Source: Cycloclasticus sp.
GTDB lineage: Bacteria; Pseudomonadota; Gammaproteobacteria; Methylococcales; Cycloclasticaceae
Length of the DNA stretch: 64,000 nt
Assembly: GCA_040743155.1 (NCBI GenBank)
Contig: JBFLJU010000001.1
Coordinates: 1,054,001 to 1,118,000 of the forward strand
Reading direction: 5' to 3'
Shown here: piece after piece, positions 1-64,000 of the stretch
Numbering within the stretch: the first letter of the stretch is position 1
How the letters are laid out: each line of letters opens with the position of its first letter
The notes under the pieces: generated by a model
The model's database searches: none
Seen by the model: only the letters and a program-made list of their open reading frames with translations
Told to the model about the DNA's origin: nothing
Translations under genes and position numbers: made by a program

Positions 1-671
1 GTTATAATGAACTAATACTTCGCGTCGAGCCTGAAAACATGGCGGATATCAAAAAACTCATCAAAAAACTGGACCAACCCGCACATCGCCTTATTATTTA
101 TGTAAACCGTGATGGTCAGTTTAATCGACAAACAGAAGGCTACAACGTCAACAATCGCATTAATATTGGTGTCGGTTCAGATCTAAAAAGCTCGTATAAA
201 GGCCGCGTAAAAATCTACAGTACAAAAGATAATTCAAGTAATAAAAACAACCAAACGATTCAGGTATTAGAAGGTCACACAGCGCATATTTCTGAAGGCG
301 TAAGCGAACCGATTACAGATATTCAAGTTCAGCAGTACGGCAATCATAGTCATATATCAAGTTCAACAAACTACCAAGAAGCATCCAATGGTTTTTACGT
401 TACACCCCGCTTAGCTAACGGCTCGGTTATTTTAGAAATTGCCCCTTGGTATGAAGACCCCTTATCTAAAAACAGAACATCCGCTGAATTTACTCGTGCC
501 TCTAGTGTTATACGAGGTCGTTTGAACACTTGGATTCAATTGGCGGGTATTGATGATACTTCGACCCAAACATCATCGAAAATATTGGGTCGGCACGCAC
601 AAACAACTAAACAAAAGAACACTATTTGGGTGAAGGTAGTTGATTTGGATCAAAAAACTTTAAACGATTAA
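1..671 (+). CDS. Secretin N-domain (NolW-like) protein, 5' end outside window
   Basis: The reading frame is open from the first bases (frame starts at nt 3) and ends at 671, so the gene begins to the left; an ATG at 39 is internal. The first visible residues, NELILRVEPENMADIKKLIKKL followed by DQPAHRLIIYV, have the pattern of the short N1/N-type ring-building domain of secretins (a beta strand, a helix with ENxxxIKxLIxxLD, a second strand). The rest is polar, with no beta-barrel secretin core, so this looks like a small stand-alone N-domain protein rather than a GspD or PilQ channel. It ends with a conserved-looking patch, ILGRHAQTTKQKNTIWVKV. The role is unknown; an envelope location is inferred from the domain only. 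Confidence 0.55.
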   Translation, partial: YNELILRVEPENMADIKKLIKKLDQPAHRLIIYVNRDGQFNRQTEGYNVNNRINIGVGSDLKSSYKGRVKIYSTKDNSSNKNNQTIQVLEGHTAHISEGVSEPITDIQVQQYGNHSHISSSTNYQEASNGFYVTPRLANGSVILEIAPWYEDPLSKNRTSAEFTRASSVIRGRLNTWIQLAGIDDTSTQTSSKILGRHAQTTKQKNTIWVKVVDLDQKTLND

Positions 672-736
672 CGCTGATTTTTTCAAGGTGCTGAAATATA
701 GCATGCGGACTTGAAGCGACTGTTCGAGTTAAATTG

Positions 737-763
737 AGTGCTTTCTAGCACTATCGGTTTTTT
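737..763 (+). terminator. Possible weak terminator after the secretin-domain gene
   Basis: AGTGCT-TTCT-AGCACT forms a 6-bp stem with a tetraloop, and a run of six T begins five bases later. The gap before the T tract and the short stem make it a weak candidate. It lies between the rightward secretin-domain gene and the leftward end of phoQ. Confidence 0.3.
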
Positions 764-936
764 ATTCAACACCCGAGCGACAGTGGTTTATTGCGGCTAA
801 ATTCTTTGCGCTGTTTTATTACAGTAAATTATTGCTTATGCATGCTTCACCTATTATTCCAATAACCTGCTTAATTCCAGCTATTTGTTGGCTCATTTTG
901 GTATGTTGGCGTTTATTACATCTAAAGAGCTGATCA

Positions 937-2295
937 TTATTTAGGCAAGATAATAATCCACCGCTGACCACCTAAATCGCTACTAGTGGACTCAAGCGTC
1001 CCTTTGTACAGTGACACTAATTCGTTTACTACCGCTAAACCGATACCATGTCCTTTAGTCGTTTCATCAGCACGAATACCGCGTTGCAATACACTATCAA
1101 GCTTATCCAGAGGAATACCTGGCCCATCGTCTTCAATGATGATTTGTATGCCTAATGCTTCGCCTTCTTTGTTAGTAAGTATTTGCACGCTAATATTCAC
1201 CGATGATTTGGCCCATTTATAGGCGTTATCTAACAAATTCCCAAATAACTCGAACATATCGCCCTTTTCCGCATTAAATTTAATGCTTGCATCAACACTG
1301 CTAACAATGGATAGCTGTTTTTCGAGATAAACTTTGTCTAGCGATGTTGTTATTTGCTGAATAACCGGTTTAACGTGCAAAGGTGCCGCTAAGGTTTGGT
1401 GCCCTTTAGCGGCTGCTTTTTGCAACTGATAATCTACCAACTGGCGCATTTGCAGGGTTTGTGATTCTAGTGTTTTTATATCGTCAGTGGACAAGTTGTT
1501 TTGCCCATATAAGCCCGTTAAGACAGATAATGGGGTTTTTAAACTATGCGCCAAATCTGCAAGCGTATTTCTATAGCGTTTTAAATGCGTACGCTCATTA
1601 TCGATCAGCCTGTTTAGCGTATTGGCAATATCCTTCAATTCCTCGCTGTAATGGTTTGCAAGGTGTTGCGCATCGCCCTGTTGAATTTTTTCAAGGTCCG
1701 ACACAATGTGCCGTAAAGGTTGAAGGCTTACTCTAATAATCCAAAACTGAATAATGATTAATAATAAACTGATGCCACCGAGCCATTGCCATAAAACAGA
1801 CCTAAAACCCGCAACTTGAGAATCAACACTCTGAGTTGATTCTATAACAACAAATTCAAACGCACTGGACTGACCAAACGGACTTTCTAAAATCGCTTTA
1901 TAGTGAAGCTCAACATTAGAGACCTGATCTAAGCGATTGTTTAGAAATGTTTTTTCTCCGGGGGATAAGTTTTTAACAGGTGTTATGCTTTCACCGGCTG
2001 ACGATGAACTTCGCCAAACGACAGTTCCATCATTATTAAAGATATAGGCGTATAAACCTGAGTCAATCTGTGAAAACTTTGGCTCAGAAAGACCTGAAGG
2101 CATCATAAGACGACTATTCTTGCTCAGTTCCGCTGTGGCAAGGATAGAATAAAGGTGGATTTGTAGTCGGTCGTTTAATGCGTTTTGTGCACCTTTTTGG
2201 TAGGCCGTGTCTAAAACAAATCCCGCTAAACCTAAAAAGCAAAATAAAACAACACTGGCAGAAAAAACGAGTCTGGATTGAATGCTACTTTTCAT
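937..2295 (-). CDS. phoQ: PhoQ-type sensor histidine kinase
   Basis: Membrane sensor kinase of 452 residues. A first membrane helix spans about residues 9-29, a periplasmic sensor region about 30-166, and a second helix about 167-188, followed by a HAMP-like linker. The phospho-acceptor H-box is LADLAHSLKTPLSVL with His250. The ATP-binding part shows an N-box (LFGNLLDNAYKWA), G1 (EDDGPGIP) and G2 (GHGIGLAVV). It follows the phoP-like regulator by 18 nt in one operon and is its likely partner. Enterobacterial PhoQ senses low Mg2+, acid pH or cationic peptides; the ligand here cannot be read from the sequence. Confidence 0.85.
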   Translation of the reverse strand: MKSSIQSRLVFSASVVLFCFLGLAGFVLDTAYQKGAQNALNDRLQIHLYSILATAELSKNSRLMMPSGLSEPKFSQIDSGLYAYIFNNDGTVVWRSSSSAGESITPVKNLSPGEKTFLNNRLDQVSNVELHYKAILESPFGQSSAFEFVVIESTQSVDSQVAGFRSVLWQWLGGISLLLIIIQFWIIRVSLQPLRHIVSDLEKIQQGDAQHLANHYSEELKDIANTLNRLIDNERTHLKRYRNTLADLAHSLKTPLSVLTGLYGQNNLSTDDIKTLESQTLQMRQLVDYQLQKAAAKGHQTLAAPLHVKPVIQQITTSLDKVYLEKQLSIVSSVDASIKFNAEKGDMFELFGNLLDNAYKWAKSSVNISVQILTNKEGEALGIQIIIEDDGPGIPLDKLDSVLQRGIRADETTKGHGIGLAVVNELVSLYKGTLESTSSDLGGQRWIIILPK

Positions 2296-2312
2296 TCACC
2301 TATAAAAAACTA

Positions 2313-2993
2313 TTAGCTATTAAGGGGTATAGAAAAACGATACCCTCTACCTCGTAGGGTTTCAATAGGCTTGTATTTCTCATTCGGGTCTAATTTTTTC
2401 CTTAATCGTCCAATAAAAACCTCAATGACATTACTGTCACGATCAAAGTCTTGATCATAGATATGCTCTGTGATTTCCGTTTTAGAAATAACCCTGCCTG
2501 AATGCAGCATCATATATTCAAGCATTTTATATTCATATGCCGTTAATTCAACTGGCACACTATCCACTAACACCTGTTGTGCATTTGTGTCTAATCTTAT
2601 AGCACCACAGACAAGCTGCGGCGTGGCAACTCCAACAGAACGGCGTATCAGGGCATTCATACGCGCCAATAACTCTTCTGTGTGAAACGGCTTAACTAAA
2701 TAATCATCGGCGCCTGCCTCAAGCCCTTCTACTTTTTCTTCCCAACGTGTTCGAGCCGTTAAGATGAGGATTGGGAAGTTAATATCTTTAGCACGGAGCC
2801 GCTTGATAACATCCATACCGGACATATCGGGCAAACCTAGATCAATAATCGCAACATCAACTGGGTATTCCGTACCAAAGTAAAGCGCATCTGCACCATT
2901 ATCCGTGGCATCAACGGCGTAACCTTTTTTAGTTAAGTTGTTAACCAGCTGCTTTTGTAACGCTTGGTCATCTTCGACAACAAGTACTCGCAT
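2313..2993 (-). CDS. phoP: PhoP-type response regulator (OmpR family)
   Basis: DNA-binding response regulator of 226 residues. The receiver domain begins MRVLVVEDD (acidic pocket), has the phospho-acceptor Asp51 in IIDLGLPD, the switch Thr in ILTAR and the conserved Lys in YLVKPFH. The C-terminal half is an OmpR/PhoB winged helix (LTAYEYKMLEYM, then VIEVFIGRLRKKL and ETLRGRGYRF). Overall similarity to enterobacterial PhoP is strong (MRVLVVED start, DLGLPD, GADDYLVKPFH). It lies between a small PepSY gene upstream and the sensor kinase gene downstream. Confidence 0.88.
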   Translation of the reverse strand: MRVLVVEDDQALQKQLVNNLTKKGYAVDATDNGADALYFGTEYPVDVAIIDLGLPDMSGMDVIKRLRAKDINFPILILTARTRWEEKVEGLEAGADDYLVKPFHTEELLARMNALIRRSVGVATPQLVCGAIRLDTNAQQVLVDSVPVELTAYEYKMLEYMMLHSGRVISKTEITEHIYDQDFDRDSNVIEVFIGRLRKKLDPNEKYKPIETLRGRGYRFSIPLNS

Positions 2994-3017
2994 AACAAAC
3001 CTTTTCCCGTCTATTCG

Positions 3018-3311
3018 TTAATGTTTACTCGGCCTAGTTGGAACACGAACCCTTTTAACACGGCCACTTTTAGTCAGAACTTTAATCACATGAATTGGCC
3101 GACCATCTATCATGACTGTTTTCGCGCCCAGCACTTTCCCTTTACTGTTCTTTTTTATCCTATTAACAGCTTGATCTAAGCTTATAGTATCCACTTCTGC
3201 CAAAATAATGCGCGTATCGCAGGCCAAACTGGGTATTGAAAAAACAAGGTTAAAAAGGATTACAAAAAAGAGTGTTTTTATATGGTACATAGCGGTTCGC
3301 GGCATCATCAT
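3018..3311 (-). CDS. Small secreted PepSY-domain protein
   Basis: A 97-residue protein with an N-terminal hydrophobic signal (about residues 11-30, ending PSLAC) and a single PepSY-like domain: ISLDQAVNRIKKNSKGKVLGAKTV, a helix followed by strands, then IHVIKVLTKSGRVKRVRV. It is the first gene of the phoPQ-type operon (24 nt before phoP). Small PepSY proteins often precede PhoPQ-like pairs in gammaproteobacteria and are thought to act in the periplasm, perhaps tuning the sensor; the function here is inferred. The start may be the Met at residue 8 (nt 3290), which gives a more typical signal peptide. Cys at the cleavage region does not fit a standard lipobox. Confidence 0.7.
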   Translation of the reverse strand: MMMPRTAMYHIKTLFFVILFNLVFSIPSLACDTRIILAEVDTISLDQAVNRIKKNSKGKVLGAKTVMIDGRPIHVIKVLTKSGRVKRVRVPTRPSKH

Positions 3312-3376
3312 GATATTTATAATAAGTTAACCCATCTCACATGAATTTTGACTGAATAATACAAACGATCCAGCGC

Positions 3377-4348
3377 CTAAAATAGCGGCCTATTGCTCAT
3401 ATTTGATAGCTTAGCGGTAAACTCCGCCATTGCAACGCCCATGCTTTTAGCGAGTCTTTCTATGAACGGTTGCTGTGCAGTGAAATCGACTATTTTTTCT
3501 TCACCAATTTCATTTTTGGCAACCGATTGAACATTGCCGATGGCATCGGTCAGGCCTAATCGAATGCTTTCTGAGCCAGCCCACACTAAGCCGCTGAATA
3601 AATCCGGGTTATCTGTTAAACGCTCACCACGACCATTTTTAACCGCTTGAGTAAATTCAAGATGAATATCATTCAGCATACTTTGTACGTGCGCGCGCTC
3701 ACTTGGGTTTACATCTGAAAACGGGTCTAGAAACCCTTTGTGTTCGCCTGCCGTATATAATCTACGTTCAACACCTAGCGTTTTCATTGCATCGGTAAAC
3801 CCAAAACCATTCATCACCACACCTATGGAACCAACAATGCTGGATTCGTTAACAAATATTTTATCCGCTGCTGAAGCAATGAAATAACCGCCTGAGGCAC
3901 ATAAATCTTCAACCACGGCGTACACAGGTATGTCTGGGTTATTTTTCTTTACTTCCCGAATCGCTTTATAAACATAACTAGACTGTACGGGGCTACCACC
4001 GGGTGAGTTTACGCGCAAAATAATGCCCTTGGTATTGGGATCTTTAATGGCGTTATTTAAACTCTCGATAATACTGTTAGCGTCCGCTTCACCACCAGAA
4101 ACAATAACGCCTTTTACGTCGATGACTGCGGTATGTGCACCTTTAGACATTACTGCACCATCCTTAAGTGGAGACATAACCAAAGTACTAATAACAACAA
4201 TATATGCGAAGAAAAATAGTTTAAAAAAGATACTCCAACGACGTGCTCGTCGTTGTTCGACTACCGATGCTAGGGCTACTTTTTCAAGTACAGAGCGTTC
4301 CCACTGCTCATTATTTTGGGTTGGGACTTTTTTACTAAATAAAGACAT
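3377..4348 (-). CDS. sppA: SppA-type signal peptide peptidase (S49 family)
   Basis: Membrane-anchored serine protease of 323 residues, of the short (36K) single-domain SppA form. A cytoplasmic N-terminus is followed by one membrane helix at about 41-60. The Ser/Lys dyad is visible: Ser152 in CASGGYF and Lys204 in GEHKGFLDPF. The NSPGGSP and SIGVVM motifs of the family are also present. SppA degrades cleaved signal peptides in the membrane. It appears to be a single-gene unit; a TATAAT -10 element lies about 75 nt upstream on the same strand. Confidence 0.88.
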   Translation of the reverse strand: MSLFSKKVPTQNNEQWERSVLEKVALASVVEQRRARRWSIFFKLFFFAYIVVISTLVMSPLKDGAVMSKGAHTAVIDVKGVIVSGGEADANSIIESLNNAIKDPNTKGIILRVNSPGGSPVQSSYVYKAIREVKKNNPDIPVYAVVEDLCASGGYFIASAADKIFVNESSIVGSIGVVMNGFGFTDAMKTLGVERRLYTAGEHKGFLDPFSDVNPSERAHVQSMLNDIHLEFTQAVKNGRGERLTDNPDLFSGLVWAGSESIRLGLTDAIGNVQSVAKNEIGEEKIVDFTAQQPFIERLAKSMGVAMAEFTAKLSNMSNRPLF

Positions 4349-4421
4349 ATGTGCACCGAAAGTTTAAACGAACGTTAACAATTAGAAGTTGGGCTTCAAC
4401 CTTGCTTAATAGTAGGGCTTA

Positions 4422-4427
4422 ATTATA
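4422..4427 (-). promoter_or_regulatory. Candidate -10 element for sppA
   Basis: A perfect TATAAT on the minus strand about 75 nt before the sppA ATG. No convincing -35 hexamer lies at 16-18 bp, so this is a weak call. The rest of the 260-nt gap between sppA and the phosphatase gene holds no gene that I can support. Confidence 0.35.
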
Positions 4428-4608
4428 CTCAAAAACAATCGATTATCTGCAGTGAAGTGTCTTGAAAGAGAAAAAATGACGAACCAACTTAAAACCTATC
4501 TGTAACCTTGGCTGCCTTTTTAATCCGAAACATCGGTTAAGTGAGCAAAAATAACGCGCTTTTTTTAAACCACAACCTAAGCCAATCGGCTCTATTTTTA
4601 GATACGCT

Positions 4609-5250
4609 TTAAGAAAGTAATTCGCTTAACCTACTAATACACCCAATGCTGGCGTGCTCATTAAGCGTTTCTAATGAATGCGCACCTGTTGTCACGCCAA
4701 TGCTTGCTACACCGGCGTTTTTTGCCATGATCAGGTCAAGCGTTGAATCACCAATCATTAATATTTTCTCTGGCTCCACTTGGCTTTCTTTCATAATATC
4801 AAAAAGCATGTGCGGACTAGGTTTAGACTGCATATTGTCTGCACACCTAAGGTGCTCAAAATAGTCGCGAACCCCTGTGCCATCAAGCCCCCTATCCAGC
4901 CCGGCCTGCCCTTTCCCTGTCGCAATCGCTAACGTTTTATTCATTTTTTTTAACGCGTCCAGTACAGGCAATGCATCTAGAAACAAATCATTTTTTGAAA
5001 TGCCTTTCGCCACATAGCTCGTCCGATATGATGCAACCATAGCGGCCTTGTCTTCATCCGAAATATCTGGAAAAAGCTGCAACATCGCTTTCGATAGACT
5101 TAAGCCAATAACATCTTTACAAGCCTGTTTTGATGGTTTAGTTAAACTCTGACCGTCTGCGACATCTTGTATGCACTCAACAATCCAATCAATAGAATCG
5201 ACAAGCGTTCCATCCCAATCAAAAACAATTAAATCGTAATCAGCAATCAT
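4609..5250 (-). CDS. HAD-superfamily phosphatase (Gph-like)
   Basis: Haloacid-dehalogenase-type hydrolase of 213 residues. Motif I is FDWDGTLVDS (nucleophile Asp11, acid/base Asp13), motif II lies at AIATGKG, the motif III Lys at QSKPSPHM, and motif IV is MIGDSTLDLIMAKNAG. A helical cap lies between motifs I and II (residues 15-80). This is the arrangement of phosphoglycolate phosphatase and related beta-phosphoglucomutase-like enzymes; the substrate cannot be assigned. It overlaps the end of rluC by 4 nt, a pairing common in gammaproteobacteria. Confidence 0.82.
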   Translation of the reverse strand: MIADYDLIVFDWDGTLVDSIDWIVECIQDVADGQSLTKPSKQACKDVIGLSLSKAMLQLFPDISDEDKAAMVASYRTSYVAKGISKNDLFLDALPVLDALKKMNKTLAIATGKGQAGLDRGLDGTGVRDYFEHLRCADNMQSKPSPHMLFDIMKESQVEPEKILMIGDSTLDLIMAKNAGVASIGVTTGAHSLETLNEHASIGCISRLSELLS

Positions 5251-6185
5251 AAGTGTTTTAAAAAAACCTCAAGGTCAGCATCCAAGGGCGCTTCAAAATT
5301 AACCTGCTTATCGTTCAGAGGGTGCGTAAAGTTAAGCTTACTGGCGTGTAAAAAAAGCCTTTTTAAGCCATGCTCCCGATACTGTTTATATTGCGACGGC
5401 GTCGAATAACGCTCATCCCCTGCTATCGGGTGCCCGAGGTGCTTTGCGTGAACCCTTATTTGGTGGGTGCGACCTGTTTTAGGTGATGCTGATACCAATG
5501 TAGCATTTTTATACTGCGTCAGTCGCTCAAACACTGTTTCAGACTTTTTACCCTCTGGGTGAACGCGAACCCTATGCTCTCCGCTTTCTAGCGTACGTTT
5601 CTCCAAAGGTGCATTGACTCTAACCGATTGTTGATGAATAACACCACAAAGTAACGCGGTATAGGTTTTTTTAACCTTTCTATTTCTCAGTAAGGTTTGC
5701 AGTCCATTCAACATTTTTCTATTTTTGGCGATCAGTAAGCAACCAGAAGTCGCTTTATCTAAACGATGAACCAGCTCTAGATAACGCTCATCTGGACGCA
5801 AAAATCGTAAGGCTTCAATAACACCATGGCTATTGGCAGTGCCACCATGCACAGCTATTCCAGAAGGTTTATTTAGCACTAATAAATCGTCATCCTCAAA
5901 GAGAATACGTTTCTCAAGGCTATTAATCATCCATTTTGCTGGTGCTGATGTGTTTCTTTCCGCAGTTTTAACCGGCGGTATCCTTACTAAGTCGCTTAAC
6001 TTTAATCGATAGATGTTTTTAGCACGCCCCTTGTTAATTCGCACTTCACCACGGCGAATAATTTTGTAAATATGGCTTTTAGGGACGCCTTTTAATTGCG
6101 TCATTAAAAAGTTATCTAAGCGCTGTCCTACTGAATTTTCATCTACTTCAATAAATCGAACTTGATCGTGTGACTCTGTTTTCAT
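5247..6185 (-). CDS. rluC: 23S rRNA pseudouridine synthase RluC
   Basis: RluA-family pseudouridine synthase of 312 residues. An N-terminal S4 RNA-binding domain (about residues 20-75, QRLDNFLMTQ...GEVRINKGR) is followed by the catalytic domain with the invariant Asp143 in VHRLDKATSG, the KPSGIAVHGG strand and RTHQIRVHAKHLGHPIAGD. RluC makes pseudouridine at 955, 2504 and 2580 of 23S rRNA in E. coli numbering. Its position divergent from rne is the classic gammaproteobacterial arrangement and supports RluC over RluD or RluA. Confidence 0.9.
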   Translation of the reverse strand: MKTESHDQVRFIEVDENSVGQRLDNFLMTQLKGVPKSHIYKIIRRGEVRINKGRAKNIYRLKLSDLVRIPPVKTAERNTSAPAKWMINSLEKRILFEDDDLLVLNKPSGIAVHGGTANSHGVIEALRFLRPDERYLELVHRLDKATSGCLLIAKNRKMLNGLQTLLRNRKVKKTYTALLCGVIHQQSVRVNAPLEKRTLESGEHRVRVHPEGKKSETVFERLTQYKNATLVSASPKTGRTHQIRVHAKHLGHPIAGDERYSTPSQYKQYREHGLKRLFLHASKLNFTHPLNDKQVNFEAPLDADLEVFLKHL

Positions 6186-6212
6186 AAAATTTTAACTTTA
6201 CTGCTTATCTTA

Positions 6213-6241
6213 TTGATGTTACTGGCTTAACTTGCTATAGT
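6213..6241 (+). promoter_or_regulatory. Sigma-70 promoter for rne
   Basis: TTGATG (6213-6218), exactly 17 bp, then TATAGT (6236-6241), each close to consensus. Transcription would begin near 6248, giving an rne leader of about 435 nt. Confidence 0.65.
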
Positions 6242-6247
6242 CGAAAA

Positions 6248-6682
6248 AGTTTAATGTGCCTTCAATAAGGAACATTAAACACTGTCATCATAATAACGAT
6301 TGTTTATTAGTAAGGCTAATTGATTGTTTAATGATTACCCCAATGAGGGATAAGTTTCGCTGAAGTGGAAATCCGCTTCGCTCAGCTTTAAAACAGAATC
6401 TGAATGTATCCGTTAAAAACGGGCATTCAAACGGGTTTTATTTGCTCAACCCATGATGAGCGATTTTTAATTGCCCCGCAACCACAGGAATTTAATACGG
6501 ACATTGCAAACAAGCTAATCATAAAACAAATTTAAGCTTTAATGTCTGATCTGGTGAGAAACCAACTATTTTTAAACAACTAAAATAAAATTTAAAAATA
6601 CATAACCAAGAAATGAATATATTCTACCATTCTCACAACCCTATTATTTCTGTGTGCCAGGTGGCATCAGGAAAAGAACTAA
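6248..6682 (+). promoter_or_regulatory. Long rne 5' leader, probable RNase E autoregulatory region
   Basis: No credible gene lies in the ~500 nt between rluC and rne. It holds the rne promoter and a long untranslated leader. A hairpin at 6362-6379 (GAAGTGG-AAAT-CCGCTTC) sits in a slightly larger structure (6359-6386). E. coli rne has a ~360-nt leader whose hairpins let RNase E cut and limit its own mRNA; a similar leader length and a hairpin here suggest the same control. That this leader is a functional homologue is inference; the folding was done by eye only. Confidence 0.5.
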
Positions 6683-9358
6683 ATGAAAAGAATGTTAATC
6701 AACGCAACTCATACCGAAGAGCTACGAGTTGCACTTGTCGATGGACAAAAACTATATGACCTTGATATTGAGGTCCCTGCTAGAGAGCAGAAGAAATCCA
6801 ATGTTTATAAAGGTATTATCACCCGTGTAGAACGTAGCTTAGAAGCTGTTTTTGTTGACTACGGTTCAGAACGCCACGGTTTCCTTCCCTTCAAAGAAAT
6901 CACCGGCCGAGCAATTGGCTTAGATACGCAAGACATTAAAGACAAAAACCTGATTAAAGAAGGTCAGGAAATTGTTGTTCAAGTGGAAAAAGAAGAACGC
7001 GGCAACAAAGGCGCGGCCCTAACGACACAAATCAGTTTAGCCGGTAGCTATTTAGTACTCATGCCAAATAACCCTGGCGCGGGCGGCATTTCTCGTCGAA
7101 TTGATGGCGACAACAGAACCGCTTTACGTGAAGTCCTTGATCAGCTTGAAATACCTGAGTCCATCGGGCTTATCGTACGCACTGCTGGCGTTGGTAAATC
7201 AGTTGAAGAATTGCAATGGGATCTAAATTACCTAACACATTTGTGGGAGGCCATTAGTCGAGCATCTGAAGACCGCAAAGCACCTTACTTAATCTTTCAG
7301 GAAAGTAACTTTGTTATTCGTTCTATCCGAGATTACCTGCGTGCAGATATCGATGAAGTTTTGATAGATAGCGAAGCATCTTTCAATTTAGCACATGATT
7401 TTATGCAACAAATCATGCCGCAATATTTATCACGCGTTAAATTGTATGAAGATACAGCCCCCTTGTTTACGCGTTACCAAATTGAAAGCCAAATTGAAAC
7501 TGCTTACGGTCGTGAAGTCCCTCTGCCTTCAGGCGGGTCAATTGTTATTGACCCTACAGAAGCGCTTACCTCCATCGATATTAACTCAGCACGCGCAACA
7601 AAAGGTGCTGACTTTGAAACAACCGCGTTAAATATCAACCTTGAAGCAGCCGATGAAATTGCTAGGCAACTGCGCATTCGTGATATGGGTGGCTTGTTCG
7701 TTATCGACTTCATTGATATGGGCCCTACTAAAAATCAACGGATGGTCGAAACGCGCATTAAAGAAGCGATGAAACATGACAGAGCACGAATCCAATTTAG
7801 CAGAATTTCACGCTTTGGCTTATTAGAAATGTCGCGTCAACGGATCCACTCATCCCTAACAGAGTCAAGTCTACCTGTTTGCCCACGTTGTCATGGACAA
7901 GGTACCATTCGTAGCGTTGAGTCGCTTTCTCTATCCATTATTCGCATCTTGGAAGAAGAAGCCATGAAAGAGCATACAGCACGCGTTATTGTTCACGTGC
8001 CTATCGATTGCGCCACCTTTGTTCTCAACGAAAAACGTTCGGAAGTCGAGCAAATTGAAGAAACACATAAAGTGTCATTGATTATCGTTCCTGATAAGCA
8101 CCTCGAAACCCCTCATTATGAAATTGAGCGGGTTCGCACCAAAGAAGTAAAAGCGGATGCCCCTGCAAGCCATGAGCGCGTGCAAAATCAAAATACGCGT
8201 GAAACCAAGCCATATCAACGTGAGCCTGCTGCTGAACAAGCAGCTGCTGTAAAAAATGTCATGCCGCCCACACAACGCCCTGCTCCACAAGAACAGTCCA
8301 ATGGCGATGGTTTCTTTAAGCGCTTATTTAGCAAAATGATTCCTACGACAGAAAAAGAAACGCCGAAGACAGAAGAGACCAAACCAGCTAGTACGAATAG
8401 AAATAAGCAGCGCGGCGCTCAACAGCGTAGCAACAAACCTAACGAAAACAGAAATAGAAATCGCAATAGAAACCGCAATAAAAGCAATAAAGATCAAGAT
8501 AAAAGAAATCCGAACCAATCTCAATCTCCGAAGAGCGATACCAACAAAGAAAAGTTAAATGCCAAGCCTGAACAAGCTAAGCCAGAGGGTAGTGAGAAAC
8601 CATCAAAACCTAGAAGACGTCGCAGGCCAAGCAACCGCTCTTCAAACCCAAATGCTGGCGCTAACAAGCCTGTAGAAGCTAAACCAGTGCAAGCCAAACC
8701 TGTAGAAGCCAAACCTGTAGAAGCTAAACCTGTAGAAGCTAAACCTGTAGAAGCTAAACCTGTAGAAGCTAAACCTGTAGAAGCTAAACCTGTAGAAGCT
8801 AAACCTGTAGAAGCTAAACCTGTAGAAGCTAAACCAGTGCAAGCTAAACCTGTAGAAGCCAAACCTGTAGAAGCTAAACCTGTAGAAGCTAAACCTGTAG
8901 AAGCTAAACCTGTAGAAGCTAAACCTGTAGAAGCTAAACCTGTAGAAGCTAAACCAGTGCAAGCCAAACCTGTAGAAGCTAAACCAGTGCAAGCTAAACC
9001 AGTGCAAGCCAAACCTGTAGAAGCTAAACCAGTGCAAGCTAAACCAGTGCAAGCCAAACCTGTAGAAGCTAAACCAGTGCAAGCTAAGCCTGTAGAAGCT
9101 AAACCAGCAGCTGCGGATAGCTCAGATGCCGTTAAAAGTTCTTCTCGTCACCCAAGACGCCGAAGAAGGCGTACGTCAACGGGCGCACGAAAAGCAAGTG
9201 AAACGACATCAAACGATACGTCATCGGTTGCAAAAGATAAGCCTGTTCAAAAACCACAAGCAGACATACAAACTAAAAAGGTGGTTTCAAACGACAGTGT
9301 AGCTGTTCAACCAAAGCCCAGTAATACTGTAAAAGACACATCTAGCAAAGACAGTTAA
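6683..9358 (+). CDS. rne: Ribonuclease E
   Basis: Endoribonuclease of 891 residues, the core of mRNA decay and rRNA/tRNA processing. The start [10 protein letters not shown] matches enterobacterial RNase E exactly. The S1 domain lies at about residues 37-118, the Mg2+-binding catalytic Asp299 ([10 protein letters not shown]) and Asp342 (DFIDM) are in place, and the Zn-link CPRCHG has Cys400 and Cys403. After about 520 the tail is disordered: an amphipathic segment [11 protein letters not shown] (~541-551) resembles the membrane-targeting helix; then come Asn/Arg-rich runs and PRRRRR patches for RNA binding, and a pentapeptide repeat tract (662-806). The catalytic half is ordinary; the tail is unusually repetitive. 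It is transcribed alone and ends in a strong terminator. Confidence 0.95.
8666..9100 (+). repeat. 29 tandem 15-bp repeats encoding KPV(E/Q)A in the RNase E tail
   Basis: Twenty-nine uninterrupted in-frame 15-bp units: 21 encode KPVEA (mostly AAACCTGTAGAAGCT) and 8 encode KPVQA (AAACCAGTGCAAGCT or GCC), followed by a degenerate KPAAA. The Q units use a different proline and valine codon set (CCA GTG) from the E units (CCT GTA), so two unit types have been shuffled and amplified. Units 2, 12, 20, 22, 23, 25, 26 and 28 are the Q type. The tract adds an alternating Lys/Glu spacer to the disordered tail. Long stop-free frames on the opposite strand here are a by-product of the repeat. Confidence 0.95.
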
Positions 9359-9371
9359 CAGGCCTTCCATC

Positions 9372-9405
9372 AATAAAAACCCCAGCAAATGCTGGGGTTT
9401 TTATT
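9372..9405. terminator. Strong bidirectional terminator after rne
   Basis: A perfect 15-bp inverted repeat around an AAAT loop (core CCCAGC-AAAT-GCTGGG), with A-rich and T-rich flanks, serves both the rightward rne and the leftward thioesterase/OYE unit. Confidence 0.9.
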
Positions 9406-9446
9406 GCCATTAAGAAATTAAGGCGTGGTGTAATAATTAGCGGTAT

Positions 9447-9899
9447 TTACTTAGCCTCTTTAAGCTGTATCGCTAGTACCTCACCTTCTACACAGGTTAC
9501 TCCTGAGCTTTGTAACCTTGTTTTAATAAAGTACTTCCTACCCTCGACTTTTTCTACAATTGCACGTAATTCAACTTCAGCCATTGGAACCGGTTTAACG
9601 TATCGAAGATTCATTGAGCCGGTAACCATCTGTATGCTTCGATCATATTTATCATGGTTTCCGGCCTGTTTATGAGCATGCGACAAAGCGGTATTAACGG
9701 AATGACAATCAATTAAACTCGCTGAAATCCCACCATACAAATAGTTGGGCGGGCCAATCATATAGTCTTTGGGTGTCCACTTACACACAACCTCATCACC
9801 TTCCCAATGACTCTCGATCTGTAGTCCATAAGGGTTATCATGACCGCAACCAAAGCATTCATTCGGTCGCATTTTTTCTTGTATTGATGAACTTTTCAT
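9447..9899 (-). CDS. PaaI/YigI-type hotdog thioesterase
   Basis: Hotdog-fold protein of 150 residues. An N-terminal CFGCGHDNPYGLQI motif, typical of the 4-hydroxybenzoyl-CoA/PaaI thioesterase group with a Cys pair, precedes the hotdog domain with PPNYLYGGISASLIDCHSVNTAL (central helix) and the MNLRYVKPVPMAEVELRAIVEKVEG strands. It is expected to release CoA from stalled acyl-CoAs. It lies 10 nt after the OYE gene in the same leftward transcript, just upstream of the shared terminator. The exact substrate is unknown. Confidence 0.75.
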   Translation of the reverse strand: MKSSSIQEKMRPNECFGCGHDNPYGLQIESHWEGDEVVCKWTPKDYMIGPPNYLYGGISASLIDCHSVNTALSHAHKQAGNHDKYDRSIQMVTGSMNLRYVKPVPMAEVELRAIVEKVEGRKYFIKTRLQSSGVTCVEGEVLAIQLKEAK

Positions 9900-9909
9900 A
9901 TCCTTCCTC

Positions 9910-11085
9910 TCAACGGTTAAACAGGTTACTTAAGGGCCAAGCGCCCTTTAATTTTTTCAATGATGTTGCCCAACGAAACAACCACCATCCATATTGTTCC
10001 GGCCATTGCTCAAATTTTTCATCATAATCAAAAAACTCAGCAACATGTCTCGGCCAATAAGGGTTGTTTAATGCCGTCCGTCCAATGGCAATCAAATCGG
10101 CCTCACCTGACTGTAATATATTTTCTGCTTGAGAGGCCTGCGTTATTAACCCAACGGCGGCAACAGCTATCTTTGCTCTCGTTTTTATGGCTGACGCAAG
10201 GTGTACTTGAAACCCAAGCGTTCTAGGTAACGCCCTATCCCGCTCAACCTTAAAGCCGCCACTTGAACAGTCTATTAAATCAACACCTATCGCTTCTAAT
10301 TGCTTCGCCAATTTCACAGAATCTTCTATTGACCAACCCACATCAACTCCATCAATGACAGATAATCTAAAAAATAACGGTTTATCATCAGGCCAATTCT
10401 TTCTCACCACATCAGCTACTTCTCGTGCTAAACGCGTCCTACCGGTAAAGTCACCACCGTATTCATCATTACGTAGATTGGAGAGAGGCGATAAAAACTC
10501 ACTGATTAGGTAGCCGTGTGCGCCGTGAATTTCAATCACATCGAACCCAGCTTCATCGGCACGAGCGGCGGCTCTACCCCAGTCGTTCACGATCTCTTTA
10601 ATTTCTGTAACGGTCAGCGCTTTCGATACCGAACCGTCATCTATTTTTAGCTCATGGCTTGAGTTTGGGCCAACCACTTGCCAAGCAGCAGCACCATTTT
10701 TTTCATCCCGTTCATCAAGGTAGCCGCTGCCATTCCAAGGCGTTTTTGTCGATGCTTTTAAGCCAGCATGCGCTAATTGGATGCCTACCTTAGTACTTTG
10801 CCGTTGGGTGAAGTCAATAATCCGTTTTAGTGGGGGGATCTGTTCATCACTCCAAAGACCTAAATCCCACGCACTTATTCGACCTTTTTCCTGCACGGCC
10901 GTCGCTTCGAGCATAACCAAACCAGCGCCACCCAGTGAAAACTGCGCATAGTGTGCAAAATGCATATCAACCGCCTTGCCATCTGTGCTGGCTTGGTAGG
11001 TACACATAGGCGAAATCATTATTCGATTAGGCAGTTCAAGCCCGCGAAACTTAATGGGTCTAAAAATAAACGGCGGCTTTTTCAT
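9910..11085 (-). CDS. NADH:flavin oxidoreductase, Old Yellow Enzyme (YqjM type)
   Basis: FMN-dependent ene-reductase of 391 residues from the chosen start. The TIM barrel opens PFIFRPIKFRGLELPNRIMISPMCTYQA, with the Cys of the YqjM class in SPMCTY. The substrate-binding HGAHGYLISEFLSPLSN pair of His is present, as is the phosphate-binding end (AVGLITQASQAE, IGRTALNNPYW). It would reduce an activated C=C bond of an enone. The frame continues upstream to 11148, but the inferred promoter -10 (11120-11125) lies inside that stretch; the ATG at 11085, with AAGAG before it, leaves a ~28-nt leader and matches the family N-terminus. Confidence 0.85.
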   Translation of the reverse strand: MKKPPFIFRPIKFRGLELPNRIMISPMCTYQASTDGKAVDMHFAHYAQFSLGGAGLVMLEATAVQEKGRISAWDLGLWSDEQIPPLKRIIDFTQRQSTKVGIQLAHAGLKASTKTPWNGSGYLDERDEKNGAAAWQVVGPNSSHELKIDDGSVSKALTVTEIKEIVNDWGRAAARADEAGFDVIEIHGAHGYLISEFLSPLSNLRNDEYGGDFTGRTRLAREVADVVRKNWPDDKPLFFRLSVIDGVDVGWSIEDSVKLAKQLEAIGVDLIDCSSGGFKVERDRALPRTLGFQVHLASAIKTRAKIAVAAVGLITQASQAENILQSGEADLIAIGRTALNNPYWPRHVAEFFDYDEKFEQWPEQYGWWLFRWATSLKKLKGAWPLSNLFNR

Positions 11086-11119
11086 CAATGCAATACTCTT
11101 GAAATCTTTGTGGATATGT

Positions 11120-11168
11120 AACATAACAACTGTTAGAATTTTACACAAATTTTAAACCTAATTATCAC
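11120..11168. promoter_or_regulatory. Divergent promoters of the OYE and DUF35 units
   Basis: Leftward: TTGTGT (11143-11148), 17 bp, TATGTT (11120-11125). Rightward: TTTACA (11140-11145), 17 bp, TATCAC (11163-11168). The -35 boxes overlap, and the operator-like palindrome at 11123-11136 sits in the leftward spacer. The layout copies that of the 30.8 kb region, which strengthens both calls. Confidence 0.5.
11123..11136. promoter_or_regulatory. TetR-type operator candidate ATAACAACTGTTAG
   Basis: An inverted repeat TAACA-AC-TGTTA matching 12 of 14 positions of the perfect palindrome at 30831. It overlaps the -10 edge and spacer of the leftward OYE promoter and lies just upstream of the rightward -35 box, a position suited to a repressor. 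Confidence 0.6.
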
Positions 11169-11195
11169 CATATTTGACTACAGGAGTGAATGTAA

Positions 11196-11594
11196 ATGAG
11201 CGCTACGAATGAAAAGTTTAGTGGTCCAGGACCCGATCAGATCTATAGCGATTTTTTAAAGAACGACGTTTTTTCATTACCAAAATGTCAAGACTGCCAT
11301 GAATTTCATTTCTTCCCGCGTGTTGTCTGCCCTCATTGCGGTAGCTTCAATCTAGAGTGGCAACCAGTCTCTGGAAGAGGCGAAGTTTATTCAACAACAA
11401 CCATTCGACGTAAACCCGAGCGTGGCGGCAACTATAACGTGTGCCATGTTACGCTTGCAGAAGGCCCTCGCTTAATGAGTCGTGTCGAAGGAATTGATTC
11501 ATTAGATGTAAAAATTGGTGATCAAGTCACCGCCGTCATTAACAAAGATGAAGACGCGCCTTTCATCGTTTTCACACCAGCACAGGGAGTTTAA
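11196..11594 (+). CDS. Zn-ribbon/OB-fold (DUF35) protein, partner of the next gene
   Basis: A 132-residue DUF35 protein. A rubredoxin-like zinc ribbon with two Cys pairs (KCQDCHEF...VVCPHCGS) is followed by an OB fold (GRGEVYSTTTIRR, LAEGPRLMSRVEG, IGDQVTAVI). Such proteins form complexes with thiolase-like (SCPx/Ltp) proteins; in steroid side-chain degradation the ChsH2 DUF35 domain and Ltp2 make a retro-aldolase. Its stop lies 3 nt before the thiolase-like gene, so they are likely co-translated. First gene of a rightward operon, with a clear AGGAG ribosome site. Confidence 0.85.
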   Translation: MSATNEKFSGPGPDQIYSDFLKNDVFSLPKCQDCHEFHFFPRVVCPHCGSFNLEWQPVSGRGEVYSTTTIRRKPERGGNYNVCHVTLAEGPRLMSRVEGIDSLDVKIGDQVTAVINKDEDAPFIVFTPAQGV

Positions 11595-11597
11595 AAT

Positions 11598-12749
11598 ATG
11601 TCGCATGAATTAAGAGGTTCTTCCGCGATCGTAGGCGTTGGTTTAGCAGGCTGCGGTGAAGCACATGGCAGAATGCCCCTAGATATTTTAGCCGAAGCGA
11701 CTCACAACGCATTGGACGACGCTGGTTTAAAACTATCTGATGTGGATGGCCTTTTTACCGGTTCCTCATATCATTTTATGCCAACTCTCAGCACCGCTGA
11801 GTATTTAGGCATAAAACCGCGCTTTTCAGATGGCAGTATGGTCGGTGGCTCCTCGTTTGTTGCCCACACATTAAATGCAGCCATGGCCATTAAAACAGGC
11901 CAGTGCGAGGTCGCCTTGATCTGTTACGGCAGTAACCAACGTACCGCCGGCGGTAAGTTAGCGACCATGTCTGAACAGCAGATATACGAAGCACCCTACA
12001 AACCACGTTACCCTATAAGTTCGTACGCACTCGCTGCGGCTCGCCACATGCATCAGTACGGTACGACACGCGAACAAATGGCAGACGTTGCAGTGGCTGC
12101 CCGCCAATGGGCACAATTGAACCCAGCCGCCTTTGCACGCGATGATTTAACACGCCAAGATGTCTTAAATTCAAGAATGATCAGTGATCCTTTGTCATTG
12201 CTTGATTGTTGTTTGGTAACCGACGGGGGTGGCGCAGTTATTATGGTCTCTAGCGAACGCGCTAAAGATTTTCCAAATAAACCTGTTTATGTCTTAGGTA
12301 CTGGCACTGCTCATTGGCATCGCCAAATAACACAAATGCCCGACCTAACAACCACCGCGGCTGTTGATGCCGGCAAGCGTGCCTTTGCGATGGCAGGGTT
12401 AACTAAAGACGATGTTGATGTGGTGGAGCTTTACGATGCTTTCACCATTAACACTATTCTTTTTCTTGAAGACTTGGGGTTCTGTGCGAAAGGCGAAGGC
12501 GGTGCTTTTGTCGAAAATGGTAATATCGCACCGGGTGGTAGTTTACCGGTCAACACCAATGGTGGAGGACTATCGTGTGTCCACCCTGGTATGTATGGCA
12601 TCTTTATATTGATTGAAGCGATTCAACAGTTACGAGGCGACTGTGGCGCTCGACAAGTAGAAAATCCAGAAGTTGCCCTCGTTAACGGTAATGGTGGTGT
12701 ACTATCAAGCCAAGTAACAACTATTTTAGGAACAGAGGCTGTTTTATAA
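11598..12749 (+). CDS. Thiolase-like (SCPx/Ltp type) protein, possible retro-aldolase
   Basis: A 383-residue protein with the thiolase fold of the lipid-transfer/SCPx branch (SAIVGVGLAGCGEAHGR start, DVVELYDAFTINTILFLEDLGFCAKGEGG, SCVHPGMYG near the C-terminus). The position of the nucleophilic Cys of true thiolases reads VGGSSFVAHTLNAA, so the Cys is Ser, and normal thiolysis is not expected. Loss of the nucleophile together with an adjacent DUF35 partner is what is known for the Ltp2/ChsH2 aldolase, which cleaves a tertiary beta-hydroxyacyl-CoA. Such a role here is inference. A paralogous pair lies at 16.5-18.1 kb. Confidence 0.8.
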   Translation: MSHELRGSSAIVGVGLAGCGEAHGRMPLDILAEATHNALDDAGLKLSDVDGLFTGSSYHFMPTLSTAEYLGIKPRFSDGSMVGGSSFVAHTLNAAMAIKTGQCEVALICYGSNQRTAGGKLATMSEQQIYEAPYKPRYPISSYALAAARHMHQYGTTREQMADVAVAARQWAQLNPAAFARDDLTRQDVLNSRMISDPLSLLDCCLVTDGGGAVIMVSSERAKDFPNKPVYVLGTGTAHWHRQITQMPDLTTTAAVDAGKRAFAMAGLTKDDVDVVELYDAFTINTILFLEDLGFCAKGEGGAFVENGNIAPGGSLPVNTNGGGLSCVHPGMYGIFILIEAIQQLRGDCGARQVENPEVALVNGNGGVLSSQVTTILGTEAVL

Positions 12750-13943
12750 ATGAATAAATCTTCATTAGATGGTATTAAAGTTGTCGATTTATCGCGCGTT
12801 TTAGGTGGTCCATTGTGCACCCAAATCCTCGGCGATCACGGTGCAGAAATTATAAAAGTTGAACCCCCCGCTGGTGATGAAACACGCGGCTGGGGCCCTC
12901 CTTATCACGAACGTGGTAGTGCTTACTATGACGGTGTAAATCGAAATAAAAAGTGCATTGCTTTAGATATGCGCCAAACTGAGGCGCATGACATTTTGTT
13001 TCGCCTGCTAGAAAAGGCCGATGTATTGGTAGAGAACTTCAAAGTCGGCACCCTCGAAAAATGGGGTATTGGTTTTAAAGACGTTTTACAGAAAAAGTTT
13101 CCACGCTTAATCCATTGCCGTGTGACAGGGTTTGGCAGTAACGGTCCATACGCTGGCTTTCCAGGTTATGACGCCGTTGCTCAAGCAACATCCGGCTTAA
13201 TGAGCATCAACGGAGATTCAGATCGGCCACCGGTTCGAATTGGTGTGCCAATCGTTGATTTGACCACCGGTATGAACTCTGTCATTGCCGTGTTACTCGC
13301 TCTATACGAGCGCGAAAAATCAGGCCTTGGACAATCAATAGAAGTTAGTTTGTATGATACCGCTGTTAGCTTAATCCACCCTCAAGCGGCAAACTGGTTT
13401 TTAGATGATAAACCACAAAAGCGCTTGGGTAGTGCTCATCCAAATATCACACCATATGACCTGTTCCCTACCGCCAACGGCATGCTATTTCTAGGCATAG
13501 GTAATGATCGCCAGTTTGCGGCTTTATGTAAAGAACTAGGCTGCCCTGACATTGCTACAGACCCACGCTTTACCATTAATGCGAACCGCGCAAAAAATAG
13601 AGCTGAACTTCGCGCCATACTTGTAGAGAAGCTAGCGGACAGAGATGGAAAAGCGATGACCGAGCAATTAATGAAGAAAGGCATCCCCGCGGGCGCTGTT
13701 CAAACCGTTGAAGATGCTTTACGACACCCGCAAACCATAGCACGTGACATGGTCATCGAATCGGATGGCTACAAAGGCACGGGGATTCCCATCAAACTAT
13801 CACGCACCCCCGGCGCATTTGTATGCCGCCCACCCCAGTACGGTGAAAATAACACTGAAATTTTGCAAGATGCTGGTTACACTTCAGAAGAAATACAACA
13901 GTTTAAAGAGATGCAAATAACATTAGATACTCCTCGTAAATAG
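12750..13943 (+). CDS. CaiB/BaiF family CoA-transferase
   Basis: Family III CoA-transferase of 397 residues. It begins LDGIKVVDLSRVLGGPLCTQILGDHGAEIIKVEPPAGDETRGWGPP, the typical Rossmann-like start, with the catalytic Asp in PGYDAVAQATSGLMSING. It would move CoA between a dicarboxylic or branched acid and a donor such as succinyl-CoA. Its ATG directly follows the stop of the thiolase-like gene, so it shares that operon. The specific acids are unknown; in this setting it could activate a substrate or recycle CoA from products. Confidence 0.88.
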   Translation: MNKSSLDGIKVVDLSRVLGGPLCTQILGDHGAEIIKVEPPAGDETRGWGPPYHERGSAYYDGVNRNKKCIALDMRQTEAHDILFRLLEKADVLVENFKVGTLEKWGIGFKDVLQKKFPRLIHCRVTGFGSNGPYAGFPGYDAVAQATSGLMSINGDSDRPPVRIGVPIVDLTTGMNSVIAVLLALYEREKSGLGQSIEVSLYDTAVSLIHPQAANWFLDDKPQKRLGSAHPNITPYDLFPTANGMLFLGIGNDRQFAALCKELGCPDIATDPRFTINANRAKNRAELRAILVEKLADRDGKAMTEQLMKKGIPAGAVQTVEDALRHPQTIARDMVIESDGYKGTGIPIKLSRTPGAFVCRPPQYGENNTEILQDAGYTSEEIQQFKEMQITLDTPRK

Positions 13944-13954
13944 TTGAATATAAA

Positions 13955-14416
13955 TTGAAACATTTACTCATTATTGCTCACGCACCCTCGCCCAACATAC
14001 AACGTATGATTGATGCTGTTCTAAAAGGAGCAAGGAATAATGAAATAAAAGGTGTTGAGGCATCTTTCGTACCAGCCTTAGAAGCCGTTGCTGAGGATGT
14101 ATTCAAGGCCGATGCTTTAATTTTAGGAACGCCAGAAAATTTAGGCTATATGAGTGGTGCCTTAAAAGATTTTTTTGATCGGAATTACTACCCCTGCATT
14201 GATAAAACAGAAGCAATGCCGTGTGCTATTTTAATTCGTGCGGGTAACGATGGCACCGGCACGAGACGTGCTCTTGAGTCAATTTTGACAGGATTACGCT
14301 GGAAGATTGTACAAGAACCGCTTATTTGTCGGGGTGACTTTCAAGAAGAGTTTATTGACCAAGCTGAGGAGTTAGGTCTGTTTATGGCCGCCAGTTTAGA
14401 AGCAGGCATTATTTAA
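13955..14416 (+). CDS. Flavodoxin-like / NAD(P)H-dependent FMN reductase family protein
   Basis: A 153-residue flavodoxin fold. The first strand and phosphate loop read HLLIIAHAPSPNIQRM, the second flavin loop GTPENLGYMSGALKDFFDR, and a third CAILIRAGNDGTGTRRALESIL. The start codon is TTG at 13955; the first internal ATG would remove the flavin phosphate loop, so TTG is preferred despite a weak ribosome site. It lies 11 nt after the CoA-transferase. It may supply reduced flavin or electrons to an oxidoreductase of the island; no direct evidence gives the partner. Confidence 0.65.
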   Translation: MKHLLIIAHAPSPNIQRMIDAVLKGARNNEIKGVEASFVPALEAVAEDVFKADALILGTPENLGYMSGALKDFFDRNYYPCIDKTEAMPCAILIRAGNDGTGTRRALESILTGLRWKIVQEPLICRGDFQEEFIDQAEELGLFMAASLEAGII

Positions 14417-14445
14417 TTTCGCCTCGTGTTGATACGCATAAACCA

Positions 14446-15612
14446 ATGAAGTTTTCCTATACCGACGAACAACAAGCCATCCGAGATTCCATACAAAAAA
14501 TATGTGAACCCTTTGATGACAATTACTGGTTAAAGCGCGATCAACAAGGTGGCTTCCCTCATGATTTTTATGACGCCATGGCCGCTGGTGGTTGGATGGG
14601 TATTTGCATCCCTGAAGCCTACGGCGGTTCTGGTTTAGGCATTACCGAAGCCGCCATTATGGCTAGCACCATCGCTGAAAGTGGCGCAGGAATGTCAGGC
14701 GCTTCAGCCGTCCATATCAACATTTTCGGCTTAAACCCAGTAGTTGTGTTTGCAACAGAAAAGCAAAAACAACGTATGTTACGGCCAATGGCAGAAGGAC
14801 GAGAAAAAGCCTGTTTTGCGGTGACCGAACCGAACACTGGATTAAATACCACGCAACTTAAAACTTTAGCCGTACGCCAAGGCGACCGTTATATTGTCAA
14901 TGGTCAAAAGGTTTGGATATCCACCGCGCAAGTTGCCGACAAAATTCTTTTACTAGCCAGAACCACCTCATTAGAAGACGTTAAAAAGCCAACGCATGGC
15001 TTGAGTCTTTTTTATACCGACTTTGACCGCGAAAAAATAAGCGTTCATGAAATTGAAAAAATGGGCCGCAAGGCCGTTGATTCTAATGAGCTTTTCATCG
15101 ATGGCTTAGAAATACCCGTTGAAGACCGTATTGGCGAAGAAGGAAAAGGCTTCGAGTATATCCTCCATGGCATGAACCCTGAGCGCGTATTAATTGCTGG
15201 AGAAGCGGTTGGCTTAGGCAGGGTAGCACTTAAAAAAGCAACCAGTTATGCAAATGAACGCGTCGTTTTTAATCGCTCAATAGGCCAAAACCAAGGAATT
15301 CAACACCCCTTAGCTATCTGCTGGGCTGAGCTTGAAGCGGCATGGCTTATGGTTATGTCTGCTGCTTGGCAATACGATAATAAACTGTCTTGTGGTGCAG
15401 CGGCAAATGCTGCAAAGTATCTGGCGGGGGAAGCGGGCTTTCACGCCTGCGAAACTGCCGTTATGACACACGGCGGATTTGGCTATGCGAAGGAATATCA
15501 CGTAGAGCGCTACTTACGAGAGTCAATGGTACCGCGAATCGCGCCTGTTAGCCCGCAGCTCGCTTTGTGCTACATAGCAGAAAAAGTGTTGGGCTTAGCC
15601 AAGTCTTACTAG
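14446..15612 (+). CDS. Acyl-CoA dehydrogenase (NPER type)
   Basis: FAD-dependent acyl-CoA dehydrogenase of 388 residues, with N-terminal helices, middle beta domain (CFAVTEPNTGLNTTQL, VNGQKVWISTAQVADKI) and C-terminal helical domain. The usual YEGT catalytic loop is absent (C-terminus RESMVPRIAPVSPQ); the likely base is the Glu of GMNPERVL, the position used in isovaleryl- and long-chain acyl-CoA dehydrogenases. It is a close relative of the enzyme at 55.2-56.3 kb (both end AEKxLGLxxSY). Last gene of the 11.2-15.6 kb operon; only 20 nt separate it from the convergent lyase-like gene, with no clear terminator. Confidence 0.9.
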   Translation: MKFSYTDEQQAIRDSIQKICEPFDDNYWLKRDQQGGFPHDFYDAMAAGGWMGICIPEAYGGSGLGITEAAIMASTIAESGAGMSGASAVHINIFGLNPVVVFATEKQKQRMLRPMAEGREKACFAVTEPNTGLNTTQLKTLAVRQGDRYIVNGQKVWISTAQVADKILLLARTTSLEDVKKPTHGLSLFYTDFDREKISVHEIEKMGRKAVDSNELFIDGLEIPVEDRIGEEGKGFEYILHGMNPERVLIAGEAVGLGRVALKKATSYANERVVFNRSIGQNQGIQHPLAICWAELEAAWLMVMSAAWQYDNKLSCGAAANAAKYLAGEAGFHACETAVMTHGGFGYAKEYHVERYLRESMVPRIAPVSPQLALCYIAEKVLGLAKSY

Positions 15613-15632
15613 TAAGGCATCGCCTAAGCTAG

Positions 15633-16412
15633 CTACTCGTCTAACTGTCGCTCTCCGGCATAAGGTACTGTGGCTTCAATATGAGAGTAGATAAACGGTG
15701 CGATTGGGTGTTCTCTTTCTTCGCGAATATGACCCAATAAACCAGCACTACGGGTTACAACGGCGATACCACGCATAACGTCCCAAGGGACGTCTATTTC
15801 AGATAACACCACCGCAATTGCGCCCGTTGCATTGATAGTCAGGTGCTTTCCATAGATGTTATCTACCGCCTCAGACAAGGTGTTTACCACGTCAATATAG
15901 CGTCCTTCTACACCTGCACCACGGGCTATATCAAACAGCCGAGGCGTTCGTGGGTCATCTGGTTTATGGAACGGGTGACCAAACCCCGGTATCGCTTGAC
16001 CTGAATCCTTAAAATCTTGGGCAATACGTATACACGCGGCATCAACGCCCTCTTCTGCCTTTATGATTTCTTGTAAGTTTTTGGCCATCCCCTCCATGGT
16101 ACCCACCAAACCGCTACCAATGCCTTGCAAGCCTGCCGATATAGCTCCCTGCACGGACTCAGGTGCGGCCATAATGGTCAATCGAGTCGCAATAGCACTC
16201 GGCGTTAAACCATGTTCCATAAGAGTGACCAATACCGAGTCAAAGACCGTTATTTCGCCCTCGCTAGGCATGCGCTGCATTAGGTGTAAAAAAAACATCT
16301 CTGTAAAACTGACCTTGCCTATCAGCTCATGAACGAGATCCTTATTTCGTACCAAAATTTGTTGTTCGTTGGTTGTCGAAATTTTAGTTTCTGGTGATAG
16401 TTTTTTAGCCAT
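15633..16412 (-). CDS. Citryl-CoA lyase / citrate synthase-like protein
   Basis: A 259-residue protein matching only the C-terminal catalytic part of citrate synthase. The catalytic signatures are present: MEHGLTPSAIATR, IPGFGHPFHKPDDPR and RSAGLLGHIREERE. At about 260 residues it is far shorter than citrate synthase (~430) and fits the stand-alone citryl-CoA lyase-like group, which cleave or form C-C bonds next to CoA thioesters. It is the last gene of the long leftward ring-opening operon, 65 nt after the DUF35 gene. A role in splitting a 3-hydroxy-3-alkylglutaryl-type CoA ester is plausible but inferred. Confidence 0.8.
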   Translation of the reverse strand: MAKKLSPETKISTTNEQQILVRNKDLVHELIGKVSFTEMFFLHLMQRMPSEGEITVFDSVLVTLMEHGLTPSAIATRLTIMAAPESVQGAISAGLQGIGSGLVGTMEGMAKNLQEIIKAEEGVDAACIRIAQDFKDSGQAIPGFGHPFHKPDDPRTPRLFDIARGAGVEGRYIDVVNTLSEAVDNIYGKHLTINATGAIAVVLSEIDVPWDVMRGIAVVTRSAGLLGHIREEREHPIAPFIYSHIEATVPYAGERQLDE

Positions 16413-16476
16413 TAGAAACTCCTTATTTAGCGTCGTCCTTCGCTCACATTTTAATAAAAAACATGAAAGAGGTTAA

Positions 16477-16896
16477 TTATTCAGTGACCAACTCAAAGCA
16501 AGGCAGATAGCTATCATCCGCGATTTGCACCGTTTTAAGTTTGACTGGAATATCAAAATTCAGCGCATCAAAATCCTTACCGACTAAGGAACTAATCATT
16601 CGCGGGCCTTCTTCTAAATCGATAAGAAGAACGGCGTAAGGTACATCCAGCTTAAAAGCTGGACCTGGCGCACGATGCACAACGCTATACGAATGAATAG
16701 TGCCGCGCCCGCTAGCGGCACGATGTTGTAGATTTTCTGACTGACATTGGCGGCAAATTCGTTGCTGGTAATATTGCACGTGGTCACATTCGCAGCAATG
16801 CTGTAACAACAACTTACCCGTTTTTAAGCCTTCCCAAAATGCCTCGCTATCGCCGTCTGCAATAGGTAATGGTTTTTCTATTGCTTGGCTGTTCAT
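16477..16896 (-). CDS. Zn-ribbon/OB-fold (DUF35) protein, second copy
   Basis: A DUF35 protein of 139 residues with the zinc ribbon CCECDHVQYYQQRICRQCQS and OB-fold strands GRGTIHSYSVVHR and LEEGPRMISSLVG. An extra N-terminal stretch (ADGDSEAFWEGLKTGKLLLQHC) is typical of DUF35 proteins that pair with thiolase-like partners. Its ATG overlaps the stop of the preceding thiolase-like gene (ATGA), a strong sign of co-translation and of a complex. Confidence 0.85.
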   Translation of the reverse strand: MNSQAIEKPLPIADGDSEAFWEGLKTGKLLLQHCCECDHVQYYQQRICRQCQSENLQHRAASGRGTIHSYSVVHRAPGPAFKLDVPYAVLLIDLEEGPRMISSLVGKDFDALNFDIPVKLKTVQIADDSYLPCFELVTE

Positions 16897-18074
16897 AACG
16901 TGCTCTCTGTGCCTAATATAGTGGTTGCTTGTGTTGAAAACCCTGCCCCTAGTGTATGCACTAAGCCATGTTCGGCGCCGCCTACTTGTCGTTCGCCACA
17001 GCTACCACGTAGTTGCCGCACCACTTCAATAAAGTGAAACCAAGCAGCTGGAATACCCGGATGAGCATACGACAACATTCCACCATGTGTATTCGTTGGA
17101 ATTTCCCCGCCATACGTTATCTGGCCAGATTCTACAAAAGCTCCACCCTCACCTTTTTTACAAAAGCCGAGGTCTTCTAACATCATAATGACGGTGCCCG
17201 TAAAGCAATCATAAATACCGGCGACGTCTATATCGTTAGCCGAGATGCCTGCCATATCGTAAGCTTTTTGAGCAGATTGCACGGCACCTGTTTGGGTCAA
17301 ATTAGGCATCAGAAATATGTGCTCGTGGCTGTAATACTCACCACCGCCTAAAATGTAAATAGGCTCGTTTGTATAGTCCCGCGCCCTTTCAGCCGAGGTT
17401 AATATCAACGCCGCCGCGCCATCTGAAATAAGCGAGCAATCTAATTTATGATAGGGCGTGGTAACCATCTTAGAGTTAAGCACATCATCAATTGTTATCG
17501 GATCGATTTTTTGAGCTCCCGGTGTTCGACGAGCGTGTTCTCGAAATGTTACCGCCACCTGTGCAAATTGCTCGGATGTCGTGCCATACTCTTTCATATG
17601 CCGCTGCGCGGTCATCGCAAAGGTATTAGCAACCGGAATACCAAATGGCATTTCGTATTGTTGATCGCGGCTTTCTGTCATGGCTCGAATAGCCATATCA
17701 GGCGTCATGCCGGTTAGTAGACTATCACCACATGCCACTAACACCGTATCCGCGAGACCTGCGTGAATCGCCGCTGCTGCCGTATTAATCGCTGCGCCAG
17801 CTGTTGCACCAGACACTTGCAATGTATTTGAATAGCTCGGTTGTATATTCAAATATTCACTGAGCGCAATACTAAAACGGTGGAACGACGAAGCAAATGC
17901 ATTACCGGTTAAGACGCCATCTATTTCAGATTTATCCATACCCGCGTCGGCGAGCGCTTTTAAAGTTGCATCCGCCGTTAAATCTAATGGACTTCTGCCC
18001 GGTACGCGACCAGAAGGCGACTGCCCTATTCCAACAATGGCGACCTTGCCACGCAATGACCTATTCGTGCGCAT
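16893..18074 (-). CDS. Thiolase-like (SCPx/Ltp type) protein, second copy
   Basis: Thiolase fold of the lipid-transfer branch, 393 residues from the chosen start. It opens VAIVGIGQSPSGRVPGRSPLDLTADA and ends with LSYAHPGIPAAW and HTLGAGFSTQATTILG. At the thiolase nucleophile position it reads QVSGATAGAAI, with no Cys, so like its relative at 11.6 kb it cannot act as a normal thiolase. Paired by overlap with DUF35, it may be a retro-aldolase. The frame is open to 18134, but the ATG at 18074 (or 18080) overlaps the carboxylase stop by a few bases and starts the family's conserved strand, so the shorter form is preferred. Confidence 0.8.
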   Translation of the reverse strand: MRTNRSLRGKVAIVGIGQSPSGRVPGRSPLDLTADATLKALADAGMDKSEIDGVLTGNAFASSFHRFSIALSEYLNIQPSYSNTLQVSGATAGAAINTAAAAIHAGLADTVLVACGDSLLTGMTPDMAIRAMTESRDQQYEMPFGIPVANTFAMTAQRHMKEYGTTSEQFAQVAVTFREHARRTPGAQKIDPITIDDVLNSKMVTTPYHKLDCSLISDGAAALILTSAERARDYTNEPIYILGGGEYYSHEHIFLMPNLTQTGAVQSAQKAYDMAGISANDIDVAGIYDCFTGTVIMMLEDLGFCKKGEGGAFVESGQITYGGEIPTNTHGGMLSYAHPGIPAAWFHFIEVVRQLRGSCGERQVGGAEHGLVHTLGAGFSTQATTILGTESTL

Positions 18075-20052
18075 CGACATCCACAACGATTGCGCCGCGT
18101 GCGACATTATCTCCAGCTTTACAATGAATCCCACTCACAACGCCTGCGTGTATTGCGGCAATTTGTAGCTGCATTTTCATAGACTCCATCACAATTAATA
18201 ATTGCCCAGCCTCCACACTGTCGCCTTCGCTAACGTGCACTTTGATGATTTCACCCATCATAGGTGCTATCACGCTATCATGCCCTTCAGATTCGCCGCC
18301 TTTATCACTCACTACGGGTTTCACCTCAAAGCTTATTTGCTGAGATAAGGTCTGAACGTGGACAGATTCTTCAGTTGCGATAACATGAACTGGCATACGT
18401 ACATTATTGAGTTCAACCAAGTAACCGGCTTCAGAAAACCCGTTTAAGGATAAAGAATACAGCTGCTCATTAACCTTTAACGATATTTCGTTATTTGAAT
18501 TTATCGATAAAAAGGCAATTTTCCACTCGTTCTCAGCCTGTAATAAACTGATCGTAGAAACAGGTGTATCTATCGGTGAATTGAGTGACCACTGGCTAAA
18601 TAAATCGGTTCTTTTCCAAGGGTTTGTAGACCCATTATCACGGTGCTGAAGCATCCATAATGCAGCCGCTATTGCCGCTTGCCTTTGTGCAGTCTCATTA
18701 TCAATATCTTCGTTATAATCCACCAACCAACGATCCAGTGTGCCGGTGTCAATCTTATCGGCGCGCACATCCTTATCGGACACCAGTTGTTGCAAAAATC
18801 GTCGATTATTATCAAGACCGAAAATCATTGTGTCACCAAGACCTTGTTCTAAGCGATCAAGTGCCTGAACACGTGTTTCACCTTCAGCAATTAACTTTGC
18901 AATCATCGGGTCATAATAAGATGACACTTCATCACCACTATCAACCCCCGATTCAATCCTGAGTTGATTTTCCGGAAATTTAATCAGCTCGAGCGTTCCT
19001 GTTGACGGCATAAAGTTTTGTATTGGCGATTCTGCATACAAACGAACTTCAATCGCATGGCCTTTGACTTGAATATCTTGCTGTTCAAAACCAAATCCAT
19101 TTCCATTAGCAATGCTAATTTGCAACTCAACTAAATCTAGCCCAGTAATACTTTCAGTCACTGGGTGCTCAACTTGCAGTCTTGGGTTTACCTCTAGAAA
19201 ATAATGCTCATCACCTAATACTAAAAACTCAACCGTGCCTAAACCTCGGTATTGAATATTTCGTCCAAGGCGACACGCTGCTGACAATAATGATTCTCGT
19301 AAAGTATCACTTAGAAATACCGCTGGCGCTTCCTCAACAACTTTTTGATGTCGTCTTTGTAAGGAGCACTCGCGCTCATATAGGTGTACTACATTGCCCT
19401 CGCCATCACCCGCAATTTGAACTTCAACGTGCCGTGCATTATTAATGCATTGCTCGACGATTAATGAATCATCCGCAAAAGAACGTAATGCTTCACTCAT
19501 CGCTGCATTAATGTTTGTTTCTAAATTATCTAGGTCATTCAATACACGCATGCCCTTTCCACCGCCCCCCGCGGCAGCTTTTAACATCACTGGCAAACGC
19601 ATGCTTTTAACTAAATCAGCAATTATTTTGGGATCATTCAGTTTTCCATCACTACCGGGAATAACCGTAACGTCCGCATTTATTGCTTCTTTCTTTGCGG
19701 CCGACTTATCACCAAAACGACGCAAACTGTCTGCTCGTGGGCCAATAAAAACCAGACCTGCTTGTTCAACCGCATCCGCAAAATATGGGTTTTCTGATAA
19801 GAAACCATAGCCGGGGTGAATCGCATCACAACCTGACTGTTTGGCGGCGTCGATCACCTTATTTATATTTAAATAACTCTCTGAAGCGAGCGCACCACCC
19901 AATGAGATGGCGTGGCCAATTTCTCTAACATGGCGGCTATTCTTATCAGCGGCAGAGTAAACAGCGACTGCATCTATACCCAATTTTTTACAGGTTCGTG
20001 CAATACGGCAAGCAATTTCGCCGCGGTTGGCGATTAAAATTCGTTTTATCAT
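18061..20052 (-). CDS. Acyl-CoA carboxylase biotin carboxylase/BCCP subunit
   Basis: A 663-residue alpha subunit of a biotin-dependent acyl-CoA carboxylase. The biotin carboxylase domain has KRILIANRGEIACRIAR, the ATP-grasp glycine loop KAAAGGGGKGMR and the active-site end EVNPRLQVEHPVTE. The C-terminal biotinyl domain carries the acceptor Lys in VMESMKMQ. Length and layout match the alpha subunits of methylcrotonyl-CoA (LiuD) and geranyl-CoA (AtuF) carboxylases. Its ATG overlaps the stop of the carboxyltransferase gene. The substrate is open; a 3-methyl-branched enoyl-CoA would fit this class. Confidence 0.9.
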   Translation of the reverse strand: MIKRILIANRGEIACRIARTCKKLGIDAVAVYSAADKNSRHVREIGHAISLGGALASESYLNINKVIDAAKQSGCDAIHPGYGFLSENPYFADAVEQAGLVFIGPRADSLRRFGDKSAAKKEAINADVTVIPGSDGKLNDPKIIADLVKSMRLPVMLKAAAGGGGKGMRVLNDLDNLETNINAAMSEALRSFADDSLIVEQCINNARHVEVQIAGDGEGNVVHLYERECSLQRRHQKVVEEAPAVFLSDTLRESLLSAACRLGRNIQYRGLGTVEFLVLGDEHYFLEVNPRLQVEHPVTESITGLDLVELQISIANGNGFGFEQQDIQVKGHAIEVRLYAESPIQNFMPSTGTLELIKFPENQLRIESGVDSGDEVSSYYDPMIAKLIAEGETRVQALDRLEQGLGDTMIFGLDNNRRFLQQLVSDKDVRADKIDTGTLDRWLVDYNEDIDNETAQRQAAIAAALWMLQHRDNGSTNPWKRTDLFSQWSLNSPIDTPVSTISLLQAENEWKIAFLSINSNNEISLKVNEQLYSLSLNGFSEAGYLVELNNVRMPVHVIATEESVHVQTLSQQISFEVKPVVSDKGGESEGHDSVIAPMMGEIIKVHVSEGDSVEAGQLLIVMESMKMQLQIAAIHAGVVSGIHCKAGDNVARGAIVVDVDAHE

Positions 20053-21659
20053 TGTCTAAATACCCCAAAGTTAGTTTCTATTTTGGGAGAACGTCCAGCT
20101 AAATCTAGCAATAAGGCTAAAGCTTCGCGTGTCTCAACGGGGTCAATAACCGCGTCATACCACAAATTAGAGGCAAAGTTATAAGCACCTTCGGAGTCTT
20201 CAAAACGTTTACGATGAGGCGCTTTAAACGTCTCCCGTTCTTCTTCAGTCCAGCTTTTTCCTTCTCGTTTAAGAATATCCTCGCGAACAGTTGCCAAGGT
20301 GTTTGCCACTTGCTCTGGCCCCATAATGCCTGAGCGCCCAGATGGCCAAGCTAACATTGCATTGGGTTTAAAAGGTCGCCCACACATGGCTAAATAACCC
20401 GCGCCGTAAGAACCACCTGTGATTAAGGTGTATTTAGGTACTTTAGCCGAACTCATCGCAGTAATAAATTTTGCACCGTCTTTAGCAATGCCACCTCGTT
20501 CAGCATGTTCACCGACCATAAATCCAGGCACATCGGCAATGAATAACAAGGGGATATCACGCTGGCAACATAAGTTAATAAAGTGTGCCCCCTTCTTCGC
20601 AGATTCGCTAAACATCACGCCATCATTGGCCAAAATTCCAATTTCAAAACCATGGATTTTGGCAAAGCCGCACATTAAGGTGTTACCGTAATTGGTTTTA
20701 AATTCATCAAAATTACTGCCGTCAATCAAGCGTGCCAGTATTTCTCTATTTGCCGTTGGAATTTTTGTGTCTTTATTGATGATGCCGTATATTTCTTCAA
20801 TCGGATACAGCGGCTCTACGGACTTGGCAACATCCCAACGTTGTGTCGGTAGGTTCCCTAAATTGCGTACAATATCTCGAACGATACTTAGGCCATGCGC
20901 ATCGTCTTCAGCGATATGATCTGTAACACCACTGTCACGGCAATGCATTTCAGCACCGCCTAATTCTTCATGACCGACCTGCTCGCCTGTAGCGGCTTCA
21001 ACTAATTGCGGGCCGCCTAAATACATAAAGCCTTTGCCTCGAACGATGACAATTTCATCGCACAATGCTGGAATGTATGCGCCACCAGCAGTTGAAGAGC
21101 CCATAACAATTGAGATTTGAGGAATTCCTTGGCCCGACATTTCAATTTGGTTAACAAAAATACTACCGAACATTCCTTCGTCAGGAAAAATACCTTCTTG
21201 CTCTGGTAAAAAAGCACCGCCACTTTGAACCATCGTGATACACGGCAAGCGATGCTGAATCGCAAACGTTTGTGCTCGCACATGCTTCTTACAGGTCATG
21301 GGGTAATACGTGCCACCTTTGACCGTCGCATCATTCACTATAATCATGCATTGGCGATTATTAATCAGCCCAACACCCGTAATCAAACTTGCGCCGATGG
21401 CGGTGCCTTCTGGCAAGTTATCGCCCGCTAATTCACCCAGTTCAAAGAAGGGTGAGCCGGGGTCTAAAATCAGGCTAATACGATCACGCGGTAATATTTG
21501 TTCTCGATGCTCTGTGTGCCTAAGCTTTGCTTTTTCTGGGCCGCCAAGGTGTGCGCGGTGGCGACGTTCTTGTAGGTCTTTTATTCGCTCCAGATAAAAA
21601 TCTCGGTTAGCCATAAAGCTTTCCGATTGGGTGTTAACGGTACTCTTTAAAATGGACAT
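20049..21659 (-). CDS. Acyl-CoA carboxylase carboxyltransferase subunit
   Basis: A 536-residue carboxyltransferase with both crotonase-like halves in one chain: the N-terminal half (VQSGGAFLPEQEGIFPDE, GSSTAGGAYIPALCDEIV) and the C-terminal half (FIADVPGFMVGEHAERGGIAKDGAKFI, GSYGAGYLAMCGR). Length and the LPEQ/FPDEG motif resemble the beta subunits of methylcrotonyl-CoA and geranyl-CoA carboxylases rather than propionyl-CoA carboxylase. It is followed by its biotin subunit with a 4-nt overlap. Inside an operon for ring cleavage, it may carboxylate a methyl branch to allow later C-C cleavage; this is inferred. Confidence 0.9.
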   Translation of the reverse strand: MSILKSTVNTQSESFMANRDFYLERIKDLQERRHRAHLGGPEKAKLRHTEHREQILPRDRISLILDPGSPFFELGELAGDNLPEGTAIGASLITGVGLINNRQCMIIVNDATVKGGTYYPMTCKKHVRAQTFAIQHRLPCITMVQSGGAFLPEQEGIFPDEGMFGSIFVNQIEMSGQGIPQISIVMGSSTAGGAYIPALCDEIVIVRGKGFMYLGGPQLVEAATGEQVGHEELGGAEMHCRDSGVTDHIAEDDAHGLSIVRDIVRNLGNLPTQRWDVAKSVEPLYPIEEIYGIINKDTKIPTANREILARLIDGSNFDEFKTNYGNTLMCGFAKIHGFEIGILANDGVMFSESAKKGAHFINLCCQRDIPLLFIADVPGFMVGEHAERGGIAKDGAKFITAMSSAKVPKYTLITGGSYGAGYLAMCGRPFKPNAMLAWPSGRSGIMGPEQVANTLATVREDILKREGKSWTEEERETFKAPHRKRFEDSEGAYNFASNLWYDAVIDPVETREALALLLDLAGRSPKIETNFGVFRQ

Positions 21660-21670
21660 GTTTAATGCTC

Positions 21671-23059
21671 TTAGGTATTAAGGGTTAAAAACTCAGGCTG
21701 CTCTCGTAACGTAAGCGCTACTTTTGCAACCCCCGGTTTATCAAAACTATTCGCATCAACTATCAATACCTGGGCCTTGAACGACAAAGCATTCTTGATG
21801 GTTGTTTCTATCTGTTTTACAAGCGCACCATCGTCATCTTTGGCCCTCTCAGCTCCTCGCTCAACAATGACTTTGAGATTACGTTGTGTGGTGTGACCTT
21901 CAAAATCAGCAAATACACGCATCACGCCGTTTGTTTCAGGTTGCAACTGAAGCACTAAGTCTTGTATCGCCGAAGGGAAAACATTGATGCCACGCACAAT
22001 TAGCATATCGTCAGTTCGGCCAAAGCAACGTATTTTAGGGCCGGTGCGACCACAGCCACACTCAGTATCTGTCACAATAATATGGTCACCGCTTTTAAAG
22101 CGTACAACGGGCGATGCTTCACGCCCTATCGCGGTATAGACCAACTCACCTGTCACCCCTTTTTCAAAAGCGATTACTTCATTCGTATCAGGGTTAATAA
22201 GCTCAACAATGATGTGGTCTTGGCAAAGCATGTGCATACCATCTTGCTCCGCGCACTCGCCCCAATAGATAACGCCCAAATCGGTGCCACCCATCATTTC
22301 ACATACTTTTGCACCCCAAGCTTGCTCTAGTGCTTCACGAATGGCAGGAATGCCACCACCAGGTTCACCGCCAACTACTAGCTGTTCAACACCTAATTGA
22401 TCGGCTGATATGCCTAAGATATCTTTCGCCATAGAGGCGACGTGCAATAAAAAGTTAGGTGCACCAATTAGCACGCGCGGCTTGGTATCGGCACAAGCAC
22501 GTAGAAGTCGATCCACGCCGCCATCTGCACCAATAGGCACATCAATAGCGCCCATGTATTGAATAGCTTGCAAGCAAGGCACGCCGCCAACAAAACCCTT
22601 GCTCATAGAGAATCCATGCAATACAAAATCCCCCGGGTTGATACCACAGGCATAAAAACCACGTGCGCTGAGTTCATTCCACATCTCAACATCGCTTTCG
22701 GTTAATGCCACATAAGCCGGGTTACCGGTGGTGCCCGATGATGCTTGCATTTGAATAATATCGGCCATTGATGCCGCACGGTGTAAGCCAAATGGTGGCT
22801 CAGCTTGTAGGCTGTCGCGTAAATCTTGTTTTACAGTGAACGGTACTGTCGCCAAATCTTTTAGCGTTTTGATATCAGCAAATTCAATACCTGCTGCGCT
22901 AAACTTCTGTTGGTAAAAGACAGAGTTTTTTGATAAATAAGCCATTTGCTGTCGTAGCTTTTTTTCCTGCAGATCAATAATATCCGCTGATGAACTAACT
23001 TCAATAGGGTGATAGCAGGCCTCCCCCTTTTTACTTATGGCGCGCTCTCGTCTGTACAT
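21671..23059 (-). CDS. PaaK-like CoA ligase (AMP-forming)
   Basis: A 462-residue member of the phenylacetate-CoA ligase family. Visible motifs are the ATP loop ASSGTTGNPAYVALTE, the MGGTDLGVIYWGECAEQDGMH region, the adenylate-binding FGRTDDMLIVRGINVFPSAIQD hinge and a C-terminal small domain. The ~460-residue length, without the long N-terminus of fatty acid ligases, supports an aromatic or alicyclic acid substrate. It lies in the middle of the ring-opening operon, 11 nt before the carboxylase and just after two MaoC proteins, so it could activate the primary acid or a later free acid. Confidence 0.85.
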   Translation of the reverse strand: MYRRERAISKKGEACYHPIEVSSSADIIDLQEKKLRQQMAYLSKNSVFYQQKFSAAGIEFADIKTLKDLATVPFTVKQDLRDSLQAEPPFGLHRAASMADIIQMQASSGTTGNPAYVALTESDVEMWNELSARGFYACGINPGDFVLHGFSMSKGFVGGVPCLQAIQYMGAIDVPIGADGGVDRLLRACADTKPRVLIGAPNFLLHVASMAKDILGISADQLGVEQLVVGGEPGGGIPAIREALEQAWGAKVCEMMGGTDLGVIYWGECAEQDGMHMLCQDHIIVELINPDTNEVIAFEKGVTGELVYTAIGREASPVVRFKSGDHIIVTDTECGCGRTGPKIRCFGRTDDMLIVRGINVFPSAIQDLVLQLQPETNGVMRVFADFEGHTTQRNLKVIVERGAERAKDDDGALVKQIETTIKNALSFKAQVLIVDANSFDKPGVAKVALTLREQPEFLTLNT

Positions 23060-23062
23060 TAT

Positions 23063-23497
23063 TTATGTTTCCTTGGGCGAGATTTTGCAAATAGCAAAGC
23101 CTTTAACCACCGTTCTATCATCGCAATGACAAACGATTTTGCATCGTGCATAAACACCGTCTTCTCTTTTTTCTATCAGATCAATTTCGCCTGAAACACG
23201 AACAGTGTCTCCCGGATAAACCGGCCCCAAAAAAGAAACGTTTAGGTCCCCTCCGTAGGCCCAACCTTGCCAATTCCATACTGATAAAACACGTGACACA
23301 AATGCCAGTGTCAGCAAGCCATGTGCAATGGTGCGGCCAAAAAAAGTGGTTTTTGCAAATTCTGTATCTATATGTAGCGGATTAATATCGCCTGAGGCAT
23401 CGGCGTACGCATTAATCATGCTTTGGTCTACCGACTGAACAATTTCGTCTAGTTGATCGCCAACCGAATAGCCTTCATATGCCTGTAACTGTGTCAT
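23063..23497 (-). CDS. MaoC-like (R)-specific enoyl-CoA hydratase
   Basis: Hotdog-fold hydratase of 144 residues. The hydratase 2 motif is intact: YADASGDINPLHIDTEFAKTTFFGRTIAHGLLT, with catalytic Asp and His. The ATG at 23497 overlaps the stop of the preceding gene (ATGA) and has GGGGGAAAG ahead of it; an in-frame ATG five codons earlier is less likely. It is probably one half of a two-chain hydratase with the neighbouring FAS1-like protein, as in paired MaoC proteins of cholesterol degradation, hydrating an enoyl-CoA too bulky for a single hotdog. Confidence 0.85.
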   Translation of the reverse strand: MTQLQAYEGYSVGDQLDEIVQSVDQSMINAYADASGDINPLHIDTEFAKTTFFGRTIAHGLLTLAFVSRVLSVWNWQGWAYGGDLNVSFLGPVYPGDTVRVSGEIDLIEKREDGVYARCKIVCHCDDRTVVKGFAICKISPKET

Positions 23498-23919
23498 GCT
23501 TCTTTCCCCCATATTCGCGTGATCATTCCGCTGGTGATCAATTCTCCTTCTTGATTACGTGTCGTGGTTGTCATTTCTACGTAATTCCGGCCTTTACGCT
23601 CATATAGTTTAAGAACCTGTGCCGAAGTGAATAGTGTTTCACCAATATAAGCTGGTCGGTGGAACTTGAACTGTTGCTTGGCGTGAATGCCGCCGGGGGG
23701 ACCCACCCGTGTACGTAATGCGTCAATCACATACACCGCGGCCAACATAGGTGGTGCTACTGTATTACCCTGCGAATCCTTTACTGTGAGTTGTTTCGTT
23801 CCGTCATTGGTAGATTTAATGTATTTCTCTACGCGCTCCTGAGTCACCTCAAAAGAAGGCACCGGATCAAGAAAATCATCCCCTTCCGACATGCTGCTGT
23901 ATTTCACATAATCGCTCAT
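23494..23919 (-). CDS. FAS1-type dehydratase / MaoC-like protein (hydratase partner)
   Basis: A 141-residue hotdog protein of the N-terminal MaoC (FAS1-like dehydratase) kind: an N-terminal extension (FLDPVPSFEVTQERVEKYIKS), APPMLAAVYVIDALR in the helix region, QFKFHRPAYIGETLFTSAQVLKLYERKGRNYVEM strands. The D-x-N-P-x-H catalytic motif is not present, so it is likely the non-catalytic, substrate-holding half of a heteromeric hydratase with the overlapping MaoC gene downstream. Confidence 0.8.
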   Translation of the reverse strand: MSDYVKYSSMSEGDDFLDPVPSFEVTQERVEKYIKSTNDGTKQLTVKDSQGNTVAPPMLAAVYVIDALRTRVGPPGGIHAKQQFKFHRPAYIGETLFTSAQVLKLYERKGRNYVEMTTTTRNQEGELITSGMITRIWGKEA

Positions 23920-23933
23920 CGTAAAATCTCTAG

Positions 23934-24956
23934 TTAATTAGTTTTATATTGGTAAACATCGTCGCCGCTTCGGGATATATCACCGATGGCAATCAAGTAA
24001 TTCAAATGGGCCATTGCTTCGCCAGTCGCCAGCGATAGGTTAAATAAACTCAAACGATTGCCATACAGCTCTTCTATCACCTCAAGACCTGACTTGGTTT
24101 GTTGGCAAAAGTCTCTTAATTGATCTAACGATTTATGGTGCCCTTCTTTGAGTGTTCTTGTGCGTTCTTGCAGCCCCTTAAAGACCCGACCATGCGACGG
24201 CAACACTATTGTTTCGTTATGTAAGGTTGATAAACTACTTAGACTCGCTAAATAATCAGCTAGTGGATTCGCCTCTGCTTCATAAAAATTAACGCTAACA
24301 TTGGGCGAAATATTAGCCAGTACTTGGTCACCCGATATTAATAACTTGCGCTGACGGTTATTTAGGCAAATATGACCAGGACTGTGCCCACTAAATTGCA
24401 ACAAATGCCATGCTTCATCATTAATTGAAAGCGACTCTCCATCGATTAAGCGTTGATATGAAATTGGTGCCTCGGGCACGCCCGTGACATAACCACCAAT
24501 TCTATCTTGTAATTTATTGACCTCTGCTTGAGCTAAGCCAAAGCGTGAAAAGTACTGACAACGTACCGCTTTTTGCTGGCTTGAATAAGTCTGGCACGCC
24601 ATCTGCGTCGTTAAAAACTCGATCTGACTCATGTAAATAGTCGAGTTTGTTTTATGCGCCAACCACTGGGCCATACCCACGTGATCAGGGTGAAAATGGG
24701 TGATCACTATTTTTTGGATAGGTTCATCGTTACAAAAACCAGTTAATACGGCCTCCCAAATGGTTACCGCCTCTTCACAATGAAACCCAGAATCAACAAT
24801 AGTCCAACCGTCACCATCGCGTAATAGCCAAAGGTTTATATGGTCCAAGGCGTATGGTATGGGCATCTTCAATAAGAAAACACCCTCGTCTACCTTCATC
24901 GGTACACCAAACTCAGGTTTAGTAGGAATCGTGTATTGCAGCTTATTTATACTCAA
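23934..24956 (-). CDS. MBL-fold metallo-hydrolase
   Basis: Metallo-beta-lactamase fold hydrolase of 340 residues with a full metal site: HFHPDH (HxHxDH), the third His in GHSPGHICL, bridging Asp in ISGDQVL and a terminal His in LPSHGRVF. A C-terminal helical extension of about 80 residues resembles that of LACTB2/glyoxalase-like hydrolases that act on thioesters. In an acyl-CoA operon a thioesterase or lactonase role is the likely reading. It lies between the two MaoC genes and the PimD-like dehydrogenase subunit with gaps of 14-15 nt. Confidence 0.8.
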   Translation of the reverse strand: MSINKLQYTIPTKPEFGVPMKVDEGVFLLKMPIPYALDHINLWLLRDGDGWTIVDSGFHCEEAVTIWEAVLTGFCNDEPIQKIVITHFHPDHVGMAQWLAHKTNSTIYMSQIEFLTTQMACQTYSSQQKAVRCQYFSRFGLAQAEVNKLQDRIGGYVTGVPEAPISYQRLIDGESLSINDEAWHLLQFSGHSPGHICLNNRQRKLLISGDQVLANISPNVSVNFYEAEANPLADYLASLSSLSTLHNETIVLPSHGRVFKGLQERTRTLKEGHHKSLDQLRDFCQQTKSGLEVIEELYGNRLSLFNLSLATGEAMAHLNYLIAIGDISRSGDDVYQYKTN

Positions 24957-24971
24957 GGCTTTAAATTCCGC

Positions 24972-26102
24972 TTAGGCTTGACTGAAGCGCTGTAGATGAT
25001 AATCACGATCGCCAAATAAGGCATTCATCATTGTTAACCGTTTTACATAATGCGCCACATCTAACTCATCGGTAACACCAATACCACCGTGTAACTGTGC
25101 GGCTTGTTCACCAACAATTGAACGTGCATCTCCCAAATAAACTTTTGCAGCCGACACACTTTTTGTACGCTCAGCGCCATCACCCTCAGCTACTTTGATA
25201 GCCGCAAGATAAGTAAGCGAACGCATCTGCTCTTCGGTCATGAACATATCCACACAGCGATGCTGAAGTATTTGAAAGTTACCAATTGCCTGATCAAACT
25301 GTTTACGTGTTTTAAGGTATTCGACTGTTTTTTCACGCAGTTGAGTAACAACCCCGACGCCTTCGGCACAAATGGCCGCTGATGCAGCATCAATCACGTA
25401 TTCTATGTCTGAAAAAGCGCCATCTACATCACCAACAAGCGCGTCCATATCAACCATCACATTATCAAATGTCAATTCAGAAGCACGCAAGCCATCAACT
25501 GTTTGGTAATCACGCGAGCTCAAGCCAGCTGCATTTTTATCAACAATAAATAATGAAATACCACTTTCTGTAAAATTGTCGCCACTGGTTCTAGCAGAGA
25601 CAATTATTTTATCGGCGGTTTCTGCGTTAAACACCACGGATTTTGAGCCTGATAGGCAGTATTTTTGACCTTTCTTTTCCGCTGTAAATTCAACATCAGT
25701 CAAGTTATACCGCGATTGACGCTCAACGTATGCGAAGGCTAATTTTAAATTGCCGCCGATAAGCTCAGGCAATAAGGCTTCTTTTTGCTCTTCATTGCCT
25801 GCTCGTTGAATTAATAAACCACCCAACACCACAGAGGCTAAATACGGTTCTACGACAAGACCTTTACCGATCGCCTCCATCACAACAATTAAACCAGTTT
25901 GGCCAAAACCAAAGCCACCGTATTGCTCTTCAAAAGGAATGCCTAGTAAGCCCATGTCAGCAAAATTTTGCCAATTTTCTTCGCTATAACCAACGCCTGT
26001 TTTACTCAACCCTTGACGTGTTTCGAAATCATATTCATTTTGCAAAAACTTATTGACTGAGTCTTGCAACATAACCATTTCTTCAGTAAATTCTAAATTC
26101 AT
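24972..26102 (-). CDS. pimD: PimD-like acyl-CoA dehydrogenase small subunit
   Basis: Acyl-CoA dehydrogenase fold, 376 residues, with the features of the small subunit of pimeloyl-CoA dehydrogenase: LQNEYDFETRQGL, GLLGIPFEEQYGGFG, LVVEPYLASVVLGG, and C-terminal HYVKRLTMMNALFGDRDYHLQRF. It has neither the YEGT Glu nor the alternative Glu in the mid-protein loop (VIDAASAAICAEGVG), which fits a non-catalytic partner in an alpha2beta2 enzyme. It directly follows the PimC-like gene. Family knowledge: PimCD starts beta-oxidation of pimeloyl-CoA and other dicarboxylyl-CoAs after ring opening in Rhodopseudomonas. Confidence 0.8.
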   Translation of the reverse strand: MNLEFTEEMVMLQDSVNKFLQNEYDFETRQGLSKTGVGYSEENWQNFADMGLLGIPFEEQYGGFGFGQTGLIVVMEAIGKGLVVEPYLASVVLGGLLIQRAGNEEQKEALLPELIGGNLKLAFAYVERQSRYNLTDVEFTAEKKGQKYCLSGSKSVVFNAETADKIIVSARTSGDNFTESGISLFIVDKNAAGLSSRDYQTVDGLRASELTFDNVMVDMDALVGDVDGAFSDIEYVIDAASAAICAEGVGVVTQLREKTVEYLKTRKQFDQAIGNFQILQHRCVDMFMTEEQMRSLTYLAAIKVAEGDGAERTKSVSAAKVYLGDARSIVGEQAAQLHGGIGVTDELDVAHYVKRLTMMNALFGDRDYHLQRFSQA

Positions 26103-26119
26103 CTAAATAACTCCTACCT

Positions 26120-27319
26120 TTAAAAGCCCAACACGGCCTTCGCCATGATGTTCTTTTGAATTTCATTTGAGCCGCCATAAATCGACGATTTGCGCCAGTC
26201 AAGATAATGCGGCGCGAGTACGGATGCTTCTTCTGGGCCAATCGGCGCTTCTTGCCAGCCTTCGGTCATTGACTCTTTTACATAAGGCATTCCAAAATAA
26301 CCTACTGCTTCCATTAATAACGCTGTAATGGCCTGCTGAACTTCGGTCCCTTTAACTTTTAGCAGCGATGATTCTGCACCCGGCGCATCACCCGACGACA
26401 ATTTAGATAACACCCTCATATTGGTCATTTCCAAGGCCATTAGCTCGATTTCCACAGCCGATATTTTCGCTTTGAAATTGGCGTCTTCAATTAATGGTTT
26501 GCCGTTATAACGTTCTTTGGAAGCGAGTTCTTTAAGTCGTACTATTTGCTTCTTCGAACGAGGTACTTGTGCAATATACGTACGTTCATGCATCAATAAT
26601 GATTTTGCTATCGACCAACCTTCGCCTTCCTGTCCGACAAGGTTTTCTACTGGCACTTTCACGTCTTCTAAAAAGATTTGATTAACCACATGCATACCGT
26701 CTACGGTAATAATCGGTGTTGTTGTGACCCCTGGTGAGGTCATATCAATCAGTAGGAAACTAATGCCCTTTTGTTTGCGATCTTCTTGGCTGGTGCGTAC
26801 GAGTGTGAACATCATGTCGGCGTAATGACCATGTGTCGTCCACGTTTTCGAACCATTAACAATGTAGTGGTCCCCATTTCTCTCGGCTTTTGTTTGCAAA
26901 GAGGCTAGGTCCGAACCAGCATTAGGTTCTGAATAGCCTTGGCACCACCAGACATCACTGTTTAATATATCGCCTAAATATTTTTCTCGTTGTTCAACGG
27001 TGCCAAATTTCATTAGCACCGGCGCTAACATCACTAAACCAAAGGCGACTGTTCGTAGGCAATTTGCTGCACCACATTCCTCATCAAAAATATATTTTTG
27101 TACTGGTGTCCAACCTGGGCCGCCATATTCAGCAGGCCAACCTGGCGCAACCCAACCATCTTTGTTAGCCAGTATTTTTTGCCAACGAACATAATCATCC
27201 TTTTTTAGCGCTATACCTTTAGCCACTTTTTGTTGTATATCTTTTGGGTAATTTTCCTTAAGAAAGTCACGTACTTCCAATTGGAAGGCTTTTTCTTCGG
27301 GACTATAATTTAAATCCAT
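26120..27319 (-). CDS. pimC: PimC-like acyl-CoA dehydrogenase large subunit
   Basis: Acyl-CoA dehydrogenase of 399 residues that resembles PimC of Rhodopseudomonas palustris throughout: APGWPAEYGGPGWTPVQKYIFDEE, WWCQGYSEPNAGSDLASLQT, NGSKTWTTHGHYADMMF, and the end KSSIYGGSNEIQKNIMAKAVLGF. The YEGT Glu is Gly, and the likely base is the Glu in LLMHERTYIA. It pairs with the following PimD-like subunit (17-nt gap). It would oxidise pimeloyl-CoA or a substituted diacid-CoA, passing electrons to the ETF encoded at 35-36 kb. Confidence 0.82.
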   Translation of the reverse strand: MDLNYSPEEKAFQLEVRDFLKENYPKDIQQKVAKGIALKKDDYVRWQKILANKDGWVAPGWPAEYGGPGWTPVQKYIFDEECGAANCLRTVAFGLVMLAPVLMKFGTVEQREKYLGDILNSDVWWCQGYSEPNAGSDLASLQTKAERNGDHYIVNGSKTWTTHGHYADMMFTLVRTSQEDRKQKGISFLLIDMTSPGVTTTPIITVDGMHVVNQIFLEDVKVPVENLVGQEGEGWSIAKSLLMHERTYIAQVPRSKKQIVRLKELASKERYNGKPLIEDANFKAKISAVEIELMALEMTNMRVLSKLSSGDAPGAESSLLKVKGTEVQQAITALLMEAVGYFGMPYVKESMTEGWQEAPIGPEEASVLAPHYLDWRKSSIYGGSNEIQKNIMAKAVLGF

Positions 27320-27378
27320 GAGTTACTCCTTTATAACTTTAAGTTTCTTTTTAAGTCTTAAATTGTAAACAGTGGCAG

Positions 27379-27981
27379 TTATTTTTTTGCCACCATATTG
27401 ACCTGCAATGCAGGCCTGTTTTGTTCTTTTTCCGTTAACGGTTCGACACGCTTAAGTGTGGATTTACACCGTTCAACCAACTCGTGATAACACCTTGTAC
27501 CCGCCTTTTTCCATTCGATTTCTTGACTCGACAGTTCTCGTACTACACGCGCCGGAATGCCAGCTACAAGGGTGTTTGCTGGGACTTGTTGACCTGTTTT
27601 CACAAATGCCATCGCGGCCACTACACTATTTTTTCCAACGAACGACTCATCCATCACCACTGCATTCATTCCGACTAATACGTTTGTATCTAATTGCGCA
27701 CTGTGCACCACAGCACCATGACCAATATGCCCCCAAGCACCAACAATGGTAGGAATGCCGGTCATACAGTGAAGTGTGCAGTTATCCTGAATATTCGAGC
27801 CTTCACCAATTTCAATAGCAGCCATATCGCCTCGAAGGGCAACATTTGGGCCTATATAACAATTCGCGGCAATGGTTACATCACCTATTACAACCGCACT
27901 CGAATCAACAAACGATGACGGATGGATGACCGGTATAACGCCATCTATAGCAAATACTTGAGGCTGCGATACTTTTTCCAT
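27379..27981 (-). CDS. Gamma-carbonic-anhydrase-like hexapeptide protein (PaaY/CaiE type)
   Basis: Left-handed beta-helix protein of 200 residues with hexapeptide repeats (VIGDVTIAANCYIGPNVALRGD, IEIGEGSNIQDNCTLH, TIVGAWGHIGHGAVVHSAQL) and His residues at the metal-ligand positions. The C-terminal helix (CYHELVERCKSTLK) and length match PaaY and CaiE rather than plain carbonic anhydrases. PaaY is a thioesterase that relieves dead-end ring-CoA esters in phenylacetate catabolism. A similar rescue role beside BadI is inferred; it lies 2 nt after the badI stop. Confidence 0.78.
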   Translation of the reverse strand: MEKVSQPQVFAIDGVIPVIHPSSFVDSSAVVIGDVTIAANCYIGPNVALRGDMAAIEIGEGSNIQDNCTLHCMTGIPTIVGAWGHIGHGAVVHSAQLDTNVLVGMNAVVMDESFVGKNSVVAAMAFVKTGQQVPANTLVAGIPARVVRELSSQEIEWKKAGTRCYHELVERCKSTLKRVEPLTEKEQNRPALQVNMVAKK

Positions 27982-27983
27982 TT

Positions 27984-28766
27984 TTATTGGCTGTACTGAC
28001 GAAAATCAGGTTTACGTTTTTCGTTAAACGCCTTAACGCCTTCTTGGGACTCCTCTGTGTTGTAGTACAACTGAAGGGTCTGAATACCCAACGATGAAAT
28101 ACCACGAATGCTCTCGCTGTCTGCATTAAAAGAGCGTTTTGCAATAGCCAACGCGGTTGGGCTTTTTTCCATGATTTCATCACACCACTTCTGCACTTCA
28201 TCTGCCAGTTGTTCATGTGGCACAACCTTGTTTATCAAGCCCATTTCTAATGCTTCTTGTGCGGAATATTTTCGGCACATATACCAAATTTCACGCGCCT
28301 TCTTTTCGCCAACAACTCGCGCCAAATAGGCCGTGCCATGCCCTGGGTCAACTGAACCTACTTTAGGCCCTACCTGACCAAAGACCGCTTTTTCAGACGC
28401 AATCGTCATATCACAAATAGTCGCCAAGACGTTACCACCACCAATGGCATAGCCTTGGACCATGGCAATTACTGGTTTTGGCGCATCACGCAAAATCGTT
28501 TGTAATTCTTCAATAGGTAAACCAATCATGCCTCGTCCGTCATATTGGCCCTCATGAGCACTTTGGTCGCCGCCCGTACAAAAAGCTTTATCACCCGCAC
28601 CTGATAAAACGATAACGCCAATACTTTTATCCCAAGCCGCTTTCGTTAGTGCATGGATGAGTTCTTCGCAGGTAATACCTCTAAACGCGTTATATACTTC
28701 GGGGCGGTTAATGGTGACGTATGCTGCACCGTTTTTAACTTCATACGTAATGTCCTGATAATCCAT
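27984..28766 (-). CDS. badI: 2-ketocyclohexanecarboxyl-CoA hydrolase (BadI)
   Basis: Crotonase-fold ring hydrolase of 260 residues. It is very close to R. palustris BadI: NAFRGITCEELIHAL, FCTGGDQSAHEGQYDGRG, VQGYAIGGGNVLATICD, FGQVGPKVGSVDPG, EKKAREIWYMCRKYSAQEA, and the same length. BadI adds water across the ring C-C bond of 2-ketocyclohexanecarboxyl-CoA, giving pimeloyl-CoA. The related MenB differs in the N-terminal NAFRG-TCEEL region and would need a menaquinone operon, which is absent. Neighbours (AliB-like dehydrogenase, crotonase, PimCD-like enzyme) complete the pathway; the BadH-like step is encoded 24 kb away at 51.6 kb. Confidence 0.88.
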   Translation of the reverse strand: MDYQDITYEVKNGAAYVTINRPEVYNAFRGITCEELIHALTKAAWDKSIGVIVLSGAGDKAFCTGGDQSAHEGQYDGRGMIGLPIEELQTILRDAPKPVIAMVQGYAIGGGNVLATICDMTIASEKAVFGQVGPKVGSVDPGHGTAYLARVVGEKKAREIWYMCRKYSAQEALEMGLINKVVPHEQLADEVQKWCDEIMEKSPTALAIAKRSFNADSESIRGISSLGIQTLQLYYNTEESQEGVKAFNEKRKPDFRQYSQ

Positions 28767-28802
28767 TCTTTGTTCCTTAATCTATTGTTAGTTTTTATAA
28801 AA

Positions 28803-29594
28803 TTAGCGTGATTTAAAAACTGGTTCGCGGCGCTCATTAAAGGCCGCAAGCCCTTCTTTCACATCCCCACTTTTCAAACCCCTAACAGCTTCATTTTGTT
28901 CTAATTTGAGTGCGCTTTCTAAGGGTAGATCAACGCCAGAATACGCAAGGTCTTTCATCATTCCGAGGCCTTCTGCACTCTTAGAAGCGAGCAAATGGCA
29001 ATATTCAAGTGCTTTATCACGTAACTCATCGGCAGGCGCTAAGTAATTCACCATGCCCCATTGTTGCGCCTCTTTAGCCTTTAAACGGCGACCGGACATC
29101 ATTAAATCTAAGGCTCGACGAAAGCCAATAATTCTGGGTAATCGCTGACTTCCACCCCAACCAGGAATCAAGCCGTAATTCGCGTGTTGATCGCCGAATA
29201 CGGCATCATCTGCTGCAAATATAAGATCACAACCAAGCGATATTTCCAAACCGCCAGCCAAACAAAAGCCTTGCACAGCACCAACCACAGGCAGCGATGT
29301 TTGTTCAAAACCCGCACATGTTTTATGTCCCAGTTCGACAAAGAACTGCAATGCATCTTTATCATCAGCCTGTATGGTTGTTTGCACTTCATCTAGATCC
29401 GCACCAGTACAAAAATGTTTACCCTCTGAGCACAATAAAATAGCGCGAACCTCTGGGTTCTCCTCATGCGCCAGCAGAGCATCTTGCAACCCTTGATGGA
29501 CCTCCATCGATAAGCAATTAAATTTATCCGCCCTGTTTATGATGATTAAGCCAACATGGCCTTCAGTTTTTGAAATAACTACATTTTCTGACAT
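28803..29594 (-). CDS. Crotonase-family enoyl-CoA hydratase/isomerase
   Basis: Crotonase-fold protein of 263 residues with the oxyanion-hole motifs FCTGADLDEV and LAGGLEISLGCDL. The first catalytic Glu (GGLEIS) is kept, but the position of the second Glu of classic hydratases reads GDQHANYGLIPG, where His replaces it. It may therefore be an isomerase or a specialised hydratase. Its place between the AliB-like dehydrogenase and BadI makes it the natural candidate for hydrating cyclohex-1-ene-1-carboxyl-CoA (BadK-like step), though the altered active site leaves this uncertain. Confidence 0.78.
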   Translation of the reverse strand: MSENVVISKTEGHVGLIIINRADKFNCLSMEVHQGLQDALLAHEENPEVRAILLCSEGKHFCTGADLDEVQTTIQADDKDALQFFVELGHKTCAGFEQTSLPVVGAVQGFCLAGGLEISLGCDLIFAADDAVFGDQHANYGLIPGWGGSQRLPRIIGFRRALDLMMSGRRLKAKEAQQWGMVNYLAPADELRDKALEYCHLLASKSAEGLGMMKDLAYSGVDLPLESALKLEQNEAVRGLKSGDVKEGLAAFNERREPVFKSR

Positions 29595-29618
29595 TAGGTT
29601 TCCTAATATTCTATTTAT

Positions 29619-30773
29619 TTAATAAGGTACGCCGTCGCGACCAATCTTTTCACGCGCGATAATGATTTTTTGTATTTGTGATGTGCCGTCACCAATTTGT
29701 AGCCCCAATACATCACGCAGCCGTTGCTGAATTGGGTAATCCTTACTGTAGCCACCGTGCCCATGGGCTAGCAAACAATTATGAATAATTTCAAATGATA
29801 CTTTTGGTGCCCACCATTTACACATTGCTGCCTCTGCTGTGTGCGGCTTACCTTGGTCTCTTAACCATAAGGTTTTGTAACAAAGTAGCTTAGCGGCTTC
29901 AATAAAGGTTTCTGCCTCTGCCAACGGGAAACTAACGCCTTCAAACTTAGATATTTTTTTCCCAAATGCCTCTCGTGTACTCACCTGATCCCAAGCTTCC
30001 TCAACAGACACTTTGGCTGCTGCTAAGCATTCTAGTCCTATCAACGCACGGCTATAATCGAAGCCTTGCATAACCTGAATAAAACCAAGTCCTTCTTCAC
30101 CAAGAATGTTTTCAGCAGGCACTTCAACGTCATCAAAAAACAAAGACCCGCGGCCAACAATAGATTCGCCTAAATCATCAAAGTGTGTCCGCTCAATTTT
30201 TGGGTTATCTAGCGGTACCAAAAAGGCCGACACACCTCTAGCTTTCTCCTCAACCGTACCTGTTCTAGCGAACACAACCGCCACATCGGCCTGGGCTGCG
30301 ACAGAAATAGATGTTTTCTCACCATTAAGTACGTATACATCGCCTTTCCGCTCGGCCTTTAGTTTTAGGTTAGCCGCATCTGAACCGGCACTCGGTTCTG
30401 TTAGTGCAATTGCGCATAACGCTTCACCAGCTATAATTTTAGGGATCCATTTATTGGCTAAATGTGGTGCAGCAAACTTTTCAATAATGCCACCATTCAA
30501 ACCAGCCAGTATCTGTACGTATGCAACATTAAAATCTGCACGAGCAATTTCTTCTGTAATAAGGCCGGCGGTGACATAACCCAATTCAAGCCCGCCATAT
30601 TTTTCAGAAAGCTCCGCACCAATCAAACCAAGCTCCCCCATTTCTTTTAACATGGAGCGGTCAAAAGCATGCTTGCTATCGTTATTTTGATATTCTGGAA
30701 ATAACTTATCTTCGGCAAAACGACGAGCCGTTTCTTTAATGGCTAACTGCTCTTCCGACCAACTAAAATCCAC
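29619..30773 (-). CDS. AliB-like acyl-CoA dehydrogenase (cyclohexanecarboxyl-CoA dehydrogenase candidate)
   Basis: Acyl-CoA dehydrogenase of 384 residues from the GTG at 30773, which has AGGAG six bases before it; an in-frame ATG at 30779 lies directly against that AGGAG, too close to use. Family motifs are IALTEPSAGSDAANLKL and VLNGEKTSIS. The catalytic YEGT loop reads QIGDGTSQIQKIIIAREKIG, so Asp replaces Glu, and the alternative Glu site is Ser (FDYSRALIG). It is the first gene of the ring-opening operon, and a role in desaturating cyclohexanecarboxyl-CoA fits the order dehydrogenase, crotonase, BadI. Confidence 0.78.
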   Translation of the reverse strand: MDFSWSEEQLAIKETARRFAEDKLFPEYQNNDSKHAFDRSMLKEMGELGLIGAELSEKYGGLELGYVTAGLITEEIARADFNVAYVQILAGLNGGIIEKFAAPHLANKWIPKIIAGEALCAIALTEPSAGSDAANLKLKAERKGDVYVLNGEKTSISVAAQADVAVVFARTGTVEEKARGVSAFLVPLDNPKIERTHFDDLGESIVGRGSLFFDDVEVPAENILGEEGLGFIQVMQGFDYSRALIGLECLAAAKVSVEEAWDQVSTREAFGKKISKFEGVSFPLAEAETFIEAAKLLCYKTLWLRDQGKPHTAEAAMCKWWAPKVSFEIIHNCLLAHGHGGYSKDYPIQQRLRDVLGLQIGDGTSQIQKIIIAREKIGRDGVPY

Positions 30774-30824
30774 AAACATCTCCTAAATTAATGTTTATTT
30801 TCTACAATGAAAATACAAGCAACT

Positions 30825-30875
30825 AAAATACTAACAATTGTTAGATTTTACAAGAAATTTAAATCTATTTATGGT
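30825..30875. promoter_or_regulatory. Divergent promoters of the ring-opening operon and MmgE/PrpD gene
   Basis: Leftward: TTGTAA (30848-30853), 17 bp, TATTTT (30825-30830), with the palindromic operator filling the spacer. Rightward: TTTACA (30847-30852), 17 bp, TATGGT (30870-30875). The -35 boxes overlap on opposite strands, as at 11.1 kb. Confidence 0.6.
30831..30844. promoter_or_regulatory. Perfect 14-bp palindromic operator CTAACAATTGTTAG
   Basis: A perfect 14-bp inverted repeat placed exactly in the -35/-10 spacer of the leftward fifteen-gene operon and just upstream of the rightward -35 box. It is the best copy of a motif also found at 11123, 36438, 45033 and 57185. The size and symmetry suit a TetR-family dimer. 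The likely regulator is the TetR at 32369-32980, whose etf-linked gene cluster also has a copy; binding is inferred. Confidence 0.7.
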
Positions 30876-30922
30876 ATTTTTCTCATTTAATAAATATTTT
30901 TTATCATTGGATAACTAACACT

Positions 30923-32311
30923 ATGACTGAACAGCCTCAACGAACAATTTCAACCGAACTATCGACATTTGCTTACAACTTTGATTTAGCCCAAGTACCT
31001 TCAGATGTTCAGCAATACGCACTGCACTTAATTCTTGATGGCACCGGTATCGCCTATGCTTCTAGCCAATATGAATTTAGTAAAAAGGGTCTAGAAGCTT
31101 TGCGCTTATTCGACGAGCCCGGTGAACATATTGTGTTAGGCACTGGTGAGAAAATGGCCTACCGAGATGCTGCACTGGCAAATGGGCTACTCATTCATGG
31201 CTTGGATTTTGATGACACACATGTTGCCGGTGTTGTTCATATGACATCTGCCGTTTGGCCCTGTGTTTTAGCCGTTGCCGAAAAGCAAAACTCCACCGGT
31301 GAAGAGATGCTAGCAGCCTACATGGTCGGTATGGAAGTTGGCGCACGGCTTGGTATGGTCGCAAAAGGAGCCTTTCACCAGGTAGGTCATCACCCAACCG
31401 GTATTGCTGGCGCATTTGCTTGTAGTCTTGTTGCTGCAAAACTGATGAAATTATCAATAGAGGAAATGACGATGGCGCAGGGTATTGCACTCAGCATGGC
31501 CTCTGGTAATTTTGAATTCTTAGAAGATGGCGCTTGGACCAAACGTTACCACCCAGGTTGGGCAGCCGTATCCGGCATTATGGCAGCGACCTTTGCTAAG
31601 GCCGGTTATATCGGCCCTAGCTTGCCGTATGAAGGCCGTTTTGGCTTATACAATAGCCACCTAATTGGTCTTGAACCCGGCTGCGATTATAGTTTAGCAA
31701 CCGCTGGATTAAACGAGGTTTGGGAAGTAATGAATGTTGGCGTTAAGCCTTACCCATCATGTCATTTTACACATGCCGCTATTGACGCCACTTTGATATT
31801 AACTAAAGAACACCAATTAACCGTCGAGCAAATTGAAAGCATTACCGCTCTTGTTCCTGAAGAAGTCGTTAAAACTGTTTGCGAGCCTCTTGAAAATAAA
31901 CAATCACCAACTTGTGCTTATGAAGCTCAATTTAGTGTTCCCTACCTAGTAGCTGTTGCTTTGGTTCGCCATGATTTCACCTTAAAAGACCTAGAACCTG
32001 AACCATTAGCAGACAAGGTTGTCGCTGACTTGGCAAAAAAAGTCCACTATGAAGTGGACCCTAACTCAGGGTTTCCAACGTACTATTCTGGGGAAGTTCA
32101 TATTCACTTGAAAGATGGCCGTACACTAAAGCATAGGGAGCATAAAAACAGAGGCTGTTTTGACAGACCGTTGAGCTCAGAAGTCATAGCAAATAAGTTT
32201 TTCCTTAATTGCCAGCCCACCTTATCTCAAGAAAAAGCAGAGCGTATTAAGGCTTCAATCTTGAACTTGACATCTTTTGCTAGTGTTAGCGAATTAACAA
32301 GCCAGTTATAG
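30923..32311 (+). CDS. MmgE/PrpD family protein
   Basis: A 462-residue MmgE/PrpD protein, the fold of 2-methylcitrate dehydratase and cis-aconitate decarboxylase. Visible family features: GLDFDDTHVAGVVHMTSAVWPCVLA, the VGHHPTGIAGAFACSLVAAKL helix pair, KRYHPGWAAVSGIMAA and KPYPSCHFTHAAIDA. No prpC or prpB lies nearby, so a methylcitrate cycle role is unlikely. It is divergent from the ring-opening operon and shares its operator, so it is probably needed for the same substrate, for example dehydrating a hydroxy-di- or tricarboxylate formed by the citryl-CoA-lyase-like enzyme. Confidence 0.85.
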   Translation: MTEQPQRTISTELSTFAYNFDLAQVPSDVQQYALHLILDGTGIAYASSQYEFSKKGLEALRLFDEPGEHIVLGTGEKMAYRDAALANGLLIHGLDFDDTHVAGVVHMTSAVWPCVLAVAEKQNSTGEEMLAAYMVGMEVGARLGMVAKGAFHQVGHHPTGIAGAFACSLVAAKLMKLSIEEMTMAQGIALSMASGNFEFLEDGAWTKRYHPGWAAVSGIMAATFAKAGYIGPSLPYEGRFGLYNSHLIGLEPGCDYSLATAGLNEVWEVMNVGVKPYPSCHFTHAAIDATLILTKEHQLTVEQIESITALVPEEVVKTVCEPLENKQSPTCAYEAQFSVPYLVAVALVRHDFTLKDLEPEPLADKVVADLAKKVHYEVDPNSGFPTYYSGEVHIHLKDGRTLKHREHKNRGCFDRPLSSEVIANKFFLNCQPTLSQEKAERIKASILNLTSFASVSELTSQL

Positions 32312-32322
32312 AGTTTATAACT

Positions 32323-32362
32323 TAACCGAATAGCGTAAACCATGGTTTACGCTATTCGGTTA
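32323..32362. repeat. 40-bp perfect palindrome between convergent genes
   Basis: A perfect 40-bp inverted repeat (arms of 20 bp, centre ACCATGGT) between the end of the MmgE/PrpD gene and the end of the TetR gene. As RNA it would form an ~18-bp stem with a CATG loop, in either direction. There is no T tract on either side, so it may end transcription in another way, block antisense readthrough or protect 3' ends; the location suits a shared 3' boundary. Confidence 0.85.
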
Positions 32363-32368
32363 CATGCT

Positions 32369-32980
32369 TTATCCTTTGATACCGTCCCAAAAAAAACCTA
32401 CTTGAATTTCAGCAATTTCATCGATCGACTTCTCACCTACCGCATACCACGCGAGCGTTCTATTCAGCGATCCAAGAAGTGACAACCTTAATATCTTCAG
32501 GTCAACTGACGCTTTTATGTCGCCTTTCTCTTGCGCAGCAATGAGCCACTTACGCCACATGTTTTCGTACTTATCGCGTATAAGAAGGCCTTCTTCTTGA
32601 ACTGCAGCCGGCATTTGCCCATAGTTTCGAATGCTGGTCGACGTATAGTCACCTTTTTCTAGCAACGCAACCAAATGACCTTTCGCTGCTGCAATCAACA
32701 CCTCTCTTGTTGAGCTGCCTTCAGGTAAGGCATTAACGCGTGTAATGACGGTCTGTATTATATTTTCAAGACCGATCTTTAGTATTTCGAGAACCAGTTG
32801 CTCTTTAGAATCAAAATGGTAATAAAGACTTCCCGCTTTCATATCTAAAGCACTTGCAATATCCCTTAATGCAGTACCATTGTAGCCCTGTTGACTAAAA
32901 AGAGACGCTGCCGCATCTAAGATTTTTTCTCTCGTCTTTTTAACTTTGTTCTTAGCCTTACCTTCCTCTGCTGCAGACAT
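32369..32980 (-). CDS. TetR-family transcriptional regulator (TetR-A)
   Basis: A 203-residue TetR repressor. The N-terminal helix-turn-helix spans about residues 16-62 (TREKILDAAASLFSQQGYNGTALRDIASALDMKAGSLYYHFDSKEQLV), followed by a helical ligand-binding domain. It resembles KstR-like regulators of lipid catabolism, which respond to CoA esters. It lies 2 nt after ETF-QO and further downstream of etfBA, whose promoter carries the palindromic motif, so it may control itself. It is the prime candidate to bind CTAACAATTGTTAG. Confidence 0.88.
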   Translation of the reverse strand: MSAAEEGKAKNKVKKTREKILDAAASLFSQQGYNGTALRDIASALDMKAGSLYYHFDSKEQLVLEILKIGLENIIQTVITRVNALPEGSSTREVLIAAAKGHLVALLEKGDYTSTSIRNYGQMPAAVQEEGLLIRDKYENMWRKWLIAAQEKGDIKASVDLKILRLSLLGSLNRTLAWYAVGEKSIDEIAEIQVGFFWDGIKG

Positions 32981-32982
32981 GG

Positions 32983-34635
32983 TTACATATTCCCATAGTT
33001 CGGGCCGCCTCCACCTTCGGGAGTTACCCAGGTGATGTTTTGAGCCGGGTCCTTAATATCACATGTTTTGCAGTGCACACAGTTCTGGCCATTTATTTGG
33101 AACTTTTTATTCCCTTCTTCATCTACCACGACTTCGTAGACACCTGCTGGGCAATAAAGCTGCGCTGGTTCATTATAAAGTGGTAAGTTTTGACTAATGG
33201 GTATAGATGGGTCTGTTAGTTTTAAGTGGCACGGCTGATCTTCTTCATGATTGGTGCTAGAAAGAAACACAGACGACAACTTATCAAAGGTGATTTTACC
33301 ATCCGGTTTTGGATAAACAGGTGCTTCACATTCAGCCGCAGGTTTTAAGGTAGCGTGATCTGGCGTAGTATTATGCCAAGTAAACGGCATTTTACCTGCA
33401 AAAATATTTTGATCTAGCCAAGCGAAAGAGCCACCCAATAAGGTACCAAATTTGTGTAAGGCCGGGCCAAAGTTACGCGTTTTATGAAGCTCATCAAACA
33501 CCCAAGAGGCTTTATATTTTTCATCCATTAAGCCTAGTTCTTTCGTTGCAATATCGCCAGCTAGCATAGATTCCATAATTGCTTCGGCTGCTAACATACC
33601 TGTTTTCATCGCCGTATGATTGCCTTTTATTTTTGCGCCGTTCAAAAATCCTGCATCACAACCTACTAGTAAGCCGCCCGGAAAACTGAGTTTAGGCACT
33701 GACTGTAAACCGCCTTTATTAACTGCACGTGCGCCATAAGCAACTCGCTCACCACCTTCTAGGAATTGTGCGATTTTTGGATTAAGTTTCCAACGCTGCA
33801 TTTCGTCAAAAGGGCTTAAATGTGGGTTCGTGTAACTCAATGCGATGATAAAACCAAGTGCAACTTGATTACCTTCCATGTGATAGAGAAACCCGCCGCC
33901 TTCAGTATGGTTATCAAGCGGCCAGCCAGCCGTATGGACTACAAGCCCTTCTTGGTGTTTGTCGGGATCGATAGACCAAATTTCTTTAATGCCTAAACCA
34001 TAGTGTTGTGGGTCCACGTTGTCACGCAAGTTAAACGCTTGCATTAATTCTTTACCTAAATGGCCACGGCAACCTTCAGCAAAAATAGTTTGTTTAGCCA
34101 GTAATTCCATACCCGGCATATAACTATCTTTTTCACTGCCATCTTCAGCCACACCCATATCGCCCGTTAAAATTCCTTTAACGCTGCCATCATCGTTAAA
34201 TAAAACTTCTGACGCGGTAAAGCCTGGGAAAATTTCCACACCCATGCCTTCAGCTTGTTCAGCCAGCCAACGACAAACATTACCCATGCTGACAATATAA
34301 TTACCTTCATTGTGCATCGGCTTAGGCACTAAGAACCCAGGAGTTTTAATGCCTTTTTGTTCGCCGGTTAGGTAATAGACATCATCACCTTTTACTTCTG
34401 TATTTAATGGTGCGCCTTTTTCTTTCCAGTCAGGAAACAACTCATTCATGGCAGTGGGCTCTAACACTGCACCTGATAAGATATGCGCCCCCACTTCAGA
34501 ACCTTTCTCGATGACACAAACCATTAATTCTTGTTCTTTTTCTTGTGCTAACTGCATCAATTTACATGCTGCAGATAAACCAGCAGGTCCTGCGCCGACG
34601 ATAACAACATCGAACTCCATTGATTCACGTTCCAT
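32983..34635 (-). CDS. Electron transfer flavoprotein-ubiquinone oxidoreductase
   Basis: ETF-QO of 550 residues, full length. FAD-binding start FDVVIVGAGPAGLSAACKL, quinone/FAD region LSGAVLEPTAMNELFPDW, GCDAGFLNGAKIKGNHTAMKTGMLAAEA, and the C-terminal 4Fe-4S module CPAGVYEVV...NCVHCKTCDIKDPAQNITWVTPEGGGGP. It passes electrons from reduced ETF to ubiquinone in the inner membrane, linking the seven acyl-CoA dehydrogenases of this island to respiration. A strong terminator separates it from etfA upstream, so its level may be set separately. Confidence 0.95.
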   Translation of the reverse strand: MERESMEFDVVIVGAGPAGLSAACKLMQLAQEKEQELMVCVIEKGSEVGAHILSGAVLEPTAMNELFPDWKEKGAPLNTEVKGDDVYYLTGEQKGIKTPGFLVPKPMHNEGNYIVSMGNVCRWLAEQAEGMGVEIFPGFTASEVLFNDDGSVKGILTGDMGVAEDGSEKDSYMPGMELLAKQTIFAEGCRGHLGKELMQAFNLRDNVDPQHYGLGIKEIWSIDPDKHQEGLVVHTAGWPLDNHTEGGGFLYHMEGNQVALGFIIALSYTNPHLSPFDEMQRWKLNPKIAQFLEGGERVAYGARAVNKGGLQSVPKLSFPGGLLVGCDAGFLNGAKIKGNHTAMKTGMLAAEAIMESMLAGDIATKELGLMDEKYKASWVFDELHKTRNFGPALHKFGTLLGGSFAWLDQNIFAGKMPFTWHNTTPDHATLKPAAECEAPVYPKPDGKITFDKLSSVFLSSTNHEEDQPCHLKLTDPSIPISQNLPLYNEPAQLYCPAGVYEVVVDEEGNKKFQINGQNCVHCKTCDIKDPAQNITWVTPEGGGGPNYGNM

Positions 34636-34657
34636 AATAACCCCCTAAATTAATACG

Positions 34658-34697
34658 AAAAAAGGTGTCAGCGCTACTGTTAGCCCTGACACCTTTT
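34658..34697 (-). terminator. Intrinsic terminator/attenuator between etfA and ETF-QO
   Basis: Hairpin at 34664-34693: GGTGTCAG and CTGACACC form an 8-bp stem, one mismatch, then GCTA/TAGC around a 4-nt loop. On the minus strand the hairpin is followed by six T, on the plus strand by four. It lies inside the etfB-etfA-ETF-QO-TetR gene run, so ETF-QO and TetR are read either by partial readthrough or from a promoter just after it. Confidence 0.8.
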
Positions 34698-34714
34698 CTT
34701 ATCTTACAAAGTGT

Positions 34715-35653
34715 CTACAGGGCTTTTTTAAGCTCTTCAATCACTTCGAACAAATCACCAACTAGACCATAATCAGCCACTTCAAAAATCGGCGCATCAG
34801 CATCTTTATTAACGGCAACAATTGTTCCAGCATCTTTAATACCGGCTAGATGTTGAATTGCACCTGAAATACCAAATGCCATATACAGTTCTGGTGCAAT
34901 AATTTTACCTGTTTGACCCACTTGATGGTCATTAGGGATAAAGCCAGCATCAACAGCCGCTCTTGATGCACCAACACCCGCACCTAAGTGGTCAGCTAAG
35001 CTGTAAATAGCACTAAAGTTTTCTTCACTACCAACACCACGACCACCAGAAACAACTTTTGAAGCCGCTTGAAGGTCAGGACGATCACCGCCACCACTCG
35101 TTTTTAGACCCTCGTAACGAGTATGTGATGGTAAGTTAGCTGATACCTCACGTGTTTCAACACTAGCAGAACCTTCGTCCGTCACTGCTGAATAAGAAGC
35201 AGTTCTAACCGTACCAACGACCAAGCCTTCAGGCGCTTCAACCGTCACGACAGCATTACCTGCGTATACAGGACGATCAAATACAGTCGCACTCTCAACA
35301 CGCATAATATCGCTGATTTGTGGCACGCCTAGGTGAGCCGCTACACGTGGCATTAAGTCCTTACCAAACGTCGTACTCGGTGCGAAGACATGACTATAAT
35401 CAGACGCCAACACTTCGATTTGAGGCGCTAGCAATGCAGCCACTGCGTGCTCATTAGCAGCGTTTTGAACCAGCAATACCGTTGAAACACCTGTTAATTT
35501 TGCCGCTTGCTCTGCAACTGAAGCGCCATCAGATGCTAATACAACCACATCAACCGCATCAAGACCAAGTTCACTTGCACAAGCAACAGCACGTGCAGTT
35601 GATCCGTTTAAATCACTTCCATTATGTTCTGCAACAACTAATACTTTGCTCAT
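34715..35653 (-). CDS. etfA: Electron transfer flavoprotein alpha subunit
   Basis: EtfA of 312 residues. The C-terminal FAD-binding domain is clear: SGGRGVGSEENF, LGAGVGASRAAVDAGFIPNDHQVGQTGKIIAPELYMAFGISGAIQHLAGIKDAGTIVAVNKDADAPIFEVADYGLVGDLFEV. With EtfB it accepts electrons from acyl-CoA dehydrogenases. Its start overlaps the etfB end by one base. Housekeeping in type, but placed in the middle of a catabolic island that encodes seven dehydrogenases. Confidence 0.96.
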   Translation of the reverse strand: MSKVLVVAEHNGSDLNGSTARAVACASELGLDAVDVVVLASDGASVAEQAAKLTGVSTVLLVQNAANEHAVAALLAPQIEVLASDYSHVFAPSTTFGKDLMPRVAAHLGVPQISDIMRVESATVFDRPVYAGNAVVTVEAPEGLVVGTVRTASYSAVTDEGSASVETREVSANLPSHTRYEGLKTSGGGDRPDLQAASKVVSGGRGVGSEENFSAIYSLADHLGAGVGASRAAVDAGFIPNDHQVGQTGKIIAPELYMAFGISGAIQHLAGIKDAGTIVAVNKDADAPIFEVADYGLVGDLFEVIEELKKAL

Positions 35654-36399
35654 TAGATCAACCCCTTTTCTTTTAATGCTGCAACCAGCTCATCAACAGA
35701 TTCAACTTTGATACCTGCTTGACGTTTGGCTGGCGCAGATGTTTTTAACAATTTGACCGAAGGCGCGGCTTCTACATTAATATCAGCCAAGGTCAGTGTT
35801 TCAATGGGTTTACGTTTTGCCTTCATAATATCTGGCAACTTAACATAGCGCGGTTCGTTTAATCTTAAATCCACACTGATAACAGCCGGTAAGTCGACAG
35901 ATAATGTTTCAAGGCCGGCATCAATTTCACGAGTTACAAGCGCCGTATCACCATTGATTTCAACTTCAGATGCGAATGTAGCTTGTGGCCAGTGTGATAA
36001 CGCACCCAACATTTGAGCTGTTTGGTTATTGTCATCATCAATAGCTTGTTTACCTAGCAAGACGATCTTAGGTTCTTCTTTATCAGCCAGAGCTTTCAGT
36101 ATACGGGCGCCTGTGAGTGGTTGAATCTCATCATCTGTTTGAACATGAATAGCACGATCAGCACCCATCGCAAGGGCTGTTCTTAATTGTTCTTGACATA
36201 CTTTTGGGCCAATCGTTACAGCAATAACTTCATCTGCTTTGCCTGCCTCTTTGATGCGTAATGCTTCTTCAACAGCAATTTCATCGAACGGGTTCATGCT
36301 CATCTTCACGCCATCGGTTGCAACACCAGATCCGTCAGTCTTAACTTGTATACGAACGTTGTAATCTACAACGCGCTTAACACCCACTAAAATTTTCAT
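35653..36399 (-). CDS. etfB: Electron transfer flavoprotein beta subunit
   Basis: EtfB of 248 residues: [20 protein letters not shown] start, [17 protein letters not shown] (AMP/FAD docking), [20 protein letters not shown], and the recognition-loop-like [25 protein letters not shown]. It binds AMP and forms the ETF heterodimer. First gene of its unit, with a perfect TATAAT 31 nt upstream and an operator-like palindrome in the spacer, so etf expression is probably tied to the catabolic regulon. Confidence 0.96.
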
Positions 36400-36429
36400 C
36401 TACTCACCTTTTTTATGATTTGTTCTCAA

Positions 36430-36451
36430 ATTATATTCTAACATTCATTAG
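36430..36451 (-). promoter_or_regulatory. etfB -10 element with operator-like palindrome CTAACATTCATTAG
   Basis: TATAAT on the minus strand at 36430-36435, and an imperfect palindrome at 36438-36451 matching 11 of 14 positions of the 30831 operator, both halves keeping CTAA/TTAG. The motif again occupies the -35/-10 spacer. The -35 hexamer is poor (A-rich), so the promoter may need an activator or be weak. Confidence 0.5.
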
Positions 36452-36559
36452 TTTTTTTTAATAGTTTACATGCCTCTCAAGCCAATACTTATTACAACTC
36501 AACCCCTCAGCTATAAGGGATAAATTGTACATCACATCCTCAAACATTTCGTCTTAATC

Positions 36560-36582
36560 ACTCCAATCTACTGGAGTTTTTC
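36560..36582 (+). terminator. Weak hairpin with T tract before the nitroreductase gene
   Basis: ACTCCA-ATCTAC-TGGAGT followed by TTTTTC. A 6-bp stem in the leader of the rightward nitroreductase gene. It could be a leader attenuator or a chance structure. Confidence 0.25.
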
Positions 36583-36655
36583 TTCGAGTTTTAATTTATC
36601 TTCTTTGGCATTAGCTGATAACATGCTTTATTTTAAAATCAACGTAAACGGTAAA

Positions 36656-37321
36656 ATGAATATAAAAGAAGCGATTGAAGGGCGGATTTCAGTACGATCT
36701 TTTCAAGACAAGGCTGTCTCTAAAGAGGTTATCACTCAAATCTTAGACACAGCTAAATGGGCTCCCTCTGGTACAAATACTCAACCATGGAAAGTCGTTG
36801 TGGCACAAGGTAAAAGCAAACAAGCCATATCAAATGCTTTATTAGACGCTGCAAATAATGGTATAAAAACCAACCCTGATTACCTCTATTACCCAGAAGA
36901 ATGGGTTGAACCATTTAAGGGTAGACGTTTTCAATGCGGTATGGATTTATATCAAGCTTTAGATATTGGCCGAGAAGATAAAGAAAAACGAATGGAAGCT
37001 TCTTTAGCTAATTACCGTTTTTTTGGTGCTCCGGTTAGTTTATTTTTCTTCATAGACAAAGTAATGGGCAAAGGATCTTGGTTCGATATGGGCATGTTCC
37101 TACAAAGCGTTATGTTGGCTGCTCGCGAACATGGTTTAGGCAGCTGCCCACAGGCATCAACCAGTGATTACCCCGATATCGTTCGTGATATTTTGGGTGT
37201 ATCAAACCAGTATTCACTTATTTGCGGCTTATCACTGGGTTACCCTGATCTTGATAAAGCTGTCAATAAATACCGCACACGCCGTGATGATGTCAATAGC
37301 TTTACCACATGGGCTGATTAA
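36656..37321 (+). CDS. Nitroreductase-family flavoprotein
   Basis: FMN-dependent nitroreductase-fold protein of 221 residues from the ATG at 36656 (MNIKEAIEGRISVRSFQDKAVS, the normal family start). The flavin-binding region APSGTNTQPWKVVVAQG and the C-terminal ICGLSLGYPDLDKAVNKYRT are intact. The frame is open to a TTG at 36605 and an ATG at 36623, but those add residues unlike the family. Such enzymes reduce nitro groups, quinones or enones; the substrate is unknown. It stands alone between divergent etfB and convergent NnrS genes. Confidence 0.82.
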   Translation: MNIKEAIEGRISVRSFQDKAVSKEVITQILDTAKWAPSGTNTQPWKVVVAQGKSKQAISNALLDAANNGIKTNPDYLYYPEEWVEPFKGRRFQCGMDLYQALDIGREDKEKRMEASLANYRFFGAPVSLFFFIDKVMGKGSWFDMGMFLQSVMLAAREHGLGSCPQASTSDYPDIVRDILGVSNQYSLICGLSLGYPDLDKAVNKYRTRRDDVNSFTTWAD

Positions 37322-37333
37322 ATTTTATAAAAC

Positions 37334-37363
37334 CTAGCGCTACTCACGTTACGGTAGCGCTAG
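37334..37363. terminator. Stem-loop between convergent nitroreductase and NnrS genes
   Basis: A perfect 10-bp stem CTAGCGCTAC/GTAGCGCTAG around a 10-nt loop. T runs are short, so termination strength is uncertain, but the convergent position fits a shared terminator. Confidence 0.55.
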
Positions 37364-37420
37364 TTGTTATACAAACACCTCTTTCACTTAAGTAGAACAA
37401 TGCACCTCGGGCATTCAAAT

Positions 37421-38623
37421 TCACTCTTCTGCACCATCCACCCTAGGTTGCGTTAAATAAGGGTAGTTAACCAGAACAAACAGAGCGAATCCCATTATCC
37501 AAAGAAGTTGCGAAATAAAAACCGATTCCACATAAACCCCTTCCAACACCAACGGCAAAAACACCCTACATATAACAGCTGCCAATATTAGCCACTGCGC
37601 CATACTCACCCAGCGTGAAGGTTGTTTAACACCTCGTCCAGTATGTCCCAACGTCACGCGCGACATCATAGAGAGAATGATCAACCCAAAACCACCCACC
37701 GTAAAAGCATGCAATGCAAGAGAACGACTTATTAGATTGACATATGGTTGTAAGGCAAACAGCAAAAAACCCAGCGTAATAAAAATAAAGGAACTGTATA
37801 GACCCCACAATAGTGGCTTTTTCCAAATACCTATCGTGTGCCAGTTGTATAGACGAACACATGAAATGACAAATAAAAGAGTCGATAAATAACTACTTAT
37901 CCTTGCATCTTGAACAAATACCTCAGCAAGAGCAAATGCTAGAAATATAAATAAATTTGAAGAGTCTAAAAATGTCGAGTTTTTCAATTGAACGTTGTAA
38001 TCAACACCTTTTTCTATAAAAAACGGCATCACTCGACGCGCTATCGTTAACACAAGCGCTAAGATCAAAAACAATCCACCATAAAGCCCCCAATAAACGC
38101 CTTTCTCAAGAACACCAAATAAGCCAAGGTAAAACAACATATTGCAAACGGCTAATAGAAATATTTTAGACACAATTCCAGCTTGCCGCCATTGCTTCAC
38201 CTTCAATATTGGCAGCAAGACAGCAACAAATAAACACACACTAAAACTTAAATCAAAAATTGCAGCAGCAGTAAAAAAATCCACCCCTAACAACATACTA
38301 ATCCTCGCACCGAACCACATTAAAACAAGTATCAATAAGGGTGTATTTTGGACTGTTTGAACGCCTGTCCAGTTCTTAACTGCGGTAAGTAAAAAGCCTG
38401 CAACAGCAGCCATCGCAAAGCCGTAGATCATTTCATGCGCATGCCAATAATGGCTAGCAAGCCCAAGCAGTGGAATTTGCACATAAAACACGTACACTGC
38501 TAGCCACGACAACATCGATACAACTGAAAATATTCCAGCGGCTAAAAAAAATGGGCGAAAACCCAACACAAAAAAATTAGCTTTAACAGTTTGCGTCGGA
38601 GGCTGTTGGTTTAAACCTGTCAT
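37421..38623 (-). CDS. NnrS family integral membrane protein
   Basis: A 400-residue polytopic membrane protein with about twelve hydrophobic helices. NnrS signatures: VLGFRPFFLAAGIFSV at the start, HYWHAHEMIYGFAMAAVAGFLLTAVKNWTGV with candidate heme/metal His, ARRVMPFFIEKGVD, and LHAFTVGGFGLIILSMMSRVTLGHTGR. NnrS is a heme- and copper-containing protein tied to nitric-oxide stress and denitrification in other bacteria. No denitrification gene lies in the window, so its presence here may be incidental. It is transcribed leftward, separately from the CoA-transferase gene 230 nt away. Confidence 0.88.
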   Translation of the reverse strand: MTGLNQQPPTQTVKANFFVLGFRPFFLAAGIFSVVSMLSWLAVYVFYVQIPLLGLASHYWHAHEMIYGFAMAAVAGFLLTAVKNWTGVQTVQNTPLLILVLMWFGARISMLLGVDFFTAAAIFDLSFSVCLFVAVLLPILKVKQWRQAGIVSKIFLLAVCNMLFYLGLFGVLEKGVYWGLYGGLFLILALVLTIARRVMPFFIEKGVDYNVQLKNSTFLDSSNLFIFLAFALAEVFVQDARISSYLSTLLFVISCVRLYNWHTIGIWKKPLLWGLYSSFIFITLGFLLFALQPYVNLISRSLALHAFTVGGFGLIILSMMSRVTLGHTGRGVKQPSRWVSMAQWLILAAVICRVFLPLVLEGVYVESVFISQLLWIMGFALFVLVNYPYLTQPRVDGAEE

Positions 38624-38819
38624 GATCCATATAAAGGTATAAGAAAGGAAAGAAGTATAGCAAAGTTTATCGGCGCATTATCACCCTCAAATTTTATTCC
38701 TAGCCTCTAGTAAAGCGTTGTAATGAGAGACCCTCTTAATATGAAATTAAAAGCCTAGAACTTATTTACAACAAAGTACTTGTGGGCCACTGAGAGTTTA
38801 TCCGTCGGTTATAAACATT

Positions 38820-38860
38820 AACTTAGTGACATACCGCTACTGAAGTACTGCCACTAAGTT
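38820..38860. repeat. 9-bp inverted repeat at the end of the CoA-transferase gene
   Basis: AACTTAGTG (38820-38828) and CACTAAGTT (38852-38860), followed on the plus strand by seven more T. The right arm overlaps the stop codon of the leftward CoA-transferase. It could close the beta-oxidation operon, but the T tract is on the wrong side for that direction. The rest of the 230-nt gap to NnrS shows nothing I can support. Confidence 0.35.
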
Positions 38861-39690
38861 TTTTTAACTTCCACAAGTGGAATATCGTGTTGGTTAGCCC
38901 AAACCACCCAATCAGAAGCTGATTTCTGCTTTAATTTTTGCGCAACATCGTTTTTGTTCAGTGACTCCAGTTCTAGTTGCTGCTTAAATTGCGCCCTAAA
39001 ATGTGGTTCCAGCGCTGCAACAGCCACCCAACCATCTAGCGCTTCGTATAAAGAATATTCAGGCAGAACACCACTCAACAAGGCACCTTCGCTAGTCATG
39101 CCATGTACAAAGGGTTGTGCCATATAATCCGCAGCATCGGATAACGCCACCAACACTTGCCGCCCTTCTTGTCCGTCTTTACTCCCCATGATCGCTGCCA
39201 GTCCTTCAAAAGCTGCCCGCTCTGCCCCTGCTAAATCGGCTACCAATGTTTTCGGCATGTGAGGAGCGCTCAATAAACCTAGTGCTGCTTGATAGGTTAA
39301 ATCATGCCCTGCATGATTATCGTTAGGTGCGGGATAACCCACCACCGCAACGTGATTTAACATTGGGAACTGTTTATGTAATGCATCCCAACCAAGTCCA
39401 AGCCGGTCTAATGCGGCTGGACGCTGGGCAGTTAATAGCAAACTTGCAGATAATAGTAGCTGGTCTAACCGAGCCCTTCCTTGCGCTGACTTTACATCTA
39501 TCCTCTCTCGTTGCTGCCCACGGTTAACCTCGGCATACCAACTTGGGCAATATTGCTCAAACGGATCACCTTGTGGTGGTTCAACCTTAATAACTGTTGC
39601 ACCTAAATCAACAAAACGCTTAGCCGCTAAGGGCCCTGGTAAATTCAACGCTAAGGTAACAATAGTTATATTTTCTAATGGCTTATACAT
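38854..39690 (-). CDS. Short CaiB/BaiF-type CoA-transferase
   Basis: Family III CoA-transferase of only 278 residues, against about 380-400 for the family. It keeps the start (LENITIVTLALNLPGPLAAKRFVDLGATVIKVEPPQGDPF) and the catalytic Asp region (GHDLTYQAALGLLSA), but about 100 residues of the usual small-domain/C-terminal part are missing or compressed. No frameshift is evident and the end looks natural (HDIPLVEVKKT), so it may be a genuine short subfamily. Last gene of the leftward beta-oxidation operon. Confidence 0.75.
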   Translation of the reverse strand: MYKPLENITIVTLALNLPGPLAAKRFVDLGATVIKVEPPQGDPFEQYCPSWYAEVNRGQQRERIDVKSAQGRARLDQLLLSASLLLTAQRPAALDRLGLGWDALHKQFPMLNHVAVVGYPAPNDNHAGHDLTYQAALGLLSAPHMPKTLVADLAGAERAAFEGLAAIMGSKDGQEGRQVLVALSDAADYMAQPFVHGMTSEGALLSGVLPEYSLYEALDGWVAVAALEPHFRAQFKQQLELESLNKNDVAQKLKQKSASDWVVWANQHDIPLVEVKKT

Positions 39691-39705
39691 AAATCTTAAA
39701 GTGTT

Positions 39706-40569
39706 TTATTTAAAAAGGTCAGGTGTTACTTCTCGATGATAGCCCGCAAATGGTGATGTATTTATCACCTTAGGTAAAGGGTAAACAGCCGTATTACCTT
39801 GTGATGCTGCACCATCGACTCGAATTGTCGTGCCGCTTACATAACAGGCCGAGTCACTTAATAAGAAACAAATAGACGCACTGATTTCAGCCTCATTACC
39901 TAATCGACCCAATGGCACAGCATCCTTTAATGTACGCAAAACAGCTTTAAATTCAGGGCCATAGGTATCCATACCACTCGACATTATCCAGCCTGGAGCC
40001 ACCGCGTTAACTCGTACATTTGCATGACCCCATTCATATGCCGCTGTTTGAGTGAAGTTAGCCATACCAGCTCGAGCAGCACCTGAGTGCCCCATACCCG
40101 GCATGCCACCCCACATATCAGCCACAATGTTAACTATTGAACCACCGTGTTTTGACATTGATTGCTTATACACTTCTCGCGCCATTAAAAACCCGCCAGT
40201 TAGATTTGTGTTTACCACAGCATTCCAACCATTTTTACTGATTTTATCTAAAGGCGATGGAAACTGCCCACCGGCGTTATTAACTAAACCATAAATTTCA
40301 CCGTGTTTAGCAATGAACTTGGCAACAAGCTCCGTCACAGCTTCTTCATCACGGATATCACAACTGCCTATGTCGCAAATTCCACCGTCTTCAATAATTT
40401 CATCGCGGACGGCTTCAAGCTTCTCAATCTTACGGCCTACTAATAAAACATTAGCACCTAAAGATGCCAACTCATGTGCATTACAACGTCCAAAACCACT
40501 GCCGGCACCCGTCACAATAATATTTCGATTGCTGAATAAACCAGGACGTAAATCTGATTGATAACCCAT
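39706..40569 (-). CDS. SDR of the peroxisomal trans-2-enoyl-CoA reductase type
   Basis: Short-chain dehydrogenase/reductase of 287 residues. Cofactor motif NIIVTGAGSGFGRCNAHELASLGANVLLVGRK and NNAGGQFPSP. The YxxxK catalytic site is replaced by GHSGAARAGMANF, the HxGAARAG signature of peroxisomal trans-2-enoyl-CoA and 2,4-dienoyl-CoA reductases. It would use NADPH to reduce an enoyl-CoA double bond. In a degradation operon it may remove a misplaced double bond from an unsaturated ring or chain product. Confidence 0.78.
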   Translation of the reverse strand: MGYQSDLRPGLFSNRNIIVTGAGSGFGRCNAHELASLGANVLLVGRKIEKLEAVRDEIIEDGGICDIGSCDIRDEEAVTELVAKFIAKHGEIYGLVNNAGGQFPSPLDKISKNGWNAVVNTNLTGGFLMAREVYKQSMSKHGGSIVNIVADMWGGMPGMGHSGAARAGMANFTQTAAYEWGHANVRVNAVAPGWIMSSGMDTYGPEFKAVLRTLKDAVPLGRLGNEAEISASICFLLSDSACYVSGTTIRVDGAASQGNTAVYPLPKVINTSPFAGYHREVTPDLFK

Positions 40570-40602
40570 ATTTAAAGCCTTTTATAATTGATTAAACTAA
40601 AA

Positions 40603-41364
40603 CTACTTTGATTTATTTAAAAATGCAGTCATCATATTTTTTGCATCTTCAGTATCAAACAATGGAATAAACGCTTCACGTTCAAACACCAAACCTTCTT
40701 CTAATGTTGTATTAATCGCTTTGTTTACACAAGCTTTACCAGCACGAACCGCTAAAGGTGCTCTGCCGGCAAGTTCAGTGGCTAATTGCACCGCCTCAGC
40801 TTCAATATCAGCAGGGTCAATGACGCGACTAACAATACCACGTTGATGCGCTTCTTCAGCAAGCAGGGTACGTCCATTCATAACCATCTCCATCGCCAAG
40901 GATTTACCAACAATTCTCGCAACACGTTGAGTCCCACCTGCACCTGGAATAACCCCTAGGTTCACTTCAGGCAAAGCAAATTTTGCGCCCTTAGTAGCAA
41001 GCAAGATATCGCACTGTAATGCCAATTCAAAACCACCACCCAATGCCATGCCAGAAACGGCACAAATAGTTGGCTTAGTGAAAGTAGAAATAGCTCTCCA
41101 CCCCGTAGAAGCCTCAACCATTTCCAACATTTCTTGGCCGCTGATACCAACCATTTCAGCAATATCCGCACCCGCTGCAAAGGCTTTTTCAGAACCCGTA
41201 ATAATCACAGCTCCGACTGCATCATCTTGCTCAAAGTTGTCTAGCGCGGTACCCAACTCTATCAATAATGTAGAATTAAGTGCATTATATTGACGAGGTC
41301 TATTAAGCCTAATCAGGCCAACACCTTGTGCAGGCGATTCAATTAATATCGTTTCATAACTCAT
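40603..41364 (-). CDS. Enoyl-CoA hydratase
   Basis: Classic crotonase-family hydratase of 253 residues with both catalytic glutamates: GMALGGGFELALQCD and FALPEVNLGVIPGAGGTQR. Oxyanion-hole loop FAAGADIAEMV. It hydrates (2E)-enoyl-CoAs to (3S)-hydroxyacyl-CoAs and works with the SDR and thiolase genes just upstream in the same operon. Its ribosome binding region is the end of a ten-G run that also forms the stop region of the previous gene. Confidence 0.9.
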   Translation of the reverse strand: MSYETILIESPAQGVGLIRLNRPRQYNALNSTLLIELGTALDNFEQDDAVGAVIITGSEKAFAAGADIAEMVGISGQEMLEMVEASTGWRAISTFTKPTICAVSGMALGGGFELALQCDILLATKGAKFALPEVNLGVIPGAGGTQRVARIVGKSLAMEMVMNGRTLLAEEAHQRGIVSRVIDPADIEAEAVQLATELAGRAPLAVRAGKACVNKAINTTLEEGLVFEREAFIPLFDTEDAKNMMTAFLNKSK

Positions 41365-41370
41365 GTATCT

Positions 41371-41380
41371 CCCCCCCCCC
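41371..41380 (-). repeat. G10 homopolymer at the ribosome site of the enoyl-CoA hydratase gene
   Basis: Ten consecutive G on the coding strand. The first is the last base of the upstream SDR stop codon (TAG), and the run continues to GGGGAGATAC before the ATG at 41364. It acts as the purine-rich ribosome site. Slippage here would not change either protein but would change the purine stretch and the distance between genes. Confidence 0.85.
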
Positions 41381-42150
41381 TATTTTGCTGTTAAACGTAC
41401 CGCACCATCAAGTCGGATGACTTCCCCATTTAGCACAACATTTTCAATAATATGCCCAGCCAGTGAAGCAAATTCCGCTGGTTTTCCGAGGCGCGGTGGG
41501 AATGGAACTATTTGTCCTAAAGAGACACGTGCTTCATCAGATAATTCTGCCAACATGGGGGTTTCGAAAATCCCCGGTGCAATGGTACAAATCCTAATGC
41601 CGTAACGTGCTAACTCACGTGCAATAGGTAGTGCTAGGCCCACTACGCCAGACTTTGAGGCGGAATAACTTGCTTGGCCAATCTGGCCGTCAAATGCAGC
41701 TACAGACGCTGTATTAATGATAACGCCACGTTCACCATCGTCAGTGGGCTCGTTTTTCGCCATCGCTTGAGCGGCCAAGCGAATAACATTAAACGTACCA
41801 ATGAGGTTAATGTTAATGCCTTTAGCAAAGAGCTCTAACGAATGCGGGTTACCGTCTCTATCAAGCACTTTGCTCACAATCGCAACACCTGCTGCATTAA
41901 CAACCCCATGAACACCTGTAAACGTACTCTTTGCAACCTCAATCGCCGCCATTACATCCGCTTCACTCGTCACATCGGTTTTGACGAAACGACTGTTCGC
42001 ACCAAGTTCAGCTTCTTTTGCTTTACCTGTTTCTTCATTAATATCAAGAATAACAACGTTTGCACCCTGTTCAACTAACATCGACGCTGTCGCGCCTCCT
42101 AGGCCAGAACTACCACCCGTTACAAGAAAGGTTCTATTTTCGTAATTCAC
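41380..42150 (-). CDS. 3-hydroxyacyl-CoA dehydrogenase type II (HSD10-like SDR)
   Basis: SDR of 256 residues: NAD-binding [31 protein letters not shown], catalytic Ser in [14 protein letters not shown], and the [17 protein letters not shown] strand typical of type II 3-hydroxyacyl-CoA dehydrogenases. It oxidises (3S)-hydroxyacyl-CoA, including 2-methyl-branched forms in relatives. The start is GTG at 42150 with AAGGAG at the right distance. It lies between thiolase and hydratase genes in the operon. Confidence 0.85.
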
Positions 42151-42161
42151 TGCATTACTCC

Positions 42162-43334
42162 TTAAATTCGTTCAATAATTGTTGCTGTTGCCATGCCCAA
42201 ACCAATACACATGGTTTGCAATGCAAATTGACCATCGGTTGCTTCTAAACCTGCAACCATCTTAGCCATTAAGCCCGCCCCTGTCGCACCCAAAGGGTGA
42301 CCATGAGCAATGGCACCGCCCCATGGGTTAACTTTCTCAGGTGCTGGGTTTATTTCTTTCATCCACGCCAGTGAAACGGTCGCAAATGCTTCATTTATTT
42401 CAAACCAATCAATATCGTCTACCGTTAAGCCCGCCTTTTTTAGCGCCAATTTTGTTGCCGCGATAGGACCATCCAATTGTAGAACAGGATCACTACCCAC
42501 GACGACACGTGCACGGAATCTTGCTCTTGGTTTAAAACCATCCGCAACCGCGACATCCTTATTTGCAATGAGTACGGCCGCTGCACCATCGGAAATTTGA
42601 CTTGCATTACCGGCTGTCACAACACCATCACCATTTGGGCGGAAGATAGTTTTTAGCGAACCGAGCTTTGCTGGGTCTATTACCGCACGCACACCTTCAT
42701 CCGCTTCGAGCGTTATGGCATTACCTTCTTTATCTAACCCCGGCATCGCTATTATTTCCTTGTTAGCACCGGCGTTGATCGCTTGTTGAGCTTTAGCATG
42801 GCTATCGATAGCGAATGCATCTACATCTGCACGCGTAATGCCCCATTTTTCAGCCATTAATTCAGCGCTTACACCTTGATGAACTAAAGGGTATTTATTA
42901 AGTAACTCAGCACCCATTGGGTCAAAACCTTTGTACGGACCGCCAACAGTCATGTCCGTTAACATTGCAACGCGCGTCATATTTTCCACACCGCAGGCAA
43001 TCGTGTAATCAGAATCCCCGGCATCGATCACTTGAGACGCGAAATGTACCGCTTGCTGACCTGAGCCACAAAAACGATTTAAGGTGACACCAGCTACTTC
43101 TATAGGGAAGCCAGCCATTAATAAAGATTGACGCGCAACATCGGCTGCCTGTTCACCAATTTGTGTTACAGCACCGGCGATAACATCATCCACTTTTGCT
43201 TTATCAATACCGGATTTATTAACCAAACCTTCAAGCGCATTGGCGAGTAATTTATTAGACGGGGTTTCTCTATATGCTCCGTTGTATTTACCAAATGGCG
43301 TTCTAATAGCCTCAATTATGACTGCATCTTTCAT
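42162..43334 (-). CDS. Acetyl-CoA acyltransferase (3-ketoacyl-CoA thiolase)
   Basis: True thiolase of 390 residues with all catalytic parts: nucleophilic Cys in [11 protein letters not shown], His in [15 protein letters not shown] and the second Cys in MCIGLGMA. It cleaves 3-ketoacyl-CoA with CoA. Together with the SDR, hydratase and ligase of the same operon it forms a complete beta-oxidation set. This contrasts with the two Cys-less thiolase-like proteins elsewhere in the window. Confidence 0.92.
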
Positions 43335-43382
43335 GTTCTTTTCCTTAAATAGTTTTTAACCAAATAATGTTCTGCTGAGAGC

Positions 43383-45005
43383 TTAATCCCAAACCCAATC
43401 TTTGTATTGCTCGCGTAGTGTCAATTTCATGAATTTTCCGGTAGAAGTTTTGGGGATTTCTTCAATCGTCTCAACCGCGTCAGGTAGCCAAATTTTGGCA
43501 AACTTACCGTCCAAGAATTGACGGATATCCTTTGTCGTCACCACTTTGCCATCTTTCACCACAATAACCGCCAGCGGCCTTTCATCCCATTTCGGGTGCG
43601 CCACCGCTATGACTGCTGCTTCAAGTACATCAGGGTGACCCATAATGGCATTTTCAAGGTCAACCGAACTGATCCATTCGCCACCTGATTTCACCAGATC
43701 TTTCGTTCGATCAGTGAGTTTTACGTAGCCTTCTTTATCTATCTGACAAACATCACCCGTTCTTAACCAGCCATCGTCACTGAACTTATCATCGGCACCT
43801 TCGTTTTGGTGATATGAACCTGTAACCCAAGGACCTCGCAATTCCGTATTACCCGATGTTGAGCCATCCCAAGGTAGCGTGGCGCCCTGCTCATCTACAA
43901 TCCTGATATCAATAAATGGCAACGCGACACCTTGTTTTACACGATAGGCATATTGGGCGTCTTCATCACACTCTAACAAATTGTTTTTCACCAAGCCGAG
44001 GGTCGCCAGTGGCCCCGTTTCCGTCATACCCCATGCTTGGATAATTTTCATATCGAAAGTGTCGAAAGCACGGAATAGGGATTCAGGAACTGCTGCGCCA
44101 CCAACGGCCATTCGCATATTCGGTGCCGTTTTCCAACGCTCGGGTTCTGACTCTCTAGCTTGTTTTATTGCCATCCAAATGGTTGGCACACCCGCACTCA
44201 ATGTCACCTGCTCACTTTCGTATAAATCCAATAAACTTTCCGCATCCAAGTGAGGGCCAGGGAGCACTTGCTTAGCGCCAACTAACGCCGAGGTATAAGG
44301 CAAGCCCCACGCATTGGCATGAAACATCGGAACAACCGGTGTCACAACATCAAATTGACTAATGGCTAGTGTATCGGCCATCGCTTCTGCCATTGAATGC
44401 AACACCGTTGATCGGTGACTATAAACAACCCCTTTAGGACGACCCGTGGTGCCGGATGTGTAGCACATGCCCGCCGCATCATTCTCATCAATCTCTGGGT
44501 AAGTAAAGTCACTATCGCCTGAGCGCAAGTACTCTTCATAGTCGGTATATTCAGCGCTCACAGCTTCACCGCTTAACGGCACAACAATCACTTCTTTAAA
44601 AGAAACGTCTTTCTTGAACTGCTCATACAGGGGCAACAATATATCGTCAATAATAAGTATTTGATCGTTCGCATGATTGGCAATATAAGCAATATCTTCG
44701 GGCGATAACCTTAAATTCAATGTGTGAATCACACCACCCATTATTGGAATTCCAAGGTAAGCCTCAAGGTGCGCATAGTGATTCCACATTAATGTCGCAA
44801 CGCAATCTCCTTTTTTAATTCCTCTTTTAGTTAACGCAGAAGCCAACCTTTTAGCGCGCTGCTGCACCGCTAAATAGTTAGTTCTATGTAAGGATTTATC
44901 TGGCATTCTCGATACCACTTCAACGCTTGGGTAGTACAGGCCAAGTCGTTCCACGATATTCGTCAACGTTAATGGATATTCCATCATGGTACTTTTAGTA
45001 GACAT
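43383..45005 (-). CDS. Medium/long-chain acyl-CoA synthetase (AMP-forming)
   Basis: AMP-binding ligase of 540 residues: P-loop YTSGTTGRPKGVVYSH, adenine loop IIQAWGMTETGP, hinge TDRTKDLVKSGGEWISSVDLE, and catalytic C-terminal Lys in IPKTSTGKFMK. It resembles the medium-chain/branched acyl-CoA synthetase group. First gene of the leftward beta-oxidation operon, divergent from the TetR-B gene with 50 nt between starts and an operator-like site there. It has a strong GGAGGAGG ribosome site. Confidence 0.9.
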   Translation of the reverse strand: MSTKSTMMEYPLTLTNIVERLGLYYPSVEVVSRMPDKSLHRTNYLAVQQRAKRLASALTKRGIKKGDCVATLMWNHYAHLEAYLGIPIMGGVIHTLNLRLSPEDIAYIANHANDQILIIDDILLPLYEQFKKDVSFKEVIVVPLSGEAVSAEYTDYEEYLRSGDSDFTYPEIDENDAAGMCYTSGTTGRPKGVVYSHRSTVLHSMAEAMADTLAISQFDVVTPVVPMFHANAWGLPYTSALVGAKQVLPGPHLDAESLLDLYESEQVTLSAGVPTIWMAIKQARESEPERWKTAPNMRMAVGGAAVPESLFRAFDTFDMKIIQAWGMTETGPLATLGLVKNNLLECDEDAQYAYRVKQGVALPFIDIRIVDEQGATLPWDGSTSGNTELRGPWVTGSYHQNEGADDKFSDDGWLRTGDVCQIDKEGYVKLTDRTKDLVKSGGEWISSVDLENAIMGHPDVLEAAVIAVAHPKWDERPLAVIVVKDGKVVTTKDIRQFLDGKFAKIWLPDAVETIEEIPKTSTGKFMKLTLREQYKDWVWD

Positions 45006-45032
45006 CTTCTTTCCTCCTCCGTATACTCAGAA

Positions 45033-45050
45033 ACCAAGCAAGCGCTAGGT
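45033..45050. promoter_or_regulatory. Operator-like site ACCAAGCAAGCGCTAGGT between ligase and TetR-B
   Basis: An 18-bp imperfect inverted repeat (6 of 9 base pairs symmetric) ending 5 nt before the TetR-B ATG. It matches the site at 57183-57200 at 15 of 18 positions. Within the shared 14-bp frame, the minus strand reads CTAGCGCTTGCTTG, related to CTAACAATTGTTAG. A TetR autoregulation site is the simplest reading. No convincing -35/-10 pair was found in the 50-nt gap. Confidence 0.55.
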
Positions 45051-45055
45051 AAAAT

Positions 45056-45646
45056 ATGACTATACCCAAACAATCTATTAGACGCAAGGAGCTTGTAGCT
45101 TCTGCAGCCCAGTTATTTAAGGAGAATTCGTTTGATCGCACGACCGTTCGCATGCTCGCAGCAGCAGTTGGCATGAAGTCTGGGAGCCTTTTTCATCACT
45201 TCAAAGATAAAGAAGAAATTTTAATGGCGGTTATTGAAGACGGCCTAAAAAAATCATTGATAACGATTCAGAAAGAAACCAGCGCCGTTACACAAACAGA
45301 CAAAAAGTTGTTTGCATTAATTTACGGCCACTTAAAAACATTACACGGCGATGAAAAAGATGCCCATATCGTTTCAATCACAGAATGGCGATCGCTAAGC
45401 GACGAATCAAAATTGCACTTAATTACGCTACGAGACGAGTACGAACAGTTTTGGCAAAAAATTATCTGCGATGCTATTGGCAACAACATACTAACCGGTG
45501 AGCCAGCGCTCATTCGGCTCTTTATCTTGGGCTCACTTAATTGGAGCATCCAATGGTTCATACCTGGCCAAGGCAAGTCGATTGAAGAGTTGGCCCACGA
45601 ATTCTACAAGATGGTGGCACAAAAAAACTCAACATCCTTAATTTAA
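45056..45646 (+). CDS. TetR-family transcriptional regulator (TetR-B)
   Basis: A 196-residue TetR protein, with the helix-turn-helix at about residues 9-55 (RRKELVASAAQLFKENSFDRTTVRMLAAAVGMKSGSLFHHFKDKEEIL) and a helical ligand-binding domain ending in GSLNWSIQWFIPGQGKSIEEL, similar to the NRTLAWYAVGEKSIDEI end of TetR-A, so the two are paralogues. It starts a rightward operon of acyl-CoA genes and lies against a divergent ligase operon, the usual place for a local repressor. Confidence 0.88.
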   Translation: MTIPKQSIRRKELVASAAQLFKENSFDRTTVRMLAAAVGMKSGSLFHHFKDKEEILMAVIEDGLKKSLITIQKETSAVTQTDKKLFALIYGHLKTLHGDEKDAHIVSITEWRSLSDESKLHLITLRDEYEQFWQKIICDAIGNNILTGEPALIRLFILGSLNWSIQWFIPGQGKSIEELAHEFYKMVAQKNSTSLI

Positions 45647-45666
45647 CCAACGAAGAGTAATCAAAT

Positions 45667-46809
45667 ATGATCCCTAGGACTATATACGAGCAAGAACATG
45701 AAATCTTTCGCGACAGTGTGCGCAAATTTCTAGAAGACGAGGTTGCACCACACCATGAACAATGGGAAGAAGATGGCCAAGTTGACCGTTCTGTTTGGCT
45801 AAAAGCCGGCGAGCTAGGCATGATTTCTCCCACTGTTCCGGAGGAATTTGGTGGTGTTGGCGTTAATTTTCTCTATAACGCTATTGTTGATGAAGAAGTT
45901 TCTCGGTTAGGGCTTAGCGGGCTTGGGTTTGCACTGCATTCAGATATTGCCGTGCCCTATATCATTCATTACGGTAGCGATGAGCAAAAACGTAAATACT
46001 TACCGAAACTAGTCAGTGGAGAAATGATTTCTGCGATCGCCATGACCGAACCGGGAACAGGGTCGGATTTACAAGGCGTGAAAACCACCGCCATTAAAGA
46101 TGGCGATGACTACATTTTAAATGGTTCTAAAACATTTATTACCAATGGTCAGCTGGCAGATATTGTTATTGTTGTAGCCAAAACAAGCCCTGAATTAGGC
46201 GGCAAAGGAACCAGCCTTATTTTGCTTGAAGACGGTGTTGAAGGGTTTTCCAAGGGCAAAAACCTCAAAAAAGTAGGCATGAAGGCGCAGGATACCTCGG
46301 AATTATTTTTTGATAATGTGCGTATTCCACAAAGCTGTTTACTCGGTGAAGAAAACAAGGGGTTTATATATCTCATGCAAGATTTACCGCAAGAACGATT
46401 GTCTGTGGCCATTACCGGCATTGCCGCTGCCGAATCCATCTTGCAACAAACTATTGACTATACAAAAGAACGTAAAGCCTTTGGTAAGCCCATCTCAACG
46501 TTGCAAAACACACAGTTTAAATTAGCCGAAATGGATACCGATTTAACAGCTGCTAGGGTATTTGTTGACCGCTGTTTAGAGTTGCATATTGAAGGAAAAC
46601 TAGACGCCGTCACCGCATCAAAAGCAAAATTATTATGCTCTGATTTGCAGTGCCGAGTGATGGATGAGTGCCTACAGCTGCATGGTGGTTACGGCTACAT
46701 GTGGGAGTACCCAGTCGCTCGCGCTTGGGCTGATTCTCGCGTACAGCGGATCTATGCAGGTACCAATGAAATAATGAAACTAATTATCGGGCGTTCTTTA
46801 ACACAATAA
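45667..46809 (+). CDS. Acyl-CoA dehydrogenase (long-chain/IVD type)
   Basis: Acyl-CoA dehydrogenase of 380 residues. FAD/substrate motifs [18 protein letters not shown] and [16 protein letters not shown]. The YEGT position reads YAGTNEIMK (Ala), while the alternative catalytic Glu is present in [11 protein letters not shown], the pattern of long-chain and isovaleryl-type enzymes. The C-terminal [16 protein letters not shown] is intact. It follows TetR-B by 20 nt. Confidence 0.92.
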
Positions 46810-46836
46810 ACACACATTCCAACGAGGGGAAAACTG

Positions 46837-48432
46837 ATGTCAACAGCTATTGAAAAAAATCTAATTGATCGAGTTGCAATGGGTGATTTGTTTAGACGCC
46901 GAGCTTCAAGTGCCCCTCATTCTATTGCCTTAGTTGAATATAGAGATGGGGACCGTCTCAGCTTAACGCACCGAAAACTCAACCAATCACTCAATAAAGT
47001 TGCCCGTGCATTGCGCTCATTGGGCGTACAACCCGGTGACCGTGTTGCACTGGCTGGCTTAAATTCTATAGAGTTTTCCCTAGCGATTTATGGTTGCATG
47101 AAAGGTGGTTACGTTGTCGTGCCGCTCAATCATTTACAAAGCACAAACGACCTGAGTTACACCATCAACCACTGTGAAGCCAAAGCGGTTATTGTTGAAG
47201 ATTCTCTTATTGAAAAGTTTCAACAGATAAAAACCACCTTATCATCGGTCGATCACTGGATCTCCATGGAGGTAACTAACTGTTCTATACCGAGCGGTTT
47301 CTTAGATTTTCAGGACATAATAGACGAGGCGTCCGATGAGGAAGTAACGGACGTTAAAATCAACGATCGCGATCCGTTACAAATCCTCTACACCAGTGGC
47401 ACGACCTCCAAACCAAAAGGCGTTGAAACATCACACCTTGCACTATTCATCAACACCTTAGCCGCCGCCATTGAACTCGGCGTACGACCAAAAATGACTG
47501 GCTCATCGGTTATGCCGATGTTTCATTGTGCCCAACACCTTGTAACAACGACGGTTATGCACGTAGGTGGCACAGCGATTATATTTAGAGCATTCGACCC
47601 TAAAGCCTTTTTAGAGGCCATTGAGACTGAAAAAATACAATTTGTTTTCTTGTTACCGTTGATGTGGAAAGCCTTATTAGACGTCCCTGAAATTGACGAC
47701 TATGACTTAAGCTCTGTATCGGTGGGCATGTACGGTATGGCACCAATGGATCAACCCAGTTTAGAACGATTAAAAAAACGTTTTAATTGCCCTTTCGTGC
47801 TTGCCTCAGGTCAAACCGAGATGACCCCCCTGGCAACCGTTTTTCACGACGTATGGCCGGAAAAGAAAGGTAATTATTGGGGCGAAGGCATATTAACAAC
47901 CGATCAAGCCGTGATGAATGATGAGGGAAACTTATTACCCAACGGAGAGGTTGGAGAAATTGTTTGGCGCGCACCGTCGGTGATGAACGGTTACTACAAA
48001 GACCCACAAGCAACGGCTGAAGCGTCAAAATTTGATTGGCACCACTCTGGTGACTTAGGTTATTTCGATGAAGATCGTCAACTCCTCTTTGTAGACCGCA
48101 AAAAAGACATGATAAAAACCGGTGGCGAAAACGTACCGTCAGTGAAAGTTGAGCGCGTTATTATGGCCCATTCCGCTGTTGCAGCCACCACCGTTATAGG
48201 ACTACCACACCCCCATTGGACAGAGGCGGTCACCGCGTTTGTTATCTTACGGCCCGATATGGATGCCACTGAAGCCGACATTATTCAAAGTTGCCGAGCT
48301 GAACTCGGTGGTTATGAATTACCTAAACGCGTTATTTTTCTAACGACCTTGGCCACCACCGCCACCGGTAAATTTTTAAAAGCTCCGTTGCGCGAACAAT
48401 ACACCGACTTGTATTCCAACGAACCGGCTTAA
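46837..48432 (+). CDS. AMP-dependent acyl-CoA synthetase
   Basis: AMP-binding ligase of 531 residues: P-loop YTSGTTSKPKGVETSH, LASGQTEMTPLATV adenine loop, hinge VDRKKDMIKTGGENVPSVKVE and C-terminal Lys in TTATGKFLKAPLR. It is related to fatty acid and crotonobetaine-type ligases. Between two acyl-CoA dehydrogenases, it probably activates the acid they oxidise. Substrate not assignable. Confidence 0.9.
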   Translation: MSTAIEKNLIDRVAMGDLFRRRASSAPHSIALVEYRDGDRLSLTHRKLNQSLNKVARALRSLGVQPGDRVALAGLNSIEFSLAIYGCMKGGYVVVPLNHLQSTNDLSYTINHCEAKAVIVEDSLIEKFQQIKTTLSSVDHWISMEVTNCSIPSGFLDFQDIIDEASDEEVTDVKINDRDPLQILYTSGTTSKPKGVETSHLALFINTLAAAIELGVRPKMTGSSVMPMFHCAQHLVTTTVMHVGGTAIIFRAFDPKAFLEAIETEKIQFVFLLPLMWKALLDVPEIDDYDLSSVSVGMYGMAPMDQPSLERLKKRFNCPFVLASGQTEMTPLATVFHDVWPEKKGNYWGEGILTTDQAVMNDEGNLLPNGEVGEIVWRAPSVMNGYYKDPQATAEASKFDWHHSGDLGYFDEDRQLLFVDRKKDMIKTGGENVPSVKVERVIMAHSAVAATTVIGLPHPHWTEAVTAFVILRPDMDATEADIIQSCRAELGGYELPKRVIFLTTLATTATGKFLKAPLREQYTDLYSNEPA

Positions 48433-48461
48433 CACGCTACTAAACAAACTAAGGAGTAAAG

Positions 48462-49637
48462 ATGCTTGATGTTACTAAATATGGTTTTAACTCAGAAACC
48501 CAACAGGTTTACGACATGGTGTATGGCTATTCACGCGATGAACTTTATCATTTATCCAGCAAAATGGATAACGACGACTGGTTCCCTGAGGAAGCCTTTC
48601 GGAGCATGGCTGACGTTGGCTTATTAGGCTTAACCGTACCAGAGCAATATGGCGGCCCGGGGCTGGATTTATGCGCTCAAGCATTTGCATGCGAGGCCAT
48701 GAGTATATGGAATCACACCATGGCGGGTAATTATCTTGCCAGCGATAACCTGTGCGTCAATAACATCCTACGTAATGCAAACGAATCGCTGAAACAAAAA
48801 TACTTGCCTCGTTTATGTGATGGCTCGGCCATTGGCGCGCTCGGTCTAACAGAGCCCGGTGCCGGTTCCGATGCCCTAGGTAGCATGGCAACAACCGCAA
48901 AACGTGACGGCGACTTTTATGTCCTCAATGGTCGCAAACTATTTATCACCAATGGCCCCGTTGCCGACGTGTTATTGGTTTACGCAAAAACAGCACCTGA
49001 AAAAGGTGCTCACGGTATCTCAGCCTTCATTATTGAAAAAGATTTCCCGGGGTTCTCAGTGGCTCAAAAATTAGTCAAAATGGGCTGGCGCGGTAGTGAG
49101 ACAGGTGAACTGGTGTTTGATGATTGTAAAGTACCGGTGGAAAACCTCGTTGGTAAGGAAAATAACGGTGTAGAAATCGTCATGAGCGGCTTGGATATTG
49201 AGCGCGTCGTGCTGTGCTCACATGCTATTGGTATTTCACAACGTGCGTTAGACATCACCATTGAATACGCAAAATCACGTCAACAGTTTAAAAAGCCTAT
49301 CGCTGCCTTCCAAATGGTGCAATCGATGATTGCTGATATGTATACCGATCTTGAACTAATGCGCTGTCTTACTTATCAATTATTAAAAGAAATTAAAGAC
49401 CTCGAACAAGGCGGTGGTGGCCGCGGTGAAATTCATATGCGCTCTGCAGCTGCTGCTTTACACGCTGGCCGTGCCTGCATGCGCATTCTAGACCAAGGTG
49501 TTCAAATACACGGTGGCATGGGCTTTATGTGGGAATCTGAAATCAACCGCTTGTATCGCACCGGTAAGATTCTTGAAATTGGCGCAGGAACTAATGAAGT
49601 GCGGAAATTAATCATTGCCGGTGAGCTACTAAAATAA
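48462..49637 (+). CDS. Acyl-CoA dehydrogenase
   Basis: Acyl-CoA dehydrogenase of 391 residues: GALGLTEPGAGSDALGSM, LNGRKLFITNGPVADVL, QIHGGMGFMWESEINRLYR. The YEGT loop is GAGTNEVRK (Ala), and the likely base is Glu in SGLDIERVVLCS (IVD type). The ATG of the next gene overlaps its stop codon by one base. Second dehydrogenase of the TetR-B operon. Confidence 0.92.
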   Translation: MLDVTKYGFNSETQQVYDMVYGYSRDELYHLSSKMDNDDWFPEEAFRSMADVGLLGLTVPEQYGGPGLDLCAQAFACEAMSIWNHTMAGNYLASDNLCVNNILRNANESLKQKYLPRLCDGSAIGALGLTEPGAGSDALGSMATTAKRDGDFYVLNGRKLFITNGPVADVLLVYAKTAPEKGAHGISAFIIEKDFPGFSVAQKLVKMGWRGSETGELVFDDCKVPVENLVGKENNGVEIVMSGLDIERVVLCSHAIGISQRALDITIEYAKSRQQFKKPIAAFQMVQSMIADMYTDLELMRCLTYQLLKEIKDLEQGGGGRGEIHMRSAAAALHAGRACMRILDQGVQIHGGMGFMWESEINRLYRTGKILEIGAGTNEVRKLIIAGELLK

Positions 49638-50320
49638 TGACAACAGAAAACATGCAAGAATTTCTCAAACCAACACAGTTTATAGACAGCGATTCTGAAG
49701 CGGTTAAATCATTCGCGCGGGAAGCCACTCAAGGCGCGAATAGCGATATTGAAAAAGCAATTCGCTTGTATTATGCGGTTCGCGACAGGATTCGTTACGA
49801 CCCATACAAGTTTTACCTTGATGAAGAAAACTTTACCGCCAGCAACACCTTAAATGAAGGATCCAGTTACTGTATTCCGAAAGCGATTTTACTAACGGCC
49901 GCTGCCCGTGCTGTCGGCATTCCCGCACAACTTGGCTTTTCTGACGTTAGAAATCACCTCAGTACTCAAAAGCTACTCGATTTAATGGAAACCGATGTGT
50001 TCATTTGGCATGGCTACACGGTTCTTTATCTTAATGGAAAGTGGGTCAAAGCTACGCCAGCATTTAACATTGAAATGTGCGAGCGATTTGGTGTTAAACC
50101 ACTGGAATTTAATGGGGTTAATGATTCATTTATGCACCCCTTTAACCAACAAGATCAAAAACATATGGAATACCTCACCGATCACGGCATGTATGCCGAC
50201 TTACCTTATAACGAACTCATTGATGCCATACAAAAAACCTATCCAAAATTTTGTGCAATGCTCGCACAACAACAACTTGGAAACGATTATAATTTCAATA
50301 CAGAAGATATCACTGCGTAA
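49637..50320 (+). CDS. Transglutaminase-like cysteine-protease-fold protein
   Basis: A 227-residue transglutaminase-core protein. The catalytic Cys79 lies in EGSSYCIPKAILLTAAARAVGIPA and the His125 in WHGYTVLYLNGKWVKATPAFN. At the usual third position the Asp is not seen (ATP instead), so the triad may be altered, though Asn144 follows. No signal peptide is visible, so it should be cytoplasmic. Coupling by overlap to an acyl-CoA dehydrogenase gene is odd for a peptidase; it may modify or hydrolyse an acyl or amide adduct. Function unknown. Confidence 0.78.
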   Translation: MTTENMQEFLKPTQFIDSDSEAVKSFAREATQGANSDIEKAIRLYYAVRDRIRYDPYKFYLDEENFTASNTLNEGSSYCIPKAILLTAAARAVGIPAQLGFSDVRNHLSTQKLLDLMETDVFIWHGYTVLYLNGKWVKATPAFNIEMCERFGVKPLEFNGVNDSFMHPFNQQDQKHMEYLTDHGMYADLPYNELIDAIQKTYPKFCAMLAQQQLGNDYNFNTEDITA

Positions 50321-50362
50321 TAACCGATTCAGGTTTTCCTTAATTTAATTTCAAAACAGCAT

Positions 50363-50914
50363 ATGCCCTTACCTAAAAGTAGCCATCAACGAAAAGAGAT
50401 CCATACCCGCCAAATAACCTGTAAAGGGTTTCAGCGAGACGATGGTTTATGGGATGTGGATGCACAAATAAAGGACATTAAAACCTACCCGATTGACAAT
50501 ACTTACCGTGGCACAATTGAACCGGGCGAACCCATACACGAAATGTGGATACGATTGACCGTCGACACCAATTTACTGGTTCATGATTGTATTGCCGTCA
50601 CTGACCATTCACCTTACGCTTGTTGTGGTGACATCACCCCTATTTTCAAAAGCCTTATCGGCAAACAAATCGCTCCTGGTTGGACTCGGTTAGTTAAAAG
50701 CCTCGTCGCTGGTGTTCAAGGCTGCACACACTTAGCTGACCTGGTTGCTCCCGCTACCACAACTCTGTACCAGACTATGGCTGGAATCGCTAAGGGTAAA
50801 ACTGATCAGGAAACATCGAAACCCTTTTATATTGACGGCTGTCATGCTTGGGTAAGCGATGGAGAACAAGTGTTAAATTTTCATCCTGAGTATTACACCG
50901 GGAAAAATAAGTAA
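50363..50914 (+). CDS. DUF2889 family protein
   Basis: A 183-residue protein matching the DUF2889 pattern: HTRQITCKGFQRDDGLWDVDAQIKDIKTY, GEPIHEMWIRLTVDTNLLVHDCIAVTDHSPYACCGDI, GWTRLVKSLVAGVQGCTHLADLV. It has conserved Cys and His residues but no known catalytic role. It is the last gene of the TetR-B operon, 42 nt after the transglutaminase-like gene and just before a strong terminator. Family function is not established. Confidence 0.8.
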   Translation: MPLPKSSHQRKEIHTRQITCKGFQRDDGLWDVDAQIKDIKTYPIDNTYRGTIEPGEPIHEMWIRLTVDTNLLVHDCIAVTDHSPYACCGDITPIFKSLIGKQIAPGWTRLVKSLVAGVQGCTHLADLVAPATTTLYQTMAGIAKGKTDQETSKPFYIDGCHAWVSDGEQVLNFHPEYYTGKNK

Positions 50915-50930
50915 CGGCTAAACCTCTCCC

Positions 50931-50972
50931 GTATAAAAAAGGCCCTATTATTAAATAGGGCCTTTTTTATAC
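50931..50972. terminator. Strong bidirectional terminator
   Basis: A perfect 19-bp inverted repeat around an ATTA loop (core AGGCCCTATT/AATAGGGCCT), with A6 on one side and T6 on the other. It closes both the rightward TetR-B operon and the leftward operon ending with the membrane protein. Confidence 0.92.
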
Positions 50973-50980
50973 ATTGAGTG

Positions 50981-51559
50981 TTATATCTTTTGCTCGCCTT
51001 TAGACAACGTAACGACCATCAAACCTAAGCGCCCTACTAAATAAAGCAATGAGGAAATCCAAATCGCCATCATTGCCCAATAACTAGATCTAAAGATAAT
51101 ATTCCACAAATCAGCGCTTAAGATCATAACGCTTGAATCTTGACTGGGTAGAAACATAAACGGCGCAACAGCGGTACAAACTAACGCTATTTTAAATTTG
51201 AGATCGAAATCATCCGCTGCTAAACGCGTTTGTGCGTAAAACCAAATCGACCCACCAACAATAAGGTATAAAGGATAAAAAATACTGTAGATGATCATTC
51301 GACCAGGAATTAATTCATCCGGTATTAAGGTCACTTGGTGCCAAGCCGTGTCTTGATGGGCCAAGAACCCACCAGACACCACAACAAAGCCTGAAAAGAA
51401 AAGCAACCACACCATCAAAGACATGACCTGTTTGATTTTACCCATTGAATCAACTGAATCAGAGACTGGTTTCCGTAATTTTAAATAAATAACGGTACTA
51501 ACCACGCAATAGAAAATGGCGATAAAGACAATATCTGAGTCTTGTAGATTAAAATACAT
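50981..51559 (-). CDS. Uncharacterised integral membrane protein
   Basis: A 192-residue protein with about five hydrophobic helices (about residues 9-26, 45-67, 87-109, 125-142, 158-181) and few charged residues between them. I do not recognise a family. It is the last gene of the leftward operon with the BadH-like SDR, CitE-like lyase and dehydrogenase, so it might aid substrate uptake or sit with a membrane step, but nothing in the sequence shows this. Confidence 0.75.
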   Translation of the reverse strand: MYFNLQDSDIVFIAIFYCVVSTVIYLKLRKPVSDSVDSMGKIKQVMSLMVWLLFFSGFVVVSGGFLAHQDTAWHQVTLIPDELIPGRMIIYSIFYPLYLIVGGSIWFYAQTRLAADDFDLKFKIALVCTAVAPFMFLPSQDSSVMILSADLWNIIFRSSYWAMMAIWISSLLYLVGRLGLMVVTLSKGEQKI

Positions 51560-51591
51560 AGATTGCTACCTCTTAAATCAATCGTTATTTC

Positions 51592-52392
51592 TTAACCCAC
51601 CATGCTATAACCACCACTAACACTAAGCACTTGGCCAGTAACATGACCCGCTGTAGCGTTAGATGACAGAAACACCACCGCATTTGCCAAATCGTTTGGC
51701 CGCCCAACTTTCTTCAGTGGTAAGGCTTTAGCGATCATTTCAAATTGTTCTTCTGTAAACATTGAGTCTTTTTGTGTCCACATGCTGTTAGCACCGACTT
51801 CATCATCATCTTCAGGAATGGTTACACCTGGACAAACGGCATTACAACGAATACCAAAACGACCATTTTCTCGTGCTAGCGATTTCATTAAACTATTAAT
51901 ACCCGCTTTCAGTGCGCCATAAACAGCCTCTCGTGGCTCTCCTTGGCGACTTGCATCGGAACTTAATGAAACGATAGAGCCTTTGGTTTTATTTTTAAGC
52001 ATCACCTCAAGCACCGAGTGCGTGCAGTTAAGGTTGCTGATGAAGTTGATAGCAATCAGCTTTTGCCAAAGTTCTGGTGTTGTTTGGGTGAAAAACATCA
52101 AATCATCCCAACCCACGTTGTTAACAAGTGCATCCACTCCACCAAACTTGCTATCCGCAGCAGCAACCATGGCTTTTACCTGATCTAAATCGGTGACGTC
52201 CGTTTTAATTACCTGCACATCAGATGCGCCTTTTTTAATCGCTAATTCTGCCACTTGGCTAGCTTGTTTTTCATCAATATCAGCTAACGTAATATTAGCG
52301 CCCTCCTTAGCAAACCCTAATACAATACCACGGCCAATATTTGATCCGCCGCCCGTAACAATAACCGATTTATTCTTTAGTTCTAAATCCAT
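51592..52392 (-). CDS. badH: BadH-like 2-hydroxycyclohexanecarboxyl-CoA dehydrogenase (SDR)
   Basis: SDR of 266 residues from the ATG at 52392 (GGAGAGAG ahead). It resembles R. palustris BadH beyond the general SDR pattern: SVIVTGGGSNIGRGI, NNVGWDDLMFFTQTTPELWQKLIAINF, SDASRQGEPREAVYGALKAG, and the end GQVLSVSGGYSMVG. Catalytic Ser, Tyr (VYGALK) and Lys are present. BadH oxidises the ring hydroxyl next to the CoA-bearing carbon, giving the keto form that BadI opens. The gene lies in a different operon from badI, 24 kb away; the match is good but not full-length certain, so a related cyclic hydroxyacyl-CoA substrate is possible. Confidence 0.72.
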   Translation of the reverse strand: MDLELKNKSVIVTGGGSNIGRGIVLGFAKEGANITLADIDEKQASQVAELAIKKGASDVQVIKTDVTDLDQVKAMVAAADSKFGGVDALVNNVGWDDLMFFTQTTPELWQKLIAINFISNLNCTHSVLEVMLKNKTKGSIVSLSSDASRQGEPREAVYGALKAGINSLMKSLARENGRFGIRCNAVCPGVTIPEDDDEVGANSMWTQKDSMFTEEQFEMIAKALPLKKVGRPNDLANAVVFLSSNATAGHVTGQVLSVSGGYSMVG

Positions 52393-52433
52393 AACTCTCT
52401 CCAATTTTTTAATTAATTATTTTTATTTCAACA

Positions 52434-52454
52434 GCTTAAGAAGTATTCTTAAGC
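52434..52454. repeat. Perfect inverted repeat overlapping the hydrolase stop codon
   Basis: GCTTAAGAA-GTA-TTCTTAAGC, a 9-bp perfect stem between the alpha/beta hydrolase and BadH-like genes. No T tract follows on the minus strand, so it is more likely an mRNA processing or stability hairpin than a terminator. Confidence 0.5.
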
Positions 52455-53231
52455 TACTTTATTACACATTTTTACAATTGATTCAATCACTGCATGCTGT
52501 GACTCGTGGTGCGGCATATGACCAACGCCGTCTAATAGTTGAACATCAGGTGGGTTCACTAAATGATCAAGCAATTCTTGCAAACTCGCCTCATGACCAT
52601 AAACATCCGCTTTGCCAAAGATGACGTGTGTTGGACATCTGACTTTCTTAATGTCATCAGCCCATGAACAGTCTTTAAACTCTTCCGATAACCACGGCCT
52701 TGCCCAGCCATAAAACAAAGCATCTGTTGCGTCACCATGAAAGACTTTTAAGCGTCTGGCTAAGGCACCAGTTTCATACTGTTTGATAGCTTCCCTAATA
52801 CCATCACAGACCAGTTTATTAACCACTAATGGTGGCGAAATTGCACAGACCGCCAACACTTGATCAGCCAAGAAAGGTGCTGCAATTAATGCCATCGCCG
52901 CTCCATCGCTATGTCCAACTAAGATAACTTTTTTTAAACCCAAGCTCTGCAAGACTGCTGGCAACACCTTTTCAGCTTCATGGTGCCTATAGTCACGTTC
53001 TCGTTGCTGAGTTAGTTTGCCCGACTTGCCATGGCCAAATCGCTCATAAACCACTACCGCCAAACCAGTAGCCTGTGCAAGTTCAAGAGGGAAATCTTTC
53101 CACATTTCTATGCAATCCAGACCACCGTGCAATAGCACAATAACGGGCTTGTCACTGCTTATATTGCCAATAATATTAGCTCTTAGTGCATACTCTCCTA
53201 ACGTTAGAGAAACCGCTTTGGTGTTTAAAAT
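52449..53231 (-). CDS. Alpha/beta hydrolase with no standard start codon
   Basis: Alpha/beta-hydrolase fold, ~260 residues from the ATT at 53229-53231. Oxyanion-hole start VIVLLHGGLDCIEMW, nucleophile elbow LVGHSDGAAMAL, acid Asp in FGKADVYG and catalytic His in GVGHMPHHE. A GTG at 53138 would cut off the first strands just before LLHGG. Upstream, the frame is open (ILNTKAVSLTLGEYALRANIIGN) to the TAG stop of the MaoC gene and has no ATG, GTG or TTG. AGGAG (53238-53242) lies six bases before an ATT. It probably hydrolyses an ester, lactone or cyclic diketone. Confidence 0.72.
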   Translation of the reverse strand: MLNTKAVSLTLGEYALRANIIGNISSDKPVIVLLHGGLDCIEMWKDFPLELAQATGLAVVVYERFGHGKSGKLTQQRERDYRHHEAEKVLPAVLQSLGLKKVILVGHSDGAAMALIAAPFLADQVLAVCAISPPLVVNKLVCDGIREAIKQYETGALARRLKVFHGDATDALFYGWARPWLSEEFKDCSWADDIKKVRCPTHVIFGKADVYGHEASLQELLDHLVNPPDVQLLDGVGHMPHHESQHAVIESIVKMCNKVA

Positions 53232-53240
53232 AATAATCTC

Positions 53241-54266
53241 CTAGGCCATAAAAACAACCAATCCCCAATCAAGGACATGGTCATTTTTACCTTCTTTAGG
53301 CGCATTCTCTCCCCTATCCGCCCACACATTAATTTGCAAATCTACCAACCCACCGCCTGATGCGAGTGGCGTTTTTTTCAAAACAGTGATTTCACTACGC
53401 AAAATATCCCCCTCAAACACCGGCGCAACATGATTACAGTGCCGCCAAGCAAGCAGCGATAACATATTTGGCAAGGCTCTCACTAGCTGAGCCGCGGCAA
53501 TGGAAATCGTATGCCCGCCATAAACCAGCCGTTTACCATAAACACTGGCACCTGCATCAGTATGTGTCGTTGCAAGGTTTAGTGTTAAACGGGTCAATTC
53601 AGGAGCTGAGGTCACTGTCTCTCTAGCTTTGATTTTGTAGGTAATATCGGCCTTTACTTGGTCGAAATGCACGCCCGCAAAACGAGCACGAAATTTATTT
53701 AAATCCCATTCCGTCGGCACTGCGTCAATTAGTGCATCAAGAGAGATATCCGGCGGCATAATACCCAGATCATCAGCGTGACCTGTTTGTGATTTTGAGT
53801 CGCGACATGGCACCATAGGGCAACGCCAAAAATGCATTATTTCTTCGCCATGTTGGTTGGTTGTGGTAATTTCCAAGCCCACCATGCCGGTTGATGGACG
53901 GCCCATTTTCGTTTTATTTTGGCGTAAAGCAACAATCTGAGTTTTAGTACTCAAGGTGTCGCCAATATAAACCGGTTTTTTAAGAACAAGACCTCTGTAA
54001 AACAAATTACCCATTACATTTTGGGTAGCATAAGTCGTTTGACCTATGCCAAAACCCATCGCCATAATGGCATTCGCCAACGGGCGTTCAGAGCCGGTGA
54101 TTTCGCGCGTTAGATGGTGATCCAACGGTAACCTTGAGCGGTCGCCAAACAACATTTGGTGCATTGTTGCATGCCCATCTGTTAGCGTAATGGAAGGTGG
54201 CTCTTCTAAAAATTCACCTACTTTAAAATCCTCAAAATAAGGCCCTTCGATTAACACTTCTTCCAT
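53241..54266 (-). CDS. Two-domain MaoC-type hydratase (mesaconyl/itaconyl-CoA hydratase-like)
   Basis: A 341-residue double-hotdog protein. N-terminal domain: GPYFEDFKVGEFLEEPPSITLTDGHATMHQMLFGDRSRLPLDHHL, with a MaoC catalytic-like loop, then ANAIMAMGFGIGQTTYATQNVMGNLF. C-terminal hotdog: THTDAGASVYGKRLVYGGHTISIAAAQLVRALP. Length and the following CitE-like gene match hydratase/lyase pairs of the mesaconyl-CoA and itaconyl-CoA type, in which the hydratase forms a 3-hydroxy acid-CoA that the lyase then splits. It ends in TAG, which is in frame with the hydrolase gene that follows. Confidence 0.78.
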   Translation of the reverse strand: MEEVLIEGPYFEDFKVGEFLEEPPSITLTDGHATMHQMLFGDRSRLPLDHHLTREITGSERPLANAIMAMGFGIGQTTYATQNVMGNLFYRGLVLKKPVYIGDTLSTKTQIVALRQNKTKMGRPSTGMVGLEITTTNQHGEEIMHFWRCPMVPCRDSKSQTGHADDLGIMPPDISLDALIDAVPTEWDLNKFRARFAGVHFDQVKADITYKIKARETVTSAPELTRLTLNLATTHTDAGASVYGKRLVYGGHTISIAAAQLVRALPNMLSLLAWRHCNHVAPVFEGDILRSEITVLKKTPLASGGGLVDLQINVWADRGENAPKEGKNDHVLDWGLVVFMA

Positions 54267-54279
54267 CTCGTATAACCCT

Positions 54280-55137
54280 CTAATTATGTGCGGCTTGATA
54301 ACGCATTAATATGCTTTGTTGAGCACGAATAACGGGTAGATCAATCATCTTATTTTGGAAGGTGAATACACCCTGTCCTTGACGTTGGGCATCATCCCAA
54401 GCGGCCAAGATAGCGTTCGCCTTTTCTACTTGCTGTTCTGTCGGCGTATAAACATCATTTACTATAGCGACTTGGTGTGGGTGAATACACAGTTTCCCCG
54501 CATAACCTAAATTCAAACCATTTAACGTATCATTCCGTATCGCCTCATCGTCCTTAACATCCAAACAGACATTATCGACCGGCGTTGCGCCAAATGCTCT
54601 AGCGGCTAGCGCCACCTGACAACGCGCATGATAAATAATCCCAGTATTTGCATTTGCCTCATTCAGCGCCATATCGGCGGCAAAATCCACATGGCCAAAA
54701 CAAACTGAGTCCGTAGTCGTTAATGCCTTTGAAATATCGGATGCCGCCAACACGCCCTTGGCTGTTTCGATGATAACGAAGAGCGGAAGCGCAGTGTTTT
54801 TAAAAAAAGACTTGGCTTCCTTTACATCGCCTGCCGACTCACACTTTGGTAGCATAATGGCGCCACGGCCGGTTGCCAGTACCGCCTCTATATCTTCCAC
54901 AAACCACGGCGTTGATAAGCCATTAACGCGAACGATCAGTTGCTTTGATGCAAACGCTGAGGAACTCAGCGCCGCCACCACGAGTTCCCTAGCACGTTCT
55001 TTTTCAGCAGGTGCTACGGCATCTTCAAGGTCGAATACAATTGCATCTGCAGCAATACTCGCCGCTTTATCTATGCGCTTTTGTACCGAACCGGGAACAA
55101 ATAAAACGGAACGACAAAGGTCTAAACTATTCTTCAT
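54280..55137 (-). CDS. CitE-like CoA-ester lyase (HpcH/HpaI family)
   Basis: A 285-residue TIM-barrel lyase: RSVLFVPGSVQKRIDKAA, VFDLEDAVAPAEKERARELV (metal-binding Asp/Glu), IVRVNGLSTPWF, IMLPKCESAGDV, VIIETAKGVLAA and CFGHVDFAADMAL, ending with the KLCIHPHQVAIVN signature. This is the fold of citrate lyase beta subunit, malyl-CoA and (S)-citramalyl-CoA lyases. With the MaoC hydratase it could cleave a 3-hydroxy-3-alkyl acyl-CoA to acetyl-CoA or pyruvate plus a shorter product. Exact substrate unknown. Confidence 0.85.
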   Translation of the reverse strand: MKNSLDLCRSVLFVPGSVQKRIDKAASIAADAIVFDLEDAVAPAEKERARELVVAALSSSAFASKQLIVRVNGLSTPWFVEDIEAVLATGRGAIMLPKCESAGDVKEAKSFFKNTALPLFVIIETAKGVLAASDISKALTTTDSVCFGHVDFAADMALNEANANTGIIYHARCQVALAARAFGATPVDNVCLDVKDDEAIRNDTLNGLNLGYAGKLCIHPHQVAIVNDVYTPTEQQVEKANAILAAWDDAQRQGQGVFTFQNKMIDLPVIRAQQSILMRYQAAHN

Positions 55138-55151
55138 ATTTTGATCTTTTT

Positions 55152-56312
55152 TTAGTATGAGCGTGGCAAGCCTAGGCTCTTCTCAGCAACGTAGTTTAAT
55201 AGCATTTCACGATTAATCGGTGCGGTTTTTAATAACCGAACCACTGAATACATATCATACAAACCATAATCATCCGTAAACCCATTACCGCCAAAGCATT
55301 GTAGAGCAGAATCCACCGCTTTAATGCCGGCATCTGCAGCCGCAATTTTGGCCATACTGGAAGCTTCGCCCGCTGACTTATTATTGTCAAATAACCACGC
55401 TGCCTGTTTAATCATTAGTGAGGCAAGTTCAATTTGTGTTTTGCCTTCGGCTAATGGGTGCTGTAAACCTTGATAAGCACCAATTGGACCATTAAACACA
55501 ACGCGTTCTGATGCATATTCTGCGGCACGATTAAGCGCTAATCTACCCATGCCAGTACACATTGCTGACACCACAATACGCTCAGGATTTAACGATTCAA
55601 ACAGAATATCAAAGCCTTTGTCGATAGTCCCAATCACATCGTCTTCGGTCAGTTCAATGTCATCAAAAAATAACTGGAATTGCTTCTCAGGTAATACCAC
55701 GCCCATTTCCAATGGCGTCATACTCATGCCTTTTGCCTTCATATCAACAATAAACAAGGTAAAACCATCCGTTTTACTGGCCACATCCGTATGTGCTTGA
55801 GTACGAGCAACCACCAAAGCATAATCTGATTCGTCAGCACTGGTGATAAAAGTTTTTTGACCGTTTAAATAATAGCGGTCGCCCTTTTTCTTGGCGATGG
55901 TATTAATTTTAATCGTGTTGGTACCCGCTGTAGGTTCCGTGATAGCAAAGCAGAACAAAGTTTTACCCGCGCAAGCATCTGGCAAATACCGTTGCTTCAT
56001 CGCCTCGCTACCGTGATCAGCGATCATTGGTAAGGTCATCGTGGAACCGACCACCATGGATAATAATGGAATCCCGTTATTTGCCATTCCTTCCATCAGC
56101 AAGGCCATTTCAGTCATACCCAAACCAGCGCCGCCGTATTCTTCTGGCACCATTAACCCCATAAAACCATCTTCACTCACTTGGTCCCAAAGCTCTCGAG
56201 GAAATTCGTTTTTACGGGCTTTTTCTAACCAGTATTTTTGATCGTATTTCTTTGCAACTTGATCACCATATTCATAGATCATTCGCTGCTCATCATTTAA
56301 TTCAAAGTTCAT
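55152..56312 (-). CDS. Acyl-CoA dehydrogenase (NPER type)
   Basis: Acyl-CoA dehydrogenase of 386 residues: CFAITEPTAGTNTIKINT, LNGQKTFITSADESDYAL. The YEGT loop is missing (RLLKTAPINREML); the Glu of SLNPERIVVS is the likely base. It is paralogous to the enzyme at 14.4-15.6 kb (shared NPER loop and LNYVAEKSLGLPRSY end). Second gene of the leftward operon, between the crotonase and the CitE-like lyase. Confidence 0.9.
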   Translation of the reverse strand: MNFELNDEQRMIYEYGDQVAKKYDQKYWLEKARKNEFPRELWDQVSEDGFMGLMVPEEYGGAGLGMTEMALLMEGMANNGIPLLSMVVGSTMTLPMIADHGSEAMKQRYLPDACAGKTLFCFAITEPTAGTNTIKINTIAKKKGDRYYLNGQKTFITSADESDYALVVARTQAHTDVASKTDGFTLFIVDMKAKGMSMTPLEMGVVLPEKQFQLFFDDIELTEDDVIGTIDKGFDILFESLNPERIVVSAMCTGMGRLALNRAAEYASERVVFNGPIGAYQGLQHPLAEGKTQIELASLMIKQAAWLFDNNKSAGEASSMAKIAAADAGIKAVDSALQCFGGNGFTDDYGLYDMYSVVRLLKTAPINREMLLNYVAEKSLGLPRSY

Positions 56313-56345
56313 AAAATCTCTCTTGTGTGATGCGGGATGCCGTTA

Positions 56346-57128
56346 TTAGCGCCCTTTCCATTGTGGTTTTCTTTTTTCAGCAAACGATAGTGGGCCTTCA
56401 ATACCGTCTTCACTGGCATAAACAACCTCATGTAGGCGTTTAGCTTCTTTAAGGCCCTCCTTACAGCCAAGGCTCATTGCACTCAATACGCTCGCCTTTG
56501 CTGCCACCACTGATAGTGGTGCGTTATCTCTAATAATTCCGGCTAGCCGATAGGCTTGCTCCCTAACTTGGTCGGGTGTTTCTTCCAAATAATTAATAAA
56601 GCCAACGTCATAGAAACGCTGAATGGGCATTTGTTCGCCCGTTAGAACTAATTCCATAATGAGCGGTTGCGGCAACATACCAAGTAATGGCACAGCCCAT
56701 GGCGAACCTCTGCCAATTTTTGCCTCGGTGATCCCCACCCGCGTACCAACCAAACCAACCCTTAAATCCGAATTTAAAGACAGCAACATACCGCCAGCCA
56801 TTAAGTGTCCAGTCATCGCTGCGATGATTGGTTTTTTGCAATCACGCATACGTTGATGAAATGGATCCTTCAGCATTGAAAGCACGTCATCGCCCGTGCG
56901 TTTTTTAATCTCAGCCGCCTCTTTTAAATCCATACCGGCACAAAAAACACCACAGTCCGATGATGTGAGCACTACTACTTTTACATCATCATTACTATCA
57001 ACCTCTTCCCAAGCGTCAGCCAGTTTATTTACCAAACTAGTCGATAGTGCATTTTTTCTTTCTGGGCGATTTAACTTTATTGTCGCCACGCCTTTATCAA
57101 GCTGATAAATTAGCTCTTCATTTGCCAT
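56346..57128 (-). CDS. Crotonase-family protein with altered active site
   Basis: Crotonase fold of 260 residues from the ATG at 57128 (a GTG lies one codon before). Oxyanion-hole motif FCAGMDLKEAAE and GHLMAGGMLLSLNSDL are present. The first catalytic Glu of hydratases is Leu here (GGMLLSL), while the second is kept (GITEAKIGRGSPWAV). A normal hydratase mechanism is therefore doubtful; a hydrolase, isomerase or C-C lyase role is possible. First gene of the leftward 57.1-51.0 kb operon, with an operator-like site in its promoter. Confidence 0.8.
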   Translation of the reverse strand: MANEELIYQLDKGVATIKLNRPERKNALSTSLVNKLADAWEEVDSNDDVKVVVLTSSDCGVFCAGMDLKEAAEIKKRTGDDVLSMLKDPFHQRMRDCKKPIIAAMTGHLMAGGMLLSLNSDLRVGLVGTRVGITEAKIGRGSPWAVPLLGMLPQPLIMELVLTGEQMPIQRFYDVGFINYLEETPDQVREQAYRLAGIIRDNAPLSVVAAKASVLSAMSLGCKEGLKEAKRLHEVVYASEDGIEGPLSFAEKRKPQWKGR

Positions 57129-57177
57129 CACTACGCCCCCTGACGTTATTCATTTTTTACTTGTATAATTGGCTAAT

Positions 57178-57206
57178 AATTTACCAAACAAGCGTTAGTT
57201 TGTAAA
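57178..57206 (-). promoter_or_regulatory. Leftward promoter with operator in its spacer
   Basis: On the minus strand TTTACA (57201-57206), 17 bp, TAAATT (57178-57183). The spacer holds the operator-like motif CTAACGCTTGTTTG (57185-57198), the same arrangement as at 11.1 and 30.8 kb. A possible second half-site (GTTGTTAG) ends at 57214. For the rightward FadH-like gene a TATACT at 57247-57252 is a weak -10 candidate. Confidence 0.5.
57185..57198. promoter_or_regulatory. Operator-like motif CAAACAAGCGTTAG
   Basis: Matches 11 of 14 positions of the 30831 palindrome, and in its 18-bp extended form (57183-57200) 15 of 18 positions of the site in front of TetR-B at 45033. It therefore links the two motif groups. 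Regulator (TetR-A or TetR-B) not resolvable by eye. Confidence 0.5.
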
Positions 57207-57274
57207 GTTGTTAGCAATAAACAAAATGATTGGTAAACTAACTTTTTATACTTAAATTTAATGTAAGGAATAAC

Positions 57275-59305
57275 ATGCCAGATCACTTATTTTCACCCAT
57301 CACAATAGGCTCTCTTACATTGCCTAACCGCATCATCATGGGCTCTATGCACACAGGGCTTGACCACAGTGAAGATCCATTTGGTCGCCTTGCCGAGTTT
57401 TACAAAGAACGCGCGGAAGGTGGCGTAGCATTAATAGTAACCGGTGGTGTTTCTCCTAATGAGCAAGGCTTAATTAGCCCCGGATCTATGAAGCTGACGG
57501 ACACTCAACAAGTGCCTGACTATAAGTTCATTGCCGATACCGTACACAAAGCCGGCAGTAAAATCCTATTGCAAATACTCCATGCTGGGCGTTATGCCAA
57601 ACAGGAAAACCTCGTTGCGCCTAGTGCGATTCGCTCACCGATTAATAAATTTGAGCCTAAAGAAATGTCTGAAAACGACATTCAAAATACCATTAACGAT
57701 TTCGTCAACTGTGCTGAGCTAGCCCATCAAGCAGGTTTTGATGGTATTGAACTATTGGGTTCTGAAGGGTATTGCTTAAACGAATTTACCGCCTTACGGA
57801 CTAACCATCGTAGCGACCAATGGGGCGGCACGCTAGAAAATCGCGCACGTTTTCCGTTAGAAATTATTCGTGCCATTCGCAACAAGTTGGGGCGTCAGTT
57901 CTTTATTCAATACCGTATGTCAGTTTTAGAACTGGTTGAAGGTGGTTGGAATATCGACGAAGCGCAACAATTCGCCAAGTTCTTAGAATCAGCCGGCGTC
58001 GACCTCATTAATACCGGAATTGGCTGGCATGAGGCCTCTATACCAACCATTGCCATGCAAGTCCCCAGAGCCGCCTTTAGTTGGGCCACAGGAAAAATCA
58101 AACAGGCTGTCAATATCCCAGTTTCCGCCGCTAACCGCATCAATACTGCCGAAGTCGCGGACGCAATCATTAGCCAAGGTGATGCCGACTTAGTGTACTT
58201 ATCTAGACCGTTTCTAGCTGACCCTGATTTTGTTATTAAAGCCCAACAGCAACGCACTGAAGAAATTAATACCTGTATCGCTTGCAACCAATCGTGCTTA
58301 GACAATTTATTTAATTTCAAAACGGTGAGTTGTTTAGTCAACCCACGCGCCTGCCACGAAACATTTATGTCAAAGAGCCAAACCGCAGCTTCCCCACAAA
58401 AAATCGCTGTTATTGGCGCGGGTGCTGCTGGTTTATCTTTTGCCATTGAAGCGACTAAATTTGGCCACGACATCACACTGTACGACGCTAACCCACACAT
58501 AGGCGGGCAACTGACATACGCGCGTAACGTCCCCGGTAAAGAAGAGTTTGATGAATTACTTCGTTATTTCGAGGTCATGCTTAAAAAATATAAAGTAGAT
58601 CTACGACTGAACAGCTATGTCACTGCAGAAGAACTCGAATCCGCTCATTACGATTCAATTGTATTAGCGTCAGGTATTAAACCGCGTCAACTCGATATTC
58701 CGGGCATTGATGGCCCGACTGTTTTCAGTTACGAAGAGGCTTTTCAGTCACCGGATAAAATTGGCCGGCGAGTCATCATTATTGGAGCTGGAGGGATTGG
58801 CTATGACATGGCTCAATCTTTAACTCACCAAGATAACGACGCCGACCCGATCGAATCGTTTAATTCAAATTGGGGTATCGATCCCGAAGGCATGCAGTCA
58901 GGCGCGTTAGACTCCACCGCAAAACCCGCAACAAAGAGCATTCGTGAAGTGACCATGCTACAACGCAAAGCAGGAAAGTTTGGTCGCTCATTAGGCAAAA
59001 CGACAGGTTGGATTCACCAAGCTGAGTTGCAAAAACGTGGTGTTAAATTATTAGGCGATTTAAATTACCTAAAAGTGGATGCTGCAGGCTTACATATAGA
59101 AAAAGAAGGTGTTGCCCAATTATTACCGGCCGACAGTATTATTGTTTGCGCAGGGCAAGAATCACGTGATGATTTAGCTGACTCACTAAGTAACGTAACA
59201 AACAACTTATACAAGATTGGCGGTGTTAAAGAGGTGCGTGAACTGGATGCCGCACAAGCCATTAGGGATGCCACCAAATTGGCTTATAGTTTAAGCACAA
59301 CATAA
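57275..59305 (+). CDS. fadH: 2,4-dienoyl-CoA reductase (FadH-like flavoenzyme)
   Basis: A 676-residue, two-part oxidoreductase. The N-terminal OYE-type TIM barrel has LFSPITIGSLTLPNRIIMGSMHTGL, the catalytic Tyr region LLGSEGYCLNEFTALRTNHRSDQWGG and the His in GIGWHEASIPTIA. A 4Fe-4S cluster site follows (CIACNQSCLDNLF...VSCLVNPRAC). The C-terminal part binds FAD and NADPH (IAVIGAGAAGLSFAIEAT, VIIIGAGGIGYDMAQSL). Length and motifs match E. coli FadH. It reduces 2,4-dienoyl-CoAs to 3-enoyl-CoAs, useful for ring-derived unsaturated intermediates. Confidence 0.9.
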   Translation: MPDHLFSPITIGSLTLPNRIIMGSMHTGLDHSEDPFGRLAEFYKERAEGGVALIVTGGVSPNEQGLISPGSMKLTDTQQVPDYKFIADTVHKAGSKILLQILHAGRYAKQENLVAPSAIRSPINKFEPKEMSENDIQNTINDFVNCAELAHQAGFDGIELLGSEGYCLNEFTALRTNHRSDQWGGTLENRARFPLEIIRAIRNKLGRQFFIQYRMSVLELVEGGWNIDEAQQFAKFLESAGVDLINTGIGWHEASIPTIAMQVPRAAFSWATGKIKQAVNIPVSAANRINTAEVADAIISQGDADLVYLSRPFLADPDFVIKAQQQRTEEINTCIACNQSCLDNLFNFKTVSCLVNPRACHETFMSKSQTAASPQKIAVIGAGAAGLSFAIEATKFGHDITLYDANPHIGGQLTYARNVPGKEEFDELLRYFEVMLKKYKVDLRLNSYVTAEELESAHYDSIVLASGIKPRQLDIPGIDGPTVFSYEEAFQSPDKIGRRVIIIGAGGIGYDMAQSLTHQDNDADPIESFNSNWGIDPEGMQSGALDSTAKPATKSIREVTMLQRKAGKFGRSLGKTTGWIHQAELQKRGVKLLGDLNYLKVDAAGLHIEKEGVAQLLPADSIIVCAGQESRDDLADSLSNVTNNLYKIGGVKEVRELDAAQAIRDATKLAYSLSTT

Positions 59306-59334
59306 AAAACACATTATAAAAAAAGGAGAATGAC

Positions 59335-60537
59335 ATGCTAGATGCCTATATATACGATGGCGCAAGAACAGCGTTTGGAAAATATTGTGGTTCACTTGCC
59401 CACGTTAGGCCTGATGATCTTGCCGCTGCCGTTATTAAAGCACTGGTTGATCGTAATAATCTCGACCCCTTACTCATTGACGATGTTATTTTGGGTTGTG
59501 CTTGCCAATCCGGCGAAGATAGCCGCAATGTTGCCCGTTATGCCACCTTAGCCGCGGGCTTGCCCGTTGAAGTGAGCGCGCAAACGGTTAACCGACTTTG
59601 CGGTAGCAGCCTCGCAGCTATCATTGACGCCGCTCGCGCCATAAGCTGTGGAGAAGGCAGTTTATTTATTGCAGGTGGCGTAGAAAGCATGACCCGTGCG
59701 CCCCTCACCTTTAACAAAAGCAACACTGCTTTTAGCAAAGATATCAGCGTTTACGACAGCGCCATCGGCGTGCGTTTCCCAAACCCTGTCATTGGCGAAT
59801 TATACGGCCATGAGGCCATGCCCGAAACGGCTGACAATGTTGCCAGAGCCGTTGATATTAGCCGTGAACAATGTGACCAATTTGCCTACAATTCACAGCA
59901 AAAATGGGCCAACGCGACCGCAAATGGATATTTTAAAGAAGAAATTATTCCTGTTAGCATCCCGCAAAAGCGCGGCAAGCCAGACGTCATTGTCGACATC
60001 GACGAACACCCTCGCGCGAATGCTACCTTAGACAAAATGTCCACCATGCGCCCTCTATACGAAGGTGGCGTTGTCACCGCGGCCAACGCATCTGGCATTA
60101 ATGATGGTGCAGCCGCCGTTGTGATTGGCTCACGTGAATTTGGTGAACAACACCGGTTGAAGCCTATAGCACGCGTTTTAGGTGGTGCTTCTGCCGGCAT
60201 CGAGCCATCACAAATGGGCCTTGGTCCTGTTCCAGCTTGCCAAAAATTATTAAAACGGCTCAGCTTAAGCATTGATCAAATGGATGTCATTGAAGTGAAT
60301 GAAGCTTTTGCCGCTCAGGTATTAGGCGGGCTAAAACAACTCGGCATCGCAGAAGATGACCCACGGGTAAACCCCAATGGCGGCGCAATTTCCGCCGGTC
60401 ACCCTCTGGGGGCGTCTGGTGCAAGGTTGGCCTTAACGGCCAGTCGTCAACTTGAAAGGACCGGCGGTCGCTATGCCTTAATCACCATGTGCATTGGTGT
60501 AGGCCAAGGCATAGCGATGGTTATCGAACGCAGCTAA
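59335..60537 (+). CDS. 3-oxoadipyl-CoA thiolase-like acetyltransferase (PcaF/PaaJ type)
   Basis: True thiolase of 400 residues, the PcaF/PaaJ length. [25 protein letters not shown] start, nucleophilic Cys in [41 protein letters not shown] His and the second Cys in [11 protein letters not shown]. This subfamily cleaves 3-oxoadipyl-CoA or similar diacid 3-ketoacyl-CoAs, which fits the end of a pimeloyl/adipyl-CoA route. Preceded by AAGGAGAATGAC before the ATG; second gene after fadH. Confidence 0.88.
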
Positions 60538-60587
60538 TCCAATCATTGCCATATAACGCAACAACAGCTTGCTAAATAAAACAGGAC

Positions 60588-60614
60588 GGCTGCCCTTTCT
60601 AACAAAGGGCAGCC
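60588..60614. terminator. Stem-loop between the convergent thiolase and esterase genes
   Basis: GGCTGCCCTTT-CTAAC-AAAGGGCAGCC, an 11-bp perfect stem. There is no long T tract directly after it in either direction, though GTTTTATT follows on the minus strand. Its place between convergent genes suits a shared terminator. Confidence 0.65.
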
Positions 60615-60727
60615 AAATATGTAGCGAGTTATTTTCAGCTTTAGCCCTTCGTTGTCAAAGCACTTTTATATTGTTTGAATGCTGCGCTAGACAGTTTTTG
60701 GCATATTACTCAAATAGCCATTCCGCG

Positions 60728-61642
60728 TTACCGCCTCGCTTCAATAAACGAGACAATTGAATCAATCGCCCACTGGCAACTTGGAAGAATACCGTATGAA
60801 CACATAAAACCATGCGTTTCACCTTTGGCTTCAAGGTAGTGAACATCAACCTCAACCTGCTTTAACTTTTCGGCGTATCGCTTACCGTCGTCGAGTAACA
60901 CGTCATATTCCGCCGTAATAACAAGCGACGGCGGTAGCTGAGCTAATTTTTCAGATTGTACTGGCGCCATTTCTGTATCAGAACGATCGGCGGTTGTACC
61001 CACATAGTGATCCCAAAACCAGATCATGTCTTGCCTAGTCAACAATAATTGATTTTCTTCATTCAACGACGAAGGCGTATTTAAATCGGTATCGGTTGCC
61101 GGATAAATAAGCGCTTGCATGGCAACACGCGGCCCAGTTTCGGTTGAGCGCTGCGCCATAACCGCGGCCAGATTCCCCCCAGCGCTATCACCCGATACAA
61201 TAAGCGGCAGGCCCTCTCCATTAAACTTTTCACGATTAGCATCAGCCCATAACAAGGCGTCCCAACAATCATTAACGGGTGTTGGGTAGGGGTGTTCAGG
61301 GGCAAGCCTATAATCCACCAGCACCACCACAGCGGATGCTGATACCGCTAATTGACGCGCGACTGCTTCATAGCCATCGATTGAGCCACACACCCAACCA
61401 CCACCATGATAATAAATAATGATCGATGTCGGCGTTACATCCGGTTCAATCACACGTAACATGACACCAGAATCATCTAAAACATGGTTATTAATGGTCA
61501 TGTTTTCCGGCCCTGCTGGGCCTTGCGACATCAACATATCTATGCCTAATCTAGCATCTTCTGGCGATCCCTCATGGAATGCTTTTACATCGGCCTCTGC
61601 CAATAAACCTAAAAAACTTAGCGTGCTTTCATTCAGTGCCAT
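60728..61642 (-). CDS. Hormone-sensitive-lipase-type alpha/beta hydrolase (esterase)
   Basis: HSL-family esterase of 304 residues. Oxyanion HGGGW (IIYYHGGGWVCGSIDGYE), nucleophile elbow GDSAGGNLAAVMA, acid Asp in AEYDVLLDDGKRYAEKL and catalytic His in GETHGFMCSYG. These enzymes hydrolyse short esters and some lactones. It directly follows two Baeyer-Villiger monooxygenases in the leftward operon, so opening the ester or lactone they make is the likely task. Confidence 0.88.
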   Translation of the reverse strand: MALNESTLSFLGLLAEADVKAFHEGSPEDARLGIDMLMSQGPAGPENMTINNHVLDDSGVMLRVIEPDVTPTSIIIYYHGGGWVCGSIDGYEAVARQLAVSASAVVVLVDYRLAPEHPYPTPVNDCWDALLWADANREKFNGEGLPLIVSGDSAGGNLAAVMAQRSTETGPRVAMQALIYPATDTDLNTPSSLNEENQLLLTRQDMIWFWDHYVGTTADRSDTEMAPVQSEKLAQLPPSLVITAEYDVLLDDGKRYAEKLKQVEVDVHYLEAKGETHGFMCSYGILPSCQWAIDSIVSFIEARR

Positions 61643-61671
61643 TTCCTTTCCCTCTTCCTATTTCTTATCGT

Positions 61672-63291
61672 TTAAGTCCTAGAACCAGTAAATTTAAAAC
61701 CCTTGTAACTTTTTTCTGCCACCTCGGTAATCAACTTTTTATACGCTGGTCCACCCGCAACATAAACCATAAAAACACGTGGTTTACCAGGAATGTTGGC
61801 ACCCATATACCAAGATTTAGCCTGCGGAAATAAGGTCATATCCGCCACCTCTCGTGTATGCTCAATCCAATCATCCTCATGCAGCAAGTCGACTTCGGCT
61901 TCCAAGAAGCTTTGTTTATCCATATGCTTAATACAAGCGGCAATCCATTCGCAATGCATTTCAATAGCCAGTGGCATATTAAAAAGAACCGAGGGACTTT
62001 GCGGCCCAGTAATCGTAAACATATTTGGAAAACCATGCACCGATAAGCCCAAATAAGTCCGCGGCCCATCTGCCCAGTATTTTTGCAAACTCAGTCCGTT
62101 ACGCCCTGTAATCCCCATTTTAAATAAGGAGCCTGTAAACGCGTCAAAGCCAGTTGCGTAAATTAAAATATCAAACTCATAACTGTTTTTTGAGGTTCTT
62201 AACCCTTGAGCGGTTATTTCTTGTATTGGCGCACTTTTAATATCCACTAAAGTCACGTTATCACGATTAAATGCTTCGTAATAATGGGTCTCACAAGGCT
62301 GACGCTTAATACCAAACAGTTGATCTTCTTCAGGGCAAAGTAATTCGGCTACGTTTGGGTTATTCACCCGTTCACGAATTTTAGAACGCAAGAAGTCAGC
62401 TACCGTTTTATTGGCACCTTTGTCAGTGAGGATGTCTTGATAGCTGCCAAGCCAAATATTGAACCCTCCTTTTTCCCAACGCTTTTGATAGTGGTCTTCA
62501 CGCTCTTCAGCTGAATCGGTCAAGGCTGATTCACGCTGTTGCATATACGGCATACCACCAAAAGAGTTCTGCTCGTCTTCCCTTAATTGCCGATAATTTG
62601 CCTTAATTTCCTGTTCATTTTCTGTTGTCATTGGCCCGTTACATAACGGGCTTGTATAGTTTGCTGTACGTTGAAAAACTATTAACTGCTCACACTCTTC
62701 AGCAATAACAGGAATGGCTTGAATAGCCGTTGCACCAGTCCCTATAATGCCAACTCTTTTACCTTTAAAATCAACACCCTTCGCCGGCCAACGGCTGGTG
62801 ATATAGACATCACCCTTAAAGTCTTTTTGCCCTTGTATGACGGGAATGTTTGCAGAAGACAACGTGCCAACAGCCGGAATAAAGTACTGCGCACTATAGT
62901 CGGTACCTGCCTCTGTTTTAATTAACCAACGTTTTGATTTTTCGTCGAAAATAGCCGACTGCACTTTAGTGTTAAAGCTGATATCTGCTTTTAAATTAAA
63001 ACGTGTTGCTACATACTCGAGGTATTCAAGTATTTCTGCTTGGCCCGCGTACTTTTCAGACCAGCTCCATTCTTGTTGTAACTCTTCTGAGAATGAAAAA
63101 GAATACTCATGACTAGCGATATCACAGCGCGCTCCTGGGTACCTATTCCAATACCATGTGCCGCCAACACCACTGGCATGTTCAATAGCGATTGCGTTTA
63201 GCCCAAGTTGATCACGTAACAAGTGCAACATATACAAACCTGCAAAACCAGCACCAACGATTAAAGCATCCACTTCTTTCACATTGCCCAC
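61672..63291 (-). CDS. Baeyer-Villiger monooxygenase (CHMO-like), complete copy
   Basis: Type I BVMO of 539 residues from GTG at 63291, which has AGGAG six bases ahead; the frame is open to an ATG at 63360 touching the upstream gene's stop, but those residues are unlike the family. First Rossmann DALIVGAGFAGLYMLHLLRD, second GKRVGIIGTGATAIQAI, GTWYWNRYPGARCDI and YATGFDAFTGSL. The BVMO fingerprint FxGxxxHxxxWP reads FKGDVYITSRWP, with Ile in place of His. It would insert oxygen next to a ketone carbonyl using NADPH. Tandem with a paralogue at the right edge. Confidence 0.88.
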   Translation of the reverse strand: MGNVKEVDALIVGAGFAGLYMLHLLRDQLGLNAIAIEHASGVGGTWYWNRYPGARCDIASHEYSFSFSEELQQEWSWSEKYAGQAEILEYLEYVATRFNLKADISFNTKVQSAIFDEKSKRWLIKTEAGTDYSAQYFIPAVGTLSSANIPVIQGQKDFKGDVYITSRWPAKGVDFKGKRVGIIGTGATAIQAIPVIAEECEQLIVFQRTANYTSPLCNGPMTTENEQEIKANYRQLREDEQNSFGGMPYMQQRESALTDSAEEREDHYQKRWEKGGFNIWLGSYQDILTDKGANKTVADFLRSKIRERVNNPNVAELLCPEEDQLFGIKRQPCETHYYEAFNRDNVTLVDIKSAPIQEITAQGLRTSKNSYEFDILIYATGFDAFTGSLFKMGITGRNGLSLQKYWADGPRTYLGLSVHGFPNMFTITGPQSPSVLFNMPLAIEMHCEWIAACIKHMDKQSFLEAEVDLLHEDDWIEHTREVADMTLFPQAKSWYMGANIPGKPRVFMVYVAGGPAYKKLITEVAEKSYKGFKFTGSRT

Positions 63292-63360
63292 TAACTTCTC
63301 CTGTTTATTTAAACTTTTCAGCCATGTTATTCGCCTTTCATAAACATACAAGTTTATCAA

Positions 63361-64000
63361 TTAAGCTAACTTAAAGCCCTCATAACCATTTGCGGCCTTT
63401 TCAAAAATAATATCTCTATAAGCCCCGCAACCGCCAACATACACCATAAACACCTTAGGCTTACCTGGGATATTTGCTCCCATATACCAAGAATCTGCTT
63501 GGGGAAAAAGTGTCGTATCGGCCAATTCCACGGTATGTTTGACCCAGTCATTTTCATGCACTAAATCTGCTTCAATTTCACTGATTTTTTGCTGGTTCAT
63601 TTGTTCAATACAAGCCGCTATCCACTCACAATGACATTCGATAGAAACAGGCATGTTTGATAAGACAGACGGGCTTTGCGGTCCTGTCACCGTAAACATA
63701 TTAGGAAACCCGTGCACCGTCAAACCTAGGTATGTACGTGGCCCATCTGACCAACAGTCTTTTAAATCTTGCCCATTTCGCCCCTTAATACCCATCTTGA
63801 ACAAAGAGCCCGTAAACGCATCGAAACCTGTCGCGTAAATTAAAACATCAAACTCAAAACTCTGTTCTCCCGTGTCCAAGCCGGATTCTGTTAACGTTTG
63901 AATCGGCGCACGCTTGATATCAACCAAGGTGACATTGTCGCGATTAAACGCTTCGAAATAATTAGTTTCACATGGTTGGCGTTTTATTCCATACAGCTGG
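63361..64000 (-). CDS. Baeyer-Villiger monooxygenase, paralogue, 5' end outside window
   Basis: C-terminal ~213 residues of a second BVMO; the frame stays open to the right edge (QLYGIKRQPCETNYFEAFN), so the start lies beyond. It is clearly a paralogue of the copy downstream: both have FNRDNVTLVDIK, LIYATGFDAFTGSLFKMGI, DGPRTYLGL, VHGFPNMFT and SWYMGANIPGKP. The fingerprint region is outside the window. Its stop abuts the next gene region, so both are in one transcript. Two copies may cover ketones of different size. Confidence 0.88.
   Translation of the reverse strand, partial: QLYGIKRQPCETNYFEAFNRDNVTLVDIKRAPIQTLTESGLDTGEQSFEFDVLIYATGFDAFTGSLFKMGIKGRNGQDLKDCWSDGPRTYLGLTVHGFPNMFTVTGPQSPSVLSNMPVSIECHCEWIAACIEQMNQQKISEIEADLVHENDWVKHTVELADTTLFPQADSWYMGANIPGKPKVFMVYVGGCGAYRDIIFEKAANGYEGFKLA

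Follow-up and report, generated by a model that had tools for sequence, protein, structure and literature searches.

What might a biotin-dependent carboxylase and a thiolase-fold aldolase be doing in an operon that also encodes BadI, the 2-ketocyclohexanecarboxyl-CoA hydrolase? The locus raising this question belongs to a marine, oil-degrading bacterium of the genus Cycloclasticus, which is known as a PAH degrader. It lies in a window of 64,000 nt, the whole stretch of DNA analyzed here, from Cycloclasticus sp. GCA_040743155.1 (contig JBFLJU010000001.1, positions 1,054,001-1,118,000, forward strand). As judged from the sequence, what appears to be new is the joining of a biotin carboxylase and Sal-type aldolase cassette to AliB/BadI, whereas the bad-ali block, the chemistry of the methylcrotonyl-CoA and geranyl-CoA carboxylases (MCC and GCC), and Sal-type aldolases are each known.

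Operon layout and ring-opening genes

A preliminary description had placed a leftward run of 15 genes at 15633-30773. All 15 open reading frames are present on the minus strand, although the right end lies at 30779, and the intergenic distances range from -74 to +64 bases. The 74-base overlap is probably a start-site artefact, since orthologues of the thiolase-fold protein (LTP) align reliably only from approximately residue 20-25, some having stops earlier. The gene order recurs in other Cycloclasticus genomes with 52-96% protein identity per gene, the minimum being that of the metallo-β-lactamase-fold (MBL) protein, and is therefore not a product of chance; the nearest relatives of BadI likewise come mostly from Cycloclasticus MAGs. 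Comparison with Pfam and TIGRFAM/NCBIfam models with curated cut-offs, together with PDB profile matches, bore out the family assignments made earlier. The operon probably consists of two blocks joined under one palindromic, candidate operator site.

AliB, the cyclohexanecarboxyl-CoA dehydrogenase (29619..30779; TIGR03207, 588.5 bits against a cut-off of 575.35), and BadI (27984..28766; TIGR03210, 476.4 against 467.6) both exceed their equivalog cut-offs. The following acyl-CoA dehydrogenases find their best family matches in the PimC model (26120..27319; TIGR03204, 459 bits against 623.85) and the PimD model (24972..26102; TIGR03203, 403.1 against 652.7), albeit below the cut-offs. A PaaY/CaiE-like hexapeptide protein and possible thioesterase (27379..27981) is also below its cut-off (TIGR02287, 254.3 against 319.6 bits), and no match to it was found in some relatives retaining BadI. 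In an unrooted tree (n=29), the operon AliB falls together with the AliB of some plain bad-ali clusters (support 0.998) and stands apart from the AliB of cassette regions. The crotonase (ECH, 28803..29594) matches at 52-54% the ECH encoded after AliB on five plasmid regions, and so probably belongs to the carboxylase cassette rather than being BadK.

The bad-ali pathway for cyclohexanecarboxylate (CHC) in Rhodopseudomonas and Aromatoleum sp. CIB (PMC9795900) similarly combines AliB and BadI with the pimelyl-CoA dehydrogenase family. Its BadR operator is given as CAAN4TTG, whereas the palindrome of the present operon is CTAACAnnTGTTAG, and the word "carboxylase" occurs 0 times in the text of that paper, in contrast to its presence here. 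No AliA or BadH match was found within the operon. Elsewhere in the genome, the best BadH candidate scores 217.9 bits against a cut-off of 431.2 and is 43.5% identical to a BadI-linked BadH, which as a control itself scores a sub-cut-off 410.8; the best AliA-like ligase reaches 613.7 bits against 792.3, with a BadI-linked control also below at 748.7. With these candidates plain CHC breakdown may be complete, a point against the reading favored below.

The carboxylase and its accompanying genes

The carboxyltransferase (CT, 20049..21659; PF01039) and the biotin carboxylase with its biotin-carrier domain (BC, 18061..20052; domain match) form a two-subunit acyl-CoA carboxylase. In an unrooted CT tree (n=14), the CTs of the operon and of genome G587 separate from MCC plus GCC with a support of 1.000, the MCC and GCC groups themselves having supports of 0.966 and 1.000. 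This third group carries altered motifs relative to MCC and GCC, and the operon CT is 42% identical to the genome's own GCC-type CT. A geranyl-CoA carboxylase of the atu type is ruled out by the position of the CT outside the GCC group; a separate atu/GCC cluster lies elsewhere in the same genome. A leucine MCC, which the preliminary description had named as the finding that would count against it, is ruled out as well, answering half of that concern: the CT falls outside the MCC group, and a separate liu-type cluster (L143) contains an MCC-type CT, an acyl-CoA dehydrogenase, HMG-CoA lyase and 3-oxoacid CoA-transferase. The operon nevertheless has in common with the liu and atu pathways a two-subunit biotin carboxylase, a hydratase, and the predicted cleavage of a 3-hydroxy-3-substituted acyl-CoA. 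It differs in its third-group CT, in its link to AliB/BadI, and in the replacement of the HMG-CoA-type lyase by a thiolase-fold aldolase and a DUF35 protein.

These two proteins, LTP (16893..18134, with its true start probably 20-25 codons inside) and DUF35 (16477..16896, resembling the C-domain of ChsH2), are predicted from their motifs to form a Sal-type retro-aldolase with a zinc-binding partner. LTP had been called a Cys-less thiolase. Indeed, Gly occupies the column of the nucleophilic thiolase Cys, yet the Cys of the YDCF motif is kept in 8/8 proteins spanning it (the window, six from the genus and one from G029); a ninth was left out of the count as the fetched stretch ends before the motif. 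The catalytic Tyr and Cys of Sal-type enzymes reside in YDC(Y/F), according to PMC12329534. DUF35 has CxxC-x10-CxxC in 9/9 aligned proteins, which is the C4 set of the ChsH2 type and not the C3H1 set of Shy. The thiolase fold and the Gly are shared with the steroid side-chain aldolases Sal-Shy and Ltp2-ChsH2 (PMC12329534, PMC12502768), the YDC motif being as in Sal, the Cys-to-Gly change as in CtSal, and the four Cys as in ChsH2; the MaoC hydratase pair is a further likeness to those systems. The pairing with a biotin carboxylase is a difference, the words "carboxylase" and "biotin" being absent from both papers.

MaoC1 (23494..23919; PF13452) probably contributes the non-catalytic half to a two-subunit hydratase. 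Its likeness to HadA is weak (NCBIfam, 3e-6; among PDB profile matches 5cpg is best at 6e-6, with HadA only at 0.23). MaoC2 (23063..23512; PF01575), with PDB matches including HadB (3.5e-10) and a DxNPLHxD sequence that we take to be the hydratase motif, is probably the catalytic half. The PaaK-like acyl-CoA ligase (21671..23059) matches at 63% the ligase preceding CT in Sulfitobacter, and the MBL hydrolase (23934..24956; PF00753) is a possible thioesterase. The last gene (CCL, 15633..16412), optional within the genus, was correctly described as citryl-CoA-lyase-like in that it exceeds the subfamily cut-off (NF004868, 301.7 bits against 193). However, the usual Asp of 6hxp, presumably catalytic, is replaced by Thr or Lys in 5/5 genus copies (NATGAIA or NAKGAIA versus NVDGAIA), and Thr occupies the same position in 3/3 aligned plasmid copies.

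The palindrome and the distribution of the cassette

The operator-like palindrome CTAACAATTGTTAG (30831..30844) lies between AliB and a divergent PrpD-family gene. A second site, ATAACAACTGTTAG (11123..11136), is found at the divergent start of an OYE gene and a plus-strand cluster on the left (11196..15612) encoding DUF35b, LTPb (YDAF), a CaiB-type CoA transferase, an FMN reductase and an acyl-CoA dehydrogenase; counterparts of LTPb (74% identity) and of this dehydrogenase (71%) are encoded divergently from the AliB operon of Polaromonas JS666. A weaker site, CTAACATTCATTAG (36438..36451), with 2 mismatches to CTAACAnnTGTTAG, lies upstream of etfB. ETF-ubiquinone oxidoreductase and EtfA/EtfB (32983..36399, minus strand; family match) are likely the electron acceptors for the acyl-CoA dehydrogenases. 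The palindrome is probably read by a nearby TetR-family regulator (32369..32980, minus strand), of which relatives at 37-38% occur in 6/21 stretches of a second family, a family of another class.

In that second family, 30 cassette loci were found and 21 read. LTP, with YDCF throughout, DUF35, CT, BC and ligase occur together in 21/21, an AliB-family neighbor in 15/21, and a PimC/PimD match of at least 36% in 0/21. All 21 also have the palindrome (at most 1 mismatch), at 67 sites of which none is inside a mapped gene and 13 are more than 450 bases from any mapped gene start; the same search gave 0 sites in 71 BadI loci of other genera (1,301,783 bases). Common to cassette loci of several lineages, the palindrome could be used as a DNA marker when searching further genomes for the regulon. 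Plasmid cassettes comprise 39 records, several from diatom or dinoflagellate cultures, and five regions were read. In all five, an AliB-family dehydrogenase is present and an HMG-CoA-lyase gene follows CT-BC, in the place of LTP-DUF35, which points to the same type of reaction. PimC/PimD-like proteins were not the best match in the four alphaproteobacterial regions, and the Polaromonas relatives reach 37% and 29%. In the stretches read, no BadI relative (at least 44%) was found in 17/21 second-family loci or in the five plasmid regions; the cassette is thus not always beside BadI. The four second-family relatives lack the Asp of BadI, and hence the substrate cannot be taken with certainty to be a ring outside Cycloclasticus. 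In the stretches of genome G541 that were read, the aldolase (60%) is accompanied by neither a carboxylase nor the palindrome.

Within Cycloclasticus, as the preliminary description would have it, the carboxylase is tied to the alicyclic-acid genes: it occurs only with BadI, in 8/9 BadI genomes and 0/9 others (one-sided Fisher 2e-4, uncorrected for kinship). The G001 locus lacks AliB, ECH, BadI, PaaY, PaaK, CT, BC, LTP and DUF35, and that of G016 lacks BadI, PaaY, PaaK, CT and BC, its AliB being decayed. MaoC1/2, PimCD and CCL are retained in G001 despite this, so that these genes have another role.

Placement of the cassette relative to ring opening

The families, motifs, third CT group, palindrome, co-occurrence, and HMG-CoA lyase in relatives constitute the sequence-based part of the case. 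We tentatively favor, at somewhat less than an even chance, a cassette that acts before ring opening on a β-blocked alicyclic side chain and feeds BadI, with the substrates, step order and regulator as we infer them. As the cassette travels with AliB-family genes and not with PimCD, this is the more natural placement, though no proof. One block would open the ring through AliB, BadI, and then the PimC/PimD-like proteins, with CHC itself, which alkylcyclohexanes of odd chain length yield, entering via AliB. The other would be a "carboxylate-hydrate-cleave" cassette of ECH and/or MaoC1/2, the PaaK-like ligase, CT/BC, and LTP with DUF35. Its target would be an alicyclic acyl-CoA side chain whose β-carbon is the branched ring carbon, so that hydration would give a tertiary alcohol and β-oxidation would be blocked. 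Carboxylation, hydration and retro-aldol cleavage might convert, for example, cyclohexylacetyl-CoA to 2-oxocyclohexanecarboxylate for BadI.

A fuller version is possible, if rather doubtful: a third-type biotin-dependent γ-carboxylase and a thiolase-fold retro-aldolase would provide an oxygen-independent bypass for rings with β-blocked side chains. Carboxylation of the ring carbon beside the side chain, hydration and retro-aldol cleavage would leave exactly 2-oxocyclohexanecarboxylate, the BadI substrate after CoA ligation, and the same operator-marked cassette would have spread among proteobacteria, many marine, with cleavage provided interchangeably by the aldolase or by HMG-CoA lyase.

The preliminary description instead had the carboxylase act on a branched product after BadI. 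Made precise, BadI would open 2-alkyl-cyclohexanecarboxyl-CoA to 3-alkylpimelyl-CoA, followed by dehydrogenation by PimCD, carboxylation of the branch by CT/BC, hydration by MaoC, and cleavage by the aldolase or CCL. The gene order BadI-PimC-PimD-MBL-MaoC-PaaK-CT-BC-LTP agrees with such a sequence, all of the chemical steps are allowed, and the co-loss with BadI fits equally well. However, the cassette's association with AliB-family genes, the lack of a PimC/PimD match in the 21 second-family loci and of a best match to either in the four alphaproteobacterial plasmid regions, and the persistence of PimCD-MaoC without carboxylase in G001 and G004, make it quite improbable. Furthermore, 4-alkyl acids of the perillate type would need no carboxylase, as by our own chemistry the carboxyl that it would add is already there. 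The proposal of a hitherto undescribed route by which substituted alicyclic acids are degraded aerobically was also too broad: in Cupriavidus gilardii, 4-methyl-CHC had already been predicted to follow a BadI-type route (PMC4547698), and one had been proposed in Castellaniella for perillyl-CoA (PMC4109377). The mrc island of Castellaniella defragrans shares a BadI-like protein (MrcE), two MaoC (MrcG, MrcH) and a gene annotated as citrate lyase, but its table in PMC4109377 is without an acyl-CoA carboxylase, and according to the same paper the genome has no homologue of atuC/atuF.

Alternatively, the cassette might carboxylate the β-methyl of an isoprenoid or terpenoid side chain with methyl branches as GCC does, shortening the chain to CHC-CoA for AliB/BadI and, where BadI is missing, serving acyclic or other isoprenoid acids. 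MCC and GCC relatives carboxylate β-methyl-enoyl-CoA, an AtuA/GCC cluster next door bears the same palindrome, and the plasmid regions, with HMG-CoA lyase and no BadI and in part of algal-culture origin, also fit. Yet in Cycloclasticus it is BadI to which the carboxylase is tied, and the genome already possesses an atu-type cluster for isoprenoids; we therefore consider this unlikely. The cassette and ligase could, finally, be unrelated neighbors that merely share the transcript of a plain CHC operon, as BadI occurs without them in G004 and at the 71 loci of other genera (stretches of at most 10 kb each side). Their joint presence and loss, the palindrome common to several lineages, and the conserved cassette render this highly improbable. 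The earlier view that plain CHC degradation does not need the carboxylase and aldolase is supported.

Action before ring opening would make the operon a source of candidate genes for a cyclohexylacetate-type route, predict a third acyl-CoA carboxylase specificity, and add a cycloalkane role for Cycloclasticus, for which the literature consulted yielded nothing on growth on cyclohexylacetate or CHC. Seven oil-degrading strains were seen in culture to form cyclohexaneacetic acid from even-numbered alkylcyclohexanes (PMC10837267), and the pathway by which a Cupriavidus degrades cyclohexylacetate was described in a 2015 naphthenic-acid paper as largely unknown (PMC4547698). A chemical precedent comes from the anaerobic degradation of naphthalene (thn), described in PMC11659651 as involving 2-carboxycyclohexylideneacetyl-CoA and the corresponding tertiary alcohol; cyclohexylideneacetyl-type intermediates likewise bear a ring carboxyl there. 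That carboxyl, however, stems from the opened first ring, with no carboxylase at this step. The tertiary alcohol is there cut by a lyase yet to be identified, and LTP-DUF35 suggests how such an enzyme might look.

Operon content and the class of its carboxylase

All fifteen genes named in the preliminary description are present in one minus-strand run (15633-30779), and the families assigned to them there were upheld. The window covers bases 1,054,001-1,118,000 of a 2.56-Mb single-contig genome of Cycloclasticus, a marine PAH degrader, and most of the best BadI matches in named genomes, which reach 96%, come from MAGs with the label Cycloclasticus. AliB and BadI score above their equivalog cut-offs, and the PimC-like and PimD-like proteins are best family matches below the cut-off; MaoC2 resembles the catalytic HadB type, and MaoC1 is weakly HadA-like. 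Directly upstream of the operon lie TetR, ETF and ETF-ubiquinone oxidoreductase genes, and downstream, on the opposite strand, stands another DUF35/thiolase-like pair, accompanied by CaiB and an acyl-CoA dehydrogenase (the left cluster, 11196-15612). Elsewhere in the window (50981-57131) there is a cluster of a CitE/RipC-like lyase, a MaoC-type hydratase, an acyl-CoA dehydrogenase, a crotonase and the genome's best BadH candidate (51592-52404).

A Pfam model search of the genome found three full-length-type carboxyltransferases, besides two shorter matches. One, in locus L143, is adjoined by an acyl-CoA dehydrogenase, an HMG-CoA lyase and a 3-oxoacid CoA-transferase, and its cluster is taken as that for leucine methylcrotonyl-CoA carboxylase (MCC). 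Another, in locus L144, has geranyl-CoA carboxylase (GCC) as its best match and AtuA, a hydratase and an acyl-CoA dehydrogenase as neighbours; this cluster is of the atu type. It spans L144:1043-11242 (1119-1129 kb of the genome), with AtuA and geranyl-CoA-carboxylase-type subunits, and also contains a ligase resembling AliA (614 bits) and a dehydrogenase resembling AliB (476 bits).

In an unrooted tree (n=14), the carboxyltransferases (CT) of six operon copies and of G587, a genome of another class whose family is here called the second family, split from MCC plus GCC with a support of 1.000. The MCC side comprises PaMCC, AccD1, liu and 9tps. With so few sequences, and with PDB chains copied from alignments, the tree shows a separate group and not a function. 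The operon and G587 proteins also read F-x-A-D, as opposed to FLQN in MCC and FLQN or FLHN in GCC, and GAGY in place of GAGN; A-D is also found in 20 of the 21 first CT copies of the second family, the other having V-D. A second CT copy (63-64%) occurs in L163:7669-9270, L164, L165, L168 and L169, on the opposite strand between DUF35 and a dehydrogenase, and five CT copies in the scan read LVDVSGFM, against ADVTGFM in most first copies.

A plain leucine MCC, the reading that the preliminary description had itself set against its proposal, is therefore out, since an MCC-type cluster with HMG-CoA lyase lies separately at L143 and the operon CT falls in another group. Geranyl-CoA carboxylase is likewise out, the GCC-type CT being located in the L144 cluster, as is propionyl-CoA carboxylase (PCC): full-length chains deposited as PCC beta score approximately 180-245 bits, whereas MCC-type chains reach 490-611 and GCC 424. 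The chain 9tps, deposited as a PCC beta subunit, scores 610 bits and is placed by the tree with PaMCC.

The thiolase-fold protein of the operon (LTP) has 4u4e, 9myr and Ltp2 (6ok1) as its best PDB matches. In the bile-acid aldolase Sal, the catalytic pair is reported to be Tyr302 and Cys304 within YDCY, and the thiolase nucleophile is replaced by Gly (PMC12329534). At the corresponding places the operon LTP has YDCF and Gly. YDCF is found in 8/8 orthologues that span the motif and in 21/21 second-family proteins, and GVYDCF is read by most of the 15 proteins outside the first motif pattern; LTPb, the window's second aldolase-like protein, has YDAF. In the DUF35 partner, the four Cys of ChsH2-type DUF35 are present in 9/9.

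Distribution within and outside the genus

BadI has an orthologue in nine of 18 genus genomes, a count that leaves out 45-49% matches in G006, G007 and G014 and includes G013, with a partial 66% match at the end of a contig that also holds CT. Orthologues of the operon CT, at 86% or more, occur in seven genus genomes (the G009 copy, at 95%, is partial), and an eighth, G014, has a broken contig that carries the second carboxylase subunit (BC), LTP and DUF35. All eight carboxylase genomes are among the nine with BadI, the exception being G004; an exact test for this co-occurrence, which ignores kinship, gives 2e-4.

The locus of G001, a single-contig genome, is without AliB-ECH-BadI-PaaY and PaaK-CT-BC-LTP-DUF35 and retains PimC-PimD-MBL-MaoC1-MaoC2 and the citryl-CoA-lyase-like gene (CCL); genome-wide, G001 has no BadI, operon-type CT or LTP. 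At the G016 locus BadI, PaaY, PaaK, CT and BC are absent, ECH, LTP, DUF35 and CCL are still there, and AliB is a remnant with stops (L129:8700-9150). This decayed AliB, in a genome without BadI and the operon carboxylase, is the mark of a pathway being dismantled. From the joint presence and absence across the genus it follows that ring opening and carboxylase come and go together, and PimCD, MaoC and CCL are independent of both. CCL is out as an obligatory part for the genus, with an orthologue in 5 of 18 genomes: the loci of G007, G011, G014, G015 and G029 that carry the cassette lack it, and G001 has it without the cassette (CT-BC with ligase, hydratase and LTP-DUF35).

Among 301 genomes of the order, LTP relatives (E<=1e-60) were confined to 14 members of the genus and to G029, from another family. 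Of 398 genomes of the phylum, 29 had an LTP match at E<=1e-70, and the only close copies beyond the window's own genome were those of G587 (73%) and G541 (60%). LTP is present in 30 of 391 genomes of the second family (E<=1e-130; 69-74%), for which locus counts rest on 21 of the 30 loci. All 21 contain LTP, DUF35, CT (64-67%), BC (45-47%) and ligase; an AliB-family gene (58-64%) adjoins in 15, a BadI relative (46-47%) is found in four, and none contains a gene that reaches 36% to PimC or PimD. The four BadI relatives read VGSPAGG, as opposed to VGSVDPG in BadI, so that their chemistry may differ. In locus L166, a BadH-like SDR (42%) follows BC.

In the family of G541, LTP was found in one of 397 genomes. 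The locus (L150:13261-19902) contains, besides a Sal-type aldolase (60%) and DUF35, genes for CaiB and an acyl-CoA dehydrogenase; the aldolase gene is divergent from a BadI relative (46%), and there is no carboxylase in this stretch; it is possibly a version for acids already bearing a second carboxyl group. Second loci in G006 and G007 (L133:6445-10541 and L134:6395-10514) hold in a row an AliA-like ligase, an aldolase-like protein (YDSF), DUF35 and a BadI/MenB-family protein, which scores slightly higher with the MenB than with the BadI model, below both cut-offs, and from which the BadI Asp is absent. The L133 row lies near a GCC-type cluster.

A CT search of plasmids returned 39 records (E<=1e-180), with identities of 60-80% throughout: Pseudosulfitobacter 21, Sulfitobacter 7, Roseibium 3, Sagittula 2, Polaromonas 1, Roseovarius 1, and four further genera with one each. 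Gene orders rest on five of the 39. Regions from Sulfitobacter, Roseovarius, Roseibium and Pseudosulfitobacter read AliB-ECH-ACAD-PaaK-CT-BC-HMG-CoA lyase-SDR-CCL-ACAD, and their PaaK and ECH match those of the operon at 61-63% and 52-54%, respectively; these four alphaproteobacterial operons thus do contain CCL. Polaromonas JS666 has AliB-ECH-CT-BC-HMG-CoA lyase and, divergent from this run, LTPb (74%), DUF35b and ACADb (71%). In the stretches covered, the plasmid operons carry the cassette without a BadI gene.

Proposed order of reactions

These plasmid gene orders imply that HMG-CoA lyase takes the place held by LTP-DUF35 in Cycloclasticus and the second family. Of all the sequence evidence, this swap speaks most strongly for an aldolase that would cleave the carboxylase's product, of the 3-hydroxy-3-substituted glutaryl-CoA type. 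In an unrooted AliB tree (n=29, including 10 plain AliBs), the operon AliB groups with seven plain AliBs (0.998), and the AliBs of cassette regions fall together with the AliB-like sequence from L144 (0.985, and 0.774 with Polaromonas). This grouping suggests that the Cycloclasticus operon joins a true cyclohexanecarboxylate block to the cassette.

Together, the parts of the operon would carboxylate, hydrate and cleave, with ring opening to follow. Placing the cassette before BadI would explain its association with AliB-family genes and the lack of one with PimCD. Cyclohexylacetyl-CoA would yield 2-oxocyclohexanecarboxylate, which after CoA ligation is the BadI substrate; the ligase would be needed because aldolase cleavage releasing acetyl-CoA leaves a free keto acid. 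The scheme's intermediates have already been seen in anaerobic naphthalene degradation (PMC11659651). Alternatively, the cassette may act on a methyl-branched side chain or, as the preliminary description had it, on a branched product after ring opening. A Castellaniella-like perillate route was also considered, in which the 4-substituted ring needs no carboxylase.

Every enzyme class of the operon is already known. Among the matches listed from the open-licence literature, none describes a carboxylase-aldolase route for alicyclic acids, BadI work in Cycloclasticus, this gene combination and third carboxylase group, or the HMG-CoA lyase/Sal-type aldolase interchange and shared palindrome.

A palindrome shared by the promoters

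In its earlier form, CTAACAATTGTTAG with 3 mismatches, the palindrome was found 6 times against 4.5 expected, no better than chance. CTAACAnnTGTTAG, with up to one mismatch, occurs twice in the window, once at the divergent start of the operon and once at that of the left cluster, against 0.14 expected; none of 100 shuffles gave two or more. At this stringency every scanned locus that covers the operon promoter has the palindrome there (9/9: the window, seven genus loci and G029), and the left-cluster promoter has it in 6/7, the seventh having two mismatches; the pattern had been loosened at the two middle bases in the light of the genus orthologues, so that the counts within the genus depend on this choice. 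The site upstream of etfB (36438-36451) is weak, with 2 mismatches. A perfect palindrome stands at the divergent promoter of the L144 atu-type cluster (L144:11294), and L133 has the palindrome three times.

The counts for the second family and the plasmids are independent of the choice of pattern. All 21 second-family loci carry the palindrome, 18 of them with a perfect copy; their 67 sites, over 417,921 bases, all fall outside mapped genes. It also precedes AliB in 5/5 plasmid regions, in one with a mismatch. At <=1 mismatch there was no site across 1,301,783 bases from other genera's BadI loci (71 in all), in L152-L154, where the relatives are LTPb-type or more distant, or in the G541 aldolase locus (L150, L151). 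We infer that the neighbouring TetR binds the palindrome.

Further sites lie at L143:17022, L183:15219 and L123:9302. An MmgE/PrpD-family gene (30923-32311), whose product scores far below true PrpD cut-offs and is kept in relatives, has a common palindrome promoter with AliB; the Roseibium operon (L190) is also adjoined by an MmgE/PrpD protein.
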